DNA from: Eunapius fragilis
Taxonomy: Eukaryota > Porifera > Demospongiae > Spongillida > Spongillidae
Assembly (NCBI GenBank): GCA_963681505.1
Contig: OY811979.1
Span: forward strand, 7,734,736 to 7,798,735
Length of the DNA: 64,000 bases
Direction of reading: 5' to 3'
Shown: one piece after another, positions 1-64,000 of the stretch
Numbering within the stretch: the stretch's first letter is position 1
Layout of the letters: each line of letters opens with the position of its first letter
Translations under genes and position numbers: made by a program
Notes under the pieces: generated by a model
Seen by the model: the letters and a program-made list of their open reading frames with translations, nothing else
Told to the model about the DNA's origin: nothing
Databases searched by the model: none

Positions 1-106
1 CTGTTGTTTGGTTAGGAGGGGCTGAGCCCTCCCTATGTCATTATTGGGGGGGGGGCTCGAGACCCCCCAGCCCTCCCCCCCCCCCCCCCCCCCCTTCCGC
101 CGCCAC
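1..106. repeat. G/C-tract repeat, possible end of a hAT-like MITE
   Basis: The segment carries a poly-G tract (about 46-56) and a long poly-C tract (about 76-95) and finishes with ccgccgccactg, whose reverse complement starts CAGTGGCGG, a terminus often seen on hAT-type non-autonomous elements. The other end would lie before the window, so the assignment is weak. Confidence 0.25.
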
Positions 107-128
107 TGTGGTAAACATCGTCCAAATC

Positions 129-392
129 ATGAAACCCTTTCGGTCAGCCATTTTGAAGTTGTTTATTTATGGGATAGTACGTTAGTTGAATAGTCTCGTA
201 CCCAGATGTATAAATGGACGTATTGAAGTTGTTTATTTATGGGATAGTACGTTAGTTGAATAGTCTCGTACCCAGACGTATAAATGGACACATTTAAATA
301 CGTCCATTTATACGTCTGGGTACGAGACTATTCAACTAACGTACTATCCCATAAATTAACGACTTCAAAATGGCTGACCGAAAGGGTTTCAT
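129..392. repeat. Foldback (palindromic) repeat with a duplicated left arm
   Basis: The outer bases 129-158 are the reverse complement of about 363-392 (atgaaaccctttcgg against ccgaaagggtttcat). Inside, a 70-bp unit starting gaagttgtttatttatggg occurs twice in direct orientation (155-224 and 225-294) and once inverted (about 301-366). The whole could form a hairpin of roughly 100 bp. No protein is encoded. Confidence 0.8.
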
Positions 393-911
393 ATTTATAC
401 GTCTGGGTACCACTACGGGACTAGTTCCATGCAGCAATGTTATGCCTGACCTTGTAAATGTAAACAATGACTAGTCGTCTGACTACTTCCCCTCCTCCTC
501 CCCTCTGTCGCTGAACGCTCAGATGAGGGAGTGGTCTGTCTCTGATCCACACTCCCTGATCTGTGGCCGGCTAATGGGAGAACTGGGTGATGTGGATGGG
601 ACAGAGTTCTTTCTGGCCTCTCCGAAGTACCCAAGTCAGAGGCAAATGTGTTCCGATATTACCTCTCCACCCCCTCTCTTCTCACACCCATCCTCTATCT
701 CTTTCCTTATCTCTCCTTCCCTCCCTCCCTCCCTTCCTCTCCTCCCCTCACTCTTCATTCCTCTCCCCTGCTATCTCCTTTCTCTCCTTCAACCCTCCTC
801 ACTCCCTCATTTTTGTTCCCCATCCTCTCCTTCCATATTTTCTCCCCTTCTCCCTTATCCCTCCTCTCCCTCTCTCGTCTTTATCCTAACCCTCTCCTCC
901 TCCCCATCAAG

Positions 912-1158
912 GTCATCCATGGGATGCTGCCCAAGAAAGCCAAGCAGATGCTCCATAGGATCATAGTAGTGTCACAGGATGCTGTGCTCCACCTGGATGG
1001 TGAGCCCACCACCACCATGGACTATGTCAACCTCCTCACCTTCATAGAGGAGATGGGAGGGCAGGTGGAGAAGGTGGAGGAAGATAGTCGAGGACCTGTA
1101 TGACCTCATAGACAAGTACCAGGTGCCTGTAGCCCCAGAGGACCTGGCAGTGTACCAG
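912..1158 (+). CDS. Dynein heavy chain exon (tail/linker region), frameshifted
   Basis: This is a single exon between an acceptor at 910-911 (after a long pyrimidine tract) and a donor at 1159 (CAG/GTGAGG). The first part reads VIHGMLPKKAKQMLHRI and continues to a leucine-rich stretch near LLTFIEEMGG. The last part reads DLYDLIDKYQVPVAPEDLAV, the pattern of axonemal dynein heavy chains just before or within the linker, where similar 'YDLL..YQVP.P.ELA.YQ' segments occur. The two parts are in different frames; a one-base shift is needed near 1080-1088 in gtggaggaagatag. Either the gene is decayed or there is a base error. Dynein heavy chains exceed 4000 residues, so only a tiny part is here; the neighbouring exons were not recognised and repeats and a transposon follow immediately. 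Confidence 0.55.
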
Positions 1159-1758
1159 GTGAGGGAGGAGGGGGAGGGGAAGGGGTGGAGAGGTCAGAGC
1201 TGAGGGGTGTAAAGGCAACCATGCATGCACTGTGCTTGCAGCACTACTAATTTTAAGATGTAATAGAGTTGCATGCAAACATTGTTGCCTAGTAGTAGAG
1301 CGGGGACCTATAGAATAGGCCATTTATTGTTCTAATAGTTTTAGGCCCTGACCTGGGAATACTTAATAATGTTATATAGCACATGTACATTCAATAGTCA
1401 GGTACATGTACCAGGAAGCAAGAGTTGGGGGCCAGCAATTTATTCTGTCAGCTACATGTACATGCATGTCTGTTCATCCTGTACCTCATGCATTGTATGA
1501 GTCAGCACAATGTTATCTCACCTCTCACCTACCTCCCCCTTCTCTACTCCTCTCCTCCCTCCCTCCCTCCCTCCTCCACACCCCTCCCCTCCCACCTCAG
1601 AGCCTTCAGCAGGAGATATGGCCACACAAATCCCACCCACATAAGTACCCAGCAAACAAGAATGCTGTATATAAACAGCCCAAGTGTTAAATGTCGGAAT
1701 CATGAACAAATATAATGGCTGGATGTTCCTGTGTTAGTGCTACGTATGTATAAGTCTG
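1159..1758. other. Intronic or intergenic sequence, no gene seen
   Basis: The donor of the dynein exon opens this stretch. A pyrimidine-rich tract and a possible acceptor at about 1599 (cctcag/agccttcag) could start a further exon, but its translation is short and not convincing. Confidence 0.4.
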
Positions 1759-1760
1759 GT

Positions 1761-2023
1761 GGGGAAATATACATTATGGAGGGGGGCTAGGCTGGTGGGG
1801 AAATATACATTATGGAGGGGGGCTAGGCTGGTGGGGAAATATACATTATGGAGGGGGGCTAGGCTGGTGGGGAAATATACATTATGGAGGGGGGCTAGGC
1901 TGGTGGGGAAATATACATTATGGAAGGGGGCTAGGCTGGTGAGGAAATATACATTATGGAGGGGGGCTAGGCTGGTGGGGAAATATACATTATGGAGGGG
2001 GGCTAGGCTGGTGGGGAAATATT
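1761..2023 (+). repeat. 36-bp tandem repeat, seven copies plus a partial
   Basis: The unit begins ggggaaatatacattatgga and recurs exactly every 36 bases with one or two substitutions among copies. Because 36 is a multiple of three, one frame stays open and reads GKYTLWRGARLV repeatedly. This open frame is a by-product of the repeat; there is no sign of a real protein. Confidence 0.95.
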
Positions 2024-2080
2024 CAGTAGGATTGTTTTCTCAGGGCTGCTGTGGAGAAATGAAGTTTCCATGCCTTTTAA

Positions 2081-2278
2081 ATGACCATCACCCTAACATA
2101 CCAGTATGACCATCACCCTAACATACCAGTATGACCATCACCCTAACATACCAGTATATGACCATCACCCTAACATACCAGTATGACCATCACCCTAACA
2201 TACCAGTATGACCATCCCCCTAACATACTAGTATGACCATCACCCTAACATACCAGTATGACCATCACCCTAACATAC
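2081..2278 (+). repeat. 25-bp tandem repeat, about eight copies
   Basis: The unit is atgaccatcaccctaacata followed by ccagt. Copies are nearly identical, one carrying a 2-base insertion. The array stops exactly where the left inverted repeat of the 7.7-kb transposon starts. Confidence 0.95.
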
Positions 2279-4350
2279 TGAAGTGGACCCTATACTGCAG
2301 ACCCAGTGGACAGACATCGACGATAATGAGTGGACCATCATACGGCAGGCAAACAGCTGTGGAGTGGCCCATATGGCAGAACCACACAGCAATTACATAT
2401 GTGAAGCAGACAGACATGTGTCTAACTTATAGCAAGCAGCTGTGGAGTGACACTACTGCAAAAAGCTATATAGTGACCCCTATGCCAGATACATGTACAT
2501 GTACAGCTATGACCCCTCCACCCTACCTCCCGCACTGCACCCTATACCCATTCCTTACAGTGAACAGTGATAGTGATGGAGTGGACTCTCTTTTGAGTGG
2601 ACTCCACCCACCCTACAGCTACATGAACAGTGTCAGCCATGGAGCGGGCCCTCTTTTAAGTTAGCTATTGAGTGGACTCCACCCTACCCCTGTGCTGCAC
2701 CCTAAACACATGCACACACAACACATACACGCATGCACTTGTACACAGCACCTATGCACTGCCATATGTGCTCAACTTGTTTCTTCATTCCGTCAACAGG
2801 ACTGTTTAGAACAGGAGTGATTGTAGGTTTTCCCTGCCATGAAGCCTACCTACACCCAGTGGACTGCACCTTCGTACATGTACGTGTACTTACACAGTCA
2901 TTTGCTAGTGGTTTGCTATACATCAAGTTGTGCAGCTGTGCACACAGTACGATGTACGTTTATCATGTCCCCATAGGATTGAACCTCTACACGTGCATGC
3001 TTCTTGTCTCCACACACACATGCGCACAACACTTGTACACACAGCACTTGTACACAGTTTCGCTGCACCTATGAACTGCCATATGTGCTCAATTTGTTTC
3101 TTCATTCCGTCAACAGGACTGTTTAGAACAGGAGTGATTGCAGGTTTTCCCTGCCTTAAAGCCTACCTACACCCAGTGGACTGCACCTTTGTACATGTAC
3201 GTGTACTTACACAGTCATTTGCTAGTGGTTTGCTATACATCTAGTTGTGCAGCTGTGCACACAGTACGATGTACGTTTATCATGTCCCCATAGGATTGAA
3301 CTTCTACACGTGCATGCTTCTTGTCTCCACACACACATGCGCACAACACTTGTACACACAGCACTTGTACACAGTTTCGCTGCACCTTAGCACTGCCATA
3401 TGTGCTCAACTTTTTATTTCATTCCGTCAACAGGACTGTTTAGAACAGGAGTGATTGTAGGTTTTCCCTGCCATGAAGCCTACCTACACCCAGTGGACTG
3501 CAACTTCGTACATGTACGTGTACGTACACAGTCATTTGCTAGTGGTTTTCTACACATGTATTGGTACGTGTACATGCATACATGTAATAGCATGCATTCA
3601 GCTGACAGTTCTCGTTTTTCCTCTCTAAATACTATTCCTATGTTCACCTTGAATTTTCTTTAGCTGTTTCTATGTGCACACATTAGTGTCTTGTGATTGG
3701 TCCTCTGTGCATAGAAATAATGGTTACGGTTACATGTACATGTAGTTGTTCCATGGCAAGGACACAGTGCTCGATTTACTGAAGTGTCATATCATGAGCA
3801 TTATGTGTGTCCTCAAAGTACATGTATGTTGCTCCTTACAACTGGTCCTCTGCCACGTTCCCATATGATGGTGCTTCCTAATGTGTCACCAATGTGTGTT
3901 TGTAAAATGTTGTCAAACTTGTACATATACCCCCTAAGGATGAGTTTACATAAGCAAAATTGATTAGGCCATGCCTATCAAGATAAGATAACCCAGGCAG
4001 GTGTTGTGTATACATGTACCTTACAGGGTCTCTTTTGGCACAATAGTATCTGTGGATGTCTTTTGGCACAACTATCTGTTTTGTAGCTGGATGTATGTGT
4101 AGAGCATACTTTTACATGTATACCTTTATCTCACACTTTTACAGTTGTGACCAACTGTGTGCTTATGTGTCTGAATGTGCTATCAATGACGAATCGTCAT
4201 CTAGCAACAACTAGAGCTAACTGAGACTGATGTTGTGTTTATGATGGTGTGTTTATGTCACATGATCACTTCCTGTCATAAATGTTGTGGTCCCTCTTTG
4301 TGTAATTGGCTGCTGTTACTTTCAAAATCGTACATGTAGGTTGTATTTAA
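2279..4350. repeat. Left terminal inverted repeat (about 2.07 kb)
   Basis: It matches the reverse complement of 8207-9955 nearly base for base, from tgaagtggaccc at the outside to ggttgtatttaa at the inside. It contains a 317-bp internal tandem unit beginning at 2758, 3075 and 3392 (two full copies and a partial third), against one fewer in the right arm. Open frames in it are shadows; none resembles a known protein. It is rich in TACATGTA palindromes. Confidence 0.9.
2758..3553 (+). repeat. 317-bp tandem repeat inside the left inverted repeat
   Basis: Units start at actgccatatgtgctcaac (2758, 3075, 3392) and include the segment ttccgtcaacaggactgttt. The right arm holds the same unit at about 9141 and 9458 (inverted), one copy fewer. 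The length difference between the arms, about 320 bp, is explained by this one unit. Confidence 0.85.
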
Positions 4351-4359
4351 GATAATACG

Positions 4360-5410
4360 ACAGATCTACAAAGTCACTTTGGTGCCATGATGCGCTCACA
4401 CTCTTCACTGTCAGGAAAACTAATGTCCCACACACGAGGGTCACTGTCAGGTGGTAGGTGAAGATGCTTGTGTCTGCACACACTCCTGAGATGTTCTCTT
4501 TGATCTTTGTGTATACCACCGGCTCCTGATGCAAACCACTGCATTGGAACTAAGTGTTAAAGCTTTTGAGTATACAACATTTTAAACAGTACCTTTTCAC
4601 AATCATGGCAAGGTTTGGCACGCGATCTTTTTTTTTTCTGATAGGGACCAAGTACTTGTAACTAGGACCCTTTACTCTTTTTTTTTGTTTGGTTTGTGTT
4701 CCTGCAATTAATGCAGCAATATCATGCCGTAAAAAGTATTGCTTTAGCTGAATGATCTCATATGCTAGTCCATGCACTTACTTATTTTCTGGCACCATCA
4801 TGTTGATATCTGTATCTCCCAGGTCGGTTTCCTCTATTACAGTTTACTCTGGGTTTAACTCTTCATCGTCTGTATTCAGGAACTCCTGTGATCCTTCCCA
4901 GACCTCAAGCTCATTGCATTTGTGATGAAAAACTCCAACCTGGTTGTGCATGGTATCATTACTAAGACCACTGTACCTGCTACTACAATAACCTACCGTA
5001 CTGCTACCAATGATAGGGGATATTGGTTCACATTGAGATTCAGTACTCGTAGTGGGAATCATTGGGGTGGAGGTCAGATATATAAGGCTTCCTTGGTACG
5101 TTCGATTTCGACCTTTTGCCTACATGGAAGTACAGCCATGCCCATGCGATACTATTGATCACTGCATGTAGTATTCAAACTAACTTTGATATAATCGCTT
5201 CTAAGTTCGCAATTTTTTCTTTGAATTCCTTGTTTCTACTCTTCTCATCTTGTAGGTTTTGTTTGAGGGCTTGAGCATAGTAATTGAGCGGCATGCACGC
5301 ATGAAACTATATATGCGCTTACACTCGTTCTCTTCAAGATATTGGATTGCCTGCTCCATCGCTGTGTCCAGAAGCTGTTTTCCTTCCCTTTTTATTGCTG
5401 TCAGACTCAT
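4360..5410 (-). CDS. Possible second gene of the giant-TIR transposon, not identified
   Basis: Several minus-strand open frames lie head-to-head with the DUF7869 gene. At the 5' side (5410-5201) a frame begins MSLTAIKREGKQLLDTAMEQ and is rich in charged residues; 5062-4844 and 4777-4550 have further open frames. Near the 3' end (about 4520-4370) a different frame reads HLPPDSDPRVWDISFPDSEE, which has the look of a real protein. The pieces are in different frames, so either introns or frameshifts separate them. I do not recognise a family and infer the gene only from composition, position inside the element and divergent orientation. Confidence 0.25.
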
Positions 5411-5637
5411 AGCGGCTATACATGCAGAAGTTTCAATTATATGCGATGCGTTATGGCTATAAATATCCGCACGTTTTGAATATTAATCACATACGTTTCT
5501 TTTCTATTTTTTCGCCGTTCTTAGTTTCGAAGACCTTTGTCTGCAGAGCCATTTCAATTCCAATTCATAATAATAGCAACCTGTTACGCTCTTGAAAATG
5601 CAAAAACCCTTCCGTCCGATGGAATCCGAGTTGTACA

Positions 5638-6258
5638 GTGCCAAAGAACAGGGCAGTGTTTATGATTTTCAGACTGATAGCGATGCAATTGACGAGGACT
5701 GTGAAGACGAAGCGGTTTGTGAAAAACGAAAGTGATGGTCCTGACGTGGGTTGTGAAAATGAAAGTGATGGTCCTGAAGAGGCCAGTGAGAATGATAGTG
5801 ATGACCAGGAAAATGATGAGGTTGACGTGGATTATGAACATCTGCAAGTTGATGAGGGTCATGATAGTGATGAGCAGAATGATGACCACAAGTCTGATGA
5901 TGGTGATGATGATGATGATAGTGATGATGATGAAAATGCCGAAGAAGATGATAATGAAAATGACCAGCGAAACTCACACAGACCAGGTAGGCTCAGCAGT
6001 TTGCTTCGTGAATACTTAAAGAATGGAGGGTGCTGTAGTAGTAATTGCCTGATTAAGTACAAAGATTTGGCTACAAAGCGTGCTTATGCAATGTCCCAAC
6101 TAAGGAAGGCTACAAAGAAGGCAGTGATATTAGGGATGCTGGCTATGATCCATGTGTTGAGTCTGAATTTGTTTCCCGTGGTGAACGTTCTCGAAGATCT
6201 TTCAACTATTGACTTGACTGGACTTCTCGGATTTGCTATTCAGCATTCTGTGCTGTAA
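5638..6258 (+). CDS. DUF7869-type transposon protein, acidic N-terminal part
   Basis: The frame encodes 206 residues with a strongly acidic region (about residues 30-105, long runs of D, E, S and N, for example GDDDDDSDDDENAEEDD) followed by RPGRLSSLLREYLKNGGCCSS, a short Cys-containing segment. It lies just upstream of, and in the same strand as, the conserved part of the transposon protein. The end of this frame drifts out of register near 6150-6250, where the conserved family sequence resumes in another frame (ICYSAFCAVTGFKVKTMKLL), so an intron or indel lies here. The true start is uncertain; 5638 is the first ATG. Acidic N-terminal tails are common in transposon proteins, but their role is unknown. 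Confidence 0.45.
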   Translation: MPKNRAVFMIFRLIAMQLTRTVKTKRFVKNESDGPDVGCENESDGPEEASENDSDDQENDEVDVDYEHLQVDEGHDSDEQNDDHKSDDGDDDDDSDDDENAEEDDNENDQRNSHRPGRLSSLLREYLKNGGCCSSNCLIKYKDLATKRAYAMSQLRKATKKAVILGMLAMIHVLSLNLFPVVNVLEDLSTIDLTGLLGFAIQHSVL

Positions 6259-6278
6259 CTGGTTTCAAAGTTAAAACT

Positions 6279-6800
6279 ATGAAGTTATTGCAAAAATCCT
6301 TTTCAAAAAATGATGTAGTACCTCAAACGCATGGTAACAGTAAAAAAATTCCTCACCATGCATTGTCACTACGGGATAAGAGCATTGTAGTGAATTTCAT
6401 ACGAAAGTATGCAGCAACGAATGGTCTCCCAGACCCTGGATGCCTAAAGGGACCGATACGAGATTATGTGCTCGAGAGCAATGTCACTATGAGAGAAGTG
6501 TATAACAAATATTGCCAGGCAATACAAATCCAAGCATCCCCACCAACTCAGCCATCAAAGGTGCAAAATCTAACAACACTGACCAAAAAAAGAAGGCTAT
6601 ACACACTTGTGCATACTACTACTCAATCAGAGTCACCTACTCCAGCAGCATCTACAGAACAGCAATATAGATGTGTCAGCTACATTGCATTTACTCATTT
6701 ATGGCACAGGTTTTGCAGCAATATAAAATTCTGTCCCAGCAAAAGTGATGTGCGATGTTTGCGATATGGCTTTAGTGTCATTACGACACAGACTAAGTGA
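6279..6800 (+). CDS. DUF7869-type transposon protein, N-terminal conserved part
   Basis: The frame reads on from upstream (…YSAFCAVTGFKVK) into MKLLQKSFSKNDVVPQTHGN, then PHHALSLRDKSIVVNFIRKY and LPDPGC. This matches the layout I know from proteins with a C-terminal DUF7869: a 'C..AF....G' block, a 'P..HGN' block, then 'FI..YA....LP.PG'. The last 40 or so residues lose this character; the conserved sequence continues in the 6745 frame after a good acceptor at 6738-6739 (ttctgtcccag). The donor was not located with confidence. The protein is probably the element's own transposition enzyme or partner, which is inference. Confidence 0.5.
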   Translation: MKLLQKSFSKNDVVPQTHGNSKKIPHHALSLRDKSIVVNFIRKYAATNGLPDPGCLKGPIRDYVLESNVTMREVYNKYCQAIQIQASPPTQPSKVQNLTTLTKKRRLYTLVHTTTQSESPTPAASTEQQYRCVSYIAFTHLWHRFCSNIKFCPSKSDVRCLRYGFSVITTQTK

Positions 6801-7947
6801 GGGTGAAAGAATTAGGATCAACACAAGCTACATTCAGCATATAACTGAAGCTAAAGTGTTACGAGAGGCCTACAATACCAATATTGATAAAGCCACACTT
6901 CTATGGCGTGCTCTTTGTAGACAAGGGGTGAAGATGGATGAATTGCAGAATCGGTCTAGTTACCCCTACTTGAATACACAAATGCAATATTCCTTTGACT
7001 TTTGTCAAAATGTATCCATTCCATACAGTTCCCAGCAACGAGGCACATTTTATTTTGTATCTCCTCGTAAAGTGCAGATTTTTGGTGTCTGCTGTGAGCC
7101 CTTATGCAGGCAAGTTTTCTTTCTCATTGATGAGTCAGAACAGATCGGAAAGGGATCCAATTCAGTTGTCAGTTTATTGCATGCATTCTTCGAACTTCAT
7201 GGGATAGGGGAAACATATGCAACATTGCAAGCTGACAACTGTGTAGGACAGAATAAAAACAAAACAATGATGTGGTATCTAGCATGGCGTATAATAACTG
7301 ATCAGCACCATAGAATTGATATCCAATACATGCTACCTGGACACACAAAATTCAGACCTGACTCCTATTTTGGAATATTTAAAAGGCAATACCGTGTGCA
7401 GAACTGTATTGACACACTTGATGAACTAGTGAAATGCGTCAAAGAGTGCGGAAAAGAAGTATCATGTATACCACAGCTTTGCAGAGATTGGAGCTTTTAC
7501 AATTGGGATGCATACCTAAGCAAATGGCTTGTTCCTTTGGTTGGGATTAACAAATACCACATATTTTGTTTCGATAAGCATAATCCAGGAGTTATGATGA
7601 TGAAAAAAACACCAGATGATGAAGGTAGAGAGATAAGCTGGCTGAAACAAGGAATCAAGATTTGTGATATTGTCAATGCTTTCCACAATAAAGAAATGCC
7701 CCTAACTATTGTTCCGAAAGGACTTACTCCAGCAAGAGAGCAGTACCTGTATGAAAAAGTAAGAAAATATGTGCACTGTCCATCGAATAGAGACAAGGTT
7801 TGTCCCAATCCAAATCCATATGAAGAATCAAATACTGCCCATCCTACTGTGATTGGGCCAGATATCATGGTAAGGGAAGAATGTGATATGCAAGGACCAT
7901 CATGTCAAAGCTCAACACTATCAAGTACATGTAGCAAAGAAATTTAA
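6745..7947 (+). CDS. DUF7869-type putative transposase core
   Basis: The 400-residue frame holds the full DUF7869-like domain. Landmarks, numbered from 6745: a CDVC pair at residues 3-6; YSFDFCQ near 82-88; YFVSPRKVQIFGV near 103-115; FLIDE near 126-130; LHAFFELHGIGE near 145-156; the signature QADNCVGQNKNK at 162-173; and PGHTKFRPDSYFGIFKR at 198-213. The conserved acids D85, D129, D164 and D206 are candidates for metal-binding residues of an RNase H-like (DDE) fold; this is inference, since the biochemistry of the family is not known to me. The start given is a GTG inside the frame; the real exon probably begins at 6740. The domain is uninterrupted, so the copy may be recent. A C2H2 finger lies just downstream in another frame. 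Confidence 0.6.
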   Translation: MMCDVCDMALVSLRHRLSEGERIRINTSYIQHITEAKVLREAYNTNIDKATLLWRALCRQGVKMDELQNRSSYPYLNTQMQYSFDFCQNVSIPYSSQQRGTFYFVSPRKVQIFGVCCEPLCRQVFFLIDESEQIGKGSNSVVSLLHAFFELHGIGETYATLQADNCVGQNKNKTMMWYLAWRIITDQHHRIDIQYMLPGHTKFRPDSYFGIFKRQYRVQNCIDTLDELVKCVKECGKEVSCIPQLCRDWSFYNWDAYLSKWLVPLVGINKYHIFCFDKHNPGVMMMKKTPDDEGREISWLKQGIKICDIVNAFHNKEMPLTIVPKGLTPAREQYLYEKVRKYVHCPSNRDKVCPNPNPYEESNTAHPTVIGPDIMVREECDMQGPSCQSSTLSSTCSKEI

Positions 7948-8119
7948 AAAAGAGGGCAGACAAATCAATCAAGGTGAAAACAGTGAACAAATATCAGTGC
8001 GAAAAAGAAGGAAAAGGTCAGAGTTGGAATATAATCATCAATGCCCACTATGCACTAAAAAGTATGCAAGCTACCAAGCATTGTATAACCATAAGAAGAA
8101 AAATCATCCACTGCAATAA
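7883..8119 (+). CDS. C2H2 zinc finger end of the DUF7869-type transposon protein
   Basis: This frame carries a basic stretch (VRKRRKRSELEY) and one classical C2H2 finger, CPLCTKKYASYQALYNHKKK followed by NH, with spacing C-x2-C-x12-H-x4-H, ending six residues later at 8119. It overlaps the end of the core frame in another register. A good donor (atg/gtaagg at 7870) lies in the core frame; the nearest in-phase acceptor at 7893-7894 would give a 25-base intron, which seems too short, so a frameshift or another splice pair is also possible. The finger probably belongs to the same protein as a DNA-binding tail. Confidence 0.5.
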   Translation: MICKDHHVKAQHYQVHVAKKFKKEGRQINQGENSEQISVRKRRKRSELEYNHQCPLCTKKYASYQALYNHKKKNHPLQ

Positions 8120-8206
8120 TGTGCTGACTTGGATCATAACATATTATACAGCACACATTATGCACAGCCCCAGTGCGAATTTGTAAATGTCCCATACATG
8201 TACTAT

Positions 8207-9955
8207 TTAAATACAACCTACGATTCTGAAAGTAACAGCAGCCAATTACACAAAGAGGGACCACAACATTTATGACAGGAAGTGATCATGTGACATAAAC
8301 ACACCATCATAAACACAACCTCAGTCTCAGTTAGCTCTAGTTGTTGCTAGATGACGATTCGTCTTTGATAGCACATTCAGACACATAAGCACACAGTTGG
8401 TCACAACTGTAAAAGTGTGAGATAAAGGTATACATGTAAAGGTATGCTCTACACATACATCCAGCTACAAAACAGATAGTTGTGCCAAAAGACATCCACA
8501 GATACTATTGTGCCAAAAGAGACCCTGTAAGGTACATGTATACACAACACCTGCCTGGGTTATCTTATCTTGATAGGCATGGCCTAATCAATTTTGCTTA
8601 TGTAAACTCATCCTTAGGGGGTATATGTACAAGTTTGACAACATTTTACAAACACACATTGGTGACACATTAGGAAGCACCATCATATGGGAACGTGGCA
8701 GAGGACCAGTTGTAAGGAGCAACATACATGTACTTTGAGGACACACATAATGCTCATGATATGACACTTCAGTAAATCGAGCACTGTGTCCTTGCCATGG
8801 AACAACTACATGTACATGTAACCGTAACCATTATTTCAATGCACAGAGGACCAATCACAAGACACTAATGTGTGCACATAGAAACAGCTAAAGAAAATTC
8901 AAGGTGAACATAGGAAGAGTATTTAGAGAGGTAAAACGAGAACTGTCAGCTGAATGCATGCTATTACATGTATGCATGTACACGTACCAATACATGTGTA
9001 ACAAACCACTAGCAAATGACTGTGTACGTACACGTACATGTACAAAGTTGCAGTCCACTGGGTGTAGGTAGGCTTCATGGCAGGGAAAACCTACAATCAC
9101 TCCTGTTCTAAACAGTCCTGTTGACGGAATGAAAAAAAAAGTTGAGCACATATGGCAGTGCATAGGTGCAGCGAAACTGTGTACAAGTGCTGTGTGTACA
9201 AGTGTTGTGCGCATGTGTGTGTGGAGACAAGAAGCATGCACGTATAGAGGTTCAATCCTATGGGGACATGATAAACGTACATCGTACTGTGTGCACAGCT
9301 GCACAACTAGATGTATAGCAAACCACTAGCAAATGACTGTGTAAGTACACGTACATGTATGAAGGTGCAGTCCACTGGGTGTAGGTAGGCTTCATGGCAG
9401 GGAAAACCTACAATCACTCCTGTTCTAAACAATCCTGTTGACGGAATGAAGAAACAAGTTGAGCACATATGGCAGTGCATAGGTGCTGTGTACAAGTGCA
9501 TGCGTGTACGTGTTGTGTGTGCATGTATTTAGGGTGCAGCACAGGGGTAGGGTGGAGTCCACTCAATAGCTAACTTAAAAGAGGGCCCGCTCCATGGCTG
9601 ACACTGTTCATGTAGCTGTAGGGTGGGTGGAGTCCACTCAAAAGAGAGTCCACTCCATCGCTATCACTGTTCACTGTAAGGAATGGGTATAGGGTGCAGT
9701 GCGGGAGGTAGGGTGGAGGGGTCATAGCTATACATGTACATGTATCTGGCATAGGGGTCACTATATAGCTTTTTGCAGTAGTGTCACTCCACAGCTGCTT
9801 GCTATAAGTTAGACACATGTCTGTCTGCTTCACATATGTCATTGCTGTGTGGTTCTGCCATATGAGCCACTCCACAGCTGTTTACCTGCCGTATGATGGT
9901 CCACTCATTATCATCGATGTCTGTCCACTGGGTCTGCAGTATAGGGTCCACTTCA
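8207..9955. repeat. Right terminal inverted repeat (about 1.75 kb)
   Basis: Reverse complement of the left arm at 2279-4350, with one fewer 317-bp internal unit. Small differences include indels near 8330 and 9380-9500. The outer end is gggtccacttca at 9944-9955. Confidence 0.9.
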
Positions 9956-11125
9956 TACAGTAGATGTCCATATACAGTAGATGTCTGCCACAGGGTTCAC
10001 TCAGTAGGGTTCACCTGATACAGTATTCATGTAGATATCTGCAGTAGAGTCTATTCCATATGGTACAGTGTTGATGTCCACTACCTACATGTATTGTCTA
10101 CTATTTGGTCTACTCCACACTTGTTCCACTGTCTTCTGGACACACCTATCTGCCTGCCATCTCTACAGCTGTTTACTGCTGGAGTCCATTCCACAGCTCT
10201 GCCTGGTTTTGTTTTACAGTTATACTTTTCCTCTGTCGTATTTTCTGCCATAGGGTCCATTGCATAGCTGCCTGCCTTAGGGTTACTCCATGCCGTCTGC
10301 TGCGGTGCTCATTCCACTGCTGTCTGCCGTAGGATAGTAGCTGCGTACTGCATGTAGTTACTCCACTGTCTGCCATACTCCACAGCAGGCCCGGCGCACA
10401 CGGTGCGGTTGGTGCGGCTTTGGCCGCACCAACTTTCGGTCCCAAAATGGGCGTGTCTAACATGTGGGCGTGTCTGATGTCATAATTCATAGTAGTACTT
10501 AACCATTGTGGGCACAATTATCGATCGTCTATAACTATTTGAACGTACGACATTACTAAATTCATAGTCGTACTTTAACCATTGTATGAATTTCCTGCTG
10601 TGCCAACCCTAAGCGTACAGTTACTAGTGATGCTTGCTTACAAATGCAACTTCCGAGCATGCATTTAGCGCGCTCCGTAGGATTAAAAGCTATCTACGAA
10701 GCACAATGAGCCAGGTGAGATTAAGCTCTCACTGATATCATCAACCTAGAGAACATCGCAGATGACTTTTGTCAGCAGTTCGCAGCATAGGAAAAAGGTA
10801 TTTGGCAATCCTTGATACTAGTAATGATAACCAAAGTCCCCTAATACTTAAAGAGCTTGAATCTTGATCAGTTAATTTGCTTTTGCCACACCCATGCATG
10901 TTCGCATTGTCCGGTTTTACATATGATTCTGTTTTTGCATCTTAAAGAACACGGGCCGTGCATGTGCTTCGAAAACGTCAACACACGCGCGCGCGCCTTT
11001 CATGGGGCCACGCCCACACTAATGTACAATAATTGGCCGCACCAATTTTGGACCGAGTGCGCCGGGCCTGCACAGCTGTCCACTACGGGAACTCGCGCGT
11101 CTGCGGTGCTCCACAGCTAGTTACC
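9956..11125. repeat. Degenerate 'CTGCC(A/G)TAGGGTCCACT' repeat array, split by a MITE
   Basis: Imperfect copies of a 40-60 bp unit with the core ctgccatagggtccact or ctccacagctg run from within the right inverted repeat (from about 9540) through 10385, and resume after the MITE at 11071-11125. They are related to the outer part of the transposon's right arm and resemble the subterminal repeats to which transposases bind; that role is inference. Confidence 0.5.
10386..11070. mobile_element. 685-bp non-autonomous DNA element, TIR CAGGCCCGGCGCAC
   Basis: The left end caggcccggcgcac is mirrored by gtgcgccgggcctg on the right, with a subterminal GGTGCGGC/GGCCGCACC repeat. Both flanks read CACAG (10381-10385 and 11071-11075), a likely target duplication. 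No transposase frame is inside. The CAGG terminus and GC-rich ends suggest a hAT-like family, although the visible duplication is only five bases. Confidence 0.65.
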
Positions 11126-12569
11126 GCTACCGCTCTCAAACTTCTTTGATCTTCGTCTTCAGGCGAAAAGCAAATTATTCAGGTCCCCAGACAACTTACA
11201 TTGCGTCACAGTGGTGGTGGGTGGGGTGGTTGTGATGTAGTTGAATATTCATGTTACATCGGTGAATGGGATCGGTTCGCGCAGATACAACGGCGCGATT
11301 CGAGCGGGAAACTTGTACTTACTTTGCACAGCTGTATCTCCGCAACGGATAACATAAAAATTAACGAACAGAACAAATCAATAGCTGCAGGACCTCTCTA
11401 CCGACAAACCGAGTTTGGAGCGATTTGATTACTCCTGCCGAAAGTTATGGCGGGTTTGAACCCCTTGGGGTATCGGACATCGCGATACTGGCATGGAGCA
11501 TGTTCAAGATCCCAAAATGTATTTTACCATAGAGAAATAGTGTAGTATGAAGTGCTGAAAATAGGAAGACGATAGCGTTAACCGTTCGGAAGTTATAGCA
11601 TTTCAAATGTAAGGCATTTTTATTATATATGAGTCACAGTGGTAGAACCTACCTTCGTGTAGAGAGTAGCCTCTCGCTTGTACGGGAAGGAAGACGAGCA
11701 CAAATGCAGAGAGGAGAGAATTAACACCTTAAGCTTCAGAGCTAGAAAAGTGGCGTCCATATTTGCAAGCACAAACAGTATTCACCGTAGAAAAGTTGCG
11801 CATGCGCTGCACTGCAATTCCGCAATGCAAAATTACATATTCGAACTCACACACCTCGGCAAACCTCCCCAATTTTTCTACCTACCCTCGCCCTACACAC
11901 ACAATGCGGTTTCCTATCTTATTGCTATTTTTTTTGTTTTAGTTTTATAAGCCTACGGTCTACCCATTCTGATTGTTATTGAAAATCATAATGACTTGAA
12001 CATTGTGAGTGTCTTAGATTAACTTAGTGATAGGATGAATGGTAAGAATATTGTGAATTTTTGGCCTTATTAAGGGGGCTTGGGAGAGGCTGTGACGTTA
12101 AAAAATATTATTGTCGCAAGTATTATTTTATAATACGGAACATCTAGTTAGCTGCAGCGTTGACCCCAGTTGCAGCAGTTACGTCTATTCAGACTACACT
12201 GCACATAGAGTAATGTTTCATGCTACTAATCTAACAAAAACGCTATGACGCTTAGAGGGGGGTTAACATGTTAACGTCACAATGACACTAATTTTTCCAA
12301 ACATAGTTTGGACAAGCCCCCTAAAGGGGCCGTTCATGAATCACAGATGGGGGGGCGTTTGTGACGGGAGGGGGGAGGGGGGTATGTCATATTTTAAATT
12401 ATAATTCATTGTCGTGGGTAACTATGATATGGTGACAGTGTATTTAAAACTGTTAACGTTACAACTGTTATTGTGCAGGTGCAGCGACTCTATGTGAACA
12501 GGCGCACAAATAAGACCTCCGTTATACTGATCGGGCCGCTCAAATCAACAGGGCCCTGACTGAGGCTCA
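11126..12569. other. No gene seen; dispersed repeat at 11323-11610
   Basis: Apart from the repeat listed separately this stretch has only short frames without recognisable content. It includes a G-rich tract at about 12348-12382. Confidence 0.5.
11323..11610 (+). repeat. Dispersed repeat, copy 1
   Basis: About 290 bp that recur in the same orientation at 63220-63517, from tttgcacag through gaacagaacaaatcaatag, atggcgggtttgaacccc, gggtatcggac and gtagtatgaagtg to aagttat near the end. The copies are clearly diverged, by roughly a quarter of positions by eye. No coding capacity. Confidence 0.75.
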
Positions 12570-12878
12570 CAGCGGCGGATACAGGTTTTAGGGGGGGGGG
12601 GGGGCACGTATGGTGGGTGTGGCTGGGGGTGCGGTGGGGTCGGCTTCAGGCCCGATACGAAAAGCGGGGGGGGGGGGGGGGGGGGTATGATCGCGTATCG
12701 GGGGGCCCGGGATATAGTACAGTAGTAGAGTTCATGCGTGCGGATATCAATAGGCAGCGCAATCGTGCAGCTATTATTAAAAAATGCGGCCCGAAAAGTT
12801 ATGAATTTATAAATGGAGGGGGGGGGGCACGTGCCCCGAGTGTCCCCCCCCCCCCCCCCCCCCCTGGATCCGCCGCTG
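12570..12878. mobile_element. 309-bp hAT-like MITE, TIR CAGCGGCGGAT(A/C)CAGG
   Basis: The ends cagcggcggatacagg and cctggatccgccgctg are inverted repeats, with poly-G and poly-C tracts just inside. The flanks share ggctca (12564-12569 and 12879-12884), consistent with a decayed hAT-type 8-bp target duplication. No transposase. Confidence 0.7.
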
Positions 12879-12937
12879 GGCTCATGCAGTGTATTGTTGC
12901 CTTTTGGGTATTAAAACGTGCGTGTATTAAATTATAT

Positions 12938-13108
12938 CACAGGGAAAAAACGCGTGGAATCAAGTTCTGATTTTACAGAAGATTTTTAAATCTTCTGAAA
13001 AATCATTGCGTGATCTTACATAGAAAATCTGACGCGTGTGATTTGTGTGTGATTCTCTGTAATATCACACAATGATTCCAAAATGATTCCACGTGTTTTT
13101 TCCCTGTG
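12938..13108. mobile_element. 171-bp MITE of the CACAG..AAAAAACGCGT family, copy 1
   Basis: The ends cacagggaaaaaacgcgtgg and ccacgtgttttttccctgtg are near-perfect inverted repeats; the interior is palindromic AT-rich sequence (acagaagatttttaaatctt). A related member lies at 17457-17626. A target duplication is not clear for this copy. Confidence 0.75.
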
Positions 13109-13184
13109 GATCATTTGAAGGTTTCAAGTATTTGCGTAGCGGAGTAGCAGATGGGTAGGTTTAAATTGTACTCGTGTATCTTCG

Positions 13185-13385
13185 AAGCTTACATCGACCA
13201 AATCCAAGACGCTTTGCCAGCAAGAGGTGAATGAGAAGTGGAATGCAATTAAGGATAGTGAGGAGGTGATAGTGAAGGTGGATGGACTGTTGAATGAGTT
13301 AAAGGCCATCACAATGAAGCACAAAGGAGGTTTGTTGAGTTTTTGGGGGAAACAGCCAACCCAGAGAGCCGTTCCAGCTATTTAA
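13185..13385 (+). CDS. Short coding fragment, possibly transposon-derived
   Basis: A 66-codon open frame reads TSTKSKTLCQQEVNEKWNAI, then a Glu/Lys-rich helix-like stretch and KGGLLSFWGKQPTQRAV before a stop. Its composition is protein-like and 'LLSFW.K' tails occur in some transposon-encoded proteins, but I cannot name a family. A continuation in another frame (13386-13450, VPEMSVVETVVAGDSD) suggests a frameshifted longer protein. It has no clear start codon, so it would be an exon or a remnant. Confidence 0.25.
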   Translation, partial: KLTSTKSKTLCQQEVNEKWNAIKDSEEVIVKVDGLLNELKAITMKHKGGLLSFWGKQPTQRAVPAI

Positions 13386-13583
13386 GAGCAGTGTTCCAGA
13401 AATGTCAGTAGTAGAAACTGTAGTTGCTGGTGATTCTGATATGAGGTTCAAAAGAATGGAAGTGAGCCTGGAACTTCTGCTAACAGTTCCAGCTGTAATA
13501 GTGTGAAACAAAAGGCCATATAGTTCAAGATGAACTTCAGCTCAAAATTAACGTGATGATGCACCTACTCATTGTTAGTGAGA

Positions 13584-13626
13584 CCCCCCCCCCCCCCCCG
13601 GGGGGGGGGGGGGGGGGGGGGGGGGG
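13584..13626. repeat. Adjoining poly-C and poly-G tracts
   Basis: About 16 C are followed immediately by about 27 G, a perfect-palindrome homopolymer junction. Such tracts are hard to sequence and may mark a local assembly join. Confidence 0.85.
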
Positions 13627-14068
13627 CGAAGTCGGGATTAGGTGGGGATTTGACACGTGAATATTATTACTGGCCACACATTTGACCATAGTCGGGCACG
13701 CGTTTGACCTTTTATCAGACCACGTAGTATAGACATTTGACCGGTTATTTTAACCCCCAACCAGGAGCAGTTTGCTTTAATAAAGGTCAAATCCCTCCCA
13801 TTGCCCCCGGGGGGGGGGTTTCACGTAACAATGATAGGCGCATAAAAGCAGACTTGGTTGGCGTATGAACAGCTGGGATTCTAACTGACTTACATGAAAC
13901 AGAGCTGTCCGACAGATAAAAAGAGGAACGTAGTGCCGTAGTGGAATTAGGGTCTATGTTAAAGAGAAAAAGACGACCAACGAAGGTCAAAAAAGTTCAG
14001 AGATGATAGAAAAAAGAGTCTAGCTGCAGCCTGTGCAAAGAATCCAGTATTGAAGTCCTGCATGTCGC

Positions 14069-14304
14069 GGAGGAAACTGTCCACGGAGTAAAGTGTCCGC
14101 CCGGACCATTTACTTCGGAGTAAGTTGTCCTAGGACACTTTACTCCGAGCAACTTGTCCCTCTAGGACAAGTTACTTCGGAGTAAGCTGTCCCCTTCTGG
14201 AGTAAACTGTCCCCACCTCAACTCTTTTCCCGCGGACAATTTACTCCGATGTAAGATATATATCCTAGGACAACTTACTCTGGAGTAATATGTCCTAGGA
14301 CAAC
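14069..14304. repeat. Array of 'GGACAAnTTACTCCGGAGTA' palindromes
   Basis: About ten half-units of GGAGTAA(A/G/C)nTGTCC occur in alternating orientation, for example at 14085-14098, 14117-14130 and 14179-14192, with tcctagga or similar joining them. Full units are palindromes of about 28 bp. No coding frame. Confidence 0.75.
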
Positions 14305-14732
14305 CAAAGTATGGCTATATATTATTTTAATTACTCCTTACATCAACAACCTTTTGGGTTACCTGGTACAGGGAGGCTGACCCTTGCACCAGACTTTTTC
14401 TCAATAACCCATTTTACCAAGGGACGCCATGGCGTCGCTGTAATTCCTCCCCACGGTGGTGAGTGACCCCGTTGTACTGGACCCTTAGGTTGTCTTTAAG
14501 TTTGTTGAACGGGAGCTAATAATTGTGACCTTATCTCCTGGCACACATAGGAATTCCTATGTTTGTTTAGCCATTTATTTCAGTTTAATTGATGCCTATG
14601 AAGCAATATTACACTAAGCTCTATCTGTTGGTACCACACGCTACCACATTCATTACATTCAGATCGTTGCTATTTCGACAGCATCCAAGTGTGGCTCACA
14701 GCTACAGAATATGTAGCATTTATACTCACAAA

Positions 14733-14974
14733 CATTCACTATACGAGAAGGTTGGTGGTATATAGGAGATGGTGGTGTAAAAAGCAAGGGAGCAAGCCAG
14801 TTTCTGATTGAAAAGAAATAGACCTTTATTACAGCATGTTGTCATATATAAATGTGCTTGCTAATATAGGTCTATTTCATTTTTCCTTTTCATACAGAAG
14901 CCTTGTTCCTTTGCTTTTTACACCAACATCACCTTTGATTCCTATATACCATCAACCTTCTCGTATAGAGAATG
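14733..14974. repeat. 242-bp imperfect inverted repeat (MITE-like)
   Basis: Arms of about 75 bp: cattcactatacgagaagg on the left mirrors ccttctcgtatagagaatg on the right, and tggtggtgtaaaaagcaa mirrors ttgctttttacaccaaca. The centre is AT-rich. No target duplication was identified. Confidence 0.7.
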
Positions 14975-15660
14975 TTTTTATTACTTGTAATGTATAAAAA
15001 TGATGCTGCTTGGCACTGAATTGTCATTGTCCGCCTGTCCTTTAGATGGCAGTCAGGTCTATCTATGCAAGCCTCTCCGATAAACAGCAGTTTAAAGTTG
15101 ATAAAAGGTATTGCGTATCGTCAGTTACAGTAATAGCGCGATACACTGCTCCTGCAGAGATGTTAAACACATGACTAAGCCAACATAAACCCCCCCAAGC
15201 CTATGCTGGATGTGCTGGATATGCTGGATCCGGGGCTGTCTTACACACCGTTTACTGTTTACTGAGAAAAAGTGGTACGGCGGCGCGCACTGTTCATAAA
15301 AAGTGTTACGGCGTTCGCCGTACTTGCCGTAGCGTCAGCGCCGCCTATGTTAAATGCGTGTTGATTTTTAGAAGAGCGTACAAAAGCCTTGCTTCTTCCC
15401 GCCCTGTTGCTGGCAAAATGGGAGTTGCCACATTAAAATTAATAACGATCTTTGGCGAATTATTTCATTCCGCCCTAAATTACAAGCGCAGCGTATTAAC
15501 CAATGTTAATGTTTAGTGCCCGACCTTATGACATCACCAGTACTATACATCCAGGCTATGCTGTAGCGTAATTGCTCAAATTAGTGTCACTATTAGAGTT
15601 TAAATTAATAATTTGCATGTGCGCGTACGTAGCGAGATAGCGCATTGACTTGCAACTTGG
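14975..15660. other. No gene seen
   Basis: Mixed sequence with no repeat or frame that I recognise; it precedes the pogo-like remnant. Confidence 0.4.
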
Positions 15661-15672
15661 AATCCATTAAGG

Positions 15673-16400
15673 ATGTCTGGCCCCATTAGAAAGAAGTCGT
15701 ACAGTGTAGTATTTAAACTTCAGATTGTGAGCAAGACTGAGACCAGTAGTATTAGAGCAGCAGCAAGGGAAGCGGGAGTGGATGAGAAACGGGTTCGTGA
15801 GTGGAAAAAACAGGAAATGGAATTGGAAGAAATGATGAAGAAGCAAGGCAAGATAGCATGCAAGGTCCGAAAACGTCTTTCTGGAGGTGGGAGAAAGGTT
15901 CAGTTCCCGGTACAAGAAAAATTGATTGCCATCTTGCAACAGAGAGCCCTGCATGTTCGTGTGGTGCGCTAGGATGTAGCCCGCTTTGCTAAAGACATCA
16001 TCACAAATCCAAGTTTTAAGGCTTCACCTGGCTGGATTTCTAGATTCATGCGGCGACACAAGTTTGTCACGAGGGTAAAAGACAACAGCTGGCCAAAGTC
16101 TCCCGAAAAATGTGAGTGAATAATTGTAGACTATGTAACAACGTGCAGCAAGCGCATAAGAAGGAATCAGCCAACATGGACGAAACAGCAATTTGGGCTG
16201 ATATGCCAGGTAATTCCACTATTGAAGTACGAGGGGCCCACACTGTACAAATAGCAACAACAGGACATGACAAACAGAGAATAAGTATTTGCCTAGCCGC
16301 GTTTGCCGATGGCACGAATTTGAAGCCATTCGTCAGCAGCCAACAATGTGGTTACCAAATATAAAGTTCCCAAAAACACACCATCATTTTCTGCGGTGAG
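15673..16400 (+). pseudogene. Pogo/Tigger-like (Tc1-mariner) transposase remnant
   Basis: The first frame (15673-15972) begins MSGPIRKKSYSVVFKLQIVS and carries the helix-turn-helix pattern SIRAAAREAGVDEKRVREWK (about residues 26-45), typical of the N-terminal DNA-binding domain of pogo-like transposases. After a stop at 15970 the same frame continues ARFAKDIITNPSFKASPGWI, a CENP-B-like second helix-turn-helix. In another frame (16116 on) the start of the DDE domain is visible: ANMDETAIWADMPGN, with the first catalytic Asp in MDET, then TTGHDKQRISICLAAFADGT. It breaks off near 16400, so the rest of the DDE domain is missing. One stop, at least one frameshift and a 3' truncation make it inactive. 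Confidence 0.75.
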
Positions 16401-17147
16401 TTTGATATGACAGGCACCCATGCTTGCCTCCCTTGCCCCTTCCCCTACCCCCCCCCCCCCCCCCACCCCCAAAAAAAAAAACTAAATACATGTACATGTA
16501 AATAAAAATTTGAGTTGATGCATAACAAGGTGTTTGGATCTGTATTTGGTGTCAGTAGTTGCTGAATCCTGGCTTGATTAGGGCAAAGGTTATGTGATAG
16601 AGTGGGCAGCATGGCGCTGAGTTAATCAGGTCAAAGTTTTCAAAGCCATTCCGGTAATGACTATCTGTTTATAGCCAGCATAGGTGTGTTTGTACACACA
16701 CCTTCAATATTCAAACCACAGCAGGCAATGTACCATTTTGGAGCATCATGCATAAGTGCAAAGAGTAATGCTTCATGTCAATAATAGGATAGTTATTATT
16801 CTACGTTTGCTGCATCTTGAGAACAGACTTTAGATTGATGATGCATGAGATACTGTATGGTTTCATACACGCACAAGCACATACAAAGAACTTGTGTACA
16901 AAGAAATTATATATTGGCATGTATATATATTGTAAGCTCCTTTATGGTGATGGCTATGTGTGTTCCTTCTTTAATGCCTTTATCCTTTCAAACACTGTAA
17001 ATCCACTGGCTTTGTGTAAATATGCCTCTCCATTTCCAAGTATGGTCTGAAAAGGTAGTGTGCATCTGAACTGTCAAATGTGTTGAGGTGAAAGTGCGTA
17101 TCTTGCAGTCTCTCGCAGTGTAGTCATGGAGTTTCCACAGTGTTGCC
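16401..17147. other. No gene seen
   Basis: A poly-C/poly-A tract at 16447-16481 follows the transposase remnant; the rest is AT-rich sequence with only short frames. Confidence 0.45.
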
Positions 17148-17440
17148 TTACATAATGCTCACCTCCGGAGGAACAGTCAGATTCACCACTGCATTCAGAC
17201 CTTTTCTAATTCTGTCCACTTCGCTCACCATCTTTGCTACGCTTGCCTTTACTGCTCTTAAGCTTCGGTCTTTCTTCCTGCTCTGATTCAATTTCCTCTG
17301 AACAACCCAATAGGGCTGAGATTGCGGAGTCAAGCTTTTTGATGACCTCACAGTCGTGTCGAGGATGACGCTGTTTTGAGTACTCCAACTTCTCTTGCTG
17401 CTCACCATACTTGCATCTACACTTCGCAATCAATACAATA
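17148..17440 (-). CDS. Possible coding fragment, not recognised
   Basis: Minus-strand frame over about 17433-17206 reads KCRCKYGEQQEKLEYSKQRH, then a Glu/Lys-rich segment (EEIESEQEERPKLKSSKGKR). The charged, low-complexity character could be a real exon. The MITE at 17457-17626 sits directly upstream on this strand, and a further minus frame lies at 17892-17701 (SSLQPVEGVCQVAGSTDDIH), so the two could be parts of one gene split by the MITE. No family is recognised. Confidence 0.2.
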
Positions 17441-17456
17441 TCTCCCTCCGTCCTTC

Positions 17457-17626
17457 CACAGCAAAAAAACGCGTCGAATCAATTCTTGATTTTCGATTGA
17501 TTTGCCACTTACATTCTGGTACATATTGTTAACAGTTTGTACCAGGTATGTAAACATTTTGTACCAGAATGTAAGTGGCAAATCAATTGAAAATCAAGAA
17601 TTGATTCGACGCGTTTTTTTGCTGTG
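17457..17626. mobile_element. 170-bp MITE of the CACAG..AAAAAACGCGT family, copy 2
   Basis: The ends cacagcaaaaaaacgcgtcg and cgacgcgtttttttgctgtg are perfect inverted repeats, and the palindrome continues for about 70 bases per arm (aatcaattcttgatttt…, cacttacattctggtaca). The flanks both read TTC (17454-17456 and 17627-17629), a possible 3-bp target duplication as in PIF/Harbinger-like elements. It is more intact than copy 1 at 12938. Confidence 0.8.
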
Positions 17627-18195
17627 TTCCGAATGCTCTTCCTGCGCTTTTCTGAAGTGCAAACCTCTTCCATATCAACAGCGCTGCCAACACTCTCTTC
17701 TTATGTGCCTGAGTCTTTGTAGCTATTGCTAGGGCTTTGAGGCCCTCTAACTTGTTTTGAAATACAACTGGGCCGTAATGATACCTTGATCTTGCTATGA
17801 ATATCGTCTGTAGATCCCGCCACCTGGCAGACTCCCTCCACTGGTTGTAAACTACTCATAACTGTCTGGCTAAACGCCCTTGTATTTGCCACTCATACCT
17901 GTGCAATGGCAGATGTGGGGCAACCAGCTCTGATGGCTGTGGGTGTGGTATATTACCAGTCATCATGAAGGTATTCCCGTTATATGTGCAGTTCATGCAA
18001 AAATACCTGCCTTTACAGCTGGCCCCACTATTCATATTGTGTCAAATGTAGTACAAAAACACCATGCATAATGTCTATAAAATATCTAGACATGCAAGTA
18101 TAAGCCATAACGCTCTAGGGGTCGGTGAGGGCGGTTAGAGCGCCGGAGAGGAGGGAGGACAGCATCCAGACCCTCTATTAGAGGAGCAGCTTCTA

Positions 18196-18960
18196 CTATA
18201 CAGGTTCAAGACCCTGGTCAATATCTGGGATTAGAAGAGCTGGTGCCAGTGGTACATTTGCTTGTCTGTCTTCCGCTGTTACAATAGCTGGCAAAGAGTC
18301 CAACTCTGTCTGCTGAAAATATTTCGGCTCCCTTTCTCCCCCTTGAATCCGCGCTTTGACATGGTCAACATGGTAGCGGTTTTCCTTGCCATCATTGAAC
18401 CTGATGATGAGGGACACTGGACCCAGTACTGCTGTGACTTTTTCTGGTATCCAATTAGGAGTTCCTATGTGATTAAGGGCATACACTTCATCACCCACCA
18501 ATGAGCGCTGTCTTGTGTGCACGTCATGATTCTCCTTCTGTCTTTCTTGATTTTGCGCCACATGTTGTTGCACCGACGGTAAAATAAAATCAAGATGAGA
18601 TCGTGGTTTTTGTCCCAACAGCAACTCAGCAGGAGACTTCCCTGTGGTCGAATGAGGGGTTATTCGGTACTGGAAAAGGAAACGAGATAAACATGTGTCA
18701 ATATTCCCTGCAGTCTTCCGTAACGCATTTTTCACCGTCTACATGCACGGCTCGTTCGGCTAATCCATTAGTGGCTGGGTGGTAAGGTGCACTTGTTATG
18801 TGCCTAAAAACATTACGCTGAACAAAGTTCTGGAACTCAGCACTGGTAAAAGCTGTGCCATTGTCGATACCAACACCTCTGGGAGTCCATGTACTGCAAA
18901 AACTTGCCTCAGCACTCGCATGGCCTGACTGCCCCGATTCCATACTGAGACGTGTCACAT
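18196..18960 (-). pseudogene. Ty3/gypsy integrase, core second half and C-terminus
   Basis: The core is visible as GIDNGTAFTSAEFQNFVQRN (second catalytic Asp in DNG) and SAPYHPATNGLAERAVH (catalytic Glu in AER). A frame change near 18720 leads to KNALRKTAGNIDTCLSRFLF, YRITPHSTTGKSPAELLLGQ and a C-terminal SH3-like part around LVGDEVYALNHIGTPNWIPE. The zinc-binding domain and first catalytic Asp are absent because of the internal deletion. After 18196 the tail continues in another frame to the pol terminus near 18087. Confidence 0.8.
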
Positions 18961-19487
18961 GAAAGGGCAATCTCCTTTGAAGGATCGAAGTGAACCAGCA
19001 AAACATCCGAGGTGAGCTGGGTCTTTGCCTTCAGGAATGCTGTAGCCTGATCTTTACCCCAACACCATGGTTGACGTTTAGTGAGCAGCTTGTATAGTGG
19101 TGCTAGCGTGTCTGCAATGCAGGATAAAAATTTTGCATAATAGTTTACCAAACCCAAAAATGATTTCAGTTGTGAGATGTCTTGGGGTGCAGGTGCATCC
19201 ACTATAGCCCTGTGCTTTTCATTAGTAGGACGGATCCCATCTCCCGAAATGTGGTAGCCAAGGTATTCCACACTAGGCAACATGAATTTGCACTTTTTCC
19301 TCATCAATTTGATGCCACTCTCTCCTAATTTTGTCATCACCTTTTCCAATGTTTCCAAGTGCTCTGTTTCAGTAGAGTCTGCAATCAAAATATCGTCAAT
19401 GTACACATGTACGTGTGGAATACCCTGCAATATTCCCTCCATGGTTCGTTGAAAGATAGCAGGAGCTGATGCAACTCCAAATGGCAT
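18909..19487 (-). pseudogene. Ty3/gypsy reverse transcriptase C-terminal half and RNase H start
   Basis: It begins MPFGVASAPAIFQRTMEGIL and contains the catalytic box VYIDDILIAD, then EYLGYHISGDGIRP, the connection APAPQDISQLKSFLGLVNYY and the RNase H opening LVHFDPSKEIALSCDTSQYG. The protein homology stops at about 18930 and a few foreign codons follow, marking the deletion junction. It lies in the same element as the upstream and downstream pieces, separated by a stop codon and the deletion. Confidence 0.85.
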
Positions 19488-19493
19488 ACGGTT

Positions 19494-20036
19494 TTACCGG
19501 AACAGGCCCTTATGAGTGGTAATAGTTACATATGTTTTCGACGTTTCGTCCAGTGGCAATTGCAGGTAGGCATGTGACAGGTTCAGTTTTGAGAAAACGT
19601 TTCCTCCTGTGAGGGATGCCAACAGATCATCAATTCTGGGAAGGGGGTATGATTCAGTATTAGCCACTCTATTCACAGTTACTTTATAGTCACCACACAA
19701 CCGCATACTACCGTCAGATTTTAACACTGGTACTATTGGCGCTGCCCAATCAGAAAATTTTACCGCTTCAATAATACCATCCTTCTGTAGTCTTTCCAAT
19801 TCTTCTTCGATCCTTCCTTTTAAAGCAAATGGAACTGGTCGAGGTCTGAAAAACCGTAGTATTGCCGGCTGTTCAACGTGGATTTTTACTTCAACCCCTT
19901 TTACTCGACCCAGCTCTTCTTTGAAGAGATCTGCATGCCGATTAAGCAATGTCTCCACATGCCAGTGAGCCAGCTCATTCCTTTTAACATTCAATGGAAT
20001 GTAGCTATGAGTGGGAACCCATGCTCCGATTGCCAG
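19494..20036 (-). pseudogene. Ty3/gypsy reverse transcriptase, N-terminal half
   Basis: The frame reads HVETLLNRHADLFKEELGRV, then FFRPRPVPFALKGRIEEELE, SDWAAPIVPVLKSDGSMRLC and GGNVFSKLNLSHAYLQLPLD, which are the fingers and first palm motifs of gypsy reverse transcriptase; the usual catalytic 'LDL' Asp after KLN is replaced (KLNLSHAY where D is expected before L). It ends in TTHKGLFR followed by a stop (TAA, about 19491), after which the same protein continues. Upstream the frame runs into a (TG)n tract, so the Thr/His-rich N-terminus read there is not real. Confidence 0.8.
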
Positions 20037-20142
20037 TGTGTGTGTGTGTGTGTGTGTGTTTGTGTGTGTGTTTGCGTGTGTGTGTGTGTGTGTATGTGTG
20101 TGCGTGTGTGTGCGCGCGTGTGCGTATGTGTGCGCGCGTGTG
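20037..20142. repeat. (GT)n microsatellite
   Basis: About 100 bp of GT repeats with a few C substitutions. It borders the 5' side of the gypsy remnant and creates long artificial frames on both strands. Confidence 0.95.
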
Positions 20143-22010
20143 AAGTAAGGCAGTGACAATGATAAGTACTAAAGAGTATTGCAGCCAGCATCCCATGCAT
20201 TGCTCAAGATTAGTACACACATTATAGATGATCTTAAAAAGTGCGACTGTTGCAAAGCGGCTGGGGCGGAGCCCCAGACCCCTTTGGGTGAGCTTTGCAT
20301 GCCCCCTTGCTGGGATGATCGAGGCCCGGCATATCCCTTGCGGCTGTCCCCGGGCGCTCAACAACCACACTACGCCACTGCACAAACTAATTCCTTGTTG
20401 GCAATCAGGGCAAAGATTATTGGAGCGGGTAAGGCCAAGTGACGATGCTCAACTAATAGTGCCATGTTAAAAAGAACCTTTAAGAGATGATCATCCATGC
20501 AGCCTGGAGGAAAGGCTCTTTTGGGTGACAGGAGTCAATAGAAGTGCCTCTGAGTTGATTGCCTCTGATGGTGGCACAGATCCTCCATTCTCTTCACTTT
20601 TAGCATTAGCTCCTTCATTCTCTCCACCTTTACCACTGACTCCTTCACTCAGGAATCTGTTTCAGCTTCATCATTGTCATCATTTTTGGCATTTGGTTCC
20701 TCATTAATTATTGCGTGCAAATTATTTTGTTCAGATGAACATGTGTTTGTCCAGTTCCTTTTTTTAACTTGTACACACCTTTGCCACTATATCTGTTAAT
20801 AGATTATAGTATATGGGCCAAGCCAACAATAATCCATTTAATTGTTTTTGAAAATTGTTCTCTTTCAAGACTTTTGTACCAATCAGCACCACATTTGGCA
20901 TGTGTTTTCGATCATAGAATTCATTCTGTTCTTGTATGGTTGAACTGTGGCTTCAAACGGATTCTCCCTTGTCCTTAAATAGGGCTTCAACTGAAATTTC
21001 TATGTCAGCGCCTGTTACGGCAGAAAATCCTCTTTCGTAACATATGTATGTCCGATTTCAGTAAAATAGGATTCACGCCTTGTAAAAGATATAGGTGTAT
21101 CTCGTCAAAGGAAAACGGTCCGTCTTTTTAGGGTTCCCATACCTATGCAGGTCCCCAGTTCTGCATAGAATTGGGGATGCGGGATCCCCAATTCTACAGG
21201 GTCCCCATTTCTACCTGACAACAGCTGTGGTGGGGTTGGTGGTTGTGGTGACTGGTGACGACTGTGGTTTGGATCAGCCGCTGTGGCTAAAGAGTTTACG
21301 ATAACTTTACAGATTTGAAAGTGAAAGGATAAAGCCGAAATTTACAACACCATTCACATGGTAGTTTTAAATTTCAAATTGCATGAACAATACATGTACC
21401 ACATAATAACAAACCTTCTCTTGCATAACTTTATCAGTTTTAGCGCTGAAGTAAAAGTGATCGACCTACGAGTAACGCACAACACATTTCAAAACAATAG
21501 CTAAATTAATTTGGTCAGAAGTGGGTTTACGTAAAAAAATTATTTAGCTCGTAATCAGTTAATGAGCCTGACGAAACTCAGTCTGATGATGAGTTCGGAG
21601 TAACAAACATGTCTTCTGTGGACCAACAGTTTGGTCGTAGCACAACCACGGTCGTACGTACTGAGTGACCGTGACATGCTAACCACCAGAGAGCACCTCC
21701 TGGAGAGTTTCAAGACACTCTCTAGCAAGTGGACAGTGGTTTAAAAATAGGGGTCATGTAGACATGAGTGAATTTAGAGAAACAAATTATATATTCTTAC
21801 GATGTGTTAGAAGAAAATGTTTATTATTAATCAAGTTTAATGATTATAAGATTTCAATACTTCAAACCAAGTTCTATTTCATTTGAATATCATTAAATGT
21901 TAAAATTTTAAAATATCACTATATAACACTATATATGAACCTTACTACATAAAAATCAAAAATGTAAAATCAAGAATTAGCAAATATGGTGTGAATGCTG
22001 CATGCTGACA
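20143..22010. other. No gene seen; possible hAT-like repeat at about 20263-20385
   Basis: The segment ggggcggagccccagacccc … ctacgccactg resembles the GC-rich ends of hAT-type MITEs (terminus CAGTGGCGT on the other strand), but the opposite end was not found. A short gggtccccat… inverted repeat lies at 21127-21216. The remainder is AT-rich and non-coding. Confidence 0.35.
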
Positions 22011-22023
22011 GACAAAGTTCAGA

Positions 22024-22530
22024 TTAAGTTCCTGTCTCCTGATCCTGATCATCTGCAAACATGCAGGCAAGTACATGTTCTTCTAAAGAGAAGCAACTTG
22101 ATCTTGGATGCTTTTGTGTACAAGACTGGACATTGTGCTTCTCACCACAAAACGAGCATTTGGCAGCATGTTGAAAGCTTCTAACTATAGGATCAGACTT
22201 AATCCATAATCGTGTTATTACGTCAGACAAGTTGGCATGCTTGGTAGTTTTCCTAGCTAAATGCTCTCTGTATATGCGAAGGTTTTTATTGTTGTGCTCT
22301 AGGGGTTCTTCTGATAATGTTCCCAATCCTTTAGAATCATTAGCACTAATCAATGCTGCAGAGTGAGCTAGTACCTGATGCACAGGAGTAAATTTAAATC
22401 CTGGCCAATGGCTGACAAGTTTAAGTGCAGTTTCTTTGCAAAGGTGGTCAAGGTGTTCAGTATTAATTCTTCGCTCCGAGGAAGCAACTCTCAAAATGAT
22501 AGAGATATTAGTAATGAATTCATCATACAC
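22024..22530 (-). pseudogene. Transib/RAG1-like transposase, C-terminal piece with catalytic Glu and CCHC
   Basis: The frame of 168 codons runs from YDEFITNISIILRVASSERR to the end of the protein. The HQVLAHSAALI block matches the RAG1 'KTLAHVPEII' block, and GLGTLSEEPLEHNNKNLRIY matches the 'GAWASEGNESGNKLFRRFR' block that carries the third catalytic residue. The Cys/His residues at about codons 123-135 form C-x2-C-x3-H-x4-C, as in RAG1-like transposases of invertebrates. This piece is uninterrupted. Confidence 0.7.
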
Positions 22531-23465
22531 AACCCTGTCACATCCTTGATCTCACCTAACCTTTTGTGGGATACATTCAATGAGCACCTGACGCTTTTCA
22601 GGGTCAAACAGTAGGGCTCTTGCTGTGTTACCAGTTGTTGAAGTCCCTCCAGCTCCTACAGCATCAGGCATGTCTACTGCAATCCCTGTTTTAGCTTTAA
22701 TCATCTCTTCTATGCTTCTTTCTTCTTCGTTTTCTGCTTCTGGTCTTCTTTCCAGCTGGTGAATCCTGCATTAAGCCTATAAGCTACTTTTAGGCACAAT
22801 AATCTAAACCCCATAGCAATGCATGCTATAGGGAATATAGCAACATTGTATGCAGAGATTGGATTCTGGGTTAGACCCATTCTGTCCTTGTAATCCCCTT
22901 GATGTTTTTTAACTCCTTTGTCATCATCTGCTAAATTTTCATACAAGGCATTTAGTGTCACAGTGTCCACGTTACCAATCTCAAAGCCATCCTTAATCTG
23001 GTCTGGTGAAACTGCTTCATCCGCTGAGAATGGACACATTACACAGAATCCCCAACCTCTTCCTAATAACAACTACTGCATTTTCCCATCAATCACTGAG
23101 CGATGAAATTCTACTTTTACATTTTACCATTATCCTCTACAGTAACACCATTCTGCTGTAGTTCACCAATTTCTACATCAACTGGAGGAACAATCTTTGC
23201 AAGCAGTTCACTGTTTTCTTTACCCATGGTGATCATAATTAGCCTAGCTGCATCAGGGCTGCATGGTGCACCTTCAACCCACACCTCATTGCATTCACCT
23301 TGACTTTGGGATACTAAAAGGTACCCACATCCATATTATCATACTATGGGTCTCCTCATTCCCTAACTGGTTATATATAGCATGCTTTCCTGATCCATCC
23401 AAGCCTTCCTTAGCTACCATTGTGTAGCTTCTAGGCTGCAATGCCATGCCCAGCAGTGTTATTAG

Positions 23466-23760
23466 TCATTTAAAGTGTATCTGCACTGATGATACCAGGC
23501 TAAATGAAACACCCATGACCTCGCTAAGTGAATCTATCTGAGGAGTGATTAAATCCTTTTGTTGCTTAACCCTGTAATAAGCAGGAAACCCCACCCTCTT
23601 CTTCATATCAAACCTGAGATTCATGTATCCTGAACGGCCAAGTTTGTATGCTGAGAGCATGTATAGTGCTTCATCCAAGCTTAGTTCCTCTGCCACTGGT
23701 TCTTGTTGTAACAGCTTCATGCCAACATGAGCCACAGGCCTATCATGTACATAGTTCTCC
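23466..23760 (-). pseudogene. Transib/RAG1-like transposase, second exon
   Basis: It starts right after the acceptor TTGCAG and reads RENYVHDRPVAHVGMKLLQQ, then LSLDEALYMLSAYKLGRSGY and FPAYYRVKQQKDLITPQIDS, a pattern seen in the N-terminal part of Transib-type proteins before the catalytic core. A stop (TGA near 23463) interrupts the frame, which then continues with the first catalytic region. A decayed copy is therefore likely. Confidence 0.6.
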
Positions 23761-23806
23761 CTGCAACCAAGTAATACAAAGGGATTATTAATTGAACAAT
23801 ACCTAC
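23761..23806 (-). other. 46-bp intron in the Transib/RAG1-like gene
   Basis: Donor CAG/GTAGGT at 23807/23806 and acceptor TTGCAG at 23761; removing it joins two coding segments of the transposase. The very small size fits an organism with compact introns. Confidence 0.6.
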
Positions 23807-24090
23807 CTGTGCAAAAGATATCCATGTAATTGAGTTGTTGTGATATGTTGCATCATTGCCTCTTCTCTCAGTGCAGATAATAGATCATCTGTTTTTCTTT
23901 GAGTTTGGCGAGGGCTTAGCTCATTCAGTGGACTAAACATTCTCACTCTTTTATTCCCAGGTTCAGATGTCTCAAGCTCCTCCGAGCCAGTCTCTTCCTC
24001 CTCGACATTTGACTGTTCATTTTCTGGTAAATCTGACTGATCATGATCAAAAAATATCTCTAGCTTAAAGTTCTGAAAGGTTACCTTAGT
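23807..24090 (-). pseudogene. Transib/RAG1-like transposase, first visible exon
   Basis: It reads KLEIFFDHDQSDLPENEQSN, an acidic segment (EEEETGSEELETSE), then KRVRMFSPLNELSPRQTQRK and HITTTQLHGYLLHR before the donor. The 'PLNELS.RQ..R' block is typical near the N-terminus of Transib-type proteins. The start codon was not determined; MFSPLNELS at about 23942 is one candidate. Confidence 0.5.
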
Positions 24091-24464
24091 CTGTTTACGC
24101 GGCGGGAGGCGGTGCCTATGTTGCTAGTGCCAAGTGGTGGTTAATCGTAGTCTCATACCACACAACACGTAGTGCCTAGCCCCTGTGATTCCATATTATT
24201 CTCACTCTAAATCCCCTTTTATCCACTCATAAATAAAAGTATAGTTAAAATTACTAAAAAGAAATACATAGTTCAAAATCCACTCAGGGTGTTGAGTGAT
24301 AGGAGGTAGTGGGAAAATAGCCTTCTGAGACAATGTAATTTGTACAATGTTCAGAATTAGACAATCTGAGTAAAACTAGCAAACTTGGATTGTTTTGTGT
24401 ATTGCACTACAGTTTTTTTAATCCATTGTACGTTCAAAACAAAAAGTTGTATCAACCCAGGTCC

Positions 24465-25055
24465 TCAACTCCAACCATAACGATCTGGTTTTCTCCTCTC
24501 TCTAGTAGGGTAGCGTCTAGCTTCTGCTTCAGGAGGGGAATTCCCCTCTGTTCTTCCATGTACTTCTGGTCGCAGTACAACTTCAGGGTCATCACATTTC
24601 ACGTCTTCACTCTCATCACTGTTAGCAGTAGGGGGTTCAACCATCTCCTGATGAACAACTTCTTGGCCAGCTGCTTCTGTGCTTTCATTAGTGTCCACAC
24701 TAATCTGCTGGTCCTTATTTGTGTTTTCAACAGCATCCTCACTCATTCGCTGATGCTCCGTCTCTGTCTCCTCTCCAACAAGTTCCAACTCGTGACGATC
24801 TTTGATGTGGTCAACATGTCGTCTCCATAGAACCCCAGATTCTACTTCAACCATATAAGTTAAGGGACCACAACACTCCTTTACTACCCCTGGTAGCCAA
24901 GGTGTACCCTGCAGAAAGTTCCTTGTCATCACCTTCTGTCCAATAGAGAAATGTGTATCTTTAGAACAGGAATCATGATACTCTTTCTGAGAAGCCTGGC
25001 CAGAATATGCATTTACTCCATAATCAGGCCTCAACAAGTCCAGCCTGGTAATCAA
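24465..25055 (-). pseudogene. Ty3/gypsy integrase C-terminal tail
   Basis: It reads DLLRPDYGVNAYSGQASQKE, SIGQKVMTRNFLQGTPWLPG, VESGVLWRRHVDHIKDRHEL and then a Glu/Ser/Thr-rich tail that finishes YPTRERRKPDRYGWS, a typical gypsy pol terminus. The 3' LTR should lie at lower coordinates (24100-24464) but was not recognised. Confidence 0.8.
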
Positions 25056-25070
25056 TGGACATTTGAGAAA

Positions 25071-25625
25071 CTACACACTTGGGGCCTCCCTTGTGGTGGC
25101 ATGAGGAGTTGTACGATACATAAGTAAAAAGTTACTCAATCGCTGTGACAGTGAGCTGCAATCTTGCTTAGCCGCCAACAAGGCTTTCTTTAACGACTGG
25201 ATGAAACGCTCCGCTAAACCACTGGTAGCAGGGTGGTAGGGGGCGGAGCACAAATGCTTGATGCCATTATGGATCAAAAAGTCCTTAAATTCAGCGGAAG
25301 AGAATTGGGGTCCATTGTCCGAAACTAGCTGCAGAGGCAAACCATAAGAAGCAAAAATAGACCGTAGAGCTTCTATGGTTCTTGTAGCTGTTGTTGATGG
25401 CATATAAATAACTTCTGGCCATTTGGAATGGGCATCAACCAGAACCAGGTACGCGTGTCCTCCTATTGGGCCAGCAAAATCTATATGTGCCCATTGCCAA
25501 GGTCCAGAAGGCCAGACCCATGGGTACAGCAGTGCTGTCAGGGGACCCTGCTTCACTGACTGACACGAAATACATGATTTGGCAAGCCTCTCCAAATTCT
25601 TATCCAATCCAGACACACCAAACAC
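25071..25625 (-). pseudogene. Ty3/gypsy integrase catalytic core
   Basis: The core shows all three catalytic acids: HIDFAGPIGGHAYLVLVDAH (first Asp), LVSDNGPQFSSAEFKDFLIH (second Asp) and SAPYHPATSGLAERFIQSLK (Glu). It follows CISCQSVKQGP, the Cys pair of the zinc-binding domain. The frame ends at TTPHATTREAPSV with a frame slip into the tail. Confidence 0.9.
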
Positions 25626-25938
25626 AACTTCTAGCCAGTGATTTCATCCTTGATGCCCCAGGATGTCCTTGATGTATTTCCTCCAAAACTTGCCTTTGAA
25701 GCTTTGGTGGTACTATCACGCGAATTCCCCAAAGCAGACAGCCACCTTCCACAGAAAGTTCATCCTTGCGCTTCCAGTATGACTGAAGCTCTTCTGGTGC
25801 ACTCACATCCCAACCATTTCTGGTAAACAGTGAAACCTTACTCAGTACTAGGTCTCGAGCTGTAGTCATCTTCAACTTCTCCACCGTTACCGGCAAACTG
25901 TCAATTTGTGCCACGTTACACACAGCAGCAGTGCTCAA
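25600..25938 (-). pseudogene. Ty3/gypsy integrase zinc-binding domain
   Basis: It reads AQIDSLPVTVEKLKMTTARD and YWKRKDELSVEGGCLLWGIR, then PPKLQRQVLEEIHQGHPGAS, in which the His pair of the HHCC domain is seen (HQGHPG); the Cys pair follows as CISCQSVK in the next frame (25071-25625). The first residues stem from the MITE border. Confidence 0.8.
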
Positions 25939-26451
25939 AATAACGGGCAGACATTGGTCAATTTCCGATCAATTTGCGCATATGACAGCGCAACTTGCAC
26001 TAGAGCCGGTCATTTGATCCGACCATTCCATTGGGTTGTACTGTAGTACTAATTAGTTATGATAGCGATTGTGATATGTATGATAACATCTAACCACATG
26101 GATTGTGACAACAGCTGTTTTAGCACACATATTAATTAGACCACATCAGCATATAAGATTATGAACATCTTCTGAAAAAGACAGTACAGAGGTAGAAGGT
26201 GAAGAGGAAATGGATATGCTCAAAAACTGGAATTACTGGATGGCTCCTTTACCTTCAGATAGTGACAATAATTAATTGTATCTAGATCTAGCACTCAACT
26301 TGATTTAACTTACACACCTGTTCTACAAACATACATGTATATTCATGCATGTACATATTACGATGTCCGAACAAATCTGACAATGTCCGCCCAAAGTTTA
26401 TATTGGTCTGCCAGATGTCTGATCAAAATTTGTCCCTTATTTTGAGCACTG
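25929..26451. mobile_element. 523-bp hAT-like MITE inside the gypsy element
   Basis: The ends cagtgctcaaaataa and ttattttgagcactg are perfect 15-bp inverted repeats; CAGTG is a common hAT terminus. It separates RNase H from integrase in the gypsy pol, so it inserted after that element. The interior is AT-rich and non-coding. Flanking 8-mers are similar but not identical. Confidence 0.75.
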
Positions 26452-26962
26452 CACCAGCATCAGTTCCACCTTGCCACTCGTCATCCTTTTTGGCATCACC
26501 AACTATGGGCAGCCTTGAGAGACCATCAGCATTGACGTGTACACTAGTGGATCTGTACTCAATGCGATATTGGTAGCTGGATAACAATAGAGCCCATCGT
26601 TGCAATCGTGCCGCAGCAAGTGGGGGAATGCCTGTCTTCTCCCTTAATATGGCAGTGAGTGGCTTGTGATCTGTAAGCAGAAAAGGTCGGCCGTACAAGT
26701 ACTGATGAAAATTGCGGACTCCAAAAATTTGTGACAAGGCCTCCTTCTCTAACTGTGAATAATTCTGTTCACTAGCAGTCAAAGTTCTTGAAGCCAATGC
26801 GATAGGTCTTTCAGACCCATCTAGACACACATGGGATATCACAGCCCCCACACCATAACTAGACGCATCCCCAGCAAGACGCAATGGAAGAGAGGGATCA
26901 AAATGGATCAACACCTTGTTAGACATAAGGCTCTGTTTAGCAACATTGAATGCGCTGCTCAT
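26423..26962 (-). pseudogene. Ty3/gypsy RNase H
   Basis: It reads LIHFDPSLPLRLAGDASSYG, ERPIALASRTLTASEQNYSQ, EKEALSQIFGVRNFHQYLYG, FLLTDHKPLTAIL and VNADGLSRLPI, the complete run of gypsy RNase H motifs including the D-E-D acids (DASSYG, EKEAL, TDHKPL). The last codons (about 26451-26423) belong to the inserted MITE. Confidence 0.85.
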
Positions 26963-26992
26963 GATTCATCCCAGTGCCATTTGGTGTCTTTT

Positions 26993-27349
26993 CTAAGCCG
27001 TGCAATCAGGGGTTGAATGATGCTTGCCAAGTTTGGTATGAACTTCCCATAATAGTTTAGGAGGCCTAGATCTGTGTTGATTCACATCCTCAGGAGCAGG
27101 TGCCTCCTCAATAGTTTGCAGCTTCTCAGGAGTAGCATGTAACCCTTGAGCATCAACTATATGTCCTAGGTATTCCACAGACTCCTGCATGAACACACAC
27201 TTATTTGGTTGCAATACCAACCCATGCTGTTTCAGTTCTTTCAAAACTTCTCCTAGCGTCTCCGAATGCTTCTCATCATCACTTCCTGTGACCAGGATAT
27301 CGTTGTTGTAACAAATTACTCCAGTAATCCCTTGAAGTATTGCATCCAT
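26993..27349 (-). pseudogene. Ty3/gypsy reverse transcriptase palm/thumb
   Basis: The frame begins MDAILQGITGVICYNNDILV: the catalytic YxDD box reads YNND, so the first Asp of the pair is replaced by Asn and this copy would be inactive. It goes on with EYLGHIVDAQGLHATPEKLQ and EAPAPEDVNQ, after which a frame slip garbles the LGL.NYY block. Confidence 0.8.
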
Positions 27350-27394
27350 AGCTCTTTGAAATATGGCCGGTGCTGACGCAACCCCAAATGGTAG

Positions 27395-27819
27395 TCAAGT
27401 ATACTGAAACAGACCCAAAGATGTTGAGATGGTGACATACTTATGTAATGATTCCTCTAAGACCATCTGTTGGTAAGCTTTAGACAAATCCAGCTCAGTA
27501 ACCCGTTGACCTCCACTCAAGGTAGCAAAAAGATAGGTTGGGTTTGGTAAGGGATATTGATCCACATTAAGAAATTGATTAATGGTCACTTTATAGTCAC
27601 CACAGAGGCGATCCTACCATCTTTTTTAGGAGCTACCACGATTGGAGCAGCCCAGTCACTGTGACACTCTTTCGAGCATACCCAACTCCTCTTAGGCGAT
27701 GTATCTCCCTCTCTACAGGCTCCTTCAATGCAAAAGGCACCAGTCGTGGACGAAAGAAGTTTGGTACTGCCCCTTTTTTTTAGCTTCAACTCTGCTTGAA
27801 ATACTGTCATAGTCCCCAA
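27395..27819 (-). pseudogene. Ty3/gypsy reverse transcriptase, N-terminal part
   Basis: Two overlapping frames join near 27588. The first reads TMTVFQAELKLKKRGSTKLL and, after a frame slip, SDWAAPIVVAPKKDGRI; the second reads TINQFLNVDQYPLPNPTYLF and GGQRVTELDLSKAYQQMVLE, with the first catalytic Asp in LDLSKAYQQ. It ends TSLGLFQYT at a stop, where LPFGVASAPAIFQ-like sequence follows in the third frame (27395-27350). Confidence 0.8.
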
Positions 27820-28459
27820 TCGTTGCTCAAAAACCTATTTATAGGTTTCTAACAGGGCCTCCAATGCCGATGCTGAAGTGTTACTGGGGGACCTAGACAG
27901 ACTCAAAACAGACCTCCAATTCACATTAAGGTATTACAGCCAATCGCTCCCTAGCAAACTAGGTCTATCATCTCTCACCACCCTTATTTCTTTGACCGCC
28001 AAGTGCACATTTATGAGCAATTATTGCCCCTCGCGTTCACTGCCAAGTGCACATTTATGTGCACACGTATTTGAAAACGAATTAGTGTCGCATGGTTACA
28101 CACTTTGTGCACCAAAAAGCCCTACGGGCATGGAGCTATGTCTGGAGTGTTGGTTTTTAACAAAAAGGAAAGCGGGAACTAACAGCTGCAGTTGTACGTG
28201 TAATGGCGCCTCTATCGTTACTAGTGGCTTTGAATACGCACCCGCTTGTTCTACTAAAATAGGGGAGAGAGAAGCCTTTTTAAACACCTGGACCTTAGAA
28301 ATAACACCAGGGAATAAAAATAACGTGTTTTCGTCTTCTGTTTTACAGGTTACACGATATGAAGGCTTCAAATCCCGACCCACTTGGCTCCGCCTATATT
28401 GGGTGTTGTTAGCAACCATTGTTTTTAAAGTTAGTACACCAAGTATATCAAAATAAACA

Positions 28460-29060
28460 TCATGCAACGCTTTTATATCATAGTAATATATTTAAGTAAG
28501 CTAACCGTGTCATTCTTCGAGAACGGCGACTAATAAGCTACGGGTAGCCGTAATGAAAAACATAGCTGGCAATTAACTCGTGAAGATCATTCCGTATCAT
28601 TTGGGACTAGAGTTAGAAGCTATGCTTTAGATTTTGGTGTAAATGCTCATATATTTGTTTGATCTGTCTTAGTTATTATACTGTTTATTTTAGCCCTAAT
28701 CTGAATCAAGAGATTGTTGTTGATGCATGGCAAGTGTGCTACATGAGCATCACAAACTTCAGCTAAGAACATGTGTTTCTGCATATTGGTCTTTGGAGCT
28801 TACCTGAATATAGAAATGTATATGTCATGTTTGTCATCATTTACTTATTTTAATGTGAGTCAGAAGCCTACCACATGTTTGATTATATAGAAATAACACT
28901 ATTAACTATTATAACAGAGAATAGCATAAATAACGGTGACAAGCGGCGACGAACACAACGTCAATCAAAAAAGAGCACAGGCGGAGAAAGTCAAGAGCTG
29001 TTTTCATCACGTGCCAGTTAATCGATCTTTTACTTATAGTGCAATGAAAAATACAAGCCA
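28460..29060. other. No gene seen
   Basis: AT-rich sequence between the gypsy element and the host-type gene. A short direct duplication (gccaagtgcacatttatg) at about 28000 and 28044 lies just before it, in the protease end of the gypsy element. Confidence 0.4.
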
Positions 29061-29067
29061 TCAATAT

Positions 29068-29107
29068 GCGTTACCCTTGGGGAACGTTCGTTCCCCAAGG
29101 GTAACGC
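29068..29107. repeat. Perfect 18-bp hairpin
   Basis: gcgttacccttggggaac is followed by a 4-base loop and its exact reverse complement. It stands upstream of the first exon of the 29-34 kb gene. It is not followed by a T run, and its function is unknown. Confidence 0.85.
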
Positions 29108-29136
29108 GTGATCATTTAAGCATTAACCCCTAGAGG

Positions 29137-29322
29137 ATGGTCCTGAGTCCCTTTCAGTGGTTCCGCATACTGTGCCTGAGAACCCCACCTCTTCCCACAC
29201 CCCACCCAAGCCCCTCTCTGAGGGGGGAGGAGGTCGACCCTGACCTGGTGGGAGTGTACGCTGTGCGCCGTGACCCACGCCTTTGCCACCATATGCACCA
29301 CACAGCAGAGAGCCAACAGGAG
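29137..29322 (+). CDS. Exon A of an unidentified multi-exon gene
   Basis: It ends at a perfect donor (GAG/GTGAGT). The 3' part reads EEVDPDLVGVYAVRRDPRLC and HHMHHTAESQQE. In another frame the 5' part reads GPESLSVVPHTVPENPTSSH, equally protein-like, so a slip in the run of six G near 29221-29228 may have split one exon. The 5' border is not known; 29137 is only the first ATG. The gene continues in exons at 29535, 30446, 31024, 32261, 33226 and 33874. I do not recognise the protein. Confidence 0.4.
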
Positions 29323-29534
29323 GTGAGTGAGGGGGGATGTTATAGTGGGATGTGGGATGGTGGCGGTAAGGTAATGTCACACACATGTGTGTTGCTGCTT
29401 ACTAATTCATCTCCCTCATATGTATCATCGCTTGTTTTGCTACCTCCCTAATGCTTTCCTTCTTCTATCCCCCACTCCAAGTGTTATCCTTTTCCCCCAA
29501 TTAATGCTCCTTCCCTTCCCATGTGTGTACATAG

Positions 29535-29624
29535 GAACCCACAGCCTTGATATTTGCCCACTTCCACTTCCTGCTGGAGGACACTGAGCTGCTCACTTGC
29601 TTCATGCACATAGTACATGCCCAG
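29535..29624 (+). CDS. Exon B of the unidentified gene
   Basis: Ninety bases, phase 0, between ACATAG and CAG/GTAGGT, encoding 30 residues: EPTALIFAHFHFLLEDTELL and TCFMHIVHAQ. The hydrophobic, helix-like content and exact splice sites support a real exon. A possible further exon follows at about 29704-29850 (SPKSKLKEKRVWEGVVTKEE, Ser/Lys/Glu-rich). Confidence 0.5.
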
Positions 29625-30445
29625 GTAGGTGGGAGGATAAGAGGGAGGGGGAGGGGAAGGGGAGCACAGGGGGAGGGGCACAGCGAGAGGGGACATGCAA
29701 AGCAGTGTGACCGCCTCCCCCAAGAGCAAGTTGAAGGAGAAGAGGGTGTGGGAGGGTGTGGTCACCAAGGAAGAGGATAGCACCTTGGACCGCTCTTCCT
29801 CAAAAGGAGGAAGTAGGAACACTGAAGTACCAGAGTACCTTTATGTATGTGTGCATGTGTGTGTATGTATGTGTGGAGTAATTAAGTTGGGACCTGTGTG
29901 TGTTAAAAATTGTTGTTAATTGGTCTGTATGCAGATTGTAACAACCTTTTGTGCTAGCAATTACAAAAGGCATCATTTACTTCACTTAGAAGTTCCCTAT
30001 CCCTAACAATAGCTCATGTGTGCGCAAGTGTGCTTATGTGTGGATGTGTGTGCCATTGTGCTTCTGGGCGGAACACTGTTGGCATGCCAACCAGGAGGCT
30101 GTGACACCAACACCTTGATGCAACCAGATCGTGAGGTGTATAAGAAAACAGGCTGAGCTATCTATATTAGTATACATGTAGGGAGCGTTTTTCTGGGCAC
30201 AGATTTTTTCCCAAAGGGTTTATTCTGTCAATAGGTAGACAAAGGTTTATTCTGTGCATCAGGGTAATGGTTACTTGCTTTTGGTGTTGTATATGGTTGC
30301 CTTGTGTTTGTCCTTCACACTTTGACTTTCACAACTTGGTGTCTCCCATCTTGTGATTTAATGGTGTTATTCCAGTGAGCTAAAATTCGCGTTATTAGTC
30401 CATATCACATTATTTCTGCCACACACACATGCACACACATACCAG

Positions 30446-30553
30446 CTGAAGGTTCCAATTTCCGTCACACCAAAACCATCAGTTGACTCGCTGCCACCAT
30501 TCTACAACAGATTCCTCTCTGCTTCCACTTCCACGAGCAGAGGTTTCAACAAT
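30446..30553 (+). CDS. Exon D of the unidentified gene
   Basis: 108 bases, phase 0 (36 codons), between TACCAG and a GTGAGT donor. It reads LKVPISVTPKPSVDSLPPFY and NRFLSASTSTSRGFNN. No family is recognised. Confidence 0.5.
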
Positions 30554-30884
30554 GTGAGTACCTAACACACATTCTCAACCACACCACCCCTCTTACCCCT
30601 TTTTATTCATCTTCCTATTGCAGTCTGCTAGTAATATTTCAACATTACGTGTGTGTGTGGGGGGGGGGGGGGGGGAGGAAGACTTAGGGGGTTGGAGAAG
30701 GGGTGGGACTGATTTAATCTTTTTTATTACCACATAACAGGGTCAAGCTTAATGAAACTTGTGTGATATGTGTGAGGGCTTGTGGCTGAGCTTATCAGGT
30801 GATATGTAGGGAATGGATCTGATAAACCTCCACACCACACCTCCCCCCTCAAAGCTCAACTGTTTGTGTGTATTTGTATGTGAT

Positions 30885-31015
30885 ACACACACATGCACAC
30901 ACACTCACACATTATGCACACACACTTGTATGCACACACACTCACATGCACACACACACAGATATACACACACAACACACACATATGCACATACATACAC
31001 ACAACACACGGATGT
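30885..31015. repeat. CA-rich microsatellite in an intron
   Basis: Interrupted (CA)n with ATGCACACA units. Similar (TG)n tracts lie at 31690-31733 and 31907-31940; a poly-G run lies at 30658-30675. Confidence 0.85.
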
Positions 31016-31023
31016 GTGTGCAG

Positions 31024-31113
31024 TTCACCACGATGAAAAGATTGGATGGTGTGCAGACATATCATATTTTGAGTGTTGTAGAGAAGCTCCAACAACAAAC
31101 TCTCGCTAGTCGG
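31024..31113 (+). CDS. Exon E of the unidentified gene
   Basis: Ninety bases, phase 0 (30 codons), between TGTGCAG and CGG/GTAAGT. It reads FTTMKRLDGVQTYHILSVVE and KLQQQTLASR. It is flanked by CA/TG microsatellites in the introns. Confidence 0.5.
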
Positions 31114-31764
31114 GTAAGTAGATTATAATTAGTGCACACCGATACACGAGAGCACGCGTGCGTTGCACACACACACACACAGGCACACCTCAGCAATAAT
31201 TACTTATCCCTTTATTATTATTTGTATAAAAGCTGCTTAGAGGGTGAAATCCTCAATATGAATGACACGTGTGCACATATATATATGTTGCGTTTGTATG
31301 TGCCAATTAAATATCATTAATTTTTTTAGCTGGTGTGAACATTATAACCTACAAAGAATTTTTCTGTGTGATTCCATTGTTTAATGTCACACATGTGTGT
31401 TGCTGCTAAATAATTCATCTCCCTCATATGTATCCCTTGTGACGGAGAACCTGCCTCTCATACAGACCAATTAACAACACAGGCCCCAACTTAACTACCC
31501 CACACACACATACATACATTACTCCTTTTTTCATTATCCATTCCAATTCACATTTGAGGGAGGGGGGGGCAGACTGTGCTGAGCAGATGTCCATAATTAG
31601 ATAGTGAGTATGTAGGCAAGAAGTTATGTGGACGGGTACTGCAATATAACCAACCAGTGAATAGTTAGTACCTGCATGTGCCTAACTGTGTGTTTGTGTG
31701 TGTGTATGTATGTGTGTGTGTGTGTGTGTGTGGTGACCAGATATTACCTGTGATTGAGCTGACC

Positions 31765-31859
31765 AGCTTAGGGGAAGTGTGCTCTTTCTTCAGATTGTTA
31801 TTGTTGGATGTCTTATGATGATAAGACAATCTGAGGAAAGAGCACACTCCCCCTAAGCT
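31765..31859. repeat. 95-nt hairpin in an intron
   Basis: agcttaggggaagtgtgctc at the left pairs with the right end (agagcacactccccctaagct), continuing through ttcagattgt/acaatctgag, for a stem of about 34 bp with few mismatches. The loop region is itself partly palindromic. It may be a MITE or a precursor of a small RNA. Confidence 0.75.
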
Positions 31860-32260
31860 ATTAAAGATTAGCAAGGGGGCCAGGTTTAACAGAGGGACAC
31901 CAGGAAGACATTGTGTGTGTGTGTGGGTGTGTGTGTGTGCAGGGGCTTGAACTGAGATATAAGATTATTTATGTGGTGTATGTGTGTGTTGTGGTGCATG
32001 TGCAAGCTGCGAACAAGCTTTTAGGAAGAGAGTCATCTCATGGGTTTGCCAATGAGGGAGGGATGAGATGGGTACCCAGTAATATCTTTTTGTCTGTGCT
32101 ATTCTGGACAGCCACAAAAATGGACGAGAATCCACTGTGTGTTGTTGTAGACACATCCAAACGTTATCCACATGCCACGACAAGCCTCTGAAGGTTGTAG
32201 GGATGTGTAGTGCATGTTAGCACTCATCCCTACAACCTCATCCTTCTCGTCTTCCCAAAG

Positions 32261-32455
32261 ATTTGGTATCACAAGCAACCTGAAGACCACAACCCCTGCC
32301 TCTACCCTCTACACAATGTTGGGGACGAATACTCGATCATTGAGCATCCTGTGGGGACCAACGTGGCAACCATTATCTCTCAGGCCAGTCAGCTTGTCAA
32401 GGAGGTCACCACAGGCCTATGCATGATGCTGGAAAAGCCAAAGCAATACATTAAG
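32261..32455 (+). CDS. Exon G of the unidentified gene
   Basis: 195 bases, phase 0 (65 codons), between CCCAAAG and AAG/GTAAGC. It reads IWYHKQPEDHNPCLYPLHNV, DEYSIIEHPVGTNVATIISQ and ends LCMMLEKPKQYIK. It is the longest clean exon of this gene and the best query for identification. A possible exon between E and G (about 32101-32190) is less clear. Confidence 0.6.
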
Positions 32456-32814
32456 GTAAGCAGGGAGGTGGTGCAGGTGGGGGTGGTAGTGGTGGTGGAT
32501 GAGTTAAAATGATGGTGTAAGGTTAGTGGTAAGGTGGGTAATGGTGAGGCCCCCCTCCCCCCAGAATGTAGAACTATAATTTTTTTAATCACGTGCCTGA
32601 CCCCTTCCCCCGTATGTTTCTCTGTGCCCCTCCCACCATTGAAGACTGGCTTATGACTATTTGCTCGGAACTAGTGCCACCCTAAGTGAAAATAGATTGG
32701 TTAATACTTCAGGCGCCATCCATCTTACTTGTGAAATATTCTCTATCGATGCAACCTGATAACCATCATAGATATTGGGCTATCCTTATTTAACCATACA
32801 TTTTTACAGATGAC

Positions 32815-33010
32815 AATAATTGTAAACGTATCCCCCCCAGGGAAAATATATAAAAGCACCTCTGGACAGGCTTATATTATATCTCTACAACCCCGGGACA
32901 GACTTGTAAGTGCCCCCTGGACAAGCTATTATGCCTCTAACCCCCCCGAGGACAGGCATTTAAATGACTACAGCCACCCCCCCCCCCCAAGACATATTCC
33001 CTATACCTCC
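32815..33010. repeat. Degenerate 'CCCCC.GGACAGGC' repeats
   Basis: Four to five imperfect units with a C-rich tract followed by (a/g)gacaggct(t)at in an intron; related motifs (gggggacagcctat, gggacaagctatcc) recur at 33410-33440. Confidence 0.5.
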
Positions 33011-33225
33011 CATTTATTGTCATCTGTAGGAGTGTAATGGAATAACCCATTATACGGAAGGGATTGAAAACGGATCACGTGCTGCTATACATTGAATAGG
33101 ACCCATCAATGTAGTATTACTTCGAGGTTCCTCTATAGAATGCTAAGTTTTGAGGTTATAAAGCTTGTTAGTTCAACTGACTGCCTCTGAGGTAAAACAT
33201 CTTTCCAAAGTGTTATAGTTTGCAG

Positions 33226-33277
33226 GCCCGAGTTTCTGTGCTCAAGGAATGCATTGAGGATGCAGTCAGATCGGTTG
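33226..33277 (+). CDS. Exon H of the unidentified gene
   Basis: 52 bases between TTTGCAG and TTG/GTGAGA, reading ARVSVLKECIEDAVRSV and leaving one base of the next codon. It joins in phase to the exon at 33874. Confidence 0.45.
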
Positions 33278-33873
33278 GTGAGATCTAGCATCCTAATGCA
33301 GTTGCAACTTTAAGTGGCATGTCTAACCCACTAATGATGAAACATCTGTACGAGGGGGACACACTATCTTAAAGGTGGGCAACGTATACTAGGATAGGGT
33401 GTCCGTAGGGGGACAGCCTATCTGGAGGGACAAGCTATCCTGTTGCACCTGGTGAAAAAAGACACTATAAAGTTCAGTTGGTTTGCCATGCATAGCTCTA
33501 ATTATATTCACATTCAATGTACAAGCTTAATTTAGCGGGTTTTCTACTTCCTTGGAAATCAAGTTCGTACTTGAATATCTTCGGAATGATGCATGCCAAA
33601 CTGGACTGGTCTTTCGAACTTTATACACACTGGACCACTCTGTATGTAGGCAAAATTCAACTATTGTATTGCACAATCAAGGGAGATAATGGTCTTGAAA
33701 ATCTCATATTGTGTACCATTTTCACACGTAATAACACGTTAATAGCGTCTATTTTTTCACCCGGGATCCACCCTTTGCATAATGCCTTACTCCCATTTAT
33801 TGCCCTCTCATTGCATAATGCCTTATTCCATTTGTTGCCTCTCATTATATAATGCTACCTCGCTCCCTTGCAG

Positions 33874-33990
33874 ATCACCTCCAGGTACCAGTGTGGCAGG
33901 CTGAGGGTGCTGGACAGCACTTCTACAAGGACAGCAGAAATCACTTCTAGTATTCCACATTGGAGAGAGAGACAAAGTGTACAACAAGTT
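33874..33990 (+). CDS. Exon I of the unidentified gene, probably frameshifted
   Basis: After CTTGCAG and in the phase set by the previous exon it reads HLQVPVWQAEGAGQHFYKDS and RNHF, then hits a stop; one base further the frame continues LVFHIGERDKVYNKL. A single-base loss near 33945 therefore probably breaks the frame. Later traces (34580-34760, for example QDFYKPMGPRHG and FLYMYKYFETYALR) occur in mixed frames, so the end of this gene may be decayed. Confidence 0.4.
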
Positions 33991-34864
33991 AGTTATTAAT
34001 AGTCTGTGTGTGGGGGTGGAGACGTGCACATACATGTATGTTGTGTTCCTGCTTTGAGGCAGCTTCATTAGTATTGTTTTTGTATTTATCACTACCATTA
34101 AATAACCTACATGTACATGTAAAGGTTTACCATGCAGTTGGCCCTCACTGAGGGGTCTATGGATGCAGACCAAAGGTCGTCTAAGAATCAAGGAGCAAAG
34201 GCGTTGCCCCAGACCGGATTTCGGACAACGGAAGTAGTTATTGGAGTGATATATATATACAGCAGGTAGACAAATGGTGGAGGTGTGTGTATGGGATAGT
34301 GGAGGTGTGTGTAGGGGACATTTTGCACCAAATCTGTCATATGTTTTGCTCCAAATCCGATTTGGTTTTATGCCATATCGCTCTTATGTCTACTGTTTTG
34401 TTAGGCGATCTACTGGCCACCGTAGACCTCATGCTACTTTAGTAGCAGTACCCTGTGTTTCCATGGATACTTGCAGATTACAGGTTGTAAGTAAAGTCTC
34501 TTAACTGGTTGTGTTCTGTGCTCACTAATGCACACATGCTCATACATACATACATACATACACACATGTTGCCATGGTGATAGACTCTAGATCCCAAGAC
34601 TTCTACAAGCCCATGGGTCCCAGACACGGGCACATCTGAAGCAATTCTTGTACATGTACAAGTACTTTGAGACATATGCCCTGAGAACATCTATGGTGGA
34701 CATGAATCCTGCCAACATTTAGTGAGCTGGCCAACTACCATGTCAGTACCTCCACTGATGACGAGCAGCATCCTCAATGACTCTCAGCTGACAACCTTAT
34801 GTGTCATTTATCCTTTTAATGATTAAATATCAATGATAACAATAATAAATAGTAATTAACTCTT

Positions 34865-35310
34865 GCCCTGCGGATGTCCTTGTTCAGGGATGGGACAGAG
34901 GAAAGCCTGCGGCCTTTGACGTTACTGTTGCTTCACCCCTTTCACCAGTAACCCTCAACAATGCCAGTACATCTGTGGGAGCATGTGGCCAATGACACCA
35001 GATGCCAGGAGTTGGGCTGGACATGTATCCCCTTAGCCATAGAAACATACAGTAACTGGGGGATGGAGGCCCAAGTGTTTTTTTTTTTTCCATAACGCCT
35101 CTCTACTTGCTATTGGCCAGGCCATTTCCAAACCCAAAATGCTGGGTGACATCAATGGCCAGCTCAACATGTCACTGGTGAGGTCAGTGGCTAGGGCCAT
35201 CATGGGGAGAGAAAATGTCCAGATAGGTTAGTAGAACTGTAGGTTTGTTAGCGGCATCTATTGTAAGTTATTGTAATTGTGTTTGTCCATTTATCCTGCT
35301 GTAATAATAA
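34865..35310 (+). mobile_element. RLE non-LTR retrotransposon, 3' fragment (lineage A)
   Basis: It begins in the endonuclease region (gcggatgtccttgttcaggg, encoding ADVLVQGWDRGKPAAFDVTV) and continues to the element's 3' tail (gttagcggcatctattgtaa) and a TAA tract. It is nearly identical to 57660-58180 but has indels, a deletion of part of the reading frame near 34982 and a run of ten T near 35080. 5'-truncated next to an AAT-rich tract. Confidence 0.85.
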
Positions 35311-35340
35311 TAATAATAACATGATGCTATGATTCACACT

Positions 35341-36300
35341 CCATTCTGTGGCACCCCAAAGGTACAATCAGCTCACAGTCAGGTGTGCAGCAAGGGGACC
35401 CGCTGGGCCCAATGCTGTTTGCTCTTGTTCTTCGAAAGCTTGTTTCAAGCATAGAATCAGATGACGGGTGCTTTGACCTAAGTCTTTATTTGTGGTATCT
35501 GGATGATGGCGTGCTCGCAGGTGTAAGGTCGGCAGTAGTGCGTGCCCTGCATTTGATTGAAGAGCTGGGGCCACATTTTGGGCCTCACATCAATCATTCC
35601 AAATGTAAAATGCTCAGCAAGAATGGCAAACTCCCATTTTCCAGATACAGTAAAGTCCTCCATCCTTCCTAATTTGGAGATCCTGGGGTCACCAATTGTG
35701 GACTTCATATACTGTTCCCGATTCTTTGCCGAGAAACGCAGCCATTTTAGGGCTTTGCTGAGCTTTAACTGATGTCTCTGCTGTTGACCTCCATGTTGCT
35801 ATTTCACTTCTCCACATGTGTGGTGGTTATTGTAAGTTTGTTCATCTAGCTAGAACCATACCTACAAGCCTCTGCTCTGACTCTGGGATAGAGGCAAGCC
35901 TGCTGCCTATGATATAACAGTCACTTCACCCCTCACTCCTGCCACCTTAAGAGATGCCAGTACTTCCTCAGGGGCAGCAGCCCATGCTGCAGAATGAAGA
36001 AAACATTCCACCAATGATGCCAGGTGTCAGGAGCTGGGGTGGGTGTGCATCCCACTGACCATGGAGACCTTTGGGCATTGGGGGAAGGAGGCCAAAATGT
36101 GATCTCATCATGCCTAGCATCTTTACTGTCCATCCACCAAGGTCGCTCCAAATTCGTTGCCCTGTTTGTGGTTCTAGCTAGATTAGATCAATATCCAGGG
36201 CCATCATGGGTGTAGTTCTTTAGAACATTTGTGCATAATGTAGTGTAGTGTAGTTAGTTCTTGAGTGGTGTACTATTGTTTTTTGCTTGAATAATAAATA
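35341..36300 (+). mobile_element. RLE non-LTR retrotransposon, internally deleted copy
   Basis: 35341-35870 encodes the reverse transcriptase palm (SGVQQGDPLGPMLFALVL, then the YLDDGVLAG box read from WYLDDG) and thumb with frameshifts near 35665 and 35772. At about 35880 it jumps to the endonuclease C-terminal part (TSSGAAAHAAE-like sequence, frameshifted) and ends at about 36280 with a tail like that of the copy at 42066-43880 (gagtggtgtactatt). The catalytic parts are broken. Confidence 0.8.
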
Positions 36301-36329
36301 ATAATAAGCATAATTTTGAAAAAAATAAT

Positions 36330-37240
36330 AGCAGGCAATTACAGCCTATAACTCCAAAGTCATCTCTCATAACACAATCACGATTGAGTCTGTCCTTGCT
36401 TCTCCCATTCCTCAGAGAGAGCTTTCCAGCAAGATTGATGAGGAGCAATTCAAATCTTTATTAGAAGCTTCCTCCCCAGCCAACAAGGTCAGACTGCTGT
36501 CTATATCAGCCCCTCATTCACCTTCATGGCTGTCAGTGGTCCCTTCCAAGGGTGAGGGTGTTGGTAGATCTGTGTGTCCCTTTTGCCCAGAGGTTGCCCT
36601 TGATCCCCTGGGTCACCATGCTGCAACATGCAGGCATAGGGGAGATGTGGTGGTTAGGTATAATCATTTGCGTGATGTCATTGTCGATTTCTGTCGGCGA
36701 GCTCATCTATGTATGACCGTGGAGAAGGGCCATGGTCTTACCAGGGACCACAGCCACACCAGACCTGCTGATGTGCTCATTGCAGGGGGGGGGGGGGGGG
36801 GACAGAGGAAAGCCTGCAGCGTTTGATGTCACAGTAACGTCACCTCTCTGCCCAACCATACTGAGGGATTCATGTCGAATGTCTGGTGCAGCTTCTACAG
36901 CAGCGGAGACCCGTAAGCTACCCAGCAATGGCCCCAAATGTCAAGAATTGGGGTGGACTTGCATACCCTTAGCGGTGGAGACCTTCTGCAACTGGGGTAA
37001 GGAAGCTCACCTCACGTTCTCTAGGTTGGCATCCCACCTTGCCATCAGCATGTCCTCTCCCAAACCTTCCATCTTGGCAGATATCTACAGCAGGTTGAAT
37101 ATCACTTTGGCTAGATCCATTGCCAGAGCCATCCTGGCAAGGGAGCACCAGATCTAGTGACTTGACGTTGTTTGTGTGTGTCATTGCTGTAATGTTGTAA
37201 TATTATATTCTTAATAATAATAATAAATAATAATAATAAT
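36330..37240 (+). mobile_element. RLE non-LTR retrotransposon, endonuclease half
   Basis: Begins after a TAA-rich tract in the region before the endonuclease (SYNSKVISHNTITIESVLAS). It contains the CCHC knuckle (CPFCPEVALDPLGHHAATCR, C-x2-C-x9-H-x4-C), RYNHLRDVIVDFCRRAH and RPADVLIA, then a 17-base G run (36785-36801) that breaks the frame, and the end of the endonuclease to ARAILAREHQI and a stop, followed by (TAA)n at 37208-37262. Confidence 0.85.
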
Positions 37241-37289
37241 ATTTCTCAATAATAATAATAATATATGCACTGCTCAGGTCTTTATGTAT

Positions 37290-37960
37290 ATAATATTATC
37301 ACAGACCATTACTACGATTGCCAGCATTGTGTGATGGTTGTGGTAGCCAATTCACCACTGGACATGCCCTCGACTGTAGAAAGGGAGGTTTAGTAATTCA
37401 AAGACACAATGAGATAAGAGATGCCCTTGGTGACTTGGCTTCAATTGCCTATAAAGAAGTTTTGAGAGAACCGGTGATAAGAGAACCGAATGTCCAGAAA
37501 AATGTTCCTGTTCTAGTTGCTGACCTTTCTGTTCATGGTGTGTGGCAGTCTCAAACTACTACTTTTTTTGATGTTAGAGTAGTCGACTCAGATGCCAGCT
37601 CCTATGTACAATGGGATGTAAATGCGGTGCTTTCTTCTATCGAGCACATTAAGAAACAGAAATACTCACAAGCAGCTGATTGTGTACATGCTTCGTTTAC
37701 ACCTTTTTTTGTGACTGCAGATGGGGCAGAGGGTGTTGAAGGAAAGGCATTCATGCACCTCCTATCAGAAAAAATTGCTGCAACTTGGCATAAATCAAAC
37801 AGTGAAGGGATGGGTTATGTGCGGCAAGGCTGATGTTTGCTATCCTTCGTGCTACAAATTTGTGCATTCGTGGGAGTCGGGTGAAGTGGAGGAGAAGGAT
37901 GGGGATAGAAGACGGAGCAGGACTTCCATACATGCAGGAGTGACTTTATTCAATTAAATT
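37290..37960 (+). mobile_element. 3' fragment of a second RLE non-LTR lineage
   Basis: The open frame 37318-37833 (171 codons, read-through upstream to PLLRLPALCDGCG) has a different knuckle, CDGCGSQFTTGHALDC (C-x2-C-x7-H-x3-C), then GLVIQRHNEIRDALGDLASI and an endonuclease core LVADLSVHGVWQSQTTTFFD followed by VRVVD. That order (CCHC, RHNE.RD, D..(x)n..FDV) parallels the main family but the sequence is clearly distinct. It also sits between ATT/TAA-rich tracts. Confidence 0.7.
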
Positions 37961-38078
37961 TTATTAATTTTATTAATTTCTTTATTTATTTATTTTCTTT
38001 GTTCTTTACAAAAGTAGTTATACGCCCAAAGTTCTCTGCTATAATATTATATTATTATTAAATAATAATAATAAAGAG

Positions 38079-39386
38079 TTGGCTGACTCTGACCTCCATG
38101 TAGCGTTCTCGTTGCTTCGAATTTGTGGAGGTTTCTGCAAGCTAGTCCACATTTCAAGAACCACTCCCCCAAGTCTATCCTCTGAGGCTCTACGTGCCTT
38201 TGATGGGGAGACCAGATCCTGCTTCTCAGCCTGTCTTGCTGCAGATGTCACGGATGCCGCCTGGCAACAAGCCCAACTAAGCCTCTCCTTTGGCGGGCTT
38301 GGACTCCGCTCCCTTGCACTCCATTCTAGCTCAGCATTCCTGGCATCATTTTCAGCCTCAGGTGTAGGCAATACCAATAACCTCCATCTTCAGCAATCTT
38401 TAATCACATTCAACAGTCGGGTCTCACATTCTGATGCAGTTACCATCGAGTCAGTTCTTGCTGATCAGCCTCGCCAGCGATCCTTGTCCCAGAAGTTGGA
38501 CAGACATCTCTTTGATTCACTTTTGATGTCCTCCTCTCCAGCAAATAAGGCTCGGCTATTATCAGCTTCGGCCCCTCATGCCAGTGCTTGGCTCTCAGCT
38601 GCTCCCTCTGTTGGCCTAAATCTGCATCTACACTCACCGGAATTCCAAACTGCTGTCAGATGGTGGCTGGGTCTGGACACTTCAGTTGCCTCAGTGTGCC
38701 CATTTTGCCCAGGGGTCGCTCTTGACTCTTTTAGTCACCATGCTGTGTCCTGTAGACATGGAGGTGACACAGTCATCAGACACAACAAATTGCGTGACAG
38801 CATTGCAGATTTATGTCGCAAGGCACACCTGTCTGTCAGTGTGGATGCAGGTCATGGTATGTGTCGTGACATCAATCACTCCCGTCCAGCTGATGTCCTT
38901 GTGGAGGGTTGGGAGAGAGGCCAACCTGCTGCCCTAGACATCACAGTCACTTCTCCCCTCACTCCAGTCTCCTTGAAAGACTCAAGTAGATCTGCAGGTG
39001 TAGCAGCTCTGTCTGCTGAAACTAGGAAGCATGCTGCCAATGACCCAAAGTGTCGTGAATTGGGATGGATGTGCATACCAATGGCAGTTGAGACATACGG
39101 TACCTGGGGGAAGGAGGCCCAACACTTGTTCTCAAGACTGGCTACCTATTTAGCAATCCATCTTTCCTGCCCCAAGTCAAGAGTTCTGGCTGACATATAT
39201 GACCGCCTAAACATCTGCTTGGTGAGAGCTGTGGCAAGAGCCATCCTGGCAAGAGGCCTTTGCCCAGTCCATCTTACATGTATTGTTTTCCTTGTAGCTG
39301 TAGTGTTAATAGTTCGGTTGTACAATAATAGTAATATTAGTCCTTTTGCGTATTTGTGTAATGTAGTCTGCATTTTTGTTCAATAA
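38079..39386 (+). CDS. RLE non-LTR ORF, thumb and endonuclease, uninterrupted
   Basis: 435 codons, 5'-truncated just after a TAA tract (38051-38075). The frame covers the region after the polymerase palm (HVAFSLLRICGGFCKLVHIS, QAQLSLSFGGLGLRSLALHS), the WWLG box, the knuckle CPFCPGVALDSFSHHAVSCR, RHNKLRDSIADLCRKAH, the endonuclease core SRPADVLVEGWERGQPAALD with ITVTSPL, and ETRKHAANDPKCRELGW. The family part ends at ARAILARG near 39260; the remaining codons are 3' tail. No catalytic polymerase motif is present, so the copy cannot be active by itself. It is one unit of the microsatellite nest. Confidence 0.8.
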   Translation: MADSDLHVAFSLLRICGGFCKLVHISRTTPPSLSSEALRAFDGETRSCFSACLAADVTDAAWQQAQLSLSFGGLGLRSLALHSSSAFLASFSASGVGNTNNLHLQQSLITFNSRVSHSDAVTIESVLADQPRQRSLSQKLDRHLFDSLLMSSSPANKARLLSASAPHASAWLSAAPSVGLNLHLHSPEFQTAVRWWLGLDTSVASVCPFCPGVALDSFSHHAVSCRHGGDTVIRHNKLRDSIADLCRKAHLSVSVDAGHGMCRDINHSRPADVLVEGWERGQPAALDITVTSPLTPVSLKDSSRSAGVAALSAETRKHAANDPKCRELGWMCIPMAVETYGTWGKEAQHLFSRLATYLAIHLSCPKSRVLADIYDRLNICLVRAVARAILARGLCPVHLTCIVFLVAVVLIVRLYNNSNISPFAYLCNVVCIFVQ

Positions 39387-39402
39387 TAATAATAATAATA
39401 AG

Positions 39403-39590
39403 TCCAAGTCAGATGTGCTGAATGACATTTATGGCCGGCTTAATGTCCATCTAGTTCGTGCCAATGCTACAGCCATCCTCTCTAGAATTATCCCACTGTC
39501 ATAGAGCTAGATCCGTTTGTGTGTGTAATGTGTTTAATAATTGTATCTTTATTAAATAAAAAAATAAAATAATAATAATAATAATAATAC
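39403..39590 (+). mobile_element. RLE non-LTR 3' fragment (lineage B)
   Basis: About 130 bp (SDVLNDIYGRLNVHLVRANATAILSR region and tail gtcatagagctagatccgtt) nearly identical to the 3' end of the full-length copy at 58223-61745, between TAA tracts. Confidence 0.85.
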
Positions 39591-39591
39591 A

Positions 39592-39815
39592 TTGCAGTAA
39601 GTCCAAAGCCTTGGTCAGCATTTACCAACAGCTGAACCTCTCTTTGGTTCGCTGCGTAGCCAGGGCCTTACTTTCCCGTGTCGGCACCCAGACCCCAGAA
39701 GGTTAAAAACTTTAGTTTAGGACTCCCACGTGATGTCATTTTGTTCATGTTATTGATACGTGCTACTGTTTAATGTTGTAATGTTATTATGAATAATAAT
39801 AATTTTTAATAATAA
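39592..39815 (+). mobile_element. RLE non-LTR 3' fragment (separate lineage)
   Basis: Begins cagtaagtccaaagcc and encodes SIYQQLNLSLVRCVARALLS-like sequence (with one base variation), then a distinct tail and (AAT)n. No closely related full copy in the window. Confidence 0.75.
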
Positions 39816-39817
39816 TA

Positions 39818-40080
39818 ACCGTCTTGCCTCTCTACTTGCCATCGGCCAGGCCATTCCCAAAACCAAAATGCTGGGTGACATCTATGGCCACCTCAACATG
39901 TCACTGGTGAGGTCAGTGGCTAGGGCCATCATGGGGAGAGAAAATGTCCGGATAGGTAGAAGAACTGTAGGTTTTTTAGCGGCATCTATTGTAAGTTAGT
40001 TATTCTTATAATAATGTAATTGTGTTTGTCCTTTTATCCTGCTGTAACTGTATTCTGTATTCCATTTTTTTAAAATAGAA
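39818..40080 (+). mobile_element. RLE non-LTR 3' fragment (lineage A)
   Basis: Begins gtcttgcctctctacttgcc and is nearly identical to 57936-58180, including the tail ttagcggcatctattgtaag. It is 5'-truncated next to (AAT)n. Confidence 0.85.
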
Positions 40081-40310
40081 ATGTAAAATCATAATAAAAA
40101 GTATAGAATACATAATACATTTAGACATATGGGGCAAAAACAATAATAATATTACACATTAAATAAAAATGATAATGACAAGAACTATTTAAGCATGACG
40201 TTCAGGCAGAGATACTAGGTAACCCTGCTCCATCATCCATTCCAAATGCACTCCTCCATTTAAATAGTAATCATTATTATTAAGAATAAATGCATATACA
40301 AGATATACAA
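40081..40310. other. AT-rich spacer
   Basis: Short A/T-rich stretch between a plus-strand fragment and the 3' end of the minus-strand copy; ATT tracts at 40275-40283 and 40310-40322. Confidence 0.5.
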
Positions 40311-40364
40311 GATTATTATTATTGCACATCAAAACACCACTAAGTCTACATGTATTGTTCAGCG

Positions 40365-41993
40365 TTAATAACCATCCAGAGTGATGACTCTGGACAACAG
40401 TGCCCTGACATTGGCTCGGACAAGGGTTATGCTCAGTCGTCCATAGAGGGATGCTGTTGCTGTTGACTTTGGGCAATTGAACCTCATGGCTAATCGAGAG
40501 GCCAGCTGTGACAATGCCCATTTAGCCTCTGTACCCCAGCACCCATACGTCTCTACCACTACTGGAATAGAGACCCAACCCAGTTCTGCACACTTCACAT
40601 CATTTGCCTGATGTTTTCTCACTTCTGTAGCATAGGCTGCTGACCCTGCTGTCACACTCGCTTCATGTAAGGTACTTGAAATAAGCGGAGATGTGACAGC
40701 AAAATCAAAAGCAGCCGGTTTCCCTAGCATCCAGTTGGCGGCCAGGACATCAGCTGGGTGAGTGTGGTGCTCATCGCGTCCTAATCCACTCCCTGGCTCC
40801 ACTTGAACACCGATGCAGGCTCGTCTACAGGACTCTGCAAAAACATCACGAAGCCTGTTGTGCCTGGTAACAACATCCCCACCATGCTTGCACGTTAAGG
40901 CATGGTGCCCTAGTGGATCCAGAGAATGAGGGCAGTGTGGACACATTGAACAGTGGGCAACCCCGATTCCAAGCCACCATTGTATGGCCGCTTGAAATTC
41001 AGCAGGCTCCAGATGTAAAGTAAGCCCTGGAGAAGGAACCACGGAAAGCCAGGCTGAGGCATGTGGGGATGACACAGAAAGCAAACGTGCTCTATCTGGA
41101 ACTGATGACTTTGATACCAACTGCCTAAACATTGCATCTTCAATCTCTCCCGAAAGTGCTTTCTGGCTGCTTGGAGTGTTCGTCAAAGATTCAAAATAAA
41201 TAGCCTTGCTAGGTGGAATGCAACGGTTAAAATCATCAATGGACTGCAAGAGATGTTGCTGAGGAGCTGAAGACAACCCTGACTTGCACACAGAAGCAAT
41301 AAAACAGGCTGGTGAATGCTTTGAAAGACGACGAAGCCCTAAACCACCTCTACTTAGGCTGAGTTGTGCCTGCTCCCAAGCATCATCACTGGTGTCCACT
41401 CCTGTGCACAATGCAAAGCAATGACGGACATCATTGTCAAAGTACTTGAATCCTTCAGCAACAAGAGAAGGGGGTGTGGATCTTGCCAAGTGCACCATTT
41501 TACAAAATGCACCGCATGTCCGTAGCAGAAGTAAAGCAACTTGGGGGTCAACAGAGCCAACCTCCTCAAGCTGAGAAAGCAATTGAGAGGCCTGCGCACA
41601 TTTTTGAGACACAAAGTTAGCACAAAAAATTGTGTCCCCAATAGGAGATCCCAGTATCTCAAGATGAGGCATGTTGGATTGCTTCATCTGAGATGAAAAA
41701 CCACTCAAGTCATTCTGGCTATATAGCTCACATTTTGATGGATTAATCACCAGTCCTAATGGAGGGCCTAGTTCTTGGATTATATAGAGTGCCTGTAAAA
41801 CTGATTGCTTTGGACCTGCAACCACACCATCATCAAGGTACCAGGCATGGAAAAGCAACCTTGATGCGTCTTCATCCATGGCAATGGCACTCACAAGCTT
41901 GTGCAGTACAAGACAGAAGAACATGGGACCTAGAGGGTCACCCTGTTGAACCCCTACCTCTGATGTTACCGTGCCCAAGGGGTGCTGCAACAA
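40365..41993 (-). CDS. RLE non-LTR ORF, minus-strand copy, uninterrupted from motif B
   Basis: 542 codons. 5'-truncated just before polymerase motif B: it opens LQHPLGTVTSEVGVQQGDPL, with the YLDDG box at residues 52-56, the thumb (PPLGLVINPSKCELYSQNDL), QAQLSLSRGGLGLRRLSKHS, WWLG, the knuckle CPHCPHSLDPLGHHALTCKH (C-x2-C-x8-H-x4-C), RHNRLRDVFAESCRRA, THPADVLAANWMLGKPAAFD with FAVTSPL, and EVRKHQANDVKCAELGW, ending RALLSRVITLDGY. Note THPAD where most copies have (S/T)RPAD. The family 3' tail runs to about 40310. It is head-to-head with the plus copy at 42066, only the (TAA)n region between them. Motif A (first catalytic Asp) is missing, so it is dead despite the open frame. Confidence 0.85.
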   Translation of the reverse strand: MLQHPLGTVTSEVGVQQGDPLGPMFFCLVLHKLVSAIAMDEDASRLLFHAWYLDDGVVAGPKQSVLQALYIIQELGPPLGLVINPSKCELYSQNDLSGFSSQMKQSNMPHLEILGSPIGDTIFCANFVSQKCAQASQLLSQLEEVGSVDPQVALLLLRTCGAFCKMVHLARSTPPSLVAEGFKYFDNDVRHCFALCTGVDTSDDAWEQAQLSLSRGGLGLRRLSKHSPACFIASVCKSGLSSAPQQHLLQSIDDFNRCIPPSKAIYFESLTNTPSSQKALSGEIEDAMFRQLVSKSSVPDRARLLSVSSPHASAWLSVVPSPGLTLHLEPAEFQAAIQWWLGIGVAHCSMCPHCPHSLDPLGHHALTCKHGGDVVTRHNRLRDVFAESCRRACIGVQVEPGSGLGRDEHHTHPADVLAANWMLGKPAAFDFAVTSPLISSTLHEASVTAGSAAYATEVRKHQANDVKCAELGWVSIPVVVETYGCWGTEAKWALSQLASRLAMRFNCPKSTATASLYGRLSITLVRANVRALLSRVITLDGY

Positions 41994-42000
41994 TGGTTGT

Positions 42001-42065
42001 TATAATAATAATAATAATAAATTTAATGTTGTAATTTTATGTTATTTTAACAATAATAATAATAA
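42001..42065. repeat. (TAA)n tracts between head-to-head copies
   Basis: Two TAA blocks (42001-42020 and about 42050-42065) with 30 bases between. Minus-strand copy to the left, plus-strand copy to the right, both starting with their truncated 5' ends. Confidence 0.95.
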
Positions 42066-43767
42066 GGCAGTCATAGATGAGTGTGCAACTTTTTTCCCTG
42101 AGCTTTTGCCATGGGTCTCATGGTGCTATGGATCACATACTTGGTTGTGGCACCCTATGGGTAAGATTAGTTCACAATCAGGAGTACAGCAGGGTGATCC
42201 TCTAGGCCCAATGCTGTTTGCTCTGGTCCTTCATAAGCTTGTGACTAGCATAGATGCGGATGATGACTGTCTCCACCTGCTTCTTGAAGCTTGGTACCTG
42301 GATGATGGTGTCCTGGCAGGGGAAAGGTCAGCTGTGCTACGAGCTTTACAACTGATTGAGGAGCTGGGTCCACACTTGGGGCTTAACTTAAACTTTTCAA
42401 AGTGTGAAGTGTTTAGTAGGAGGGGCAACTCCCTATTTCCACCAGTAGTGAAATCATCATTGCTCCCTAACCTGGTCATTCTTGGGGTGCCAATTGGGGA
42501 CTTTGTACATTGTGCTCGATTTATAGCGGAAAAGTGCGCGATTTCCAAGGTTTTGCTTAAAGCATTGGTAGATGTCTCTGTGGTTGACCTCCATGTGGCC
42601 TTCTCACTTCTCCGCATGTGTGGAAGCTACTGTAAGTTAGTGCACCTAACTAGAGCAACACCGCCTAGCCTCTGCGCTGATTCTCTTAAGTCCTTCGATG
42701 AAGACATAAGGCTTTGTTTTACTTCTTGCCTTGCTGTGGATGTCCCCGATTCTTACTGGCAGCAAGCGCAGCTCAGCCCACGTTTTGGTGGTCTAGGCTT
42801 TCGTTCCCTTGCACTCCACTCCCCTGCTGCTTTCATCTCTTCCCTTGCTTCTTCAGAGCTGTGTAGCCCGGATGACATCCACATGCATCAGGCAGTCACT
42901 CGCTTTAACGCCCAGGTCTCCCCACAGGATTCAATCACAGTAGGGACTATCTTAGCTTCTCCTCCTCTGCAGAAAGCTTTGTCGAAGACGTTGGATGACC
43001 ATATATTCCAGTCCTTGCTATCCTCCTCTTCTCCAGTAAACAAGGCTCGAATCCTTTCTGTCTCTGCCCCTCATGCAGGGTCTTGGATATCTGTAGTTCC
43101 TTCCACTGGCTTGGACCTGCACCTTGACAATGCTGAGTGTCAGGTTGCCCTTAGATGGTGGCTGGGTCTTGACACCTCAGGAGGTTCCACTTGCCCTTTT
43201 TGCCCTGGCACTGCCCTGGACCCACTAGGTCACCATGCAGCCACTTGCAGACATGGTGGGAATGTGGTTTCACGGCATAATCATTTGCGTGACATTTTTG
43301 CAGACTTCTGTCGCCGGGCCCACCTTTCTGTTAAGGTGGAAGTGGGATATGGCTTATCTAGGGACCATATTAACTCCCGGCCTGCAGACATCCTAGTTCA
43401 AAGTTGGGACAGAGGAAAGCCAGCAGCCTTTGATGTCACAGTTGCCTCACCTCTCACTCCTGCTGTCCTGAACGAAGCTAGCATTTCTGCAGGGGCAGCA
43501 GCCTACGGGGCAGAAAATAGAAAACATGCCACTAATGACACAAGGTGCCAGGAGTTGGGGTGGATGTGTATTCCCCTGGCAGTTGAATTGTATGGAAACT
43601 GGGGGAAGGAAGCACAGTGCGTATTTTCACGTTTGGCATCCTTACTTGCTGTCAGCCAGTCCAGTTTCAAACCTAAAATGGTTGCTGAAATTTATGGACG
43701 CCTCAACCTGTCACTGGTGAGGTCTGTGGCAAGGGCCATCATGGGAAGGGAGTTAGCTCATGAATAG
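42066..43767 (+). CDS. RLE non-LTR ORF, uninterrupted from before motif B to the stop
   Basis: The element sequence starts at 42066 with AVIDECATFFPELLPWVSWC (just after polymerase motif A); the frame upstream to 41971 is not part of it. It contains SGVQQGDPLGPMLFALVLHK, the YLDDGVLAG box, NFSKCEVFSRRG, the long thumb, WWLGLDTSGGS, the knuckle CPFCPGTALDPLGHHAATCR (C-x2-C-x9-H-x4-C), RHNHLRDIFADFCRRAH, SRPADILVQSWDRGKPAAFD with VTVASPL, and ENRKHATNDTRCQELGW, ending RAIMGRELAHE. Tail to about 43845, then (AAT)n. Motif A is absent through 5' truncation. Closest relatives here are the copies at 56975 and 35880. Confidence 0.9.
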
Positions 43768-43882
43768 ACTTTTTGTTTAGTTTACAATGGTGTAGTGTAT
43801 TGTAGTTAGTTTGTTCTTGTGAGTGGTGTACTATTTCAATTTTTAAAAATAATAATAATAAAAAATAATAATAATAATAAAG

Positions 43883-44040
43883 GTGAGGTCAGTGGCTAGG
43901 GCCATCATGGGGAGAGAAAATGTCCGGATAGGTTAGAAGAACTGTAGGTCTGTTAGCGGCATCTATTGTAAGTTAGTTATCCTTATAATATTGTAATTGT
44001 GTTAGTCCTTTTATCCTGCTGTAACTGTATTCTGTTGTCA
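43883..44040 (+). mobile_element. RLE non-LTR 3' fragment (lineage A)
   Basis: Starts ggtgaggtcagtggctaggg between TAA tracts and matches 58020-58178, including the full tail. It is the shortest of the lineage A fragments. Confidence 0.85.
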
Positions 44041-44093
44041 ATAATAATTATTAAATAAAAAATAAATGAATAATAAGAATAATAATTTAAAAA

Positions 44094-44468
44094 ATGGCGG
44101 CGAGTAGGTCGTGTAATGATGCTGATTTGACTTTAGGATGTTCGAAGTTGAAGTCAAAGTCAATGTCAAAGTGTTGCCCTTGTAACGGGAAGAACGCTCG
44201 TTGTAAGTATTGCGTTTGCTGTAAGTTAAAACGTGCTTGTTTCAGCTGCCTTCCTATGAAGAGCAGCTGCTGTGCCAATTCAAATTCAAATCCAAGTTCG
44301 AGCTGCCCGTTAGCAAACTATTTCAGAATCAGATTCATGCCCGTTGGCTTCCATCCAACCACAAGTGAATTCACTAAATACAACGTTGCAGCGATCGATA
44401 CCGCAAACAAATTCACCACCCTCCCAGCATCCAAGAGTCGATTTACCACCCGATGCATTGCCAGTTGA
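44094..44468 (+). pseudogene. RLE non-LTR ORF, N-terminal Cys-rich segment
   Basis: The frame starts MAASRSCNDADLTLGCSKLK and contains a dense Cys cluster, CCPCNGKNARCKYCVCCKLK followed by RACFSCLPMKSSCC (residues about 24-58), suggesting one or two metal-binding modules at the very N-terminus. The same cluster is seen in the copy at 58223. After about residue 80 the real protein moves to the frame starting at 44344. The ATG lies only a few bases after the AAT-rich tract. Confidence 0.7.
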
Positions 44469-45789
44469 CCTTACTATTTTCTCCCAGTCAGTTGATCCGC
44501 ACGGCCCCCCTAACAGCAAATCTTTGATCAATGATGAGATAGGGCACAACACCACCAGCAGTCTTGTTTCTCCACAGCGTAAGTTGTGTGTTGTTGTTGG
44601 CTGCAAGAGAATGATTGCCCCTACAATGTGGTGTCATCATATGACTGATCATTTGAGAGGGGTTTATCAAGGTGAAATTCCTGTTGCCTGGCTAAAGGAA
44701 CACAATCTGTGTATTTGCAATCACTGTTCCGGCCTTGTCGCTTCCTCCAGATGGGCGTCCCATCAACAGAAGTGTTCTGCACTGCCTCCAGGTCATGAGG
44801 TGCCTTCCACATCTGACTACTCAACTCAGCCCAATGCTATCTCTCCCGAAATGGGTAACAACTTCTTGCCCTCTCTTGATGACATCTGTTCCTTTAGAAG
44901 TCCCACTATTCGTTTTGTTCCAAAGAGAGCTAAGTTGGCCTTTGCAAAGGTGCTCAGTTCTGTTCTAAAGGAAATCATTTCAGATAATTCAGTGACATCA
45001 TGGTTGAAGCTTATGATGCTTCCCAAATGTGTATTACCAAGCTGCCAACGCAGAGGTCGCCACAATAAGCCTGTCCCAATTGAGTTTCTTTGTGACCTTT
45101 GGCTGCGAAACCAATTCAGTGAGCTTTGGAACTTGGCATTGTCACAGGTCTCTAGCACTAATAAACACTATCGCACCAAGAACATCTCTCTGAAACAGCA
45201 AATTACATCAGCAATTTCCCTAGCTCAGGATGGTTTGTACAGCAAAGCTTGCCAGACCCTGGTATCATCTGGTCTTGCACCCAACAATGATGAGACCTGG
45301 AGACTTTTGGCAACCAAACATCCCAAGGGTGAGTGCCCCAAAACTCCGTCCCCATCTCACATATCACCCTCAATCCCAGCTGAGATCAACCTCATGGCAA
45401 TCTTGAGATCGTTCCCCAAGCTAACTGCTGCTGGACCTCCTGGGCTCCGTATGCAACATCTTATAGATGCTGCAGAAGTGCCTTTGCAAACCCCAATTCT
45501 GCACTCACTCAGGGCAGTTATCAATATTTTGGCTGCAGGTAAGGCACCTGTTGAAATCTCTGCTTATCTGGCAGGAGGCAATCTTACAGCTTTAAATAAA
45601 TCCAAACCTGGGTGCCCTTTTGATGTCCGGCCTATTGCAGTGGGAGAAGCTGTACGCAGGTTGGTTGGAAAATGCCTCTGTGCTGCAGTCAAGATAAAGG
45701 CTCAACACTTTTTTCACCCTTTTCAGTTTGGAGTTGCTTGCCCTTTTGGGGCAGAAAAAAATGGTCCCTGGATTACGGGATTCCATTGA
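44344..45789 (+). pseudogene. RLE non-LTR ORF, zinc fingers and start of the reverse transcriptase
   Basis: 481 codons. After a Ser/Pro/Gln-rich linker come two zinc-finger-like modules: CVVVGCKRMIAPTMWCHHMT (C-x4-C with His pairs) and CICNHCSGLVASSRWASHQQ followed by KC. Then RFVPKRAKLAFAKVLSSVLK, MLPKCVLPSCQRRGRHNKPV, ISLAQDGLYSKACQTLVSSG, the polymerase opening FPKLTAAGPPGLRMQHLIDA, GGNLTALNKSKPGCPFDVRP and VGEAVRRLVGKCLCAA. The frame is lost at a run of seven A (about 45753-45760), where the protein continues in the next entry. Roles follow from the family: zinc fingers for DNA binding and reverse transcription at the target. Confidence 0.8.
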
Positions 45790-46252
45790 GCAACATTTGT
45801 TGGAGGATGATTTTGTTTTTCTAAAGGTGGACCTTAAAAATGCTTTTAATATGGTGTCTCGTCAGGCGGTCTTGGATGAGTGTGCAAAACACTTTCCAGA
45901 GCTGCTCCCATGGGCCAGCTGGTGCTATAGCCATCACCCATTCCTCTGGCATCCTTTGGGTTGCCTTACTTCAGAGCAGGGTGTTCAGCAGGGTGACCCC
46001 CTGGGTCCTTTGCTGTTCTCTTTGGTATTAAATATCCTGGTGTCAGCAATTTCTAGTAGAGATGATTGTGCTGGTCTCAAGTTTCACGCCTGGTACTTGG
46101 ATGATGGTGCTCTGGCAGGTCCAAGGTCCACTGTGAGCAATATCTTGGCCTTGCTTCAAGAGTTAGGTCCTCCACTTGGCCTCCATGTCAATACCCCTAA
46201 GTGTGAGGTGTTTAGCCAGAGCTCACTTGACTGTTTTCCATCTGACATTTAA
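45728..46252 (+). pseudogene. RLE non-LTR ORF, reverse transcriptase palm
   Basis: Contains motif A (FLKVDLKNAFNMVSRQAVLD), WASWCYSHHPFLWHPLGCLT, motif B/QG (GVQQGDPLGPLLFSLVLNIL), the catalytic YLDDGALAG box and VNTPKCEVFSQSS. It ends in a TAA stop at 46250. All catalytic Asp residues of the palm are present in this piece. Confidence 0.9.
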
Positions 46253-47173
46253 AAGTCTAACAATTCTAACATAGACATCCTGGGTTCTCCCATAGGAGAT
46301 ACTGAGTTTTGCCACCAATTTATCACTCGCAAACAGTCTGAAGCCAAGAGCCTGCTCTCAAGGCTTGAGGATGTGGGCTTAATTGATCCCTAGGTTGCTC
46401 TAACCCTACTCCGTGTGTGTGGTGGCTTCTGTCGGCTTGTCCATCTTGCACATACCACACCACCATCATTATCTCGTGCGGCCCTCCAGCTGTATGACCA
46501 AGATGTTCGCAGATGCTTCTCCTCCTGTACTGCTGTGGATACATCAGATGCTGCTTGGAGGCAGTCCATGTTAGGCCTTAGTAAGGGAGGTTTGGGTCTC
46601 CGCTCCCTATAACATCATGCACCAGCAACTTATATAGCCTCTGTTTGCTCATCTGGGTTTGGTTCCCAGACTAATCCTCACCTCTGTTCTGCAGTTGCAT
46701 ATTTTAATTCAAATGTTCCCCCTGATAAGGTGCTGCAAGTCGACTCCATTCTCTCAGCTCCTTCAGTGTCCCAAAAGAAGCTTTCCAGCATGTTGGACAC
46801 CCATATGTTCAATTTGCTGTTAGAAAATTCTTCCACTGCTGACAGAGCACGATTACTTTCTGTTTCATCTGCCCATGCATCCTCTTGGATGTCAGTAGTC
46901 CCTTCAGAGGGATTGGGTCTGCACCTTGATCCACCAGTGCATCAAGTTGCTATAAAGTGGTGGCTTGGCCTAGACACATCCAAGGGGTCCCAGTGTGCAC
47001 TTTGCCCTTACAATGCCCTAGACCCCCTTGGACATCACGCCATCACTTGTAAGTGGGGGGGTGATGTGGTAACGCGACATAACACCCTGCGTGATGTACT
47101 GGCTGAAACGTGCCATCGGGCTCATCTCAGTGTCCAGGTGGAAGCTGGCAGTGGCCTCACTGCTGACCATAGC
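46253..47173 (+). pseudogene. RLE non-LTR ORF, thumb and CCHC knuckle, up to the copia insertion
   Basis: Frames 46415-46612 and 46730-47173 with stops at 46392 and 46610 between pieces. It reads VCGGFCRLVHLAHTTPPSLS, SMLGLSKGGLGLRSL, WWLGLDTSKGSQCALCPYNA, the knuckle CALCPYNALDPLGHHAITCK and RHNTLRDVLAETCHRAH, and breaks after AGSGLTADHS where the copia LTR begins. The continuation is at 51569. Confidence 0.85.
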
Positions 47174-47380
47174 TGTTAGAAAACTGTGTTTCATACATGC
47201 ACTTTTGTCGACAGTTCCTACTTACTCCCTGTATTCATTATCTAATATTATGTAACCTTTTCGAACTTTCTCTAGCTGCACGTGATTGTTGCTTTTGTAC
47301 CTGACCTTTTGTATTCTATTGAGAGAGCATTTGATCAAAATGTTATTAGCACGTACGACTTATATAGTGGTTTTTCAACA
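47174..47380 (+). repeat. copia 5' LTR
   Basis: 207 bp, tgttagaaaactgtgtttca … gtggtttttcaaca. Differs from the 3' LTR at about three sites (for example gttgctttt/gttgttttt and catttgatc/cattcgatc). A tata-like acttatatagtgg lies near its end. Confidence 0.97.
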
Positions 47381-47395
47381 GGTTATGGGCCCAGG
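47381..47395 (+). other. copia primer binding site, half-tRNA(iMet) type
   Basis: ggttatgggcccagg directly follows the LTR. It is complementary to the anticodon arm of initiator tRNA-Met (CTGGGCCCATAACC), the site used by Drosophila copia with a cleaved half tRNA, not to the usual tRNA 3' end. Confidence 0.8.
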
Positions 47396-47446
47396 CTTGT
47401 TCCATATAGTAGAGCTTTGTTTAAACTGATTAGTGTGACCTGTGAA

Positions 47447-50400
47447 ATGGCGGAGTCAATGAGACTAGCCGCTGTTGTTCCCCTCAACGGAAAGAACTAT
47501 CCTACTTGGAAGATTCAGTGTCGAATGGCGCTTATGAAAGAAGGCCTGTGGAGTATCGTGAGTGAGGAGGAGACTGAACCTCAGAGTGGAAGGACTGAGA
47601 TTGCGAAATTTAGATCGAGAAGGGACAAAGCACTAGCAACAATCGTCCTATCAGTAGACATAGCTCTGCTGTATCTCATCGGTAACTCAGAACACCCTGC
47701 CGCTGTATGGAAAAAATTGGCTGACCAATTTGAGAAGAAAACATGGGCTACAAGACTGGATCTCCGCCAAAAACTACACTCAATGAGATTGAAGGAGGGA
47801 AACTTGGCTCAAGAGCATATAAAGAATATGACGGAGCTTTTTGATGCTCTTACTGTTGCAGGTGAGACTGTGTCAGATGAAGATCGTGTGGTTTATGTCT
47901 TAGCCAGCTTGCCCGACTCTTATAATGTCTTGGTGACTGCTTTAGAGGCTAATGCTGAAGTACCTAAGATTGAGGTTGTGACTGAACGTATTCTTCATCA
48001 AGAGAGAAAGACCAAAGAAAAGGAAACAGACTCAACCAATGAGAATGCAATGCCTTCGCATACAGTGTCTCGCAGGCCCAAGCCGAAGTGTTTTAACTGT
48101 GGAAAATTGGGGCACATCCAGCGTTACTGTAGGGCAAAAAGGGAAGATCAAGATTGGATCAAGGAGGATCAGAAGGAGAGAAAGGATTTTCATAAACAAA
48201 AGGTGACTGTTTCAGTAGATAATGACTCCGACACAAATGGTGATGACTGTGGACTTGCAAATAGTGCTGATTGTGCGTTGCCTGTTATTGATGAGTGGAT
48301 TATCGACTCGGGAGCTACAACTCACATGTGTTCCAACAAGAAAGCATTTACCACCCTTTACCAGCTAGAAAGTCCAATCAAAGTGACTGTGGGAGATGGA
48401 CGAGCTCTAACAGCTATTGGAAGAGGCGACGTAGTGCTAAATATGGAATGCCCTAGTGGTGAGTCGGAATCCTGTACCCTGCATGATGTTCTGTATGTGC
48501 CTGAGCTTTCATACAATCTTGTAAGTGTAGCCAAAGTATCTCAAAAGGGCAAGATAGTAAAGTTCACTAGCAATGCATGCTACATTCTAGACAAGAAGCA
48601 CAAGATGATAGCTAAGGCTCTTAAGGTGGAGAAACTCTACAGGTTCAAGTGTAAGCCCATTCATGAGCATGCAGGTATTGCAACTAATTCTAAAGAAGAC
48701 ATTTGGCACAAACGATTTGGGCACCTAGGAGTGAGTAGCCTTCCGAGGCTATCACATGACAGGCTGGTTGATGGTTTTGACTATGATGTGTCACAGCAAC
48801 TAACTTTCTGTGAGACTTGCCCTCAAGGGAAGCAGCATCGTACCAAGTTTCCCTCAAGTGACTGGAGAGCAGGTGAACTCTTAGGCTTAGTCCACAGTGA
48901 TTTGTGTGGGAAAATGAATGAGAAATCTCTTGGTGGGGCTGAGTATTTCTTGTCCATTATTGACGACAAGACCCGTTATGTGTGGGTCTACTTCTTACGA
49001 ACCAAGGGTGAGGTTTATGAGAAATTTCTTGAATGGAAAGCCATGGTCGAACTAGCTACTGAAAAAAGGCTGAAGGCTATTCACACAGACAATGGAGGTG
49101 AGTACACTTCTAGAAAGTTTCAGGAATACCTTAAGACAGAAGGAGTTCGTCACGAGCTCACGGTTCCAAAGAATCCAGAGCAGAATGGGGTAGCAGAGCG
49201 TATCAATCGAACACTCATAGAAACTGCCAGATCAATGCTTATTGACTCTCACTTACCACACTCATTTTGGGCTGAGGCTATATCAACAGCAGCTTATCTG
49301 CGTAATAGGAGTCCGACTAAAGCAGTTGCCGAGATGACACCGTATGAGGCTTGGACTGGAAAAAGGCCTCAGTTTGATGGGCTTTGAGTGTTTGGATGTC
49401 AAGCATTTGTGCACATACCCAAAGATGAAAGAAAGAAGCTAGACTCTAAGTCCAGGAGGTGCATTTTTTTGGGATATGGAGTAACTACAAAGGGATACCG
49501 TTTGTACGATCCTATGAAGAAGAAAGTATGTTATAGCAGGGATGTCATTTTCATGGAAGACAAGTATAATCAACTTAAACCTGAAGAAGAAGCAGAGAGA
49601 CGTGTATACTTAGAGTACAGTGATGAGCCTGATGAAACAGCTGACAACCCGGAACCTCTACATCAGTCTACAATAGATTACAGTGATGAGTCTGATGAAG
49701 CAGCTGACAATCCAGAACTTGCTCCCTTACGTCGATCTACACGAAAGCGAAGATCACCTGACTACTATGGTCACCAGTGTAACCTGTCGATCACTGAAGA
49801 GCCAAAGTGTGCTGAAGACGCTCTGAAAGAGAAGAAATGGCGTGATGCCATGAAAGCAGAGATTAATTCACTCCATCAGCACAATGTCTGGGACCTAGTT
49901 GAGTGTCCAAAGGGATGCAAGCCTGTTGGCAGCAAATGGGTTTTTAAAGTCAAGACAAATGCTGACGGCTCGACTGAGCGATTCAAAGCCCGTCTAGTAG
50001 CGCAAGGGTACACACAGAAAGAGGGACTTGATTATGATGAGACTTTCAGCCCTGTGGTGCGTTCAGAATCAATTCGCTCAGTGATCTCACTTGCATGCAA
50101 GGAAGGCTTGAAACTGCACCAGATGGATGTTACCACAGCTTTCCTTAACGGTGAGCTAGATCAAGTGATCTACATGAAGCAGCCAGAAGGTTTTGCTGCA
50201 GATGGTCAGGAGCACCTTGTTTGTCGATTGAAGAAGAGTTTGTATGGACTCAAACAGTCATCAAGATGCTGGAACCAAGTTCTGGATGCACAGCTAAAAG
50301 GGATGGGTTTCCAGCAGAGTCAAAGTGATCCATGTGTTTATACCTCCAAGAAAGATGGTTTGTTTATCATAGCTGTTTATGTTGATGACATCTTGCTGTG

Positions 50401-51349
50401 TGCAAAATCTGAAAAAACCATTGCACAAGTCAAACAAGATCTTGAAAAATGTTTTCAGCTTAAAGATATGGGAGAACTCCACTATTTTCTTGGAATTAAT
50501 GTCAAGCGGAACTATGAGACAGGAAAAATGTGGATTGGACAACCAGAATATACCAAGGCTGTGCTAAAAAATTTTGGCATGGAGAAGTGCAAACCAGCTA
50601 ATACACCAGTCACATCTGGAACGAAACTGCTGAAAGCCACTGATGAATTTAAACGAGTAGATTCTAAACTTTACCAATCAGCAGTTGGATGTCTATTGTA
50701 TTTGTCTGGATGGACTAGACCAGATATTGCGTACTCAGTCGGCAATGTTGCCAGATTCTGTTCAGATCCCACGGAAGAACACTGGACTGCTGTTAAGCGT
50801 ATTTTTCGCTATCTGCAAGGAACTGCAAATTATGGACTGGAGTACTCGAAACAGAATGGTGATGGAAATCTAGTTGGATTTTCAGATGCTGATTGGGCTG
50901 GTGACCCAAATGATCGAAAATCCACTTCAGGGTACATCTTTGTAATGAATGGGGGTGCAATAAGCTGGAAAAGTAGAAAGCAGACATGTGTCGCCCTCTC
51001 AACAGCAGAAGCAGAATATGTAGCTCTTGCCAGTGCTGCCCAGGAGACTGCCTGGATAAGACAACTATTGAATGATTTACACCATCAACAGGATGACCCA
51101 ACAATTCTCTATGAGGACAACCAGGCAGCTGTTGCCATTTCCAAGAACTCTCAATTGCACACCAAAATGAAGCACATAGCCATTCGTTATCATTATGTTC
51201 GAGAAAAGGCTCTGGATAAAACTATCGATGTACAGGACTGTCCAACCAATGATATGGTAGCAGATATCCTGACTAAAGGTCTGACACTTGACAAATTTCT
51301 GAAATTTCGTGAATTATCAGGTATTAAGGACCTGTCTGACTTCAAGTGA
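47447..51349 (+). pseudogene. copia Gag-Pol polyprotein (1300 codons, one internal stop)
   Basis: The start MAESMRLAAVVPLNGKNYPT at 47447 is chosen because it opens the conserved Gag domain; the frame upstream runs through LTR. Numbered from this Met: Gag about 1-210; zinc knuckle CFNCGKLGHIQRYC at 215-228; protease IIDSGATTH at 285-293 (D287); pre-integrase HHCC (H421, H426, C455, C458); integrase acids D485 (VHSDLCG), D548 (HTDNGGEY) and E584 (NGVAERINR). A TGA replaces one codon at 647 (LxVFGCQAFVHIP), probably a C-to-T change in an Arg codon. Then an internal duplication (YSDEPDETADNPEP / YSDESDEAADNPEL), reverse transcriptase with QMDVTTAFLNGELDQVIYMK (D894) and YVDDILL (978-984), and RNase H (DADWAGDPNDRKSTSGYIFV). 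Apart from the stop the polyprotein is intact, which fits recent activity. Confidence 0.95.
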
Positions 51350-51356
51350 GAAGGTG

Positions 51357-51563
51357 TGTTAGAAAACTGTGTTTCATACATGCACTTTTGTCGACAGTTC
51401 CTACTTACTCCCTGTATTCATTATCTAATATTATGTAACCTTTTCGAACTTTCTCTAGCTGCACGTGATTGTTGTTTTTGTACCTGACCTTTTGTATTCT
51501 ATTGAGAGAGCATTCGATCAAAACGTTATTAGCACGTACGACTTATATAGTGGTTTTTCAACA
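51357..51563 (+). repeat. copia 3' LTR
   Basis: 207 bp, preceded by a short purine-rich stretch (gtgagaaggtg) that could be the polypurine tract; followed by the ATAGC target duplication. Confidence 0.97.
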
Positions 51564-51568
51564 ATAGC

Positions 51569-51961
51569 CACACCCGCCCTGCTGACCTTTTGTTGACCAA
51601 CTGGGCTACGGGCAAGACAGCAGCATTTGATGTATCTGTGACCTCTCTGCTTAATACTCTCACCTTGTTGGAAGCAGGAGTGTCTGTAGGTTCAGCTGCC
51701 AGAGCCACTGAAGATAGAAAACATAAAGCCAATGATGCCAAGTGTGATGAACTGGGCTGGTTGTGTGTTCCCTTGGTTACTGAAACTTATGGTGCATGGG
51801 GAAAGGAAGCCACAGAAGCTTTCTCCCAGGTGGCCTCTCGGATTGCCACCTTAACTTGCAGGCCCAAGTCAGTAGTATTAAGTGACATTTATGGCAGGCT
51901 GAACCTTCACCTGGTGAGAGCCTACGCCATAGCCATCCTCACCAGATGTGTCCTGTCTTAA
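51569..51961 (+). pseudogene. RLE non-LTR ORF, endonuclease core after the copia insertion
   Basis: It resumes in the codon series interrupted at 47173: TRPADLLLTNWATGKTAAFD with VSVTSLLN, EDRKHKANDAKCDELGWLCV, TETYGAWGKEA and ends AILTRCVLS. The PD-(D/E)XK-like residues are PAD, the FD Asp and the RK pair. Confidence 0.9.
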
Positions 51962-52109
51962 ACTATTGATATACTTCATAGTGTGTAATGTAGTATTATT
52001 GTTGTTATAACTGTGTATGCATATCAATTATTATTTTATTTTTTTTCAGGTAGTGCAAAAATATAATATATAATAATCAGTGTATGTACATGTATACTGG
52101 AAACATAAT

Positions 52110-52815
52110 TATATGTATATACAGATATAATATTTATTTATTTATTTTTTTAATTAGATTAAATAATAAACAATAAACTAAATGCACATATATACACGTT
52201 ACTACACACAAACTTGCACAAAACTACCCTAGTCTTCAAGCAAGTCCATTGTTGTAGCCACCCTAGCATTGAAAGCACAGGCATTGGCTCGAACTAGTGT
52301 GAGGCTTAGTCTCCCATAGATGTTATTCAACATTATAGTCTTTGAGGAATGGCTTTGAGCCGCAAGTCGCGATGCGAGTTCTCCAAAAAAACTGGCTTGC
52401 AGTTCTTCCCCAAGCACCAAACGTCTCCACCACTAATGGTACACACTTCCATCCCAATTCGGAGCAGATAGTATCATTGGATATATACTTTCTCTCTTCT
52501 GTTTGCCTTGCTGCTGCACCTGCCACCACACCCACTTCAGACAAAATGTTTGATTTAAGCGGAGAGGTGATGGACACATCAATGGCTGCAGGCATATCAC
52601 TATTGGACCAGCTTGGGATGAGTATGTCTGCAGGTCTAGTTAGTCTCCTTTCATGACCCAAACCTGTACCTGCTTCCAATTTTGGGTTCAGAAGGGCTCG
52701 CTTGAAAAAATCAAAAATAGCATTGTGCAGAGCATTGTGGCGCGCCACTACATCTCCCCCAAACTTGCAAGTAACAGCATGGTGTGCGTCCAGAGCTTTG
52801 TCTGTACAATTAATA
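52110..52815 (-). mobile_element. RLE non-LTR, minus-strand endonuclease fragment
   Basis: The minus-strand frame 52748-52323 reads VARHNALHNAIFDFFKRALL, TRPADILIPSWSNSDMPAAI with DVSITSPL and EERKYISNDTICSELGW; upstream, DAHHAVTCKFGGD is the end of the knuckle. After a frame slip near 52400 the end is LNNIYGRLSLTLVRANACAF to a stop at 52229. The 5' end stops at about 52815 beside AAT tracts, head-to-head with the next plus copy. Confidence 0.85.
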
Positions 52816-52889
52816 ATAATAAATAATAATAATAATGTATAACGGAATAATAATAACTTTGAATATAAAACAATAATAATAATAATAAT
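52805..52889. repeat. (TAA/AAT)n tracts between head-to-head copies
   Basis: Three AAT-rich blocks (about 52809-52836, 52845-52856 and 52870-52889) separate the truncated 5' ends of a minus and a plus copy. Confidence 0.9.
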
Positions 52890-55109
52890 TTGGCCCCAAA
52901 AGTGATATCTGAACCGCTATCTCTTGGTCACAATTTTGACATTCTCAGTGTTCTCAAATCATTTCCCAAGGACACTGCTGCTGGGCCCTCTGGTCTTCGG
53001 GTTCAGCATCTTCTTGATGCTGCTTCCATTCCCCTTGCAACCTCAATCTGCTCCTCTCTAAAAAGCATTGTCAACCTTCTAGCTTCTGGTAAAGCCCCTA
53101 ATGACATTGCCAAATTTCTAGTTGGAGGAGCTTTAACTGCACAAAATAAGATCAAGCCAGATTGTACCCTTGATGTCAGACCCATCGCTGTGGGTGAAAC
53201 CTTAAGACGCCTAACAGGGAAGTGCCTTTGTTTGTTGGTAAAGATGAAAGCATCCGATTTCTTTGATCCCCTTCAATTTGGAGTTGCCTGTCTACTGGGA
53301 TTGGAGAAAGTCATACATGGTATCAGAAATTGTGATGATCAACATTGGGGGGATGAAGACTTTGCAGTGCTAAAAGTGGACTTAAAGAATGCCTTTAACC
53401 TTGTATCCAGACAGGCATTCCTAGATGAATGTGCTTTCGTATTCCCTAATCTCCTTCCATGGGCTTTCTGGTGCTATGGAGTTCATTCCATTCTGTGGCA
53501 CCCCATGGGCCATCTAAGCTCTGAATCTGGAGTCCAACAAGGTGATCCATTGGGTCCTCTTCTCTTTGCACTGGTTCTTCACAAGGTCATTAGTGCCATA
53601 GATGCAGATGATGAGTGCCTTAATTTGCTGTACCAAGCATGGTACATGGATGATGGGGTCTTAGCAGGTAAGAGATCAGCATTGGTTCGTGCACTGTCCT
53701 TGATAATGGAGCTTGGCCCTTCACTTAGCTTGCTGGTCAACATTGGGAAGTGTGAGCTCTTTTGTAAGAACGATGTGAGCATGTTCCCTGAGGCTCTTAA
53801 AGTTTCTACAGTGCCGCATTTTGAGATTCTAGGGGCTCAGATTGGTGACTACATATATTGTGCTAGCTTTGTCTCTACCAAGAGATCAGAGGCACTGAAA
53901 CTCCTTTTAAAGCTGGAGGATGTCGCTATCAAAGACCCCCAGGTTGCCTTACTGCTGTTACGCATGTGTGGCAGCTTTTCCAAGCTTGTCCACTTAGCAA
54001 GAACTACACCAACAACACTTGTTTCTGAGGCCTTTCAGCAGTTCGACTCTGATGTTAAGCATTGTCTTTCATCATGCATAGCCAATAGAATTTCAGATTC
54101 AGCATTGCATCAAGCACAAATCAGTTTATCCAGAGGTGGTCTTGGCCTTCGGTCTCTTTCAAAGCATTCTTGTGTGGCATTCATTGCCTCTTTCTGCTCT
54201 TCTGGGTTTGCGGCATCAGACAATTCTCACCTTATTCAAGCAGTTGCTCATTTTAATAGTCTGGTCTCTCAAAGTGATGCAACTACAGAGACATCTCTGG
54301 TTGCCTCTCCACCAAGTCAAAGATCTTTGTCCTTAAAGCTAGACCATTTTGATTTCGAGCTTCTTTTTGACCAATCTTCTCTGGCTGATAAAGCACGTTT
54401 GCTTTCGGTATCAGCACCTCATGCTGCTTCATGGCTTTCTGTCATTCCTTCTGTTGGTTTGGGTTTGCACTTGGATCCTGATGAATTTCGGACGGCTGTA
54501 AAGTGGTGGCTTGGCATGGAGACTTCTTACGCCTCCAATTGTGTTCTCTGCCCTGATAGTGCCCTTGACCCTCTTGGCCATCATGCGGCAACTTGCAAAC
54601 GTGGTGGTGATGCTGTCCTCAGGCACAACAAATTAAGGGACAATCTGGTTGAATCATTCCATCAGGCCCACATTCATGTTCAAGTTGAGGCTGGTTCTGG
54701 TCTTAGCCACGATCATTCTAATTCTCGGCCTGCAGACATCCTAGTTTTTGACTGGGATCATGGTAAGCCTGCGGCGCTGGACCTGACTGTTGTTTCACCG
54801 CTCAATGCAAACATTTTAAAAGAAGCGGGTGCAACAGCTGGTGCAGCAGCTCAGGCTGCTGAGGCACGAAAACATACTACCAATGACCAGAAGTGCACTG
54901 AATTGGGATGGTCTTGTGTACCTCTTGCTGTGGAGTCATACGGTGCCTGGGGCAAGGAAGCCCAGGAGTGTTTCGCACTCCTTGCCTCACGATTGGCTGT
55001 CCACACATCAAGCAGCAAGTCCAAGACAACTTTTGACCTGTACAGTCGACTGAACCTGGCTCTGGCTAGATCGATTGCCAGAGCAATAAATTCTAGATCG
55101 TTCAACTAG
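52890..55109 (+). CDS. RLE non-LTR retrotransposon ORF with complete reverse transcriptase and endonuclease
   Basis: 739 codons without a stop, the best-preserved catalytic copy. Landmarks: AGPSGLRVQHLLDAA from residue 31; VRPIAVGETLRRLTGKCL near 97-113; motif A LKVDLKNAFN at 161-170 (D164); GVQQGDPLGPLLF at 214-226; YMDDGVLAG at 252-260; QAQISLSRGGLGLRSLSKHS near 408-427; WWLG at 539-542; CCHC knuckle C551, C554, H564, C569; RHNKLRD at 578-584; SRPADILV at 612-619; AALDLTVVSPL at 628-638; EARKHTTND at 658-666. The last three make a PD-(D/E)XK-like nuclease. The N-terminal Cys cluster and zinc fingers of full-length copies are missing because of 5' truncation; the ATG at 52890 is probably fortuitous. 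Reverse transcription primed at a nicked target is the expected role. Flanked by AAT tracts on both sides. Confidence 0.92.
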   Translation: MAPKVISEPLSLGHNFDILSVLKSFPKDTAAGPSGLRVQHLLDAASIPLATSICSSLKSIVNLLASGKAPNDIAKFLVGGALTAQNKIKPDCTLDVRPIAVGETLRRLTGKCLCLLVKMKASDFFDPLQFGVACLLGLEKVIHGIRNCDDQHWGDEDFAVLKVDLKNAFNLVSRQAFLDECAFVFPNLLPWAFWCYGVHSILWHPMGHLSSESGVQQGDPLGPLLFALVLHKVISAIDADDECLNLLYQAWYMDDGVLAGKRSALVRALSLIMELGPSLSLLVNIGKCELFCKNDVSMFPEALKVSTVPHFEILGAQIGDYIYCASFVSTKRSEALKLLLKLEDVAIKDPQVALLLLRMCGSFSKLVHLARTTPTTLVSEAFQQFDSDVKHCLSSCIANRISDSALHQAQISLSRGGLGLRSLSKHSCVAFIASFCSSGFAASDNSHLIQAVAHFNSLVSQSDATTETSLVASPPSQRSLSLKLDHFDFELLFDQSSLADKARLLSVSAPHAASWLSVIPSVGLGLHLDPDEFRTAVKWWLGMETSYASNCVLCPDSALDPLGHHAATCKRGGDAVLRHNKLRDNLVESFHQAHIHVQVEAGSGLSHDHSNSRPADILVFDWDHGKPAALDLTVVSPLNANILKEAGATAGAAAQAAEARKHTTNDQKCTELGWSCVPLAVESYGAWGKEAQECFALLASRLAVHTSSSKSKTTFDLYSRLNLALARSIARAINSRSFN

Positions 55110-55156
55110 TTGATTTTGTAGCTTCTAATAATACCTGTAAAATAATAATAATAATA

Positions 55157-55428
55157 TTCCTCTTGTAGTGGAGACATATGGATGTTGGGGTACTGAGGCT
55201 ATTCAGGCACTATCAAGACTTGCCACACGTTGTCCACCAGGCAGGTCTCCCCAAGTCGTTAGTGTGTAACGAACTATTTGGTAGACTAAGTTTAGCCCTT
55301 GTGAGAGCAAACTCTCGAGCCATCCTATCCCGCTCCCTATAAACTGTGCATGTTGATGCTGTAGGTAGATTTTGTTTTGTGCATACTGTATCATATATCT
55401 GTTACTGTATATCATTCTTAATAATAAT
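55157..55428 (+). mobile_element. RLE non-LTR 3' fragment
   Basis: Follows (AAT)n at 55141-55154. It encodes VETYGCWGTEA and, with a frame slip, LFGRLSLALVRANSRAILSR before a stop and a distinct tail to another AAT tract. Confidence 0.8.
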
Positions 55429-55800
55429 TGTCAGCTGGGGCAGCCGCCTTGTCCACTGAAGAGCGAAAGCATACTGAGAATGACCCCAAATGCAATGCAT
55501 TGGGCTGGTATTGTGTACCTCTGGTCACGGAGTCCTATGGTGCTTGGGGAAAGGAAGCCATGGACTCGTTTAAGATGCTTGCCTCCCGTCTTGCCATCAT
55601 ATCGGGCAAACCAAAGTCAGTTGTGCTGTCTGACCTGTATAGCAGGCTCAACTTGCATCTGGTAAGGGCAAATGCGACAGCAATCCTTTCCAGGTGGCTC
55701 CCATCTTAAAGTTTATAGAACTGTAGCATGATTTATTAATAATTAATGCATGTTGTTTCTCCTAAATATTTGTATTCCTATATTATATATATAAGACTTT
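55428..55800 (+). mobile_element. RLE non-LTR 3' fragment (lineage C, copy 1)
   Basis: Starts at tgtcagctggggcagccgcc after AATAAT. The open frame 55428-55709 reads GAAALSTEERKHTENDPKCN, GWYCVPLVTESYGAWGKEAM and ends ATAILSRWLPS. A second copy at 61860 starts at exactly the same internal position. Confidence 0.9.
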
Positions 55801-55879
55801 TATTTTTATTAACAGGAATACAAGATGCAGCAGAATACACTAATCAGAATAAATGCACTAAATAACGAATGCTATTATT

Positions 55880-56950
55880 AATACATACATACATATCCAG
55901 ACACACTGAGACACACTGGCTATGAAAGTGACAATGAGGAACTATCCCCCTCCTGAAGGGAACAGCCACATCGTAAGAGGAGGGCTCGGGCATTGGCTCG
56001 CACAAGAGTCAAATTAAGGCGGCCATACAAGCTGCAGACAACCTTGGACTTGGGGGAGTTGGTCCTTGTGGCAAGGTATGATGCAAGCCGTGAAAAAGCT
56101 TGCATCGCTTTGTTGCCCCAGGCTCCATATGACTCGGCCACAAGGGGAATACATGTCCATCCTAGCTCGGAACACTTGGCATCATTGGCAGAGTGCTTCC
56201 TTAGCTCAGCAGCAACCGCTGCTGACCCTGCTGTGCGACCCGCTTCAGAGATAAGAGTAGGGTTAAGCGGAGACACCACAGTAAGGTCAAAGGCAGCAGG
56301 CTTGCCACAGAGCCAATTGGAAGCTAGGATGTCAGCAGGGCGTGTGTTCCGAAGCTCATGTCCTAGTCCACTACCGGCCTCTGCCTTGGCGCTGATGCAG
56401 GCATGATGGCAGGTTTGAAGCACTACATCCCTGGGCTTGTTGTGCCTGGATACAGCATCACCACCTCTCTTACATGTTATTGCATGGTGACCTAGGGGAT
56501 CCAAGGGATGTTCTGGACACAATGCACAGGGAGGTGAGCCAGGTGAGGTGTTTAGCCCCAGCCACCACTTGATGGCCATTTGGTGCTCGTTGGGGTCTAA
56601 GCTTAGACCCAGGCCTGGAGATGGTACTACAGAGTGCCAAGCAGAGGCATGGGGAGAGGAGATAGATAGGAGACGAGCCTTGTCAGCCACAGAGCTCTGG
56701 GATAGAAGAGAGTTAAATTGAATGTTTTCTAATGCAGCTGATAGAGTGTGTTGTCGGCAAGGAGAAGATGCAAGACTGTTAATATTAATTGCATTCTCAG
56801 GGGGAACACACCTATTGTAGGAATTGACCGCATCAGCCAGGAAATTATCTAATGGTGAGGCAAGGCCTGCAGTACTGATGGAGGCGATAAAGGCTGCATT
56901 AGAGTGATGAGCTAGTGAACGAAGCCCCAGGCCACCTCTGCTTATAAGAC
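55880..56950 (-). pseudogene. RLE non-LTR ORF, minus-strand thumb and endonuclease
   Basis: The minus-strand frame is open from about 56945 (LISRGGLGLRSLAHHSNAAF) to 55920. It contains LLSQSSVADKARLLSISSPH, WWLGLNTSPGS, the knuckle CALCPEHPLDPLGHHAITCK, RHNKPRDVVLQTCHHAC, TRPADILASNWLCGKPAAFD with LTVVSPL and ELRKHSANDAKCSELGW, ending in a Ser-rich tail. Truncated at the 5' side within the thumb, next to (TAA)n and head-to-head with the plus copy at 56975. No polymerase motif. Confidence 0.85.
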
Positions 56951-56973
56951 TTAATAATAATAATAATAATAAG
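56951..56973. repeat. (TAA)n tract between head-to-head copies
   Basis: About seven TAA units separate a minus-strand and a plus-strand copy, both 5'-truncated in the same general region of the ORF. Confidence 0.95.
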
Positions 56974-56974
56974 C

Positions 56975-58180
56975 CATTGTGCTGACTATCTTAAGCTCTT
57001 TGATGAGGAGGTAAGGCTATGCTTCACCTCCTGCATTGCAGTGGACGTCCCTGACCCAAATTGGCAGCAAGCACAACTCAGTCAGAGTTTTGGTGGGCTT
57101 GGCTTTCGGTCCCTTGCTTTGCACTGTTCTGCTGCGTTTATAGCTTCCCTTGCTTCATCAGGATTTGGTAGTGCCGATAACATACACATGCTTCAGGCTG
57201 TGACCCGCTTCAATACTCAGGTTCCCCCTGATGAGTCAATCACAGCTGAGGAGGTTCTGGTCAACCTGCCTCCACAAAGAGCTCTGTCTAAGAAGCTGGA
57301 TATGCATGTTTTCCAATCACTGCTATCTTCCTCCTCTCCAGTGAATAAGGCTCGGATCCTTTCCGTTTCTGCCCCTCATGCGGGTTCTTGGATCTCAGTC
57401 ATCCCTTCTACTGGTCTGGATCTGCACCTTAACTCTGCTGAATGTCAGGTAGCACTCAGATGGTGGTTGGGTCTTGACACCTCTGGAGGTTCTCTGTGTC
57501 CACATTGTCCTGATATTGCCCTTGACCCTCTAGGTCATCATGCAGCCTCCTGCAGACATGGTGGTGATGTGGTTGCAAGGCACAATCACTTGCGGGATAT
57601 CTTTGCTAACTTTTGCCGCCAGGCCCACCTTTCTGTGAGGGTTGAAGTTGGGTATGGCTTAGCTAGGGACCATGTTAACTCTCGTCCTGCGGATGTCCTT
57701 GTTCAGGGATGGGACAGAGGAAAGCCTGCGGCCTTTGACGTTACTGTTGCTTCACCCCTTACACCAGTAACCCTCAACAATGCCAGTACCTCTGTGGGAG
57801 CAGCAGCCTATGCTGCTGAACTTAGAAAGCATGTGGCCAATGACACCAGATGCCAGGAGTTGGGGTGGACATGTATCCCCCTAGCTGTAGAAACATACGG
57901 TAACTGGGGGAAGGAGGCCCAGAGTGTTTTCTCCCGTCTTGCCTCTCTACTTGCCATCGGCCAGGCCATTCCCAAACCCAAAATGCTGGGTGACATCTAT
58001 GGCCACCTCAACATGTCACTGGTGAGGTCAGTGGATAGGGCCATCATGGGGAGAGAAAATGTCCGGATAGGTTAGAAGAACTGTAGGTTTTTTAGCGGCA
58101 TCTATTGTAAGTTAGTTATCCTTATAATATTGTAATTGTGTTAGTCCTTTTATCCTGCTGTAACTGTATTCTGTTGTCAA
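56975..58180 (+). mobile_element. RLE non-LTR copy, lineage A, with open endonuclease frame
   Basis: The coding part runs from CADYLKLFDEEVRLCFTSCI at about 56983 through a stop at 58073, followed by the lineage tail (gttagcggcatctattgtaa-type) and AAT tracts. It is the parent-like sequence for the fragments at 34865, 39818 and 43883. Confidence 0.9.
57041..58075 (+). CDS. RLE non-LTR ORF, thumb and endonuclease, uninterrupted
   Basis: 344 codons from an internal Met; the true open part extends upstream to about 56976. It contains QAQLSQSFGGLGFRSLALHC, WWLGLDTSGGS, the knuckle CPHCPDIALDPLGHHAASCR (C-x2-C-x9-H-x4-C), RHNHLRDIFANFCRQAH, SRPADVLVQGWDRGKPAAFD with VTVASPL and ELRKHVANDTRCQELGW, ending AIMGRENVRIG. 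The polymerase is missing by 5' truncation. Confidence 0.88.
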   Translation: MDVPDPNWQQAQLSQSFGGLGFRSLALHCSAAFIASLASSGFGSADNIHMLQAVTRFNTQVPPDESITAEEVLVNLPPQRALSKKLDMHVFQSLLSSSSPVNKARILSVSAPHAGSWISVIPSTGLDLHLNSAECQVALRWWLGLDTSGGSLCPHCPDIALDPLGHHAASCRHGGDVVARHNHLRDIFANFCRQAHLSVRVEVGYGLARDHVNSRPADVLVQGWDRGKPAAFDVTVASPLTPVTLNNASTSVGAAAYAAELRKHVANDTRCQELGWTCIPLAVETYGNWGKEAQSVFSRLASLLAIGQAIPKPKMLGDIYGHLNMSLVRSVDRAIMGRENVRIG

Positions 58181-58222
58181 TAATAATTATTAAATAATAA
58201 TAATAATAATAAAATAATAATA
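58181..58222. repeat. (AAT)n tract directly before the start codon of a full-length element
   Basis: aataataattattaaataat and further AAT units run up to the ATG at 58223, leaving essentially no separate 5' untranslated region. Confidence 0.9.
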
Positions 58223-58352
58223 ATGGCAGCAAGCAGCTCGGGTGACGAAGGAAGTTTGAAGAAGTCTAAGTTGTTCTTGCAACGGGAACAATGCTCGGTG
58301 CAAGTCGTGTGTTTGCTGCAAGTTAAAGCGTGCTTGTTTCAGTGGCCTTCCC

Positions 58353-59759
58353 ATGAAGCGTGGCCGCTGTTCTAACGCAAATTCTAATTTAAACTTGAAT
58401 ATCGCAGCTGCACAACCTTCTTCCGAGTTTACTCCACTGTTGTCGGTTTCAAATTCATCGGTTTCCCACCATCCACAAGCGGATTCACATCCGCAATTGC
58501 CCGTTTCTCCAGGCGCTTCACGACCTCCTTTACAACCGCAACCGCAAACACACCATTTGTCTCAAACCCGGACTTCGTCTTCACAACCGCGCCGCCAGTC
58601 AACGTCACCAGTGCCGCTTCCACAACCCCAACAACTATCAGCCCTATCGCAGCAGCCATCTCGAATGGTTCAAAGGTCATCACCATCGAAATCGTCACCT
58701 CAGTCATCACCAATTCCTAATGATATGGCTTCGTCTAGGGAACCATGCATTGTGCAAGGTTGTCAGGCACTTGTTGCACAGTCAATGTGGAAGGCCCACA
58801 TGGAAGGTCATATTCGAGGTACTTTTTGTGGTTTGGTTCCAGACTCCTGGCTGAAGGATAAGAAACTTTTCATTTGTCACCAGTGCCTTAGTCTTGTTGC
58901 CATCTCCCACAAGCAGTCACACAGCAAGAATTGCGTCACAAAGCCACCTATGTTGTCATCTGTTGCACTTTCAATCCCAATAGTTGGCTCGGGCCAGGTT
59001 TCTGAGACCTTGCCTTCCCTCAGCGATATTTGTAACCTCAGATGTCCTACTCTCCGATTTGTGCCCAATAATGCTAAAGCGGCATTTGCCCGAGTCCTAT
59101 CTGCTACCCTTAGGTCAGTAGTCAGTGAGAACACAGTAGAGGCTTGGACAAAGCTTTTAATGCTCCCAAAGTGTGTACTGCCAAGTGCCAAGCGTCGAGG
59201 CCGCCACAACAGGCCTGTTCCAATTGATGTTCTCTGTAGGATGTGGTCGGAAGGTCGCCTAAGTGATCTGTGGCATAGGGCCCTGCAACGCTCACCCACC
59301 ACATCACATTCCAATCGTGCTGAAGGAGACCCTGGAAATAAAAAGATCATTTCTGCCATCTCATTGGCACAAGATGGGCTTTATGGAAAGGCTTGCCAAG
59401 CTCTCACATCATCAGGAGTGGCACCAAATAATGATGATACATGGAAACTCTTGGTCAGTAAGCACCCTCATAGTCCATGCCCGTCTGTACCCCAGGTTTC
59501 AGATGTTGAATTCAAGCTTCCTAATGATCAAAATCTCATGTCCATCCTTAGGTCATTCCCCAAGTTGACTGCAGCAGGTCCTTCAGGTTTAAGAATTCAA
59601 CACCTTATTGATGTAGCTGAAGTACCACTACAGACTCCACTTCTTCAGTCCCTCAAGGCAGTGATTAACATCTTATCCTCAGGAAAAGCTCCTAAAGAAT
59701 TATCTATCTACCTGGCTGGGGGGAATCTTACAGCTCTTAACAAGGCAAACCTTAGGTGA
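58353..59759 (+). pseudogene. RLE non-LTR ORF, N-terminal half of the full-length copy
   Basis: 468 codons. Upstream of 58353 the same frame is open through the Cys cluster CSCNGNNARCKSCVCCKLKR (58271 on), but the ATG at 58223 is in another frame, so a one- or two-base loss lies near 58265. Then a long Ser/Pro/Gln-rich linker (residues about 15-125), a zinc finger CIVQGCQALVAQSMWKAHME with GH, a second (CHQCLSLVAISHKQSHSKNC), RFVPNNAKAAFARVLSATLR, ISLAQDGLYGKACQALTSSG and the polymerase opening FPKLTAAGPSGLRIQHLIDV. The frame ends at a shift near 59757 (LTALNKANLR). Confidence 0.85.
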
Positions 59760-60048
59760 TATTCGCCCAATTGCTGTTGGGGAGGTTTTGCGCCGCCTTG
59801 TGGGAAAATGCCTTTGTGCTGCCCTCAGAGTGAAGGCTGCATCATTCTTTGAGCCATACCAGTTTGGAGTGGCCTGCCCTCGTGGAGCCGAAAGAATTAT
59901 TCATGGCCTGAGAGCGTGTGTGGAGGAGCATTGGTTAGAAGAGGACTTTGGAGTGTTAAAGGTGGACATGAAGAATGCCTTCAACCAGGTTTCCCTCCAA
60001 GCTCTTCTCTCTGAGTGTGCTGAGCATTTCCCAGAGCTCTTGCCTTGA
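59760..60048 (+). pseudogene. RLE non-LTR ORF, reverse transcriptase fingers and motif A
   Basis: Continues from the frameshift with DIRPIAVGEVLRRLVGKCLC, PYQFGVACPRGAERIIHGLR and motif A LKVDMKNAFNQVSLQALLSE, ending PELLP followed by TGA at 60046, where relatives have a Trp codon. Confidence 0.88.
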
Positions 60049-60090
60049 GTTGGTTGGTGCTATGGGCAACATCCATACCTCTGGCATACT

Positions 60091-61698
60091 TTGGGTTGTT
60101 TGACCTCAGAATCGGGTGTCCAACAAGGAGATCCCCTTGGTCCCCTGCTATTCTCTCTTGTATTAAATGTCCTTGTTAAAGCAATCTCAGAAGACAAAGC
60201 TTGTTCCAGCAACCTTTTCCATGCATGGTACCTAGATGATGGTGTCTTGGCTGGCCCAAGGCAGTCTCTGTGCCGGTGCCTCAGTCTTCTCCAGGTTCAG
60301 GGTCCAGCTCTAGGTATCTTTGTCAACTTGTCAAAGTGTGAGGTTCTCTCCCGCCACAATCTTGATGTGTTCCCTTCTGGGATGAAAGCATCTGACAAGC
60401 CAAACATTGTAATACTTGGTGTGGCCATTGGAGACCTGGACTTTTGCTCGTCATTCATCGCTACCAAGCGGATGGAGGCCAGTGCTCTCCTATCCCAACT
60501 TGAGCAAGTTGGTGTGTTGGATCCCCAGGTTGCATTGGTCCTCCTTCGTCTGTGTGGAGGGTTTTGTAAGCTGGTACACCTAGCCCGATCAACACCACCA
60601 TCTCTATCTTCACAAGCTCTCAGCCTTTTTGACAAAGACATCCGTAGGGTTTTCAGTGAGTGCACTGGTGTTGATACCTCTGATACTGCCTGGAAACAAG
60701 CCCAGCTCAGCCTGAGCAGAGGAGGCCTAGGCCTGCGATCTTTGTCTCACCACTCTTCTGCAGCTTACATCTCCTCCATTTGTTCATCGGGCTTTGGATC
60801 CAAATCAGTCCACCACCTATCTCAAGCTGTGGAGGTCTTTAACAACTTCGTTTTACCAGTAGAAGCCATTAATGTTGAGTCTGTTCTTCTTTCCCCTCCG
60901 ATTCAGAAAACACTGTCTTCCAAAATTCATGACCATCTATTCGACGATCTGCTAACTCTATCTTCATTGGCAGACAAAGCCCGTCTATTGTCCATCTCTT
61001 CACCCCATGCTTCAGCCTGGCTGTCTGTAACTCCCTCTGAGGGCCTTGGACTCCATCTAGATCCACCTGTTTTCCAGATTGCTGTAAAGTGGTGGCTTGG
61101 CCTCGATACTTCAGAGGGCTCTCAGTGTACCCTGTGTCCCGGTGTGCTTGATCACCTTGGCCACCATGCAGTCACCTGCAAATATGGTGGAGATGTGGTC
61201 TCCCGCCACAACAAGATCAGAGAAATCCTGGTGGAGACCTGTCGGCGTGCACACATAGGTGTTCAGGTGGAAGTGGGCAACAATCTCACACATGACCACA
61301 ATAAGACTCGCCCAGCTGATATCTTGCTATCCAATTGGTTCTTAGGCAAACCAGCAGCACTAGATGTCTCCATCACGTCTCCGCTAAACCCTTTAACCCT
61401 TTTGGAAGCGGGAGTCTTGGCCAAGTCTGCTGCTCAGGCCACAGAGGCGAGGAAACATCAAGCTAATGATCCCAAATGTTCGGATCTTGGATGGGTATGT
61501 GTCCCCATGGTGGTAGAATCGTATGGAGCTTGGGGCGATGAGGCCTCTTCTATCATTTCATCAATTGCCTCCAGACTCGCCACCTCTACATGCAAGTCCA
61601 AGTCAGTTGTGCTGAATGACATTTATGGCCGGCTTAATGTTCATCAAGTTCATGCCAATGCTACAGCCATCCTCTCTAGAATAATCCCGCTGTCATAG
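60091..61698 (+). CDS. RLE non-LTR ORF, palm to endonuclease of the full-length copy
   Basis: 535 codons in the same frame as the previous piece, open from 60049 on. It starts with GCLTSESGVQQGDPLGPLLF, then the YLDDGVLAG box, VNLSKCEVLSRHNL, QVALVLLRLCGGFCKLVHLA, QAQLSLSRGGLGLRSLSHHS, WWLGLDTSEGS, the knuckle CTLCPGVLDHLGHHAVTCKY (C-x2-C-x8-H-x4-C), RHNKIREILVETCRRAH, TRPADILLSNWFLGKPAALD with VSITSPL and EARKHQANDPKCSDLGW, ending AILSRIIPLS. With one stop and one frameshift upstream, this is the copy closest to a complete coding element. Confidence 0.9.
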   Translation: MGCLTSESGVQQGDPLGPLLFSLVLNVLVKAISEDKACSSNLFHAWYLDDGVLAGPRQSLCRCLSLLQVQGPALGIFVNLSKCEVLSRHNLDVFPSGMKASDKPNIVILGVAIGDLDFCSSFIATKRMEASALLSQLEQVGVLDPQVALVLLRLCGGFCKLVHLARSTPPSLSSQALSLFDKDIRRVFSECTGVDTSDTAWKQAQLSLSRGGLGLRSLSHHSSAAYISSICSSGFGSKSVHHLSQAVEVFNNFVLPVEAINVESVLLSPPIQKTLSSKIHDHLFDDLLTLSSLADKARLLSISSPHASAWLSVTPSEGLGLHLDPPVFQIAVKWWLGLDTSEGSQCTLCPGVLDHLGHHAVTCKYGGDVVSRHNKIREILVETCRRAHIGVQVEVGNNLTHDHNKTRPADILLSNWFLGKPAALDVSITSPLNPLTLLEAGVLAKSAAQATEARKHQANDPKCSDLGWVCVPMVVESYGAWGDEASSIISSIASRLATSTCKSKSVVLNDIYGRLNVHQVHANATAILSRIIPLS

Positions 61699-61859
61699 AG
61701 CTAGATCCGTTTGTGTGTGTAATGTGTTATGTAATGAACTAATAATAATAATAATAATCCTGTACGTGCATTTATATTCCCATTTGTGTATCTCTTGTAT
61801 CTTGTATTCTTTAACCAAGGATTATTAACCTGTCATTGTTAATAGTAACAATAATAATG

Positions 61860-62200
61860 ATTGTCAGCTGGGGCAGCCGCCTTGTCCACAGAAGAGCGAA
61901 AGCATACCGAGAATGACCACAAATGCAATGCTTTGGGCTGGTGTTGTGTACCTCTGGTCACGGTGTCCTATGGTGGTTGGGGAAAGGAAGCCATGGGCTC
62001 GTTTTAGATGCTTGCCTCTAGTCTTGCCATCATATCGGGCAAACCAAAGTCAGTTGTGCTGTCTGAACTGGATAGCAGGCTCAACTTGCATCTGTGAGGG
62101 CAAATGCGACAGCAATCCTTTCCAGGTGGCTCCCATCTTAAAGTTTATTAAACTGTAGCATGGTTTATTAATAGTTCATGCATGTCCTAAATATTTATAT
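61860..62200 (+). mobile_element. RLE non-LTR 3' fragment (lineage C, copy 2)
   Basis: Begins tgtcagctggggcagccgcc after AATAATAATGAT, the same 5' breakpoint as the copy at 55428. The frame carries a Trp-to-stop change (61996-62010 region) and a deletion near 62094. It is the last element of the nest. Confidence 0.88.
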
Positions 62201-62269
62201 TATTGTATTCTTGTACTCCTATCGTCGTTTAACTATCCACTTTTGTTGATGTGAAGGCATCTTAAACAA

Positions 62270-62830
62270 GCGAGTGCCTTAACATAAACAGGGCGCAGTG
62301 GTTTTCGACCGCTGTACCGTTTAAGTTTAGTCAGTAAGTAGAGCAGAATAGGATTAATTGGACAAGCACTCATAAGAACAATAGATATAGCCACAGGGCA
62401 ATTACTCCTGCATTAAAGTAGGTTTTTTTTTTTCAGATACTGCCTTAACATAAACAGGGTGGGGGCACCGATTAGGTTTAGGCAGTACAGGGTCGAATAG
62501 GTTGAATAAGCACTCCTAACAACAAAAGCCACATCGCCTGCATTAAAGTATTATTTGCAGTACTGCCTTTAATATAATCAGCTAGTGGTCGACCGCAACC
62601 GTTTTATTTTATATGTATAGGCAGTAATATAGGTTGGATCACACTGCTTATAATAAAAGACACAGCGCAATTTCTCCAACAATAAAACAAGGCCTTTGTT
62701 TTTTTTGTTGCAAGTATAGTGCCTTAACATAAACTGGGCGCGGGGTTTTCGGCTGCTGTACCGTTTAAGTTTAGACAGTAAGGAGAGCACCCGGGCTTGG
62801 TTGATCTCTTTGTGATATAAGTGATAGCTA
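62270..62830 (+). repeat. Degenerate tandem array, units of about 150 bp
   Basis: Units start at gccttaacataaacaggg (62276, 62444), with diverged forms at 62567 and 62721, and include gctgtaccgtttaagtttag and a cagtaag motif. Additional half-units occur at 62980-63010. Non-coding. Confidence 0.65.
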
Positions 62831-64000
62831 ACCACAGTAGCGTTAATTAAACAAGAATCTGGAACGGCGAGCCATTGAATATGAGAGTTCCAAGCTATAT
62901 TATCCTACATATACAAGTATATGAATACGTTAATTGTGGTTAATCATTAATTATTCATAGGCGACCGTATACGGCAGTGCCTTAACTTAAACGCTGCCTT
63001 AACTATACAGCGCCGAAGGCACCCTCAAACAGATTGCGTTTATTATAAGGAAGAGGGGAGTTAGTAAGTTTCAATGAAGAGTGTCGGGAGGGAGGGACGG
63101 GTGCAATTTGAGTGCGGATTCGGATAGGGGTGAAAAGTTGGGTCGGCGTAGCGGGCCTTCGACCCCCGACCCTGCCCTAAGCCCTAATTTACCTCCCTCA
63201 CACTCGTAGTCCTTCGGACTTTGCACAGTTGTAATATCCCCGTAACGGATAAAGAAAAATATATAATTAACGAACAGAACAAATCAATAGGTACAGGATC
63301 CCTCTACGTACAAACCAATCTAGGAGTGAATTGAATTTTCCTGCCAAAAGATATGGCGGGTTTGAACCCCAAGGGGTATCGGACGTTGTAACACTGGCCC
63401 GAAGATAACAGAAGAGCCCATAGTCGATTCTACCAGAGAGAAGTGATGTAGTATGAAGTGTTAAAAATAGGAAGTCAATAGCGTTTACCGTTCCGAAGTT
63501 ATGGCGATTCAAACGCGAGAGGCGAAGACTGACCCATTCTTCCTAAAGGCCTTTTGTTTTCCATTCACGGCTGTTACATTACATTGAAATTTGGACAACA
63601 GGTCCTCGCCCACTATGAATTTTAAATACCTAGCAACAGGGCTCATTACTTCCATAGCAACAACTATAGGTTAAGAGAGGCCTGTGTACATGAAGATATC
63701 GTCGGATTTTTCACATAAAGCGCAACCTGCATATGCAGTAAGGACTTCGCCACCCGACAGTGCTAATTTCTAGCAATGATACCTTGGCGAACACGTGCCA
63801 CACTGCCAAAGGTTTTAACGGGTGCGGTCAACGGTGCTTATGTTTTCTAAAAATTGCTCTTATATTTTTCGACAGGAAACGCTTTGAACAAAGTAAAGGG
63901 TTTGATCTTGCGTTTCAAGTAGCTTTTACGTTGTACGCGGCTTCGTCTGTCCATTATAGTTGGTTGAAATATAGCGCCATTTTGGGTTCTCTAATGACGG
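62831..64000. other. No gene seen; dispersed repeat copy inside
   Basis: AT-rich then mixed sequence. Only short frames; the repeat at 63220-63517 is listed separately. Confidence 0.45.
63220..63517 (+). repeat. Dispersed repeat, copy 2
   Basis: Partner of 11323-11610, same orientation, sharing gaacagaacaaatcaatag, atggcgggtttgaacccc and gtagtatgaagtg. Sequence on either side does not match. Confidence 0.75.

Follow-up and report, generated by a model that had tools for sequence, protein, structure and literature searches.

What has allowed so many retroelement copies to gather side by side, with runs of TAA between them, at a single locus of the sponge Eunapius fragilis? The locus is interstitial: the window, a stretch of 64,000 nucleotides, lies at positions 7,734,736-7,798,735 of a contig of 9,792,930 bp, i.e. 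at 7.73-7.80 Mb of 9.79 Mb. The nest studied here occupies positions 34,855-62,190 of this window. With seven proteins encoded in the window as tblastn queries, retroelement copies were found over 34,855-62,135. Reading these matches together with the DNA, we count 20 non-LTR retrotransposon copies or fragments, of a type that encodes a reverse transcriptase (RT) and a C-terminal restriction-like endonuclease, 17 on the forward strand and three on the reverse strand (Table 1). The initial annotation had proposed a nest of about 18 copies or fragments; the nest stands, while the count becomes 20. Three of the copies (9, 13 and 17) are inverted, which corrects that annotation.

Table 1. Element copies and associated features of the nest, in window coordinates; percentages in the last column followed by a locus name are identities to that locus.
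Feature	Position	Strand	Evidence
Copy 1, 3' part of subfamily A, ending in (TAA)6 (tract 35302-35319)	34855..35319	+	tblastn
Copy 2, RT and endonuclease, internal deletion; starts 6 bp past TAA tract	35325..36307	+	tblastn
Copy 3, endonuclease part, frame breaks; 5' end 25 bp from tract	36332..37262	+	tblastn; DNA 92.8% to L074
TAA tracts closing copy 3	37212-37262	+	
Copy 4, highly diverged, related to the endonuclease part; TTA/TAA tract at end; protein-defined 5' end 65 bp from tract	37327..38074	+	weak tblastn, 26-38%
Copy 5 (C), 5'-truncated at TAA tract	38073..39401	+	tblastn; 96.4% to L031
Copy 6, D-type 3' end, starting at TAA tract	39400..39588	+	tblastn, DNA comparison
Copy 7, 3' end fragment flanked by TAA tracts	39588..39818	+	DNA comparison
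Copy 8 (A), 3' end, starting directly past TAA tract	39819..40060	+	97.5% to L008
Copy 9 (F), inverted; 5' end 4 bp from tract 42003-42020	40270..41999	-	544-aa frame; 98% to L002 and L005
Short remnant flanked by two TAA tracts	42003..42065	+	
Copy 10 (B), 5'-truncated at TAA tract, TAA tracts at end	42066..43880	+	605-aa stop-to-stop frame
Copy 11 (A), 3' end only, flanked by TAA tracts	43882..44086	+	DNA comparison
Copy 12 (G), ATG start 8 bp past TAA tract, frame broken, split by LTR element	44094..52035	+	tblastn
LTR retrotransposon, presumably Copia-type, inserted in copy 12	47174..51563	+	
Copy 13, inverted; 5' end at TAA tract 52812-52836	52158..52811	-	tblastn; 3' end 95.9% to L067 over 123 bp
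Copy 14 (H), RT and endonuclease, 5'-truncated at TAA tract, TAA tract at end	52890..55155	+	746-aa open frame; 96.8% to L010
Copy 15, 3' end fragment flanked by TAA tracts	55156..55427	+	tblastn
Copy 16 (E), 3' end fragment	55427..55785	+	DNA comparison
Copy 17 (J), inverted; 5' end at TAA tract 56952-56972	55808..56951	-	99% to L002 over 634 bp
Copy 18 (A), 5'-truncated at TAA tract, TAA tracts at end	56971..58224	+	98.5% to L035
Copy 19 (D), full length, ATG start inside TAA tract, frame broken; N-terminal CXC-like module, C2H2 pattern, RT, endonuclease	58222..61858	+	
Copy 20 (E), 3' end fragment bounding the nest on the right	61859..62190	+	tblastn, DNA comparison

The nest contains 33 TAA tracts of at least 9 bp, 29 of them on the forward strand and four on the reverse; the remaining window has three, and a first-order Markov control yields 0.42 on average and three at most (n=100). 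The homology-defined 5' ends of 17 of the 20 copies fall within 10 bp of a tract, whereas random nest positions average 0.66 and never exceed 6 of 20 (2000 draws). The TAA-linked nest described earlier is thus confirmed. That its copies are set apart almost only by TAA/AAT tracts holds for these 17 5' ends, but neither for copies 1, 3 and 4, whose 5' ends are more than 10 bp from any TAA tract of at least 9 bp, nor for the LTR retrotransposon within copy 12. The latter, which we take to be Copia-type from its motifs, has LTRs that are 98.6% identical over 207 bp and a 5-bp duplication, ATAGC.

Could the nest have arisen by tandem or segmental duplication, or through an assembly error? Two A copies, at window position 56,971 and in L008, do share the same 5' truncation point, but their neighbours differ; moreover, adjacent copies in the nest are of different subfamilies, and similar nests recur on other contigs, such as those at 8.02 Mb and 13.17 Mb of contig C1 and at 5.47 Mb of contig C2. 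Given that the nest contains several subfamilies, with protein identities of approximately 45-80% by tblastn, its copies are not one duplicated unit, and we find an origin by duplication or misassembly hardly credible.

Seven stop-to-stop frames are 1,169-1,246 aa long, each a single ORF in which the RT is followed by a CCHC knuckle and a PD-(D/E)XK-type endonuclease. RVT_1 is the sole Pfam match above cut-off. The endonuclease part has conserved C..C..HH..C columns, and the C-terminal Cys/His knuckle and the RHN, PAD and D columns are invariant in all seven window endonucleases; this assignment is motif-based, the AlphaFold model of the seven window proteins having a pLDDT of 39.6, which is too low for use. 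In a profile search of the PDB, R2 proteins were the best matches (E = 2.6e-7), although sequence similarity is very low (32 bits). R2 shares the knuckle and the R-H-N / P-(A)D / D endonuclease columns, whereas its target is the 28S rDNA. The knuckle spacing read from our alignment is C-x2-C-x8-9-H-x4-C, versus C-x2-3-C-x7-8-H-x4-C reported for the R2 group in the excerpts available. With RT, knuckle and endonuclease in this order, the elements can be classed, by their motifs, as non-LTR retrotransposons of the R2-group (restriction-like-endonuclease) type. N-terminal zinc fingers, another mark of that group, are represented by the C2H2 pattern described below.

To follow the TAA association outside the window, 5' junctions were scored at 33 of the 38 loci chosen for their element copies; L005, L007, L010, L014 and L027, where the junction is unclear or outside the locus, were left out. 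With junction coordinates placed by hand, 18 of the 33 have at least 9 bp of TAA/TTA, versus 3 of 695 host slices; L001 and L009 are the window's own copies, and without them the count is 16 of 31. The 5' flanks are 79% AT compared with 56% in host DNA, as would be expected if AT-rich DNA in general were targeted and TAA runs were struck because they are AT-rich and, owing to the tails, numerous. However, when these 33 flanks are shuffled at matched AT content, a mean of only 1.7 and at most 6 of 33 carry such a run (n=1000), and other AT repeats are scarce in the flanks, with (TA)5 in one, (AAAT)3 in none, and nine-base runs of A or T in two. Subfamily V, furthermore, has TAA runs of 21-33 bp at 4/4 junctions. 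By contrast, a TAA run of 9 bp is absent from subfamilies III (0/5) and II (0/2), whose flanks are nonetheless AT-rich, and for these two AT-only targeting may apply; the subfamily contrast, 0/7 versus 18/26 junctions with a TAA run (p = 0.0015), was picked after the data had been seen. Because of the shuffle result, we hold AT content to be an improbable explanation for the elements as a whole.

Two further samples bear on the same issue. Among full-length starts, 13 of 44 have TAATAATAAT within 28 bp upstream, versus 0 of 1195 host windows of 38 bp, a count that covers this orientation only, the opposite orientation being marked by TTATTATTAT upstream. Conversely, 20 of 29 loci with (TAA)8 have an element copy within 700 bp, versus 1 of 32 controls, for which the repeat was (ACA)8 and not an AT-only repeat. 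These 29 loci contain 31 of the 45 distinct tracts among the first 100 matches listed; the tracts left out include the two flanking L038, and L067 was counted as negative though a 123-bp fragment (95.9%) in it escaped the protein search. Counting each nest once, as grouped by hand, gives 15/24 versus 1/9 (p = 0.017). As some of the (TAA)8 loci lie in clusters, and the junction and start-pattern samples have loci in common, these tests are not fully independent. On the opposing side, a 9-bp TAA run is missing from 15 of the 33 junctions, TAATAATAAT is absent within 28 bp at 31 of the 44 full-length starts, and three of the 20 window copies run against the TAA strand. Hence, the initial claim of TAA targeting is borne out by the junctions and the (TAA)8 loci, but as a preference: the results support TAA as a preferred, not absolute, target of these elements.

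Is the TAA then simply the elements' own 3' tail, with random insertion and nests that reflect survival in gene-poor DNA? The 3' tails do often end in TAA, and the 15 junctions without a run would agree with such an account. The 3' ends also differ within a subfamily, and several lack a terminal TAA. (A candidate 3'UTR motif, TGCATTTA with A or T as the next base, occurred at only 6 of 30 loci and was dropped.) On the other hand, the 18 junctions with TAA are 5' junctions, 17 window copies adjoin a tract at their 5' end, and an empty site already had the repeat. At L065, a paralogue of L038 rather than its allele in a second individual, a single (TAA)8 stands between flanks 97-99% identical to those of L038, whose element is bordered by (TAA)8 on both sides. 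An account from own tails alone is therefore very unlikely.

The reading that we consider probable is that the nest is a pile-up of R2-group-type non-LTR retrotransposons that prefer (TAA)n. The N-terminal zinc modules of the element protein may let it bind TAA DNA, and the endonuclease would then nick the TTA strand. Primed by this strand, reverse transcription would start near the TAA-rich 3' end of the element RNA; the element's 5' end would finally be joined to the remainder of the tract. With a TAA tract left on both sides of the insertion, one target would become two, and later elements could insert into the tails that preceding copies had left. As the preferred TAA runs include the ends of earlier copies, copies would pile up mostly head to tail.

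Several observations are consistent with this scheme. Copies downstream of a (TAA)8 tract follow the TAA strand in 19 cases versus 2, and those upstream have the same orientation in 15 versus 4. At 5' junctions, orientation agrees with the TAA strand in 14 cases versus 3 in the window, and in 14 versus 4 in the sample that joins loci elsewhere with the window. Within the stretches analysed, 18 of 31 (TAA)8 tracts have a copy on both sides. Of 9,940 candidate matches, the 60 that were scored gave 61 rows, reduced to 59 best matches by leaving out the window itself and a second segment of a copy already counted; among these 59, five pairs of copies lie within 5 kb of each other, all in the same orientation (expected 0.078), and the 45 (TAA)8 tracts from the matches listed form 17 pairs within 10 kb (expected 0.52). 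Together with the L038/L065 pair, the recurrent nests and the tracts with copies on both sides uphold the earlier proposal that each insertion brings TAA and makes new targets; self-feeding growth of the nest is well supported, the evidence being circumstantial. Some element copies are more than 99% identical, and nest growth is presumably ongoing.

To which lineage do the elements belong? The initial annotation pointed to the R4 clade and Dong, which share with them the RT, the C-terminal restriction-like endonuclease, in the same order, and the (TAA)n target, here strong but not exclusive (18/33). According to the available part of PMC7998251, this target is reported for Dong/R4 in most insects, molluscs and cnidarians, and the R4/Dong N-terminus lacks zinc fingers but contains a Myb-like domain that is diverged. 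In contrast, a regular expression finds an N-terminal C2H2 pattern in 16/16 of the sponge proteins (sub-threshold Pfam zinc-finger matches in 2/7); the N-termini carry C2H2 and CCHC patterns, and most subfamilies seen have a Cys-rich, CXC-like module. The published CXC (tesmin/MSL2) Cys consensus (PMC3447885) matches 0/16 proteins, while a looser pattern ending in C-x-N, written after viewing the sequences, matches 13/16. No Myb/SANT match was found in seven proteins with Pfam at E up to 10, a search that a highly diverged Myb could escape. Dong has a 5' HDV-like ribozyme in the excerpt of PMC3774820; here the 5' leader is 0 to about 26 nt long, and the window and 11 loci gave no Rfam ribozyme match at gathering score, a threshold that a diverged ribozyme could also escape. 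In its accessible text, PMC5678591 ascribes zinc fingers and Myb motifs in variable number to all early-branching LINEs, which would weaken the zinc-finger argument. Nevertheless, with N-terminal zinc fingers present and no Myb match, placement in R4/Dong is unsupported, judged by the published description as far as available, and we regard membership in that clade as rather unlikely.

The closest working parallel is provided by the telomere arrays of MoTeRs, CRE/SLACS-related elements of Magnaporthe oryzae. In the portion of PMC7367193 available, these likewise form head-to-tail arrays with target-repeat tracts between members, and an LTR element is inserted in arrays there too; MoTeRs, however, are telomeric, in (TTAGGG)n, and always head to tail, whereas the nest is interstitial, in (TAA)n, and mostly head to tail, with 3/20 copies inverted. 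Microsatellite specificity is also described for some HERO families and fish Togen families (PMC4640811, available in part), with which our elements are compared by description only.

A bolder version of the preferred reading is possible, though doubtful. By analogy, the elements would form a restriction-like-endonuclease LINE lineage outside R4/Dong, whose CXC-like module might read TAA or AT minor-groove DNA and which, with almost no 5' leader, would need head-to-tail neighbours; the upstream 3' end would then serve as both target and promoter, and the nest would be an interstitial, self-enlarging array. In fly telomeres, the 3' end of the upstream HeT-A copy supplies the promoter to its neighbour. 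Subfamily II has two CXC-like modules and no TAA run at its junctions, so that a simple link between CXC and TAA is disfavoured.

Taken together, our results describe a system that is interstitial, young and abundant, and whose insertions extend the very target that they use. Given that TAA-preferring and non-preferring subfamilies coexist in one genome, a single lineage offers a comparison of how a LINE protein reads a microsatellite. The results also indicate that trinucleotide repeats can be spread by transposons, beyond slippage alone.

The nest, in the interior of a 9.79 Mb contig (C9:7734736-7798735 for the window) of a 218.9 Mb, 24-contig assembly, spans 34,855 to about 62,190 and holds 20 non-LTR retrotransposon copies or fragments, 17 on the + strand and 3 on the - strand. 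Two of them are full-length or nearly so, with an ATG at the start. The nest has 33 TAA tracts of 9 bp or longer and the remaining window 3, while a first-order Markov control predicts 0.42. The homology-defined 5' end lies within 10 bp of a TAA tract in 17 of the 20 copies, the exceptions being copies 1, 3 and 4 (numbered from the left); random nest positions give a mean of 0.66/20 and a maximum of 6/20. Two subfamily A copies, one at window position 56971 and one at 2299 of the genomic locus L008, are truncated at an identical 5' position following TAATAA, and their neighbours differ. The LTR element inside the nest, which we take to be of Copia type from its motifs, has a 5-bp duplication (ATAGC) and an in-frame stop that interrupts its long frame; the open frame on the - strand is presumably related to LTR-element reverse transcriptases, judging by motif.

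Repeats, open frame and principal element copies in the window
Feature	Position	Strand	Remarks
Tandem repeat, 36-bp unit	1756-2022		near left end
Tandem repeat, 25-bp unit	2081-2278		near left end
Tandem repeat, 317-bp unit	2748-3557		near left end
Open frame	19494-20168	-	
Near- or full-length non-LTR copy	44,094-52,035	+	begins at own ATG; frame broken
Presumed Copia-type LTR element	47,174-51,563	+	inside non-LTR copy 44,094-52,035; LTR identity 98.6% over 207 bp
5'-truncated non-LTR copy	52,890-55,155	+	746-aa open frame retained
Near- or full-length non-LTR copy	58,222-61,858	+	begins at own ATG; frame broken

Target preference outside the window was assessed by four tests, which are not fully independent. 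Among 33 copies picked by similarity alone and scored over 65 bp around the 5' end, TAA/TTA of at least 9 bp was found at 18 junctions versus 3/695 host slices, and at a 15-bp threshold at 12 versus 0/695; composition-keeping shuffles of the flanks gave means of 1.7/33 (maximum 6) and 0.01 (maximum 1), respectively. A pattern search recovered 44 full-length CXC-type starts genome-wide (reversed pattern, 0), and in 13 of these TAATAATAAT occurs no more than 28 bp upstream (26 overlapping matches), compared with 0/1195 host windows. On contig C1 and the initial part of C2, a copy lies within 700 bp of 20/29 (TAA)8 loci versus 1/32 controls, the latter being 8 (ACA)8 loci and 24 slices from the window's left part. 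With nests counted once, the figures are 15/24 versus 1/9 (p = 0.017); L067, a locus scored negative here, has a 123-bp element fragment at its tract. Finally, an insert of about 2.7 kb at locus L038 has (TAA)8 on either side, while the empty paralogue L065 has a single (TAA)8 at the same place, so that one TAA tract has become two. L063, L065 and L078 are other repeats with their own TAA tracts; L038 landed in the L065 repeat, and L078 is similar to the 3' flank of another locus, L027.

The motif is absent from the tested span at 15/33 junctions and 31/44 full-length starts, and subfamilies differ: a TAA run is present in 4/4 junctions for V, 4/6 for IV, 4/6 for F, 4/8 for I, 0/2 for II and 0/5 for III, the last of which has no CXC-like module. 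Since the flanks are AT-rich overall (79% versus 56% in host DNA), the preference of subfamilies II and III may be just for AT-rich DNA.

Nesting recurs elsewhere. Further nests lie near 8.02 and 13.17 Mb on C1 and 5.47 Mb on C2, and 18 of 31 (TAA)8 tracts are flanked by copies on either side within the stretch of DNA retrieved. Among the 59 best protein matches outside the window, 5 pairs lie no more than 5 kb apart, and both members of each pair have the same orientation (expected 0.078). Among the matches listed, 45 (TAA)8 tracts form 17 pairs within 10 kb (expected 0.52), versus no pair within 35 kb for 30 (ACA)8 tracts. At the 31 (TAA)8 tracts, downstream copies run along the TAA strand by 19 to 2 and upstream copies by 15 to 4. 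At loci L011 and L022 the 5' flank, judged by eye, looks like the 3'UTR of the same subfamily in inverted form, which suggests inversion during insertion or a head-to-head landing.

Seven translated genomic relatives have stop-to-stop frames of 1,169-1,246 aa with RVT_1, a C-terminal Cys/His knuckle and R-H-N, P-A-D and D columns. This is the layout of restriction-like-endonuclease LINEs as described in the available part of PMC5678591, although the knuckle spacing is one residue longer in most copies here. The best PDB matches by profile are R2 proteins (E 2.6e-7). N-terminally, a C2H2 pattern occurs in 16/16 proteins, a CCHC pattern is visible in the alignment, and 13/16 have a Cys-rich module with a terminal C-x-N. 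Despite its likeness to the CXC superfamily, this module does not match, in the 16 proteins examined, the published CXC consensus as excerpted from PMC3447885. Because LIN54 uses CXC domains to read the minor groove at TT and AA steps (PMC4974476, in part), a DNA-reading role for the module is a fair guess, no more. At L014/L019, subfamily II has two CXC-like modules and subfamily III an extra C2H2 pattern instead.

A (TAA)n target is not new, since it is reported for Dong (PMC7998251, accessible portion), and neither are self-target arrays, since MoTeR arrays are reported to run head to tail with target repeats as spacers between members (PMC7367193, accessible portion). Among the hits of literature searches in an open-access library, and in the parts consulted of the papers cited here, we found no description of elements with zinc fingers building an interstitial TAA nest.

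Many copies have TAA on both sides, one tract is doubled at one site, orientation is biased, nests recur and mixed subfamilies adjoin. In the mechanism we consider most likely, the TTA strand would be nicked, a TAA-rich RNA end would offer the priming site, and the tails of earlier copies would serve again as targets. Priming seems loose, since 3' ends differ within subfamilies, some with an A-rich tail ahead of TAA. At L019 and L027 a long A-rich 3' tail precedes (TAA)n, which looks as though a TAA target had received a copy of polyadenylated RNA. The 5' leader probably does not contain the promoter, as full-length copies in four subfamilies start at the ATG or within about 26 nt of it, the start being judged by eye as the point where similarity among copies ends. 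Divergent relatives also adjoin TAA tracts: the 3' end of a very divergent endonuclease relative at window 37327-38074 is such a tract, and L066 (37-65% identity), L069 (33%) and L081 (30%) lie beside (TAA)8 elsewhere. More distant families, too, may thus have TAA as their target.
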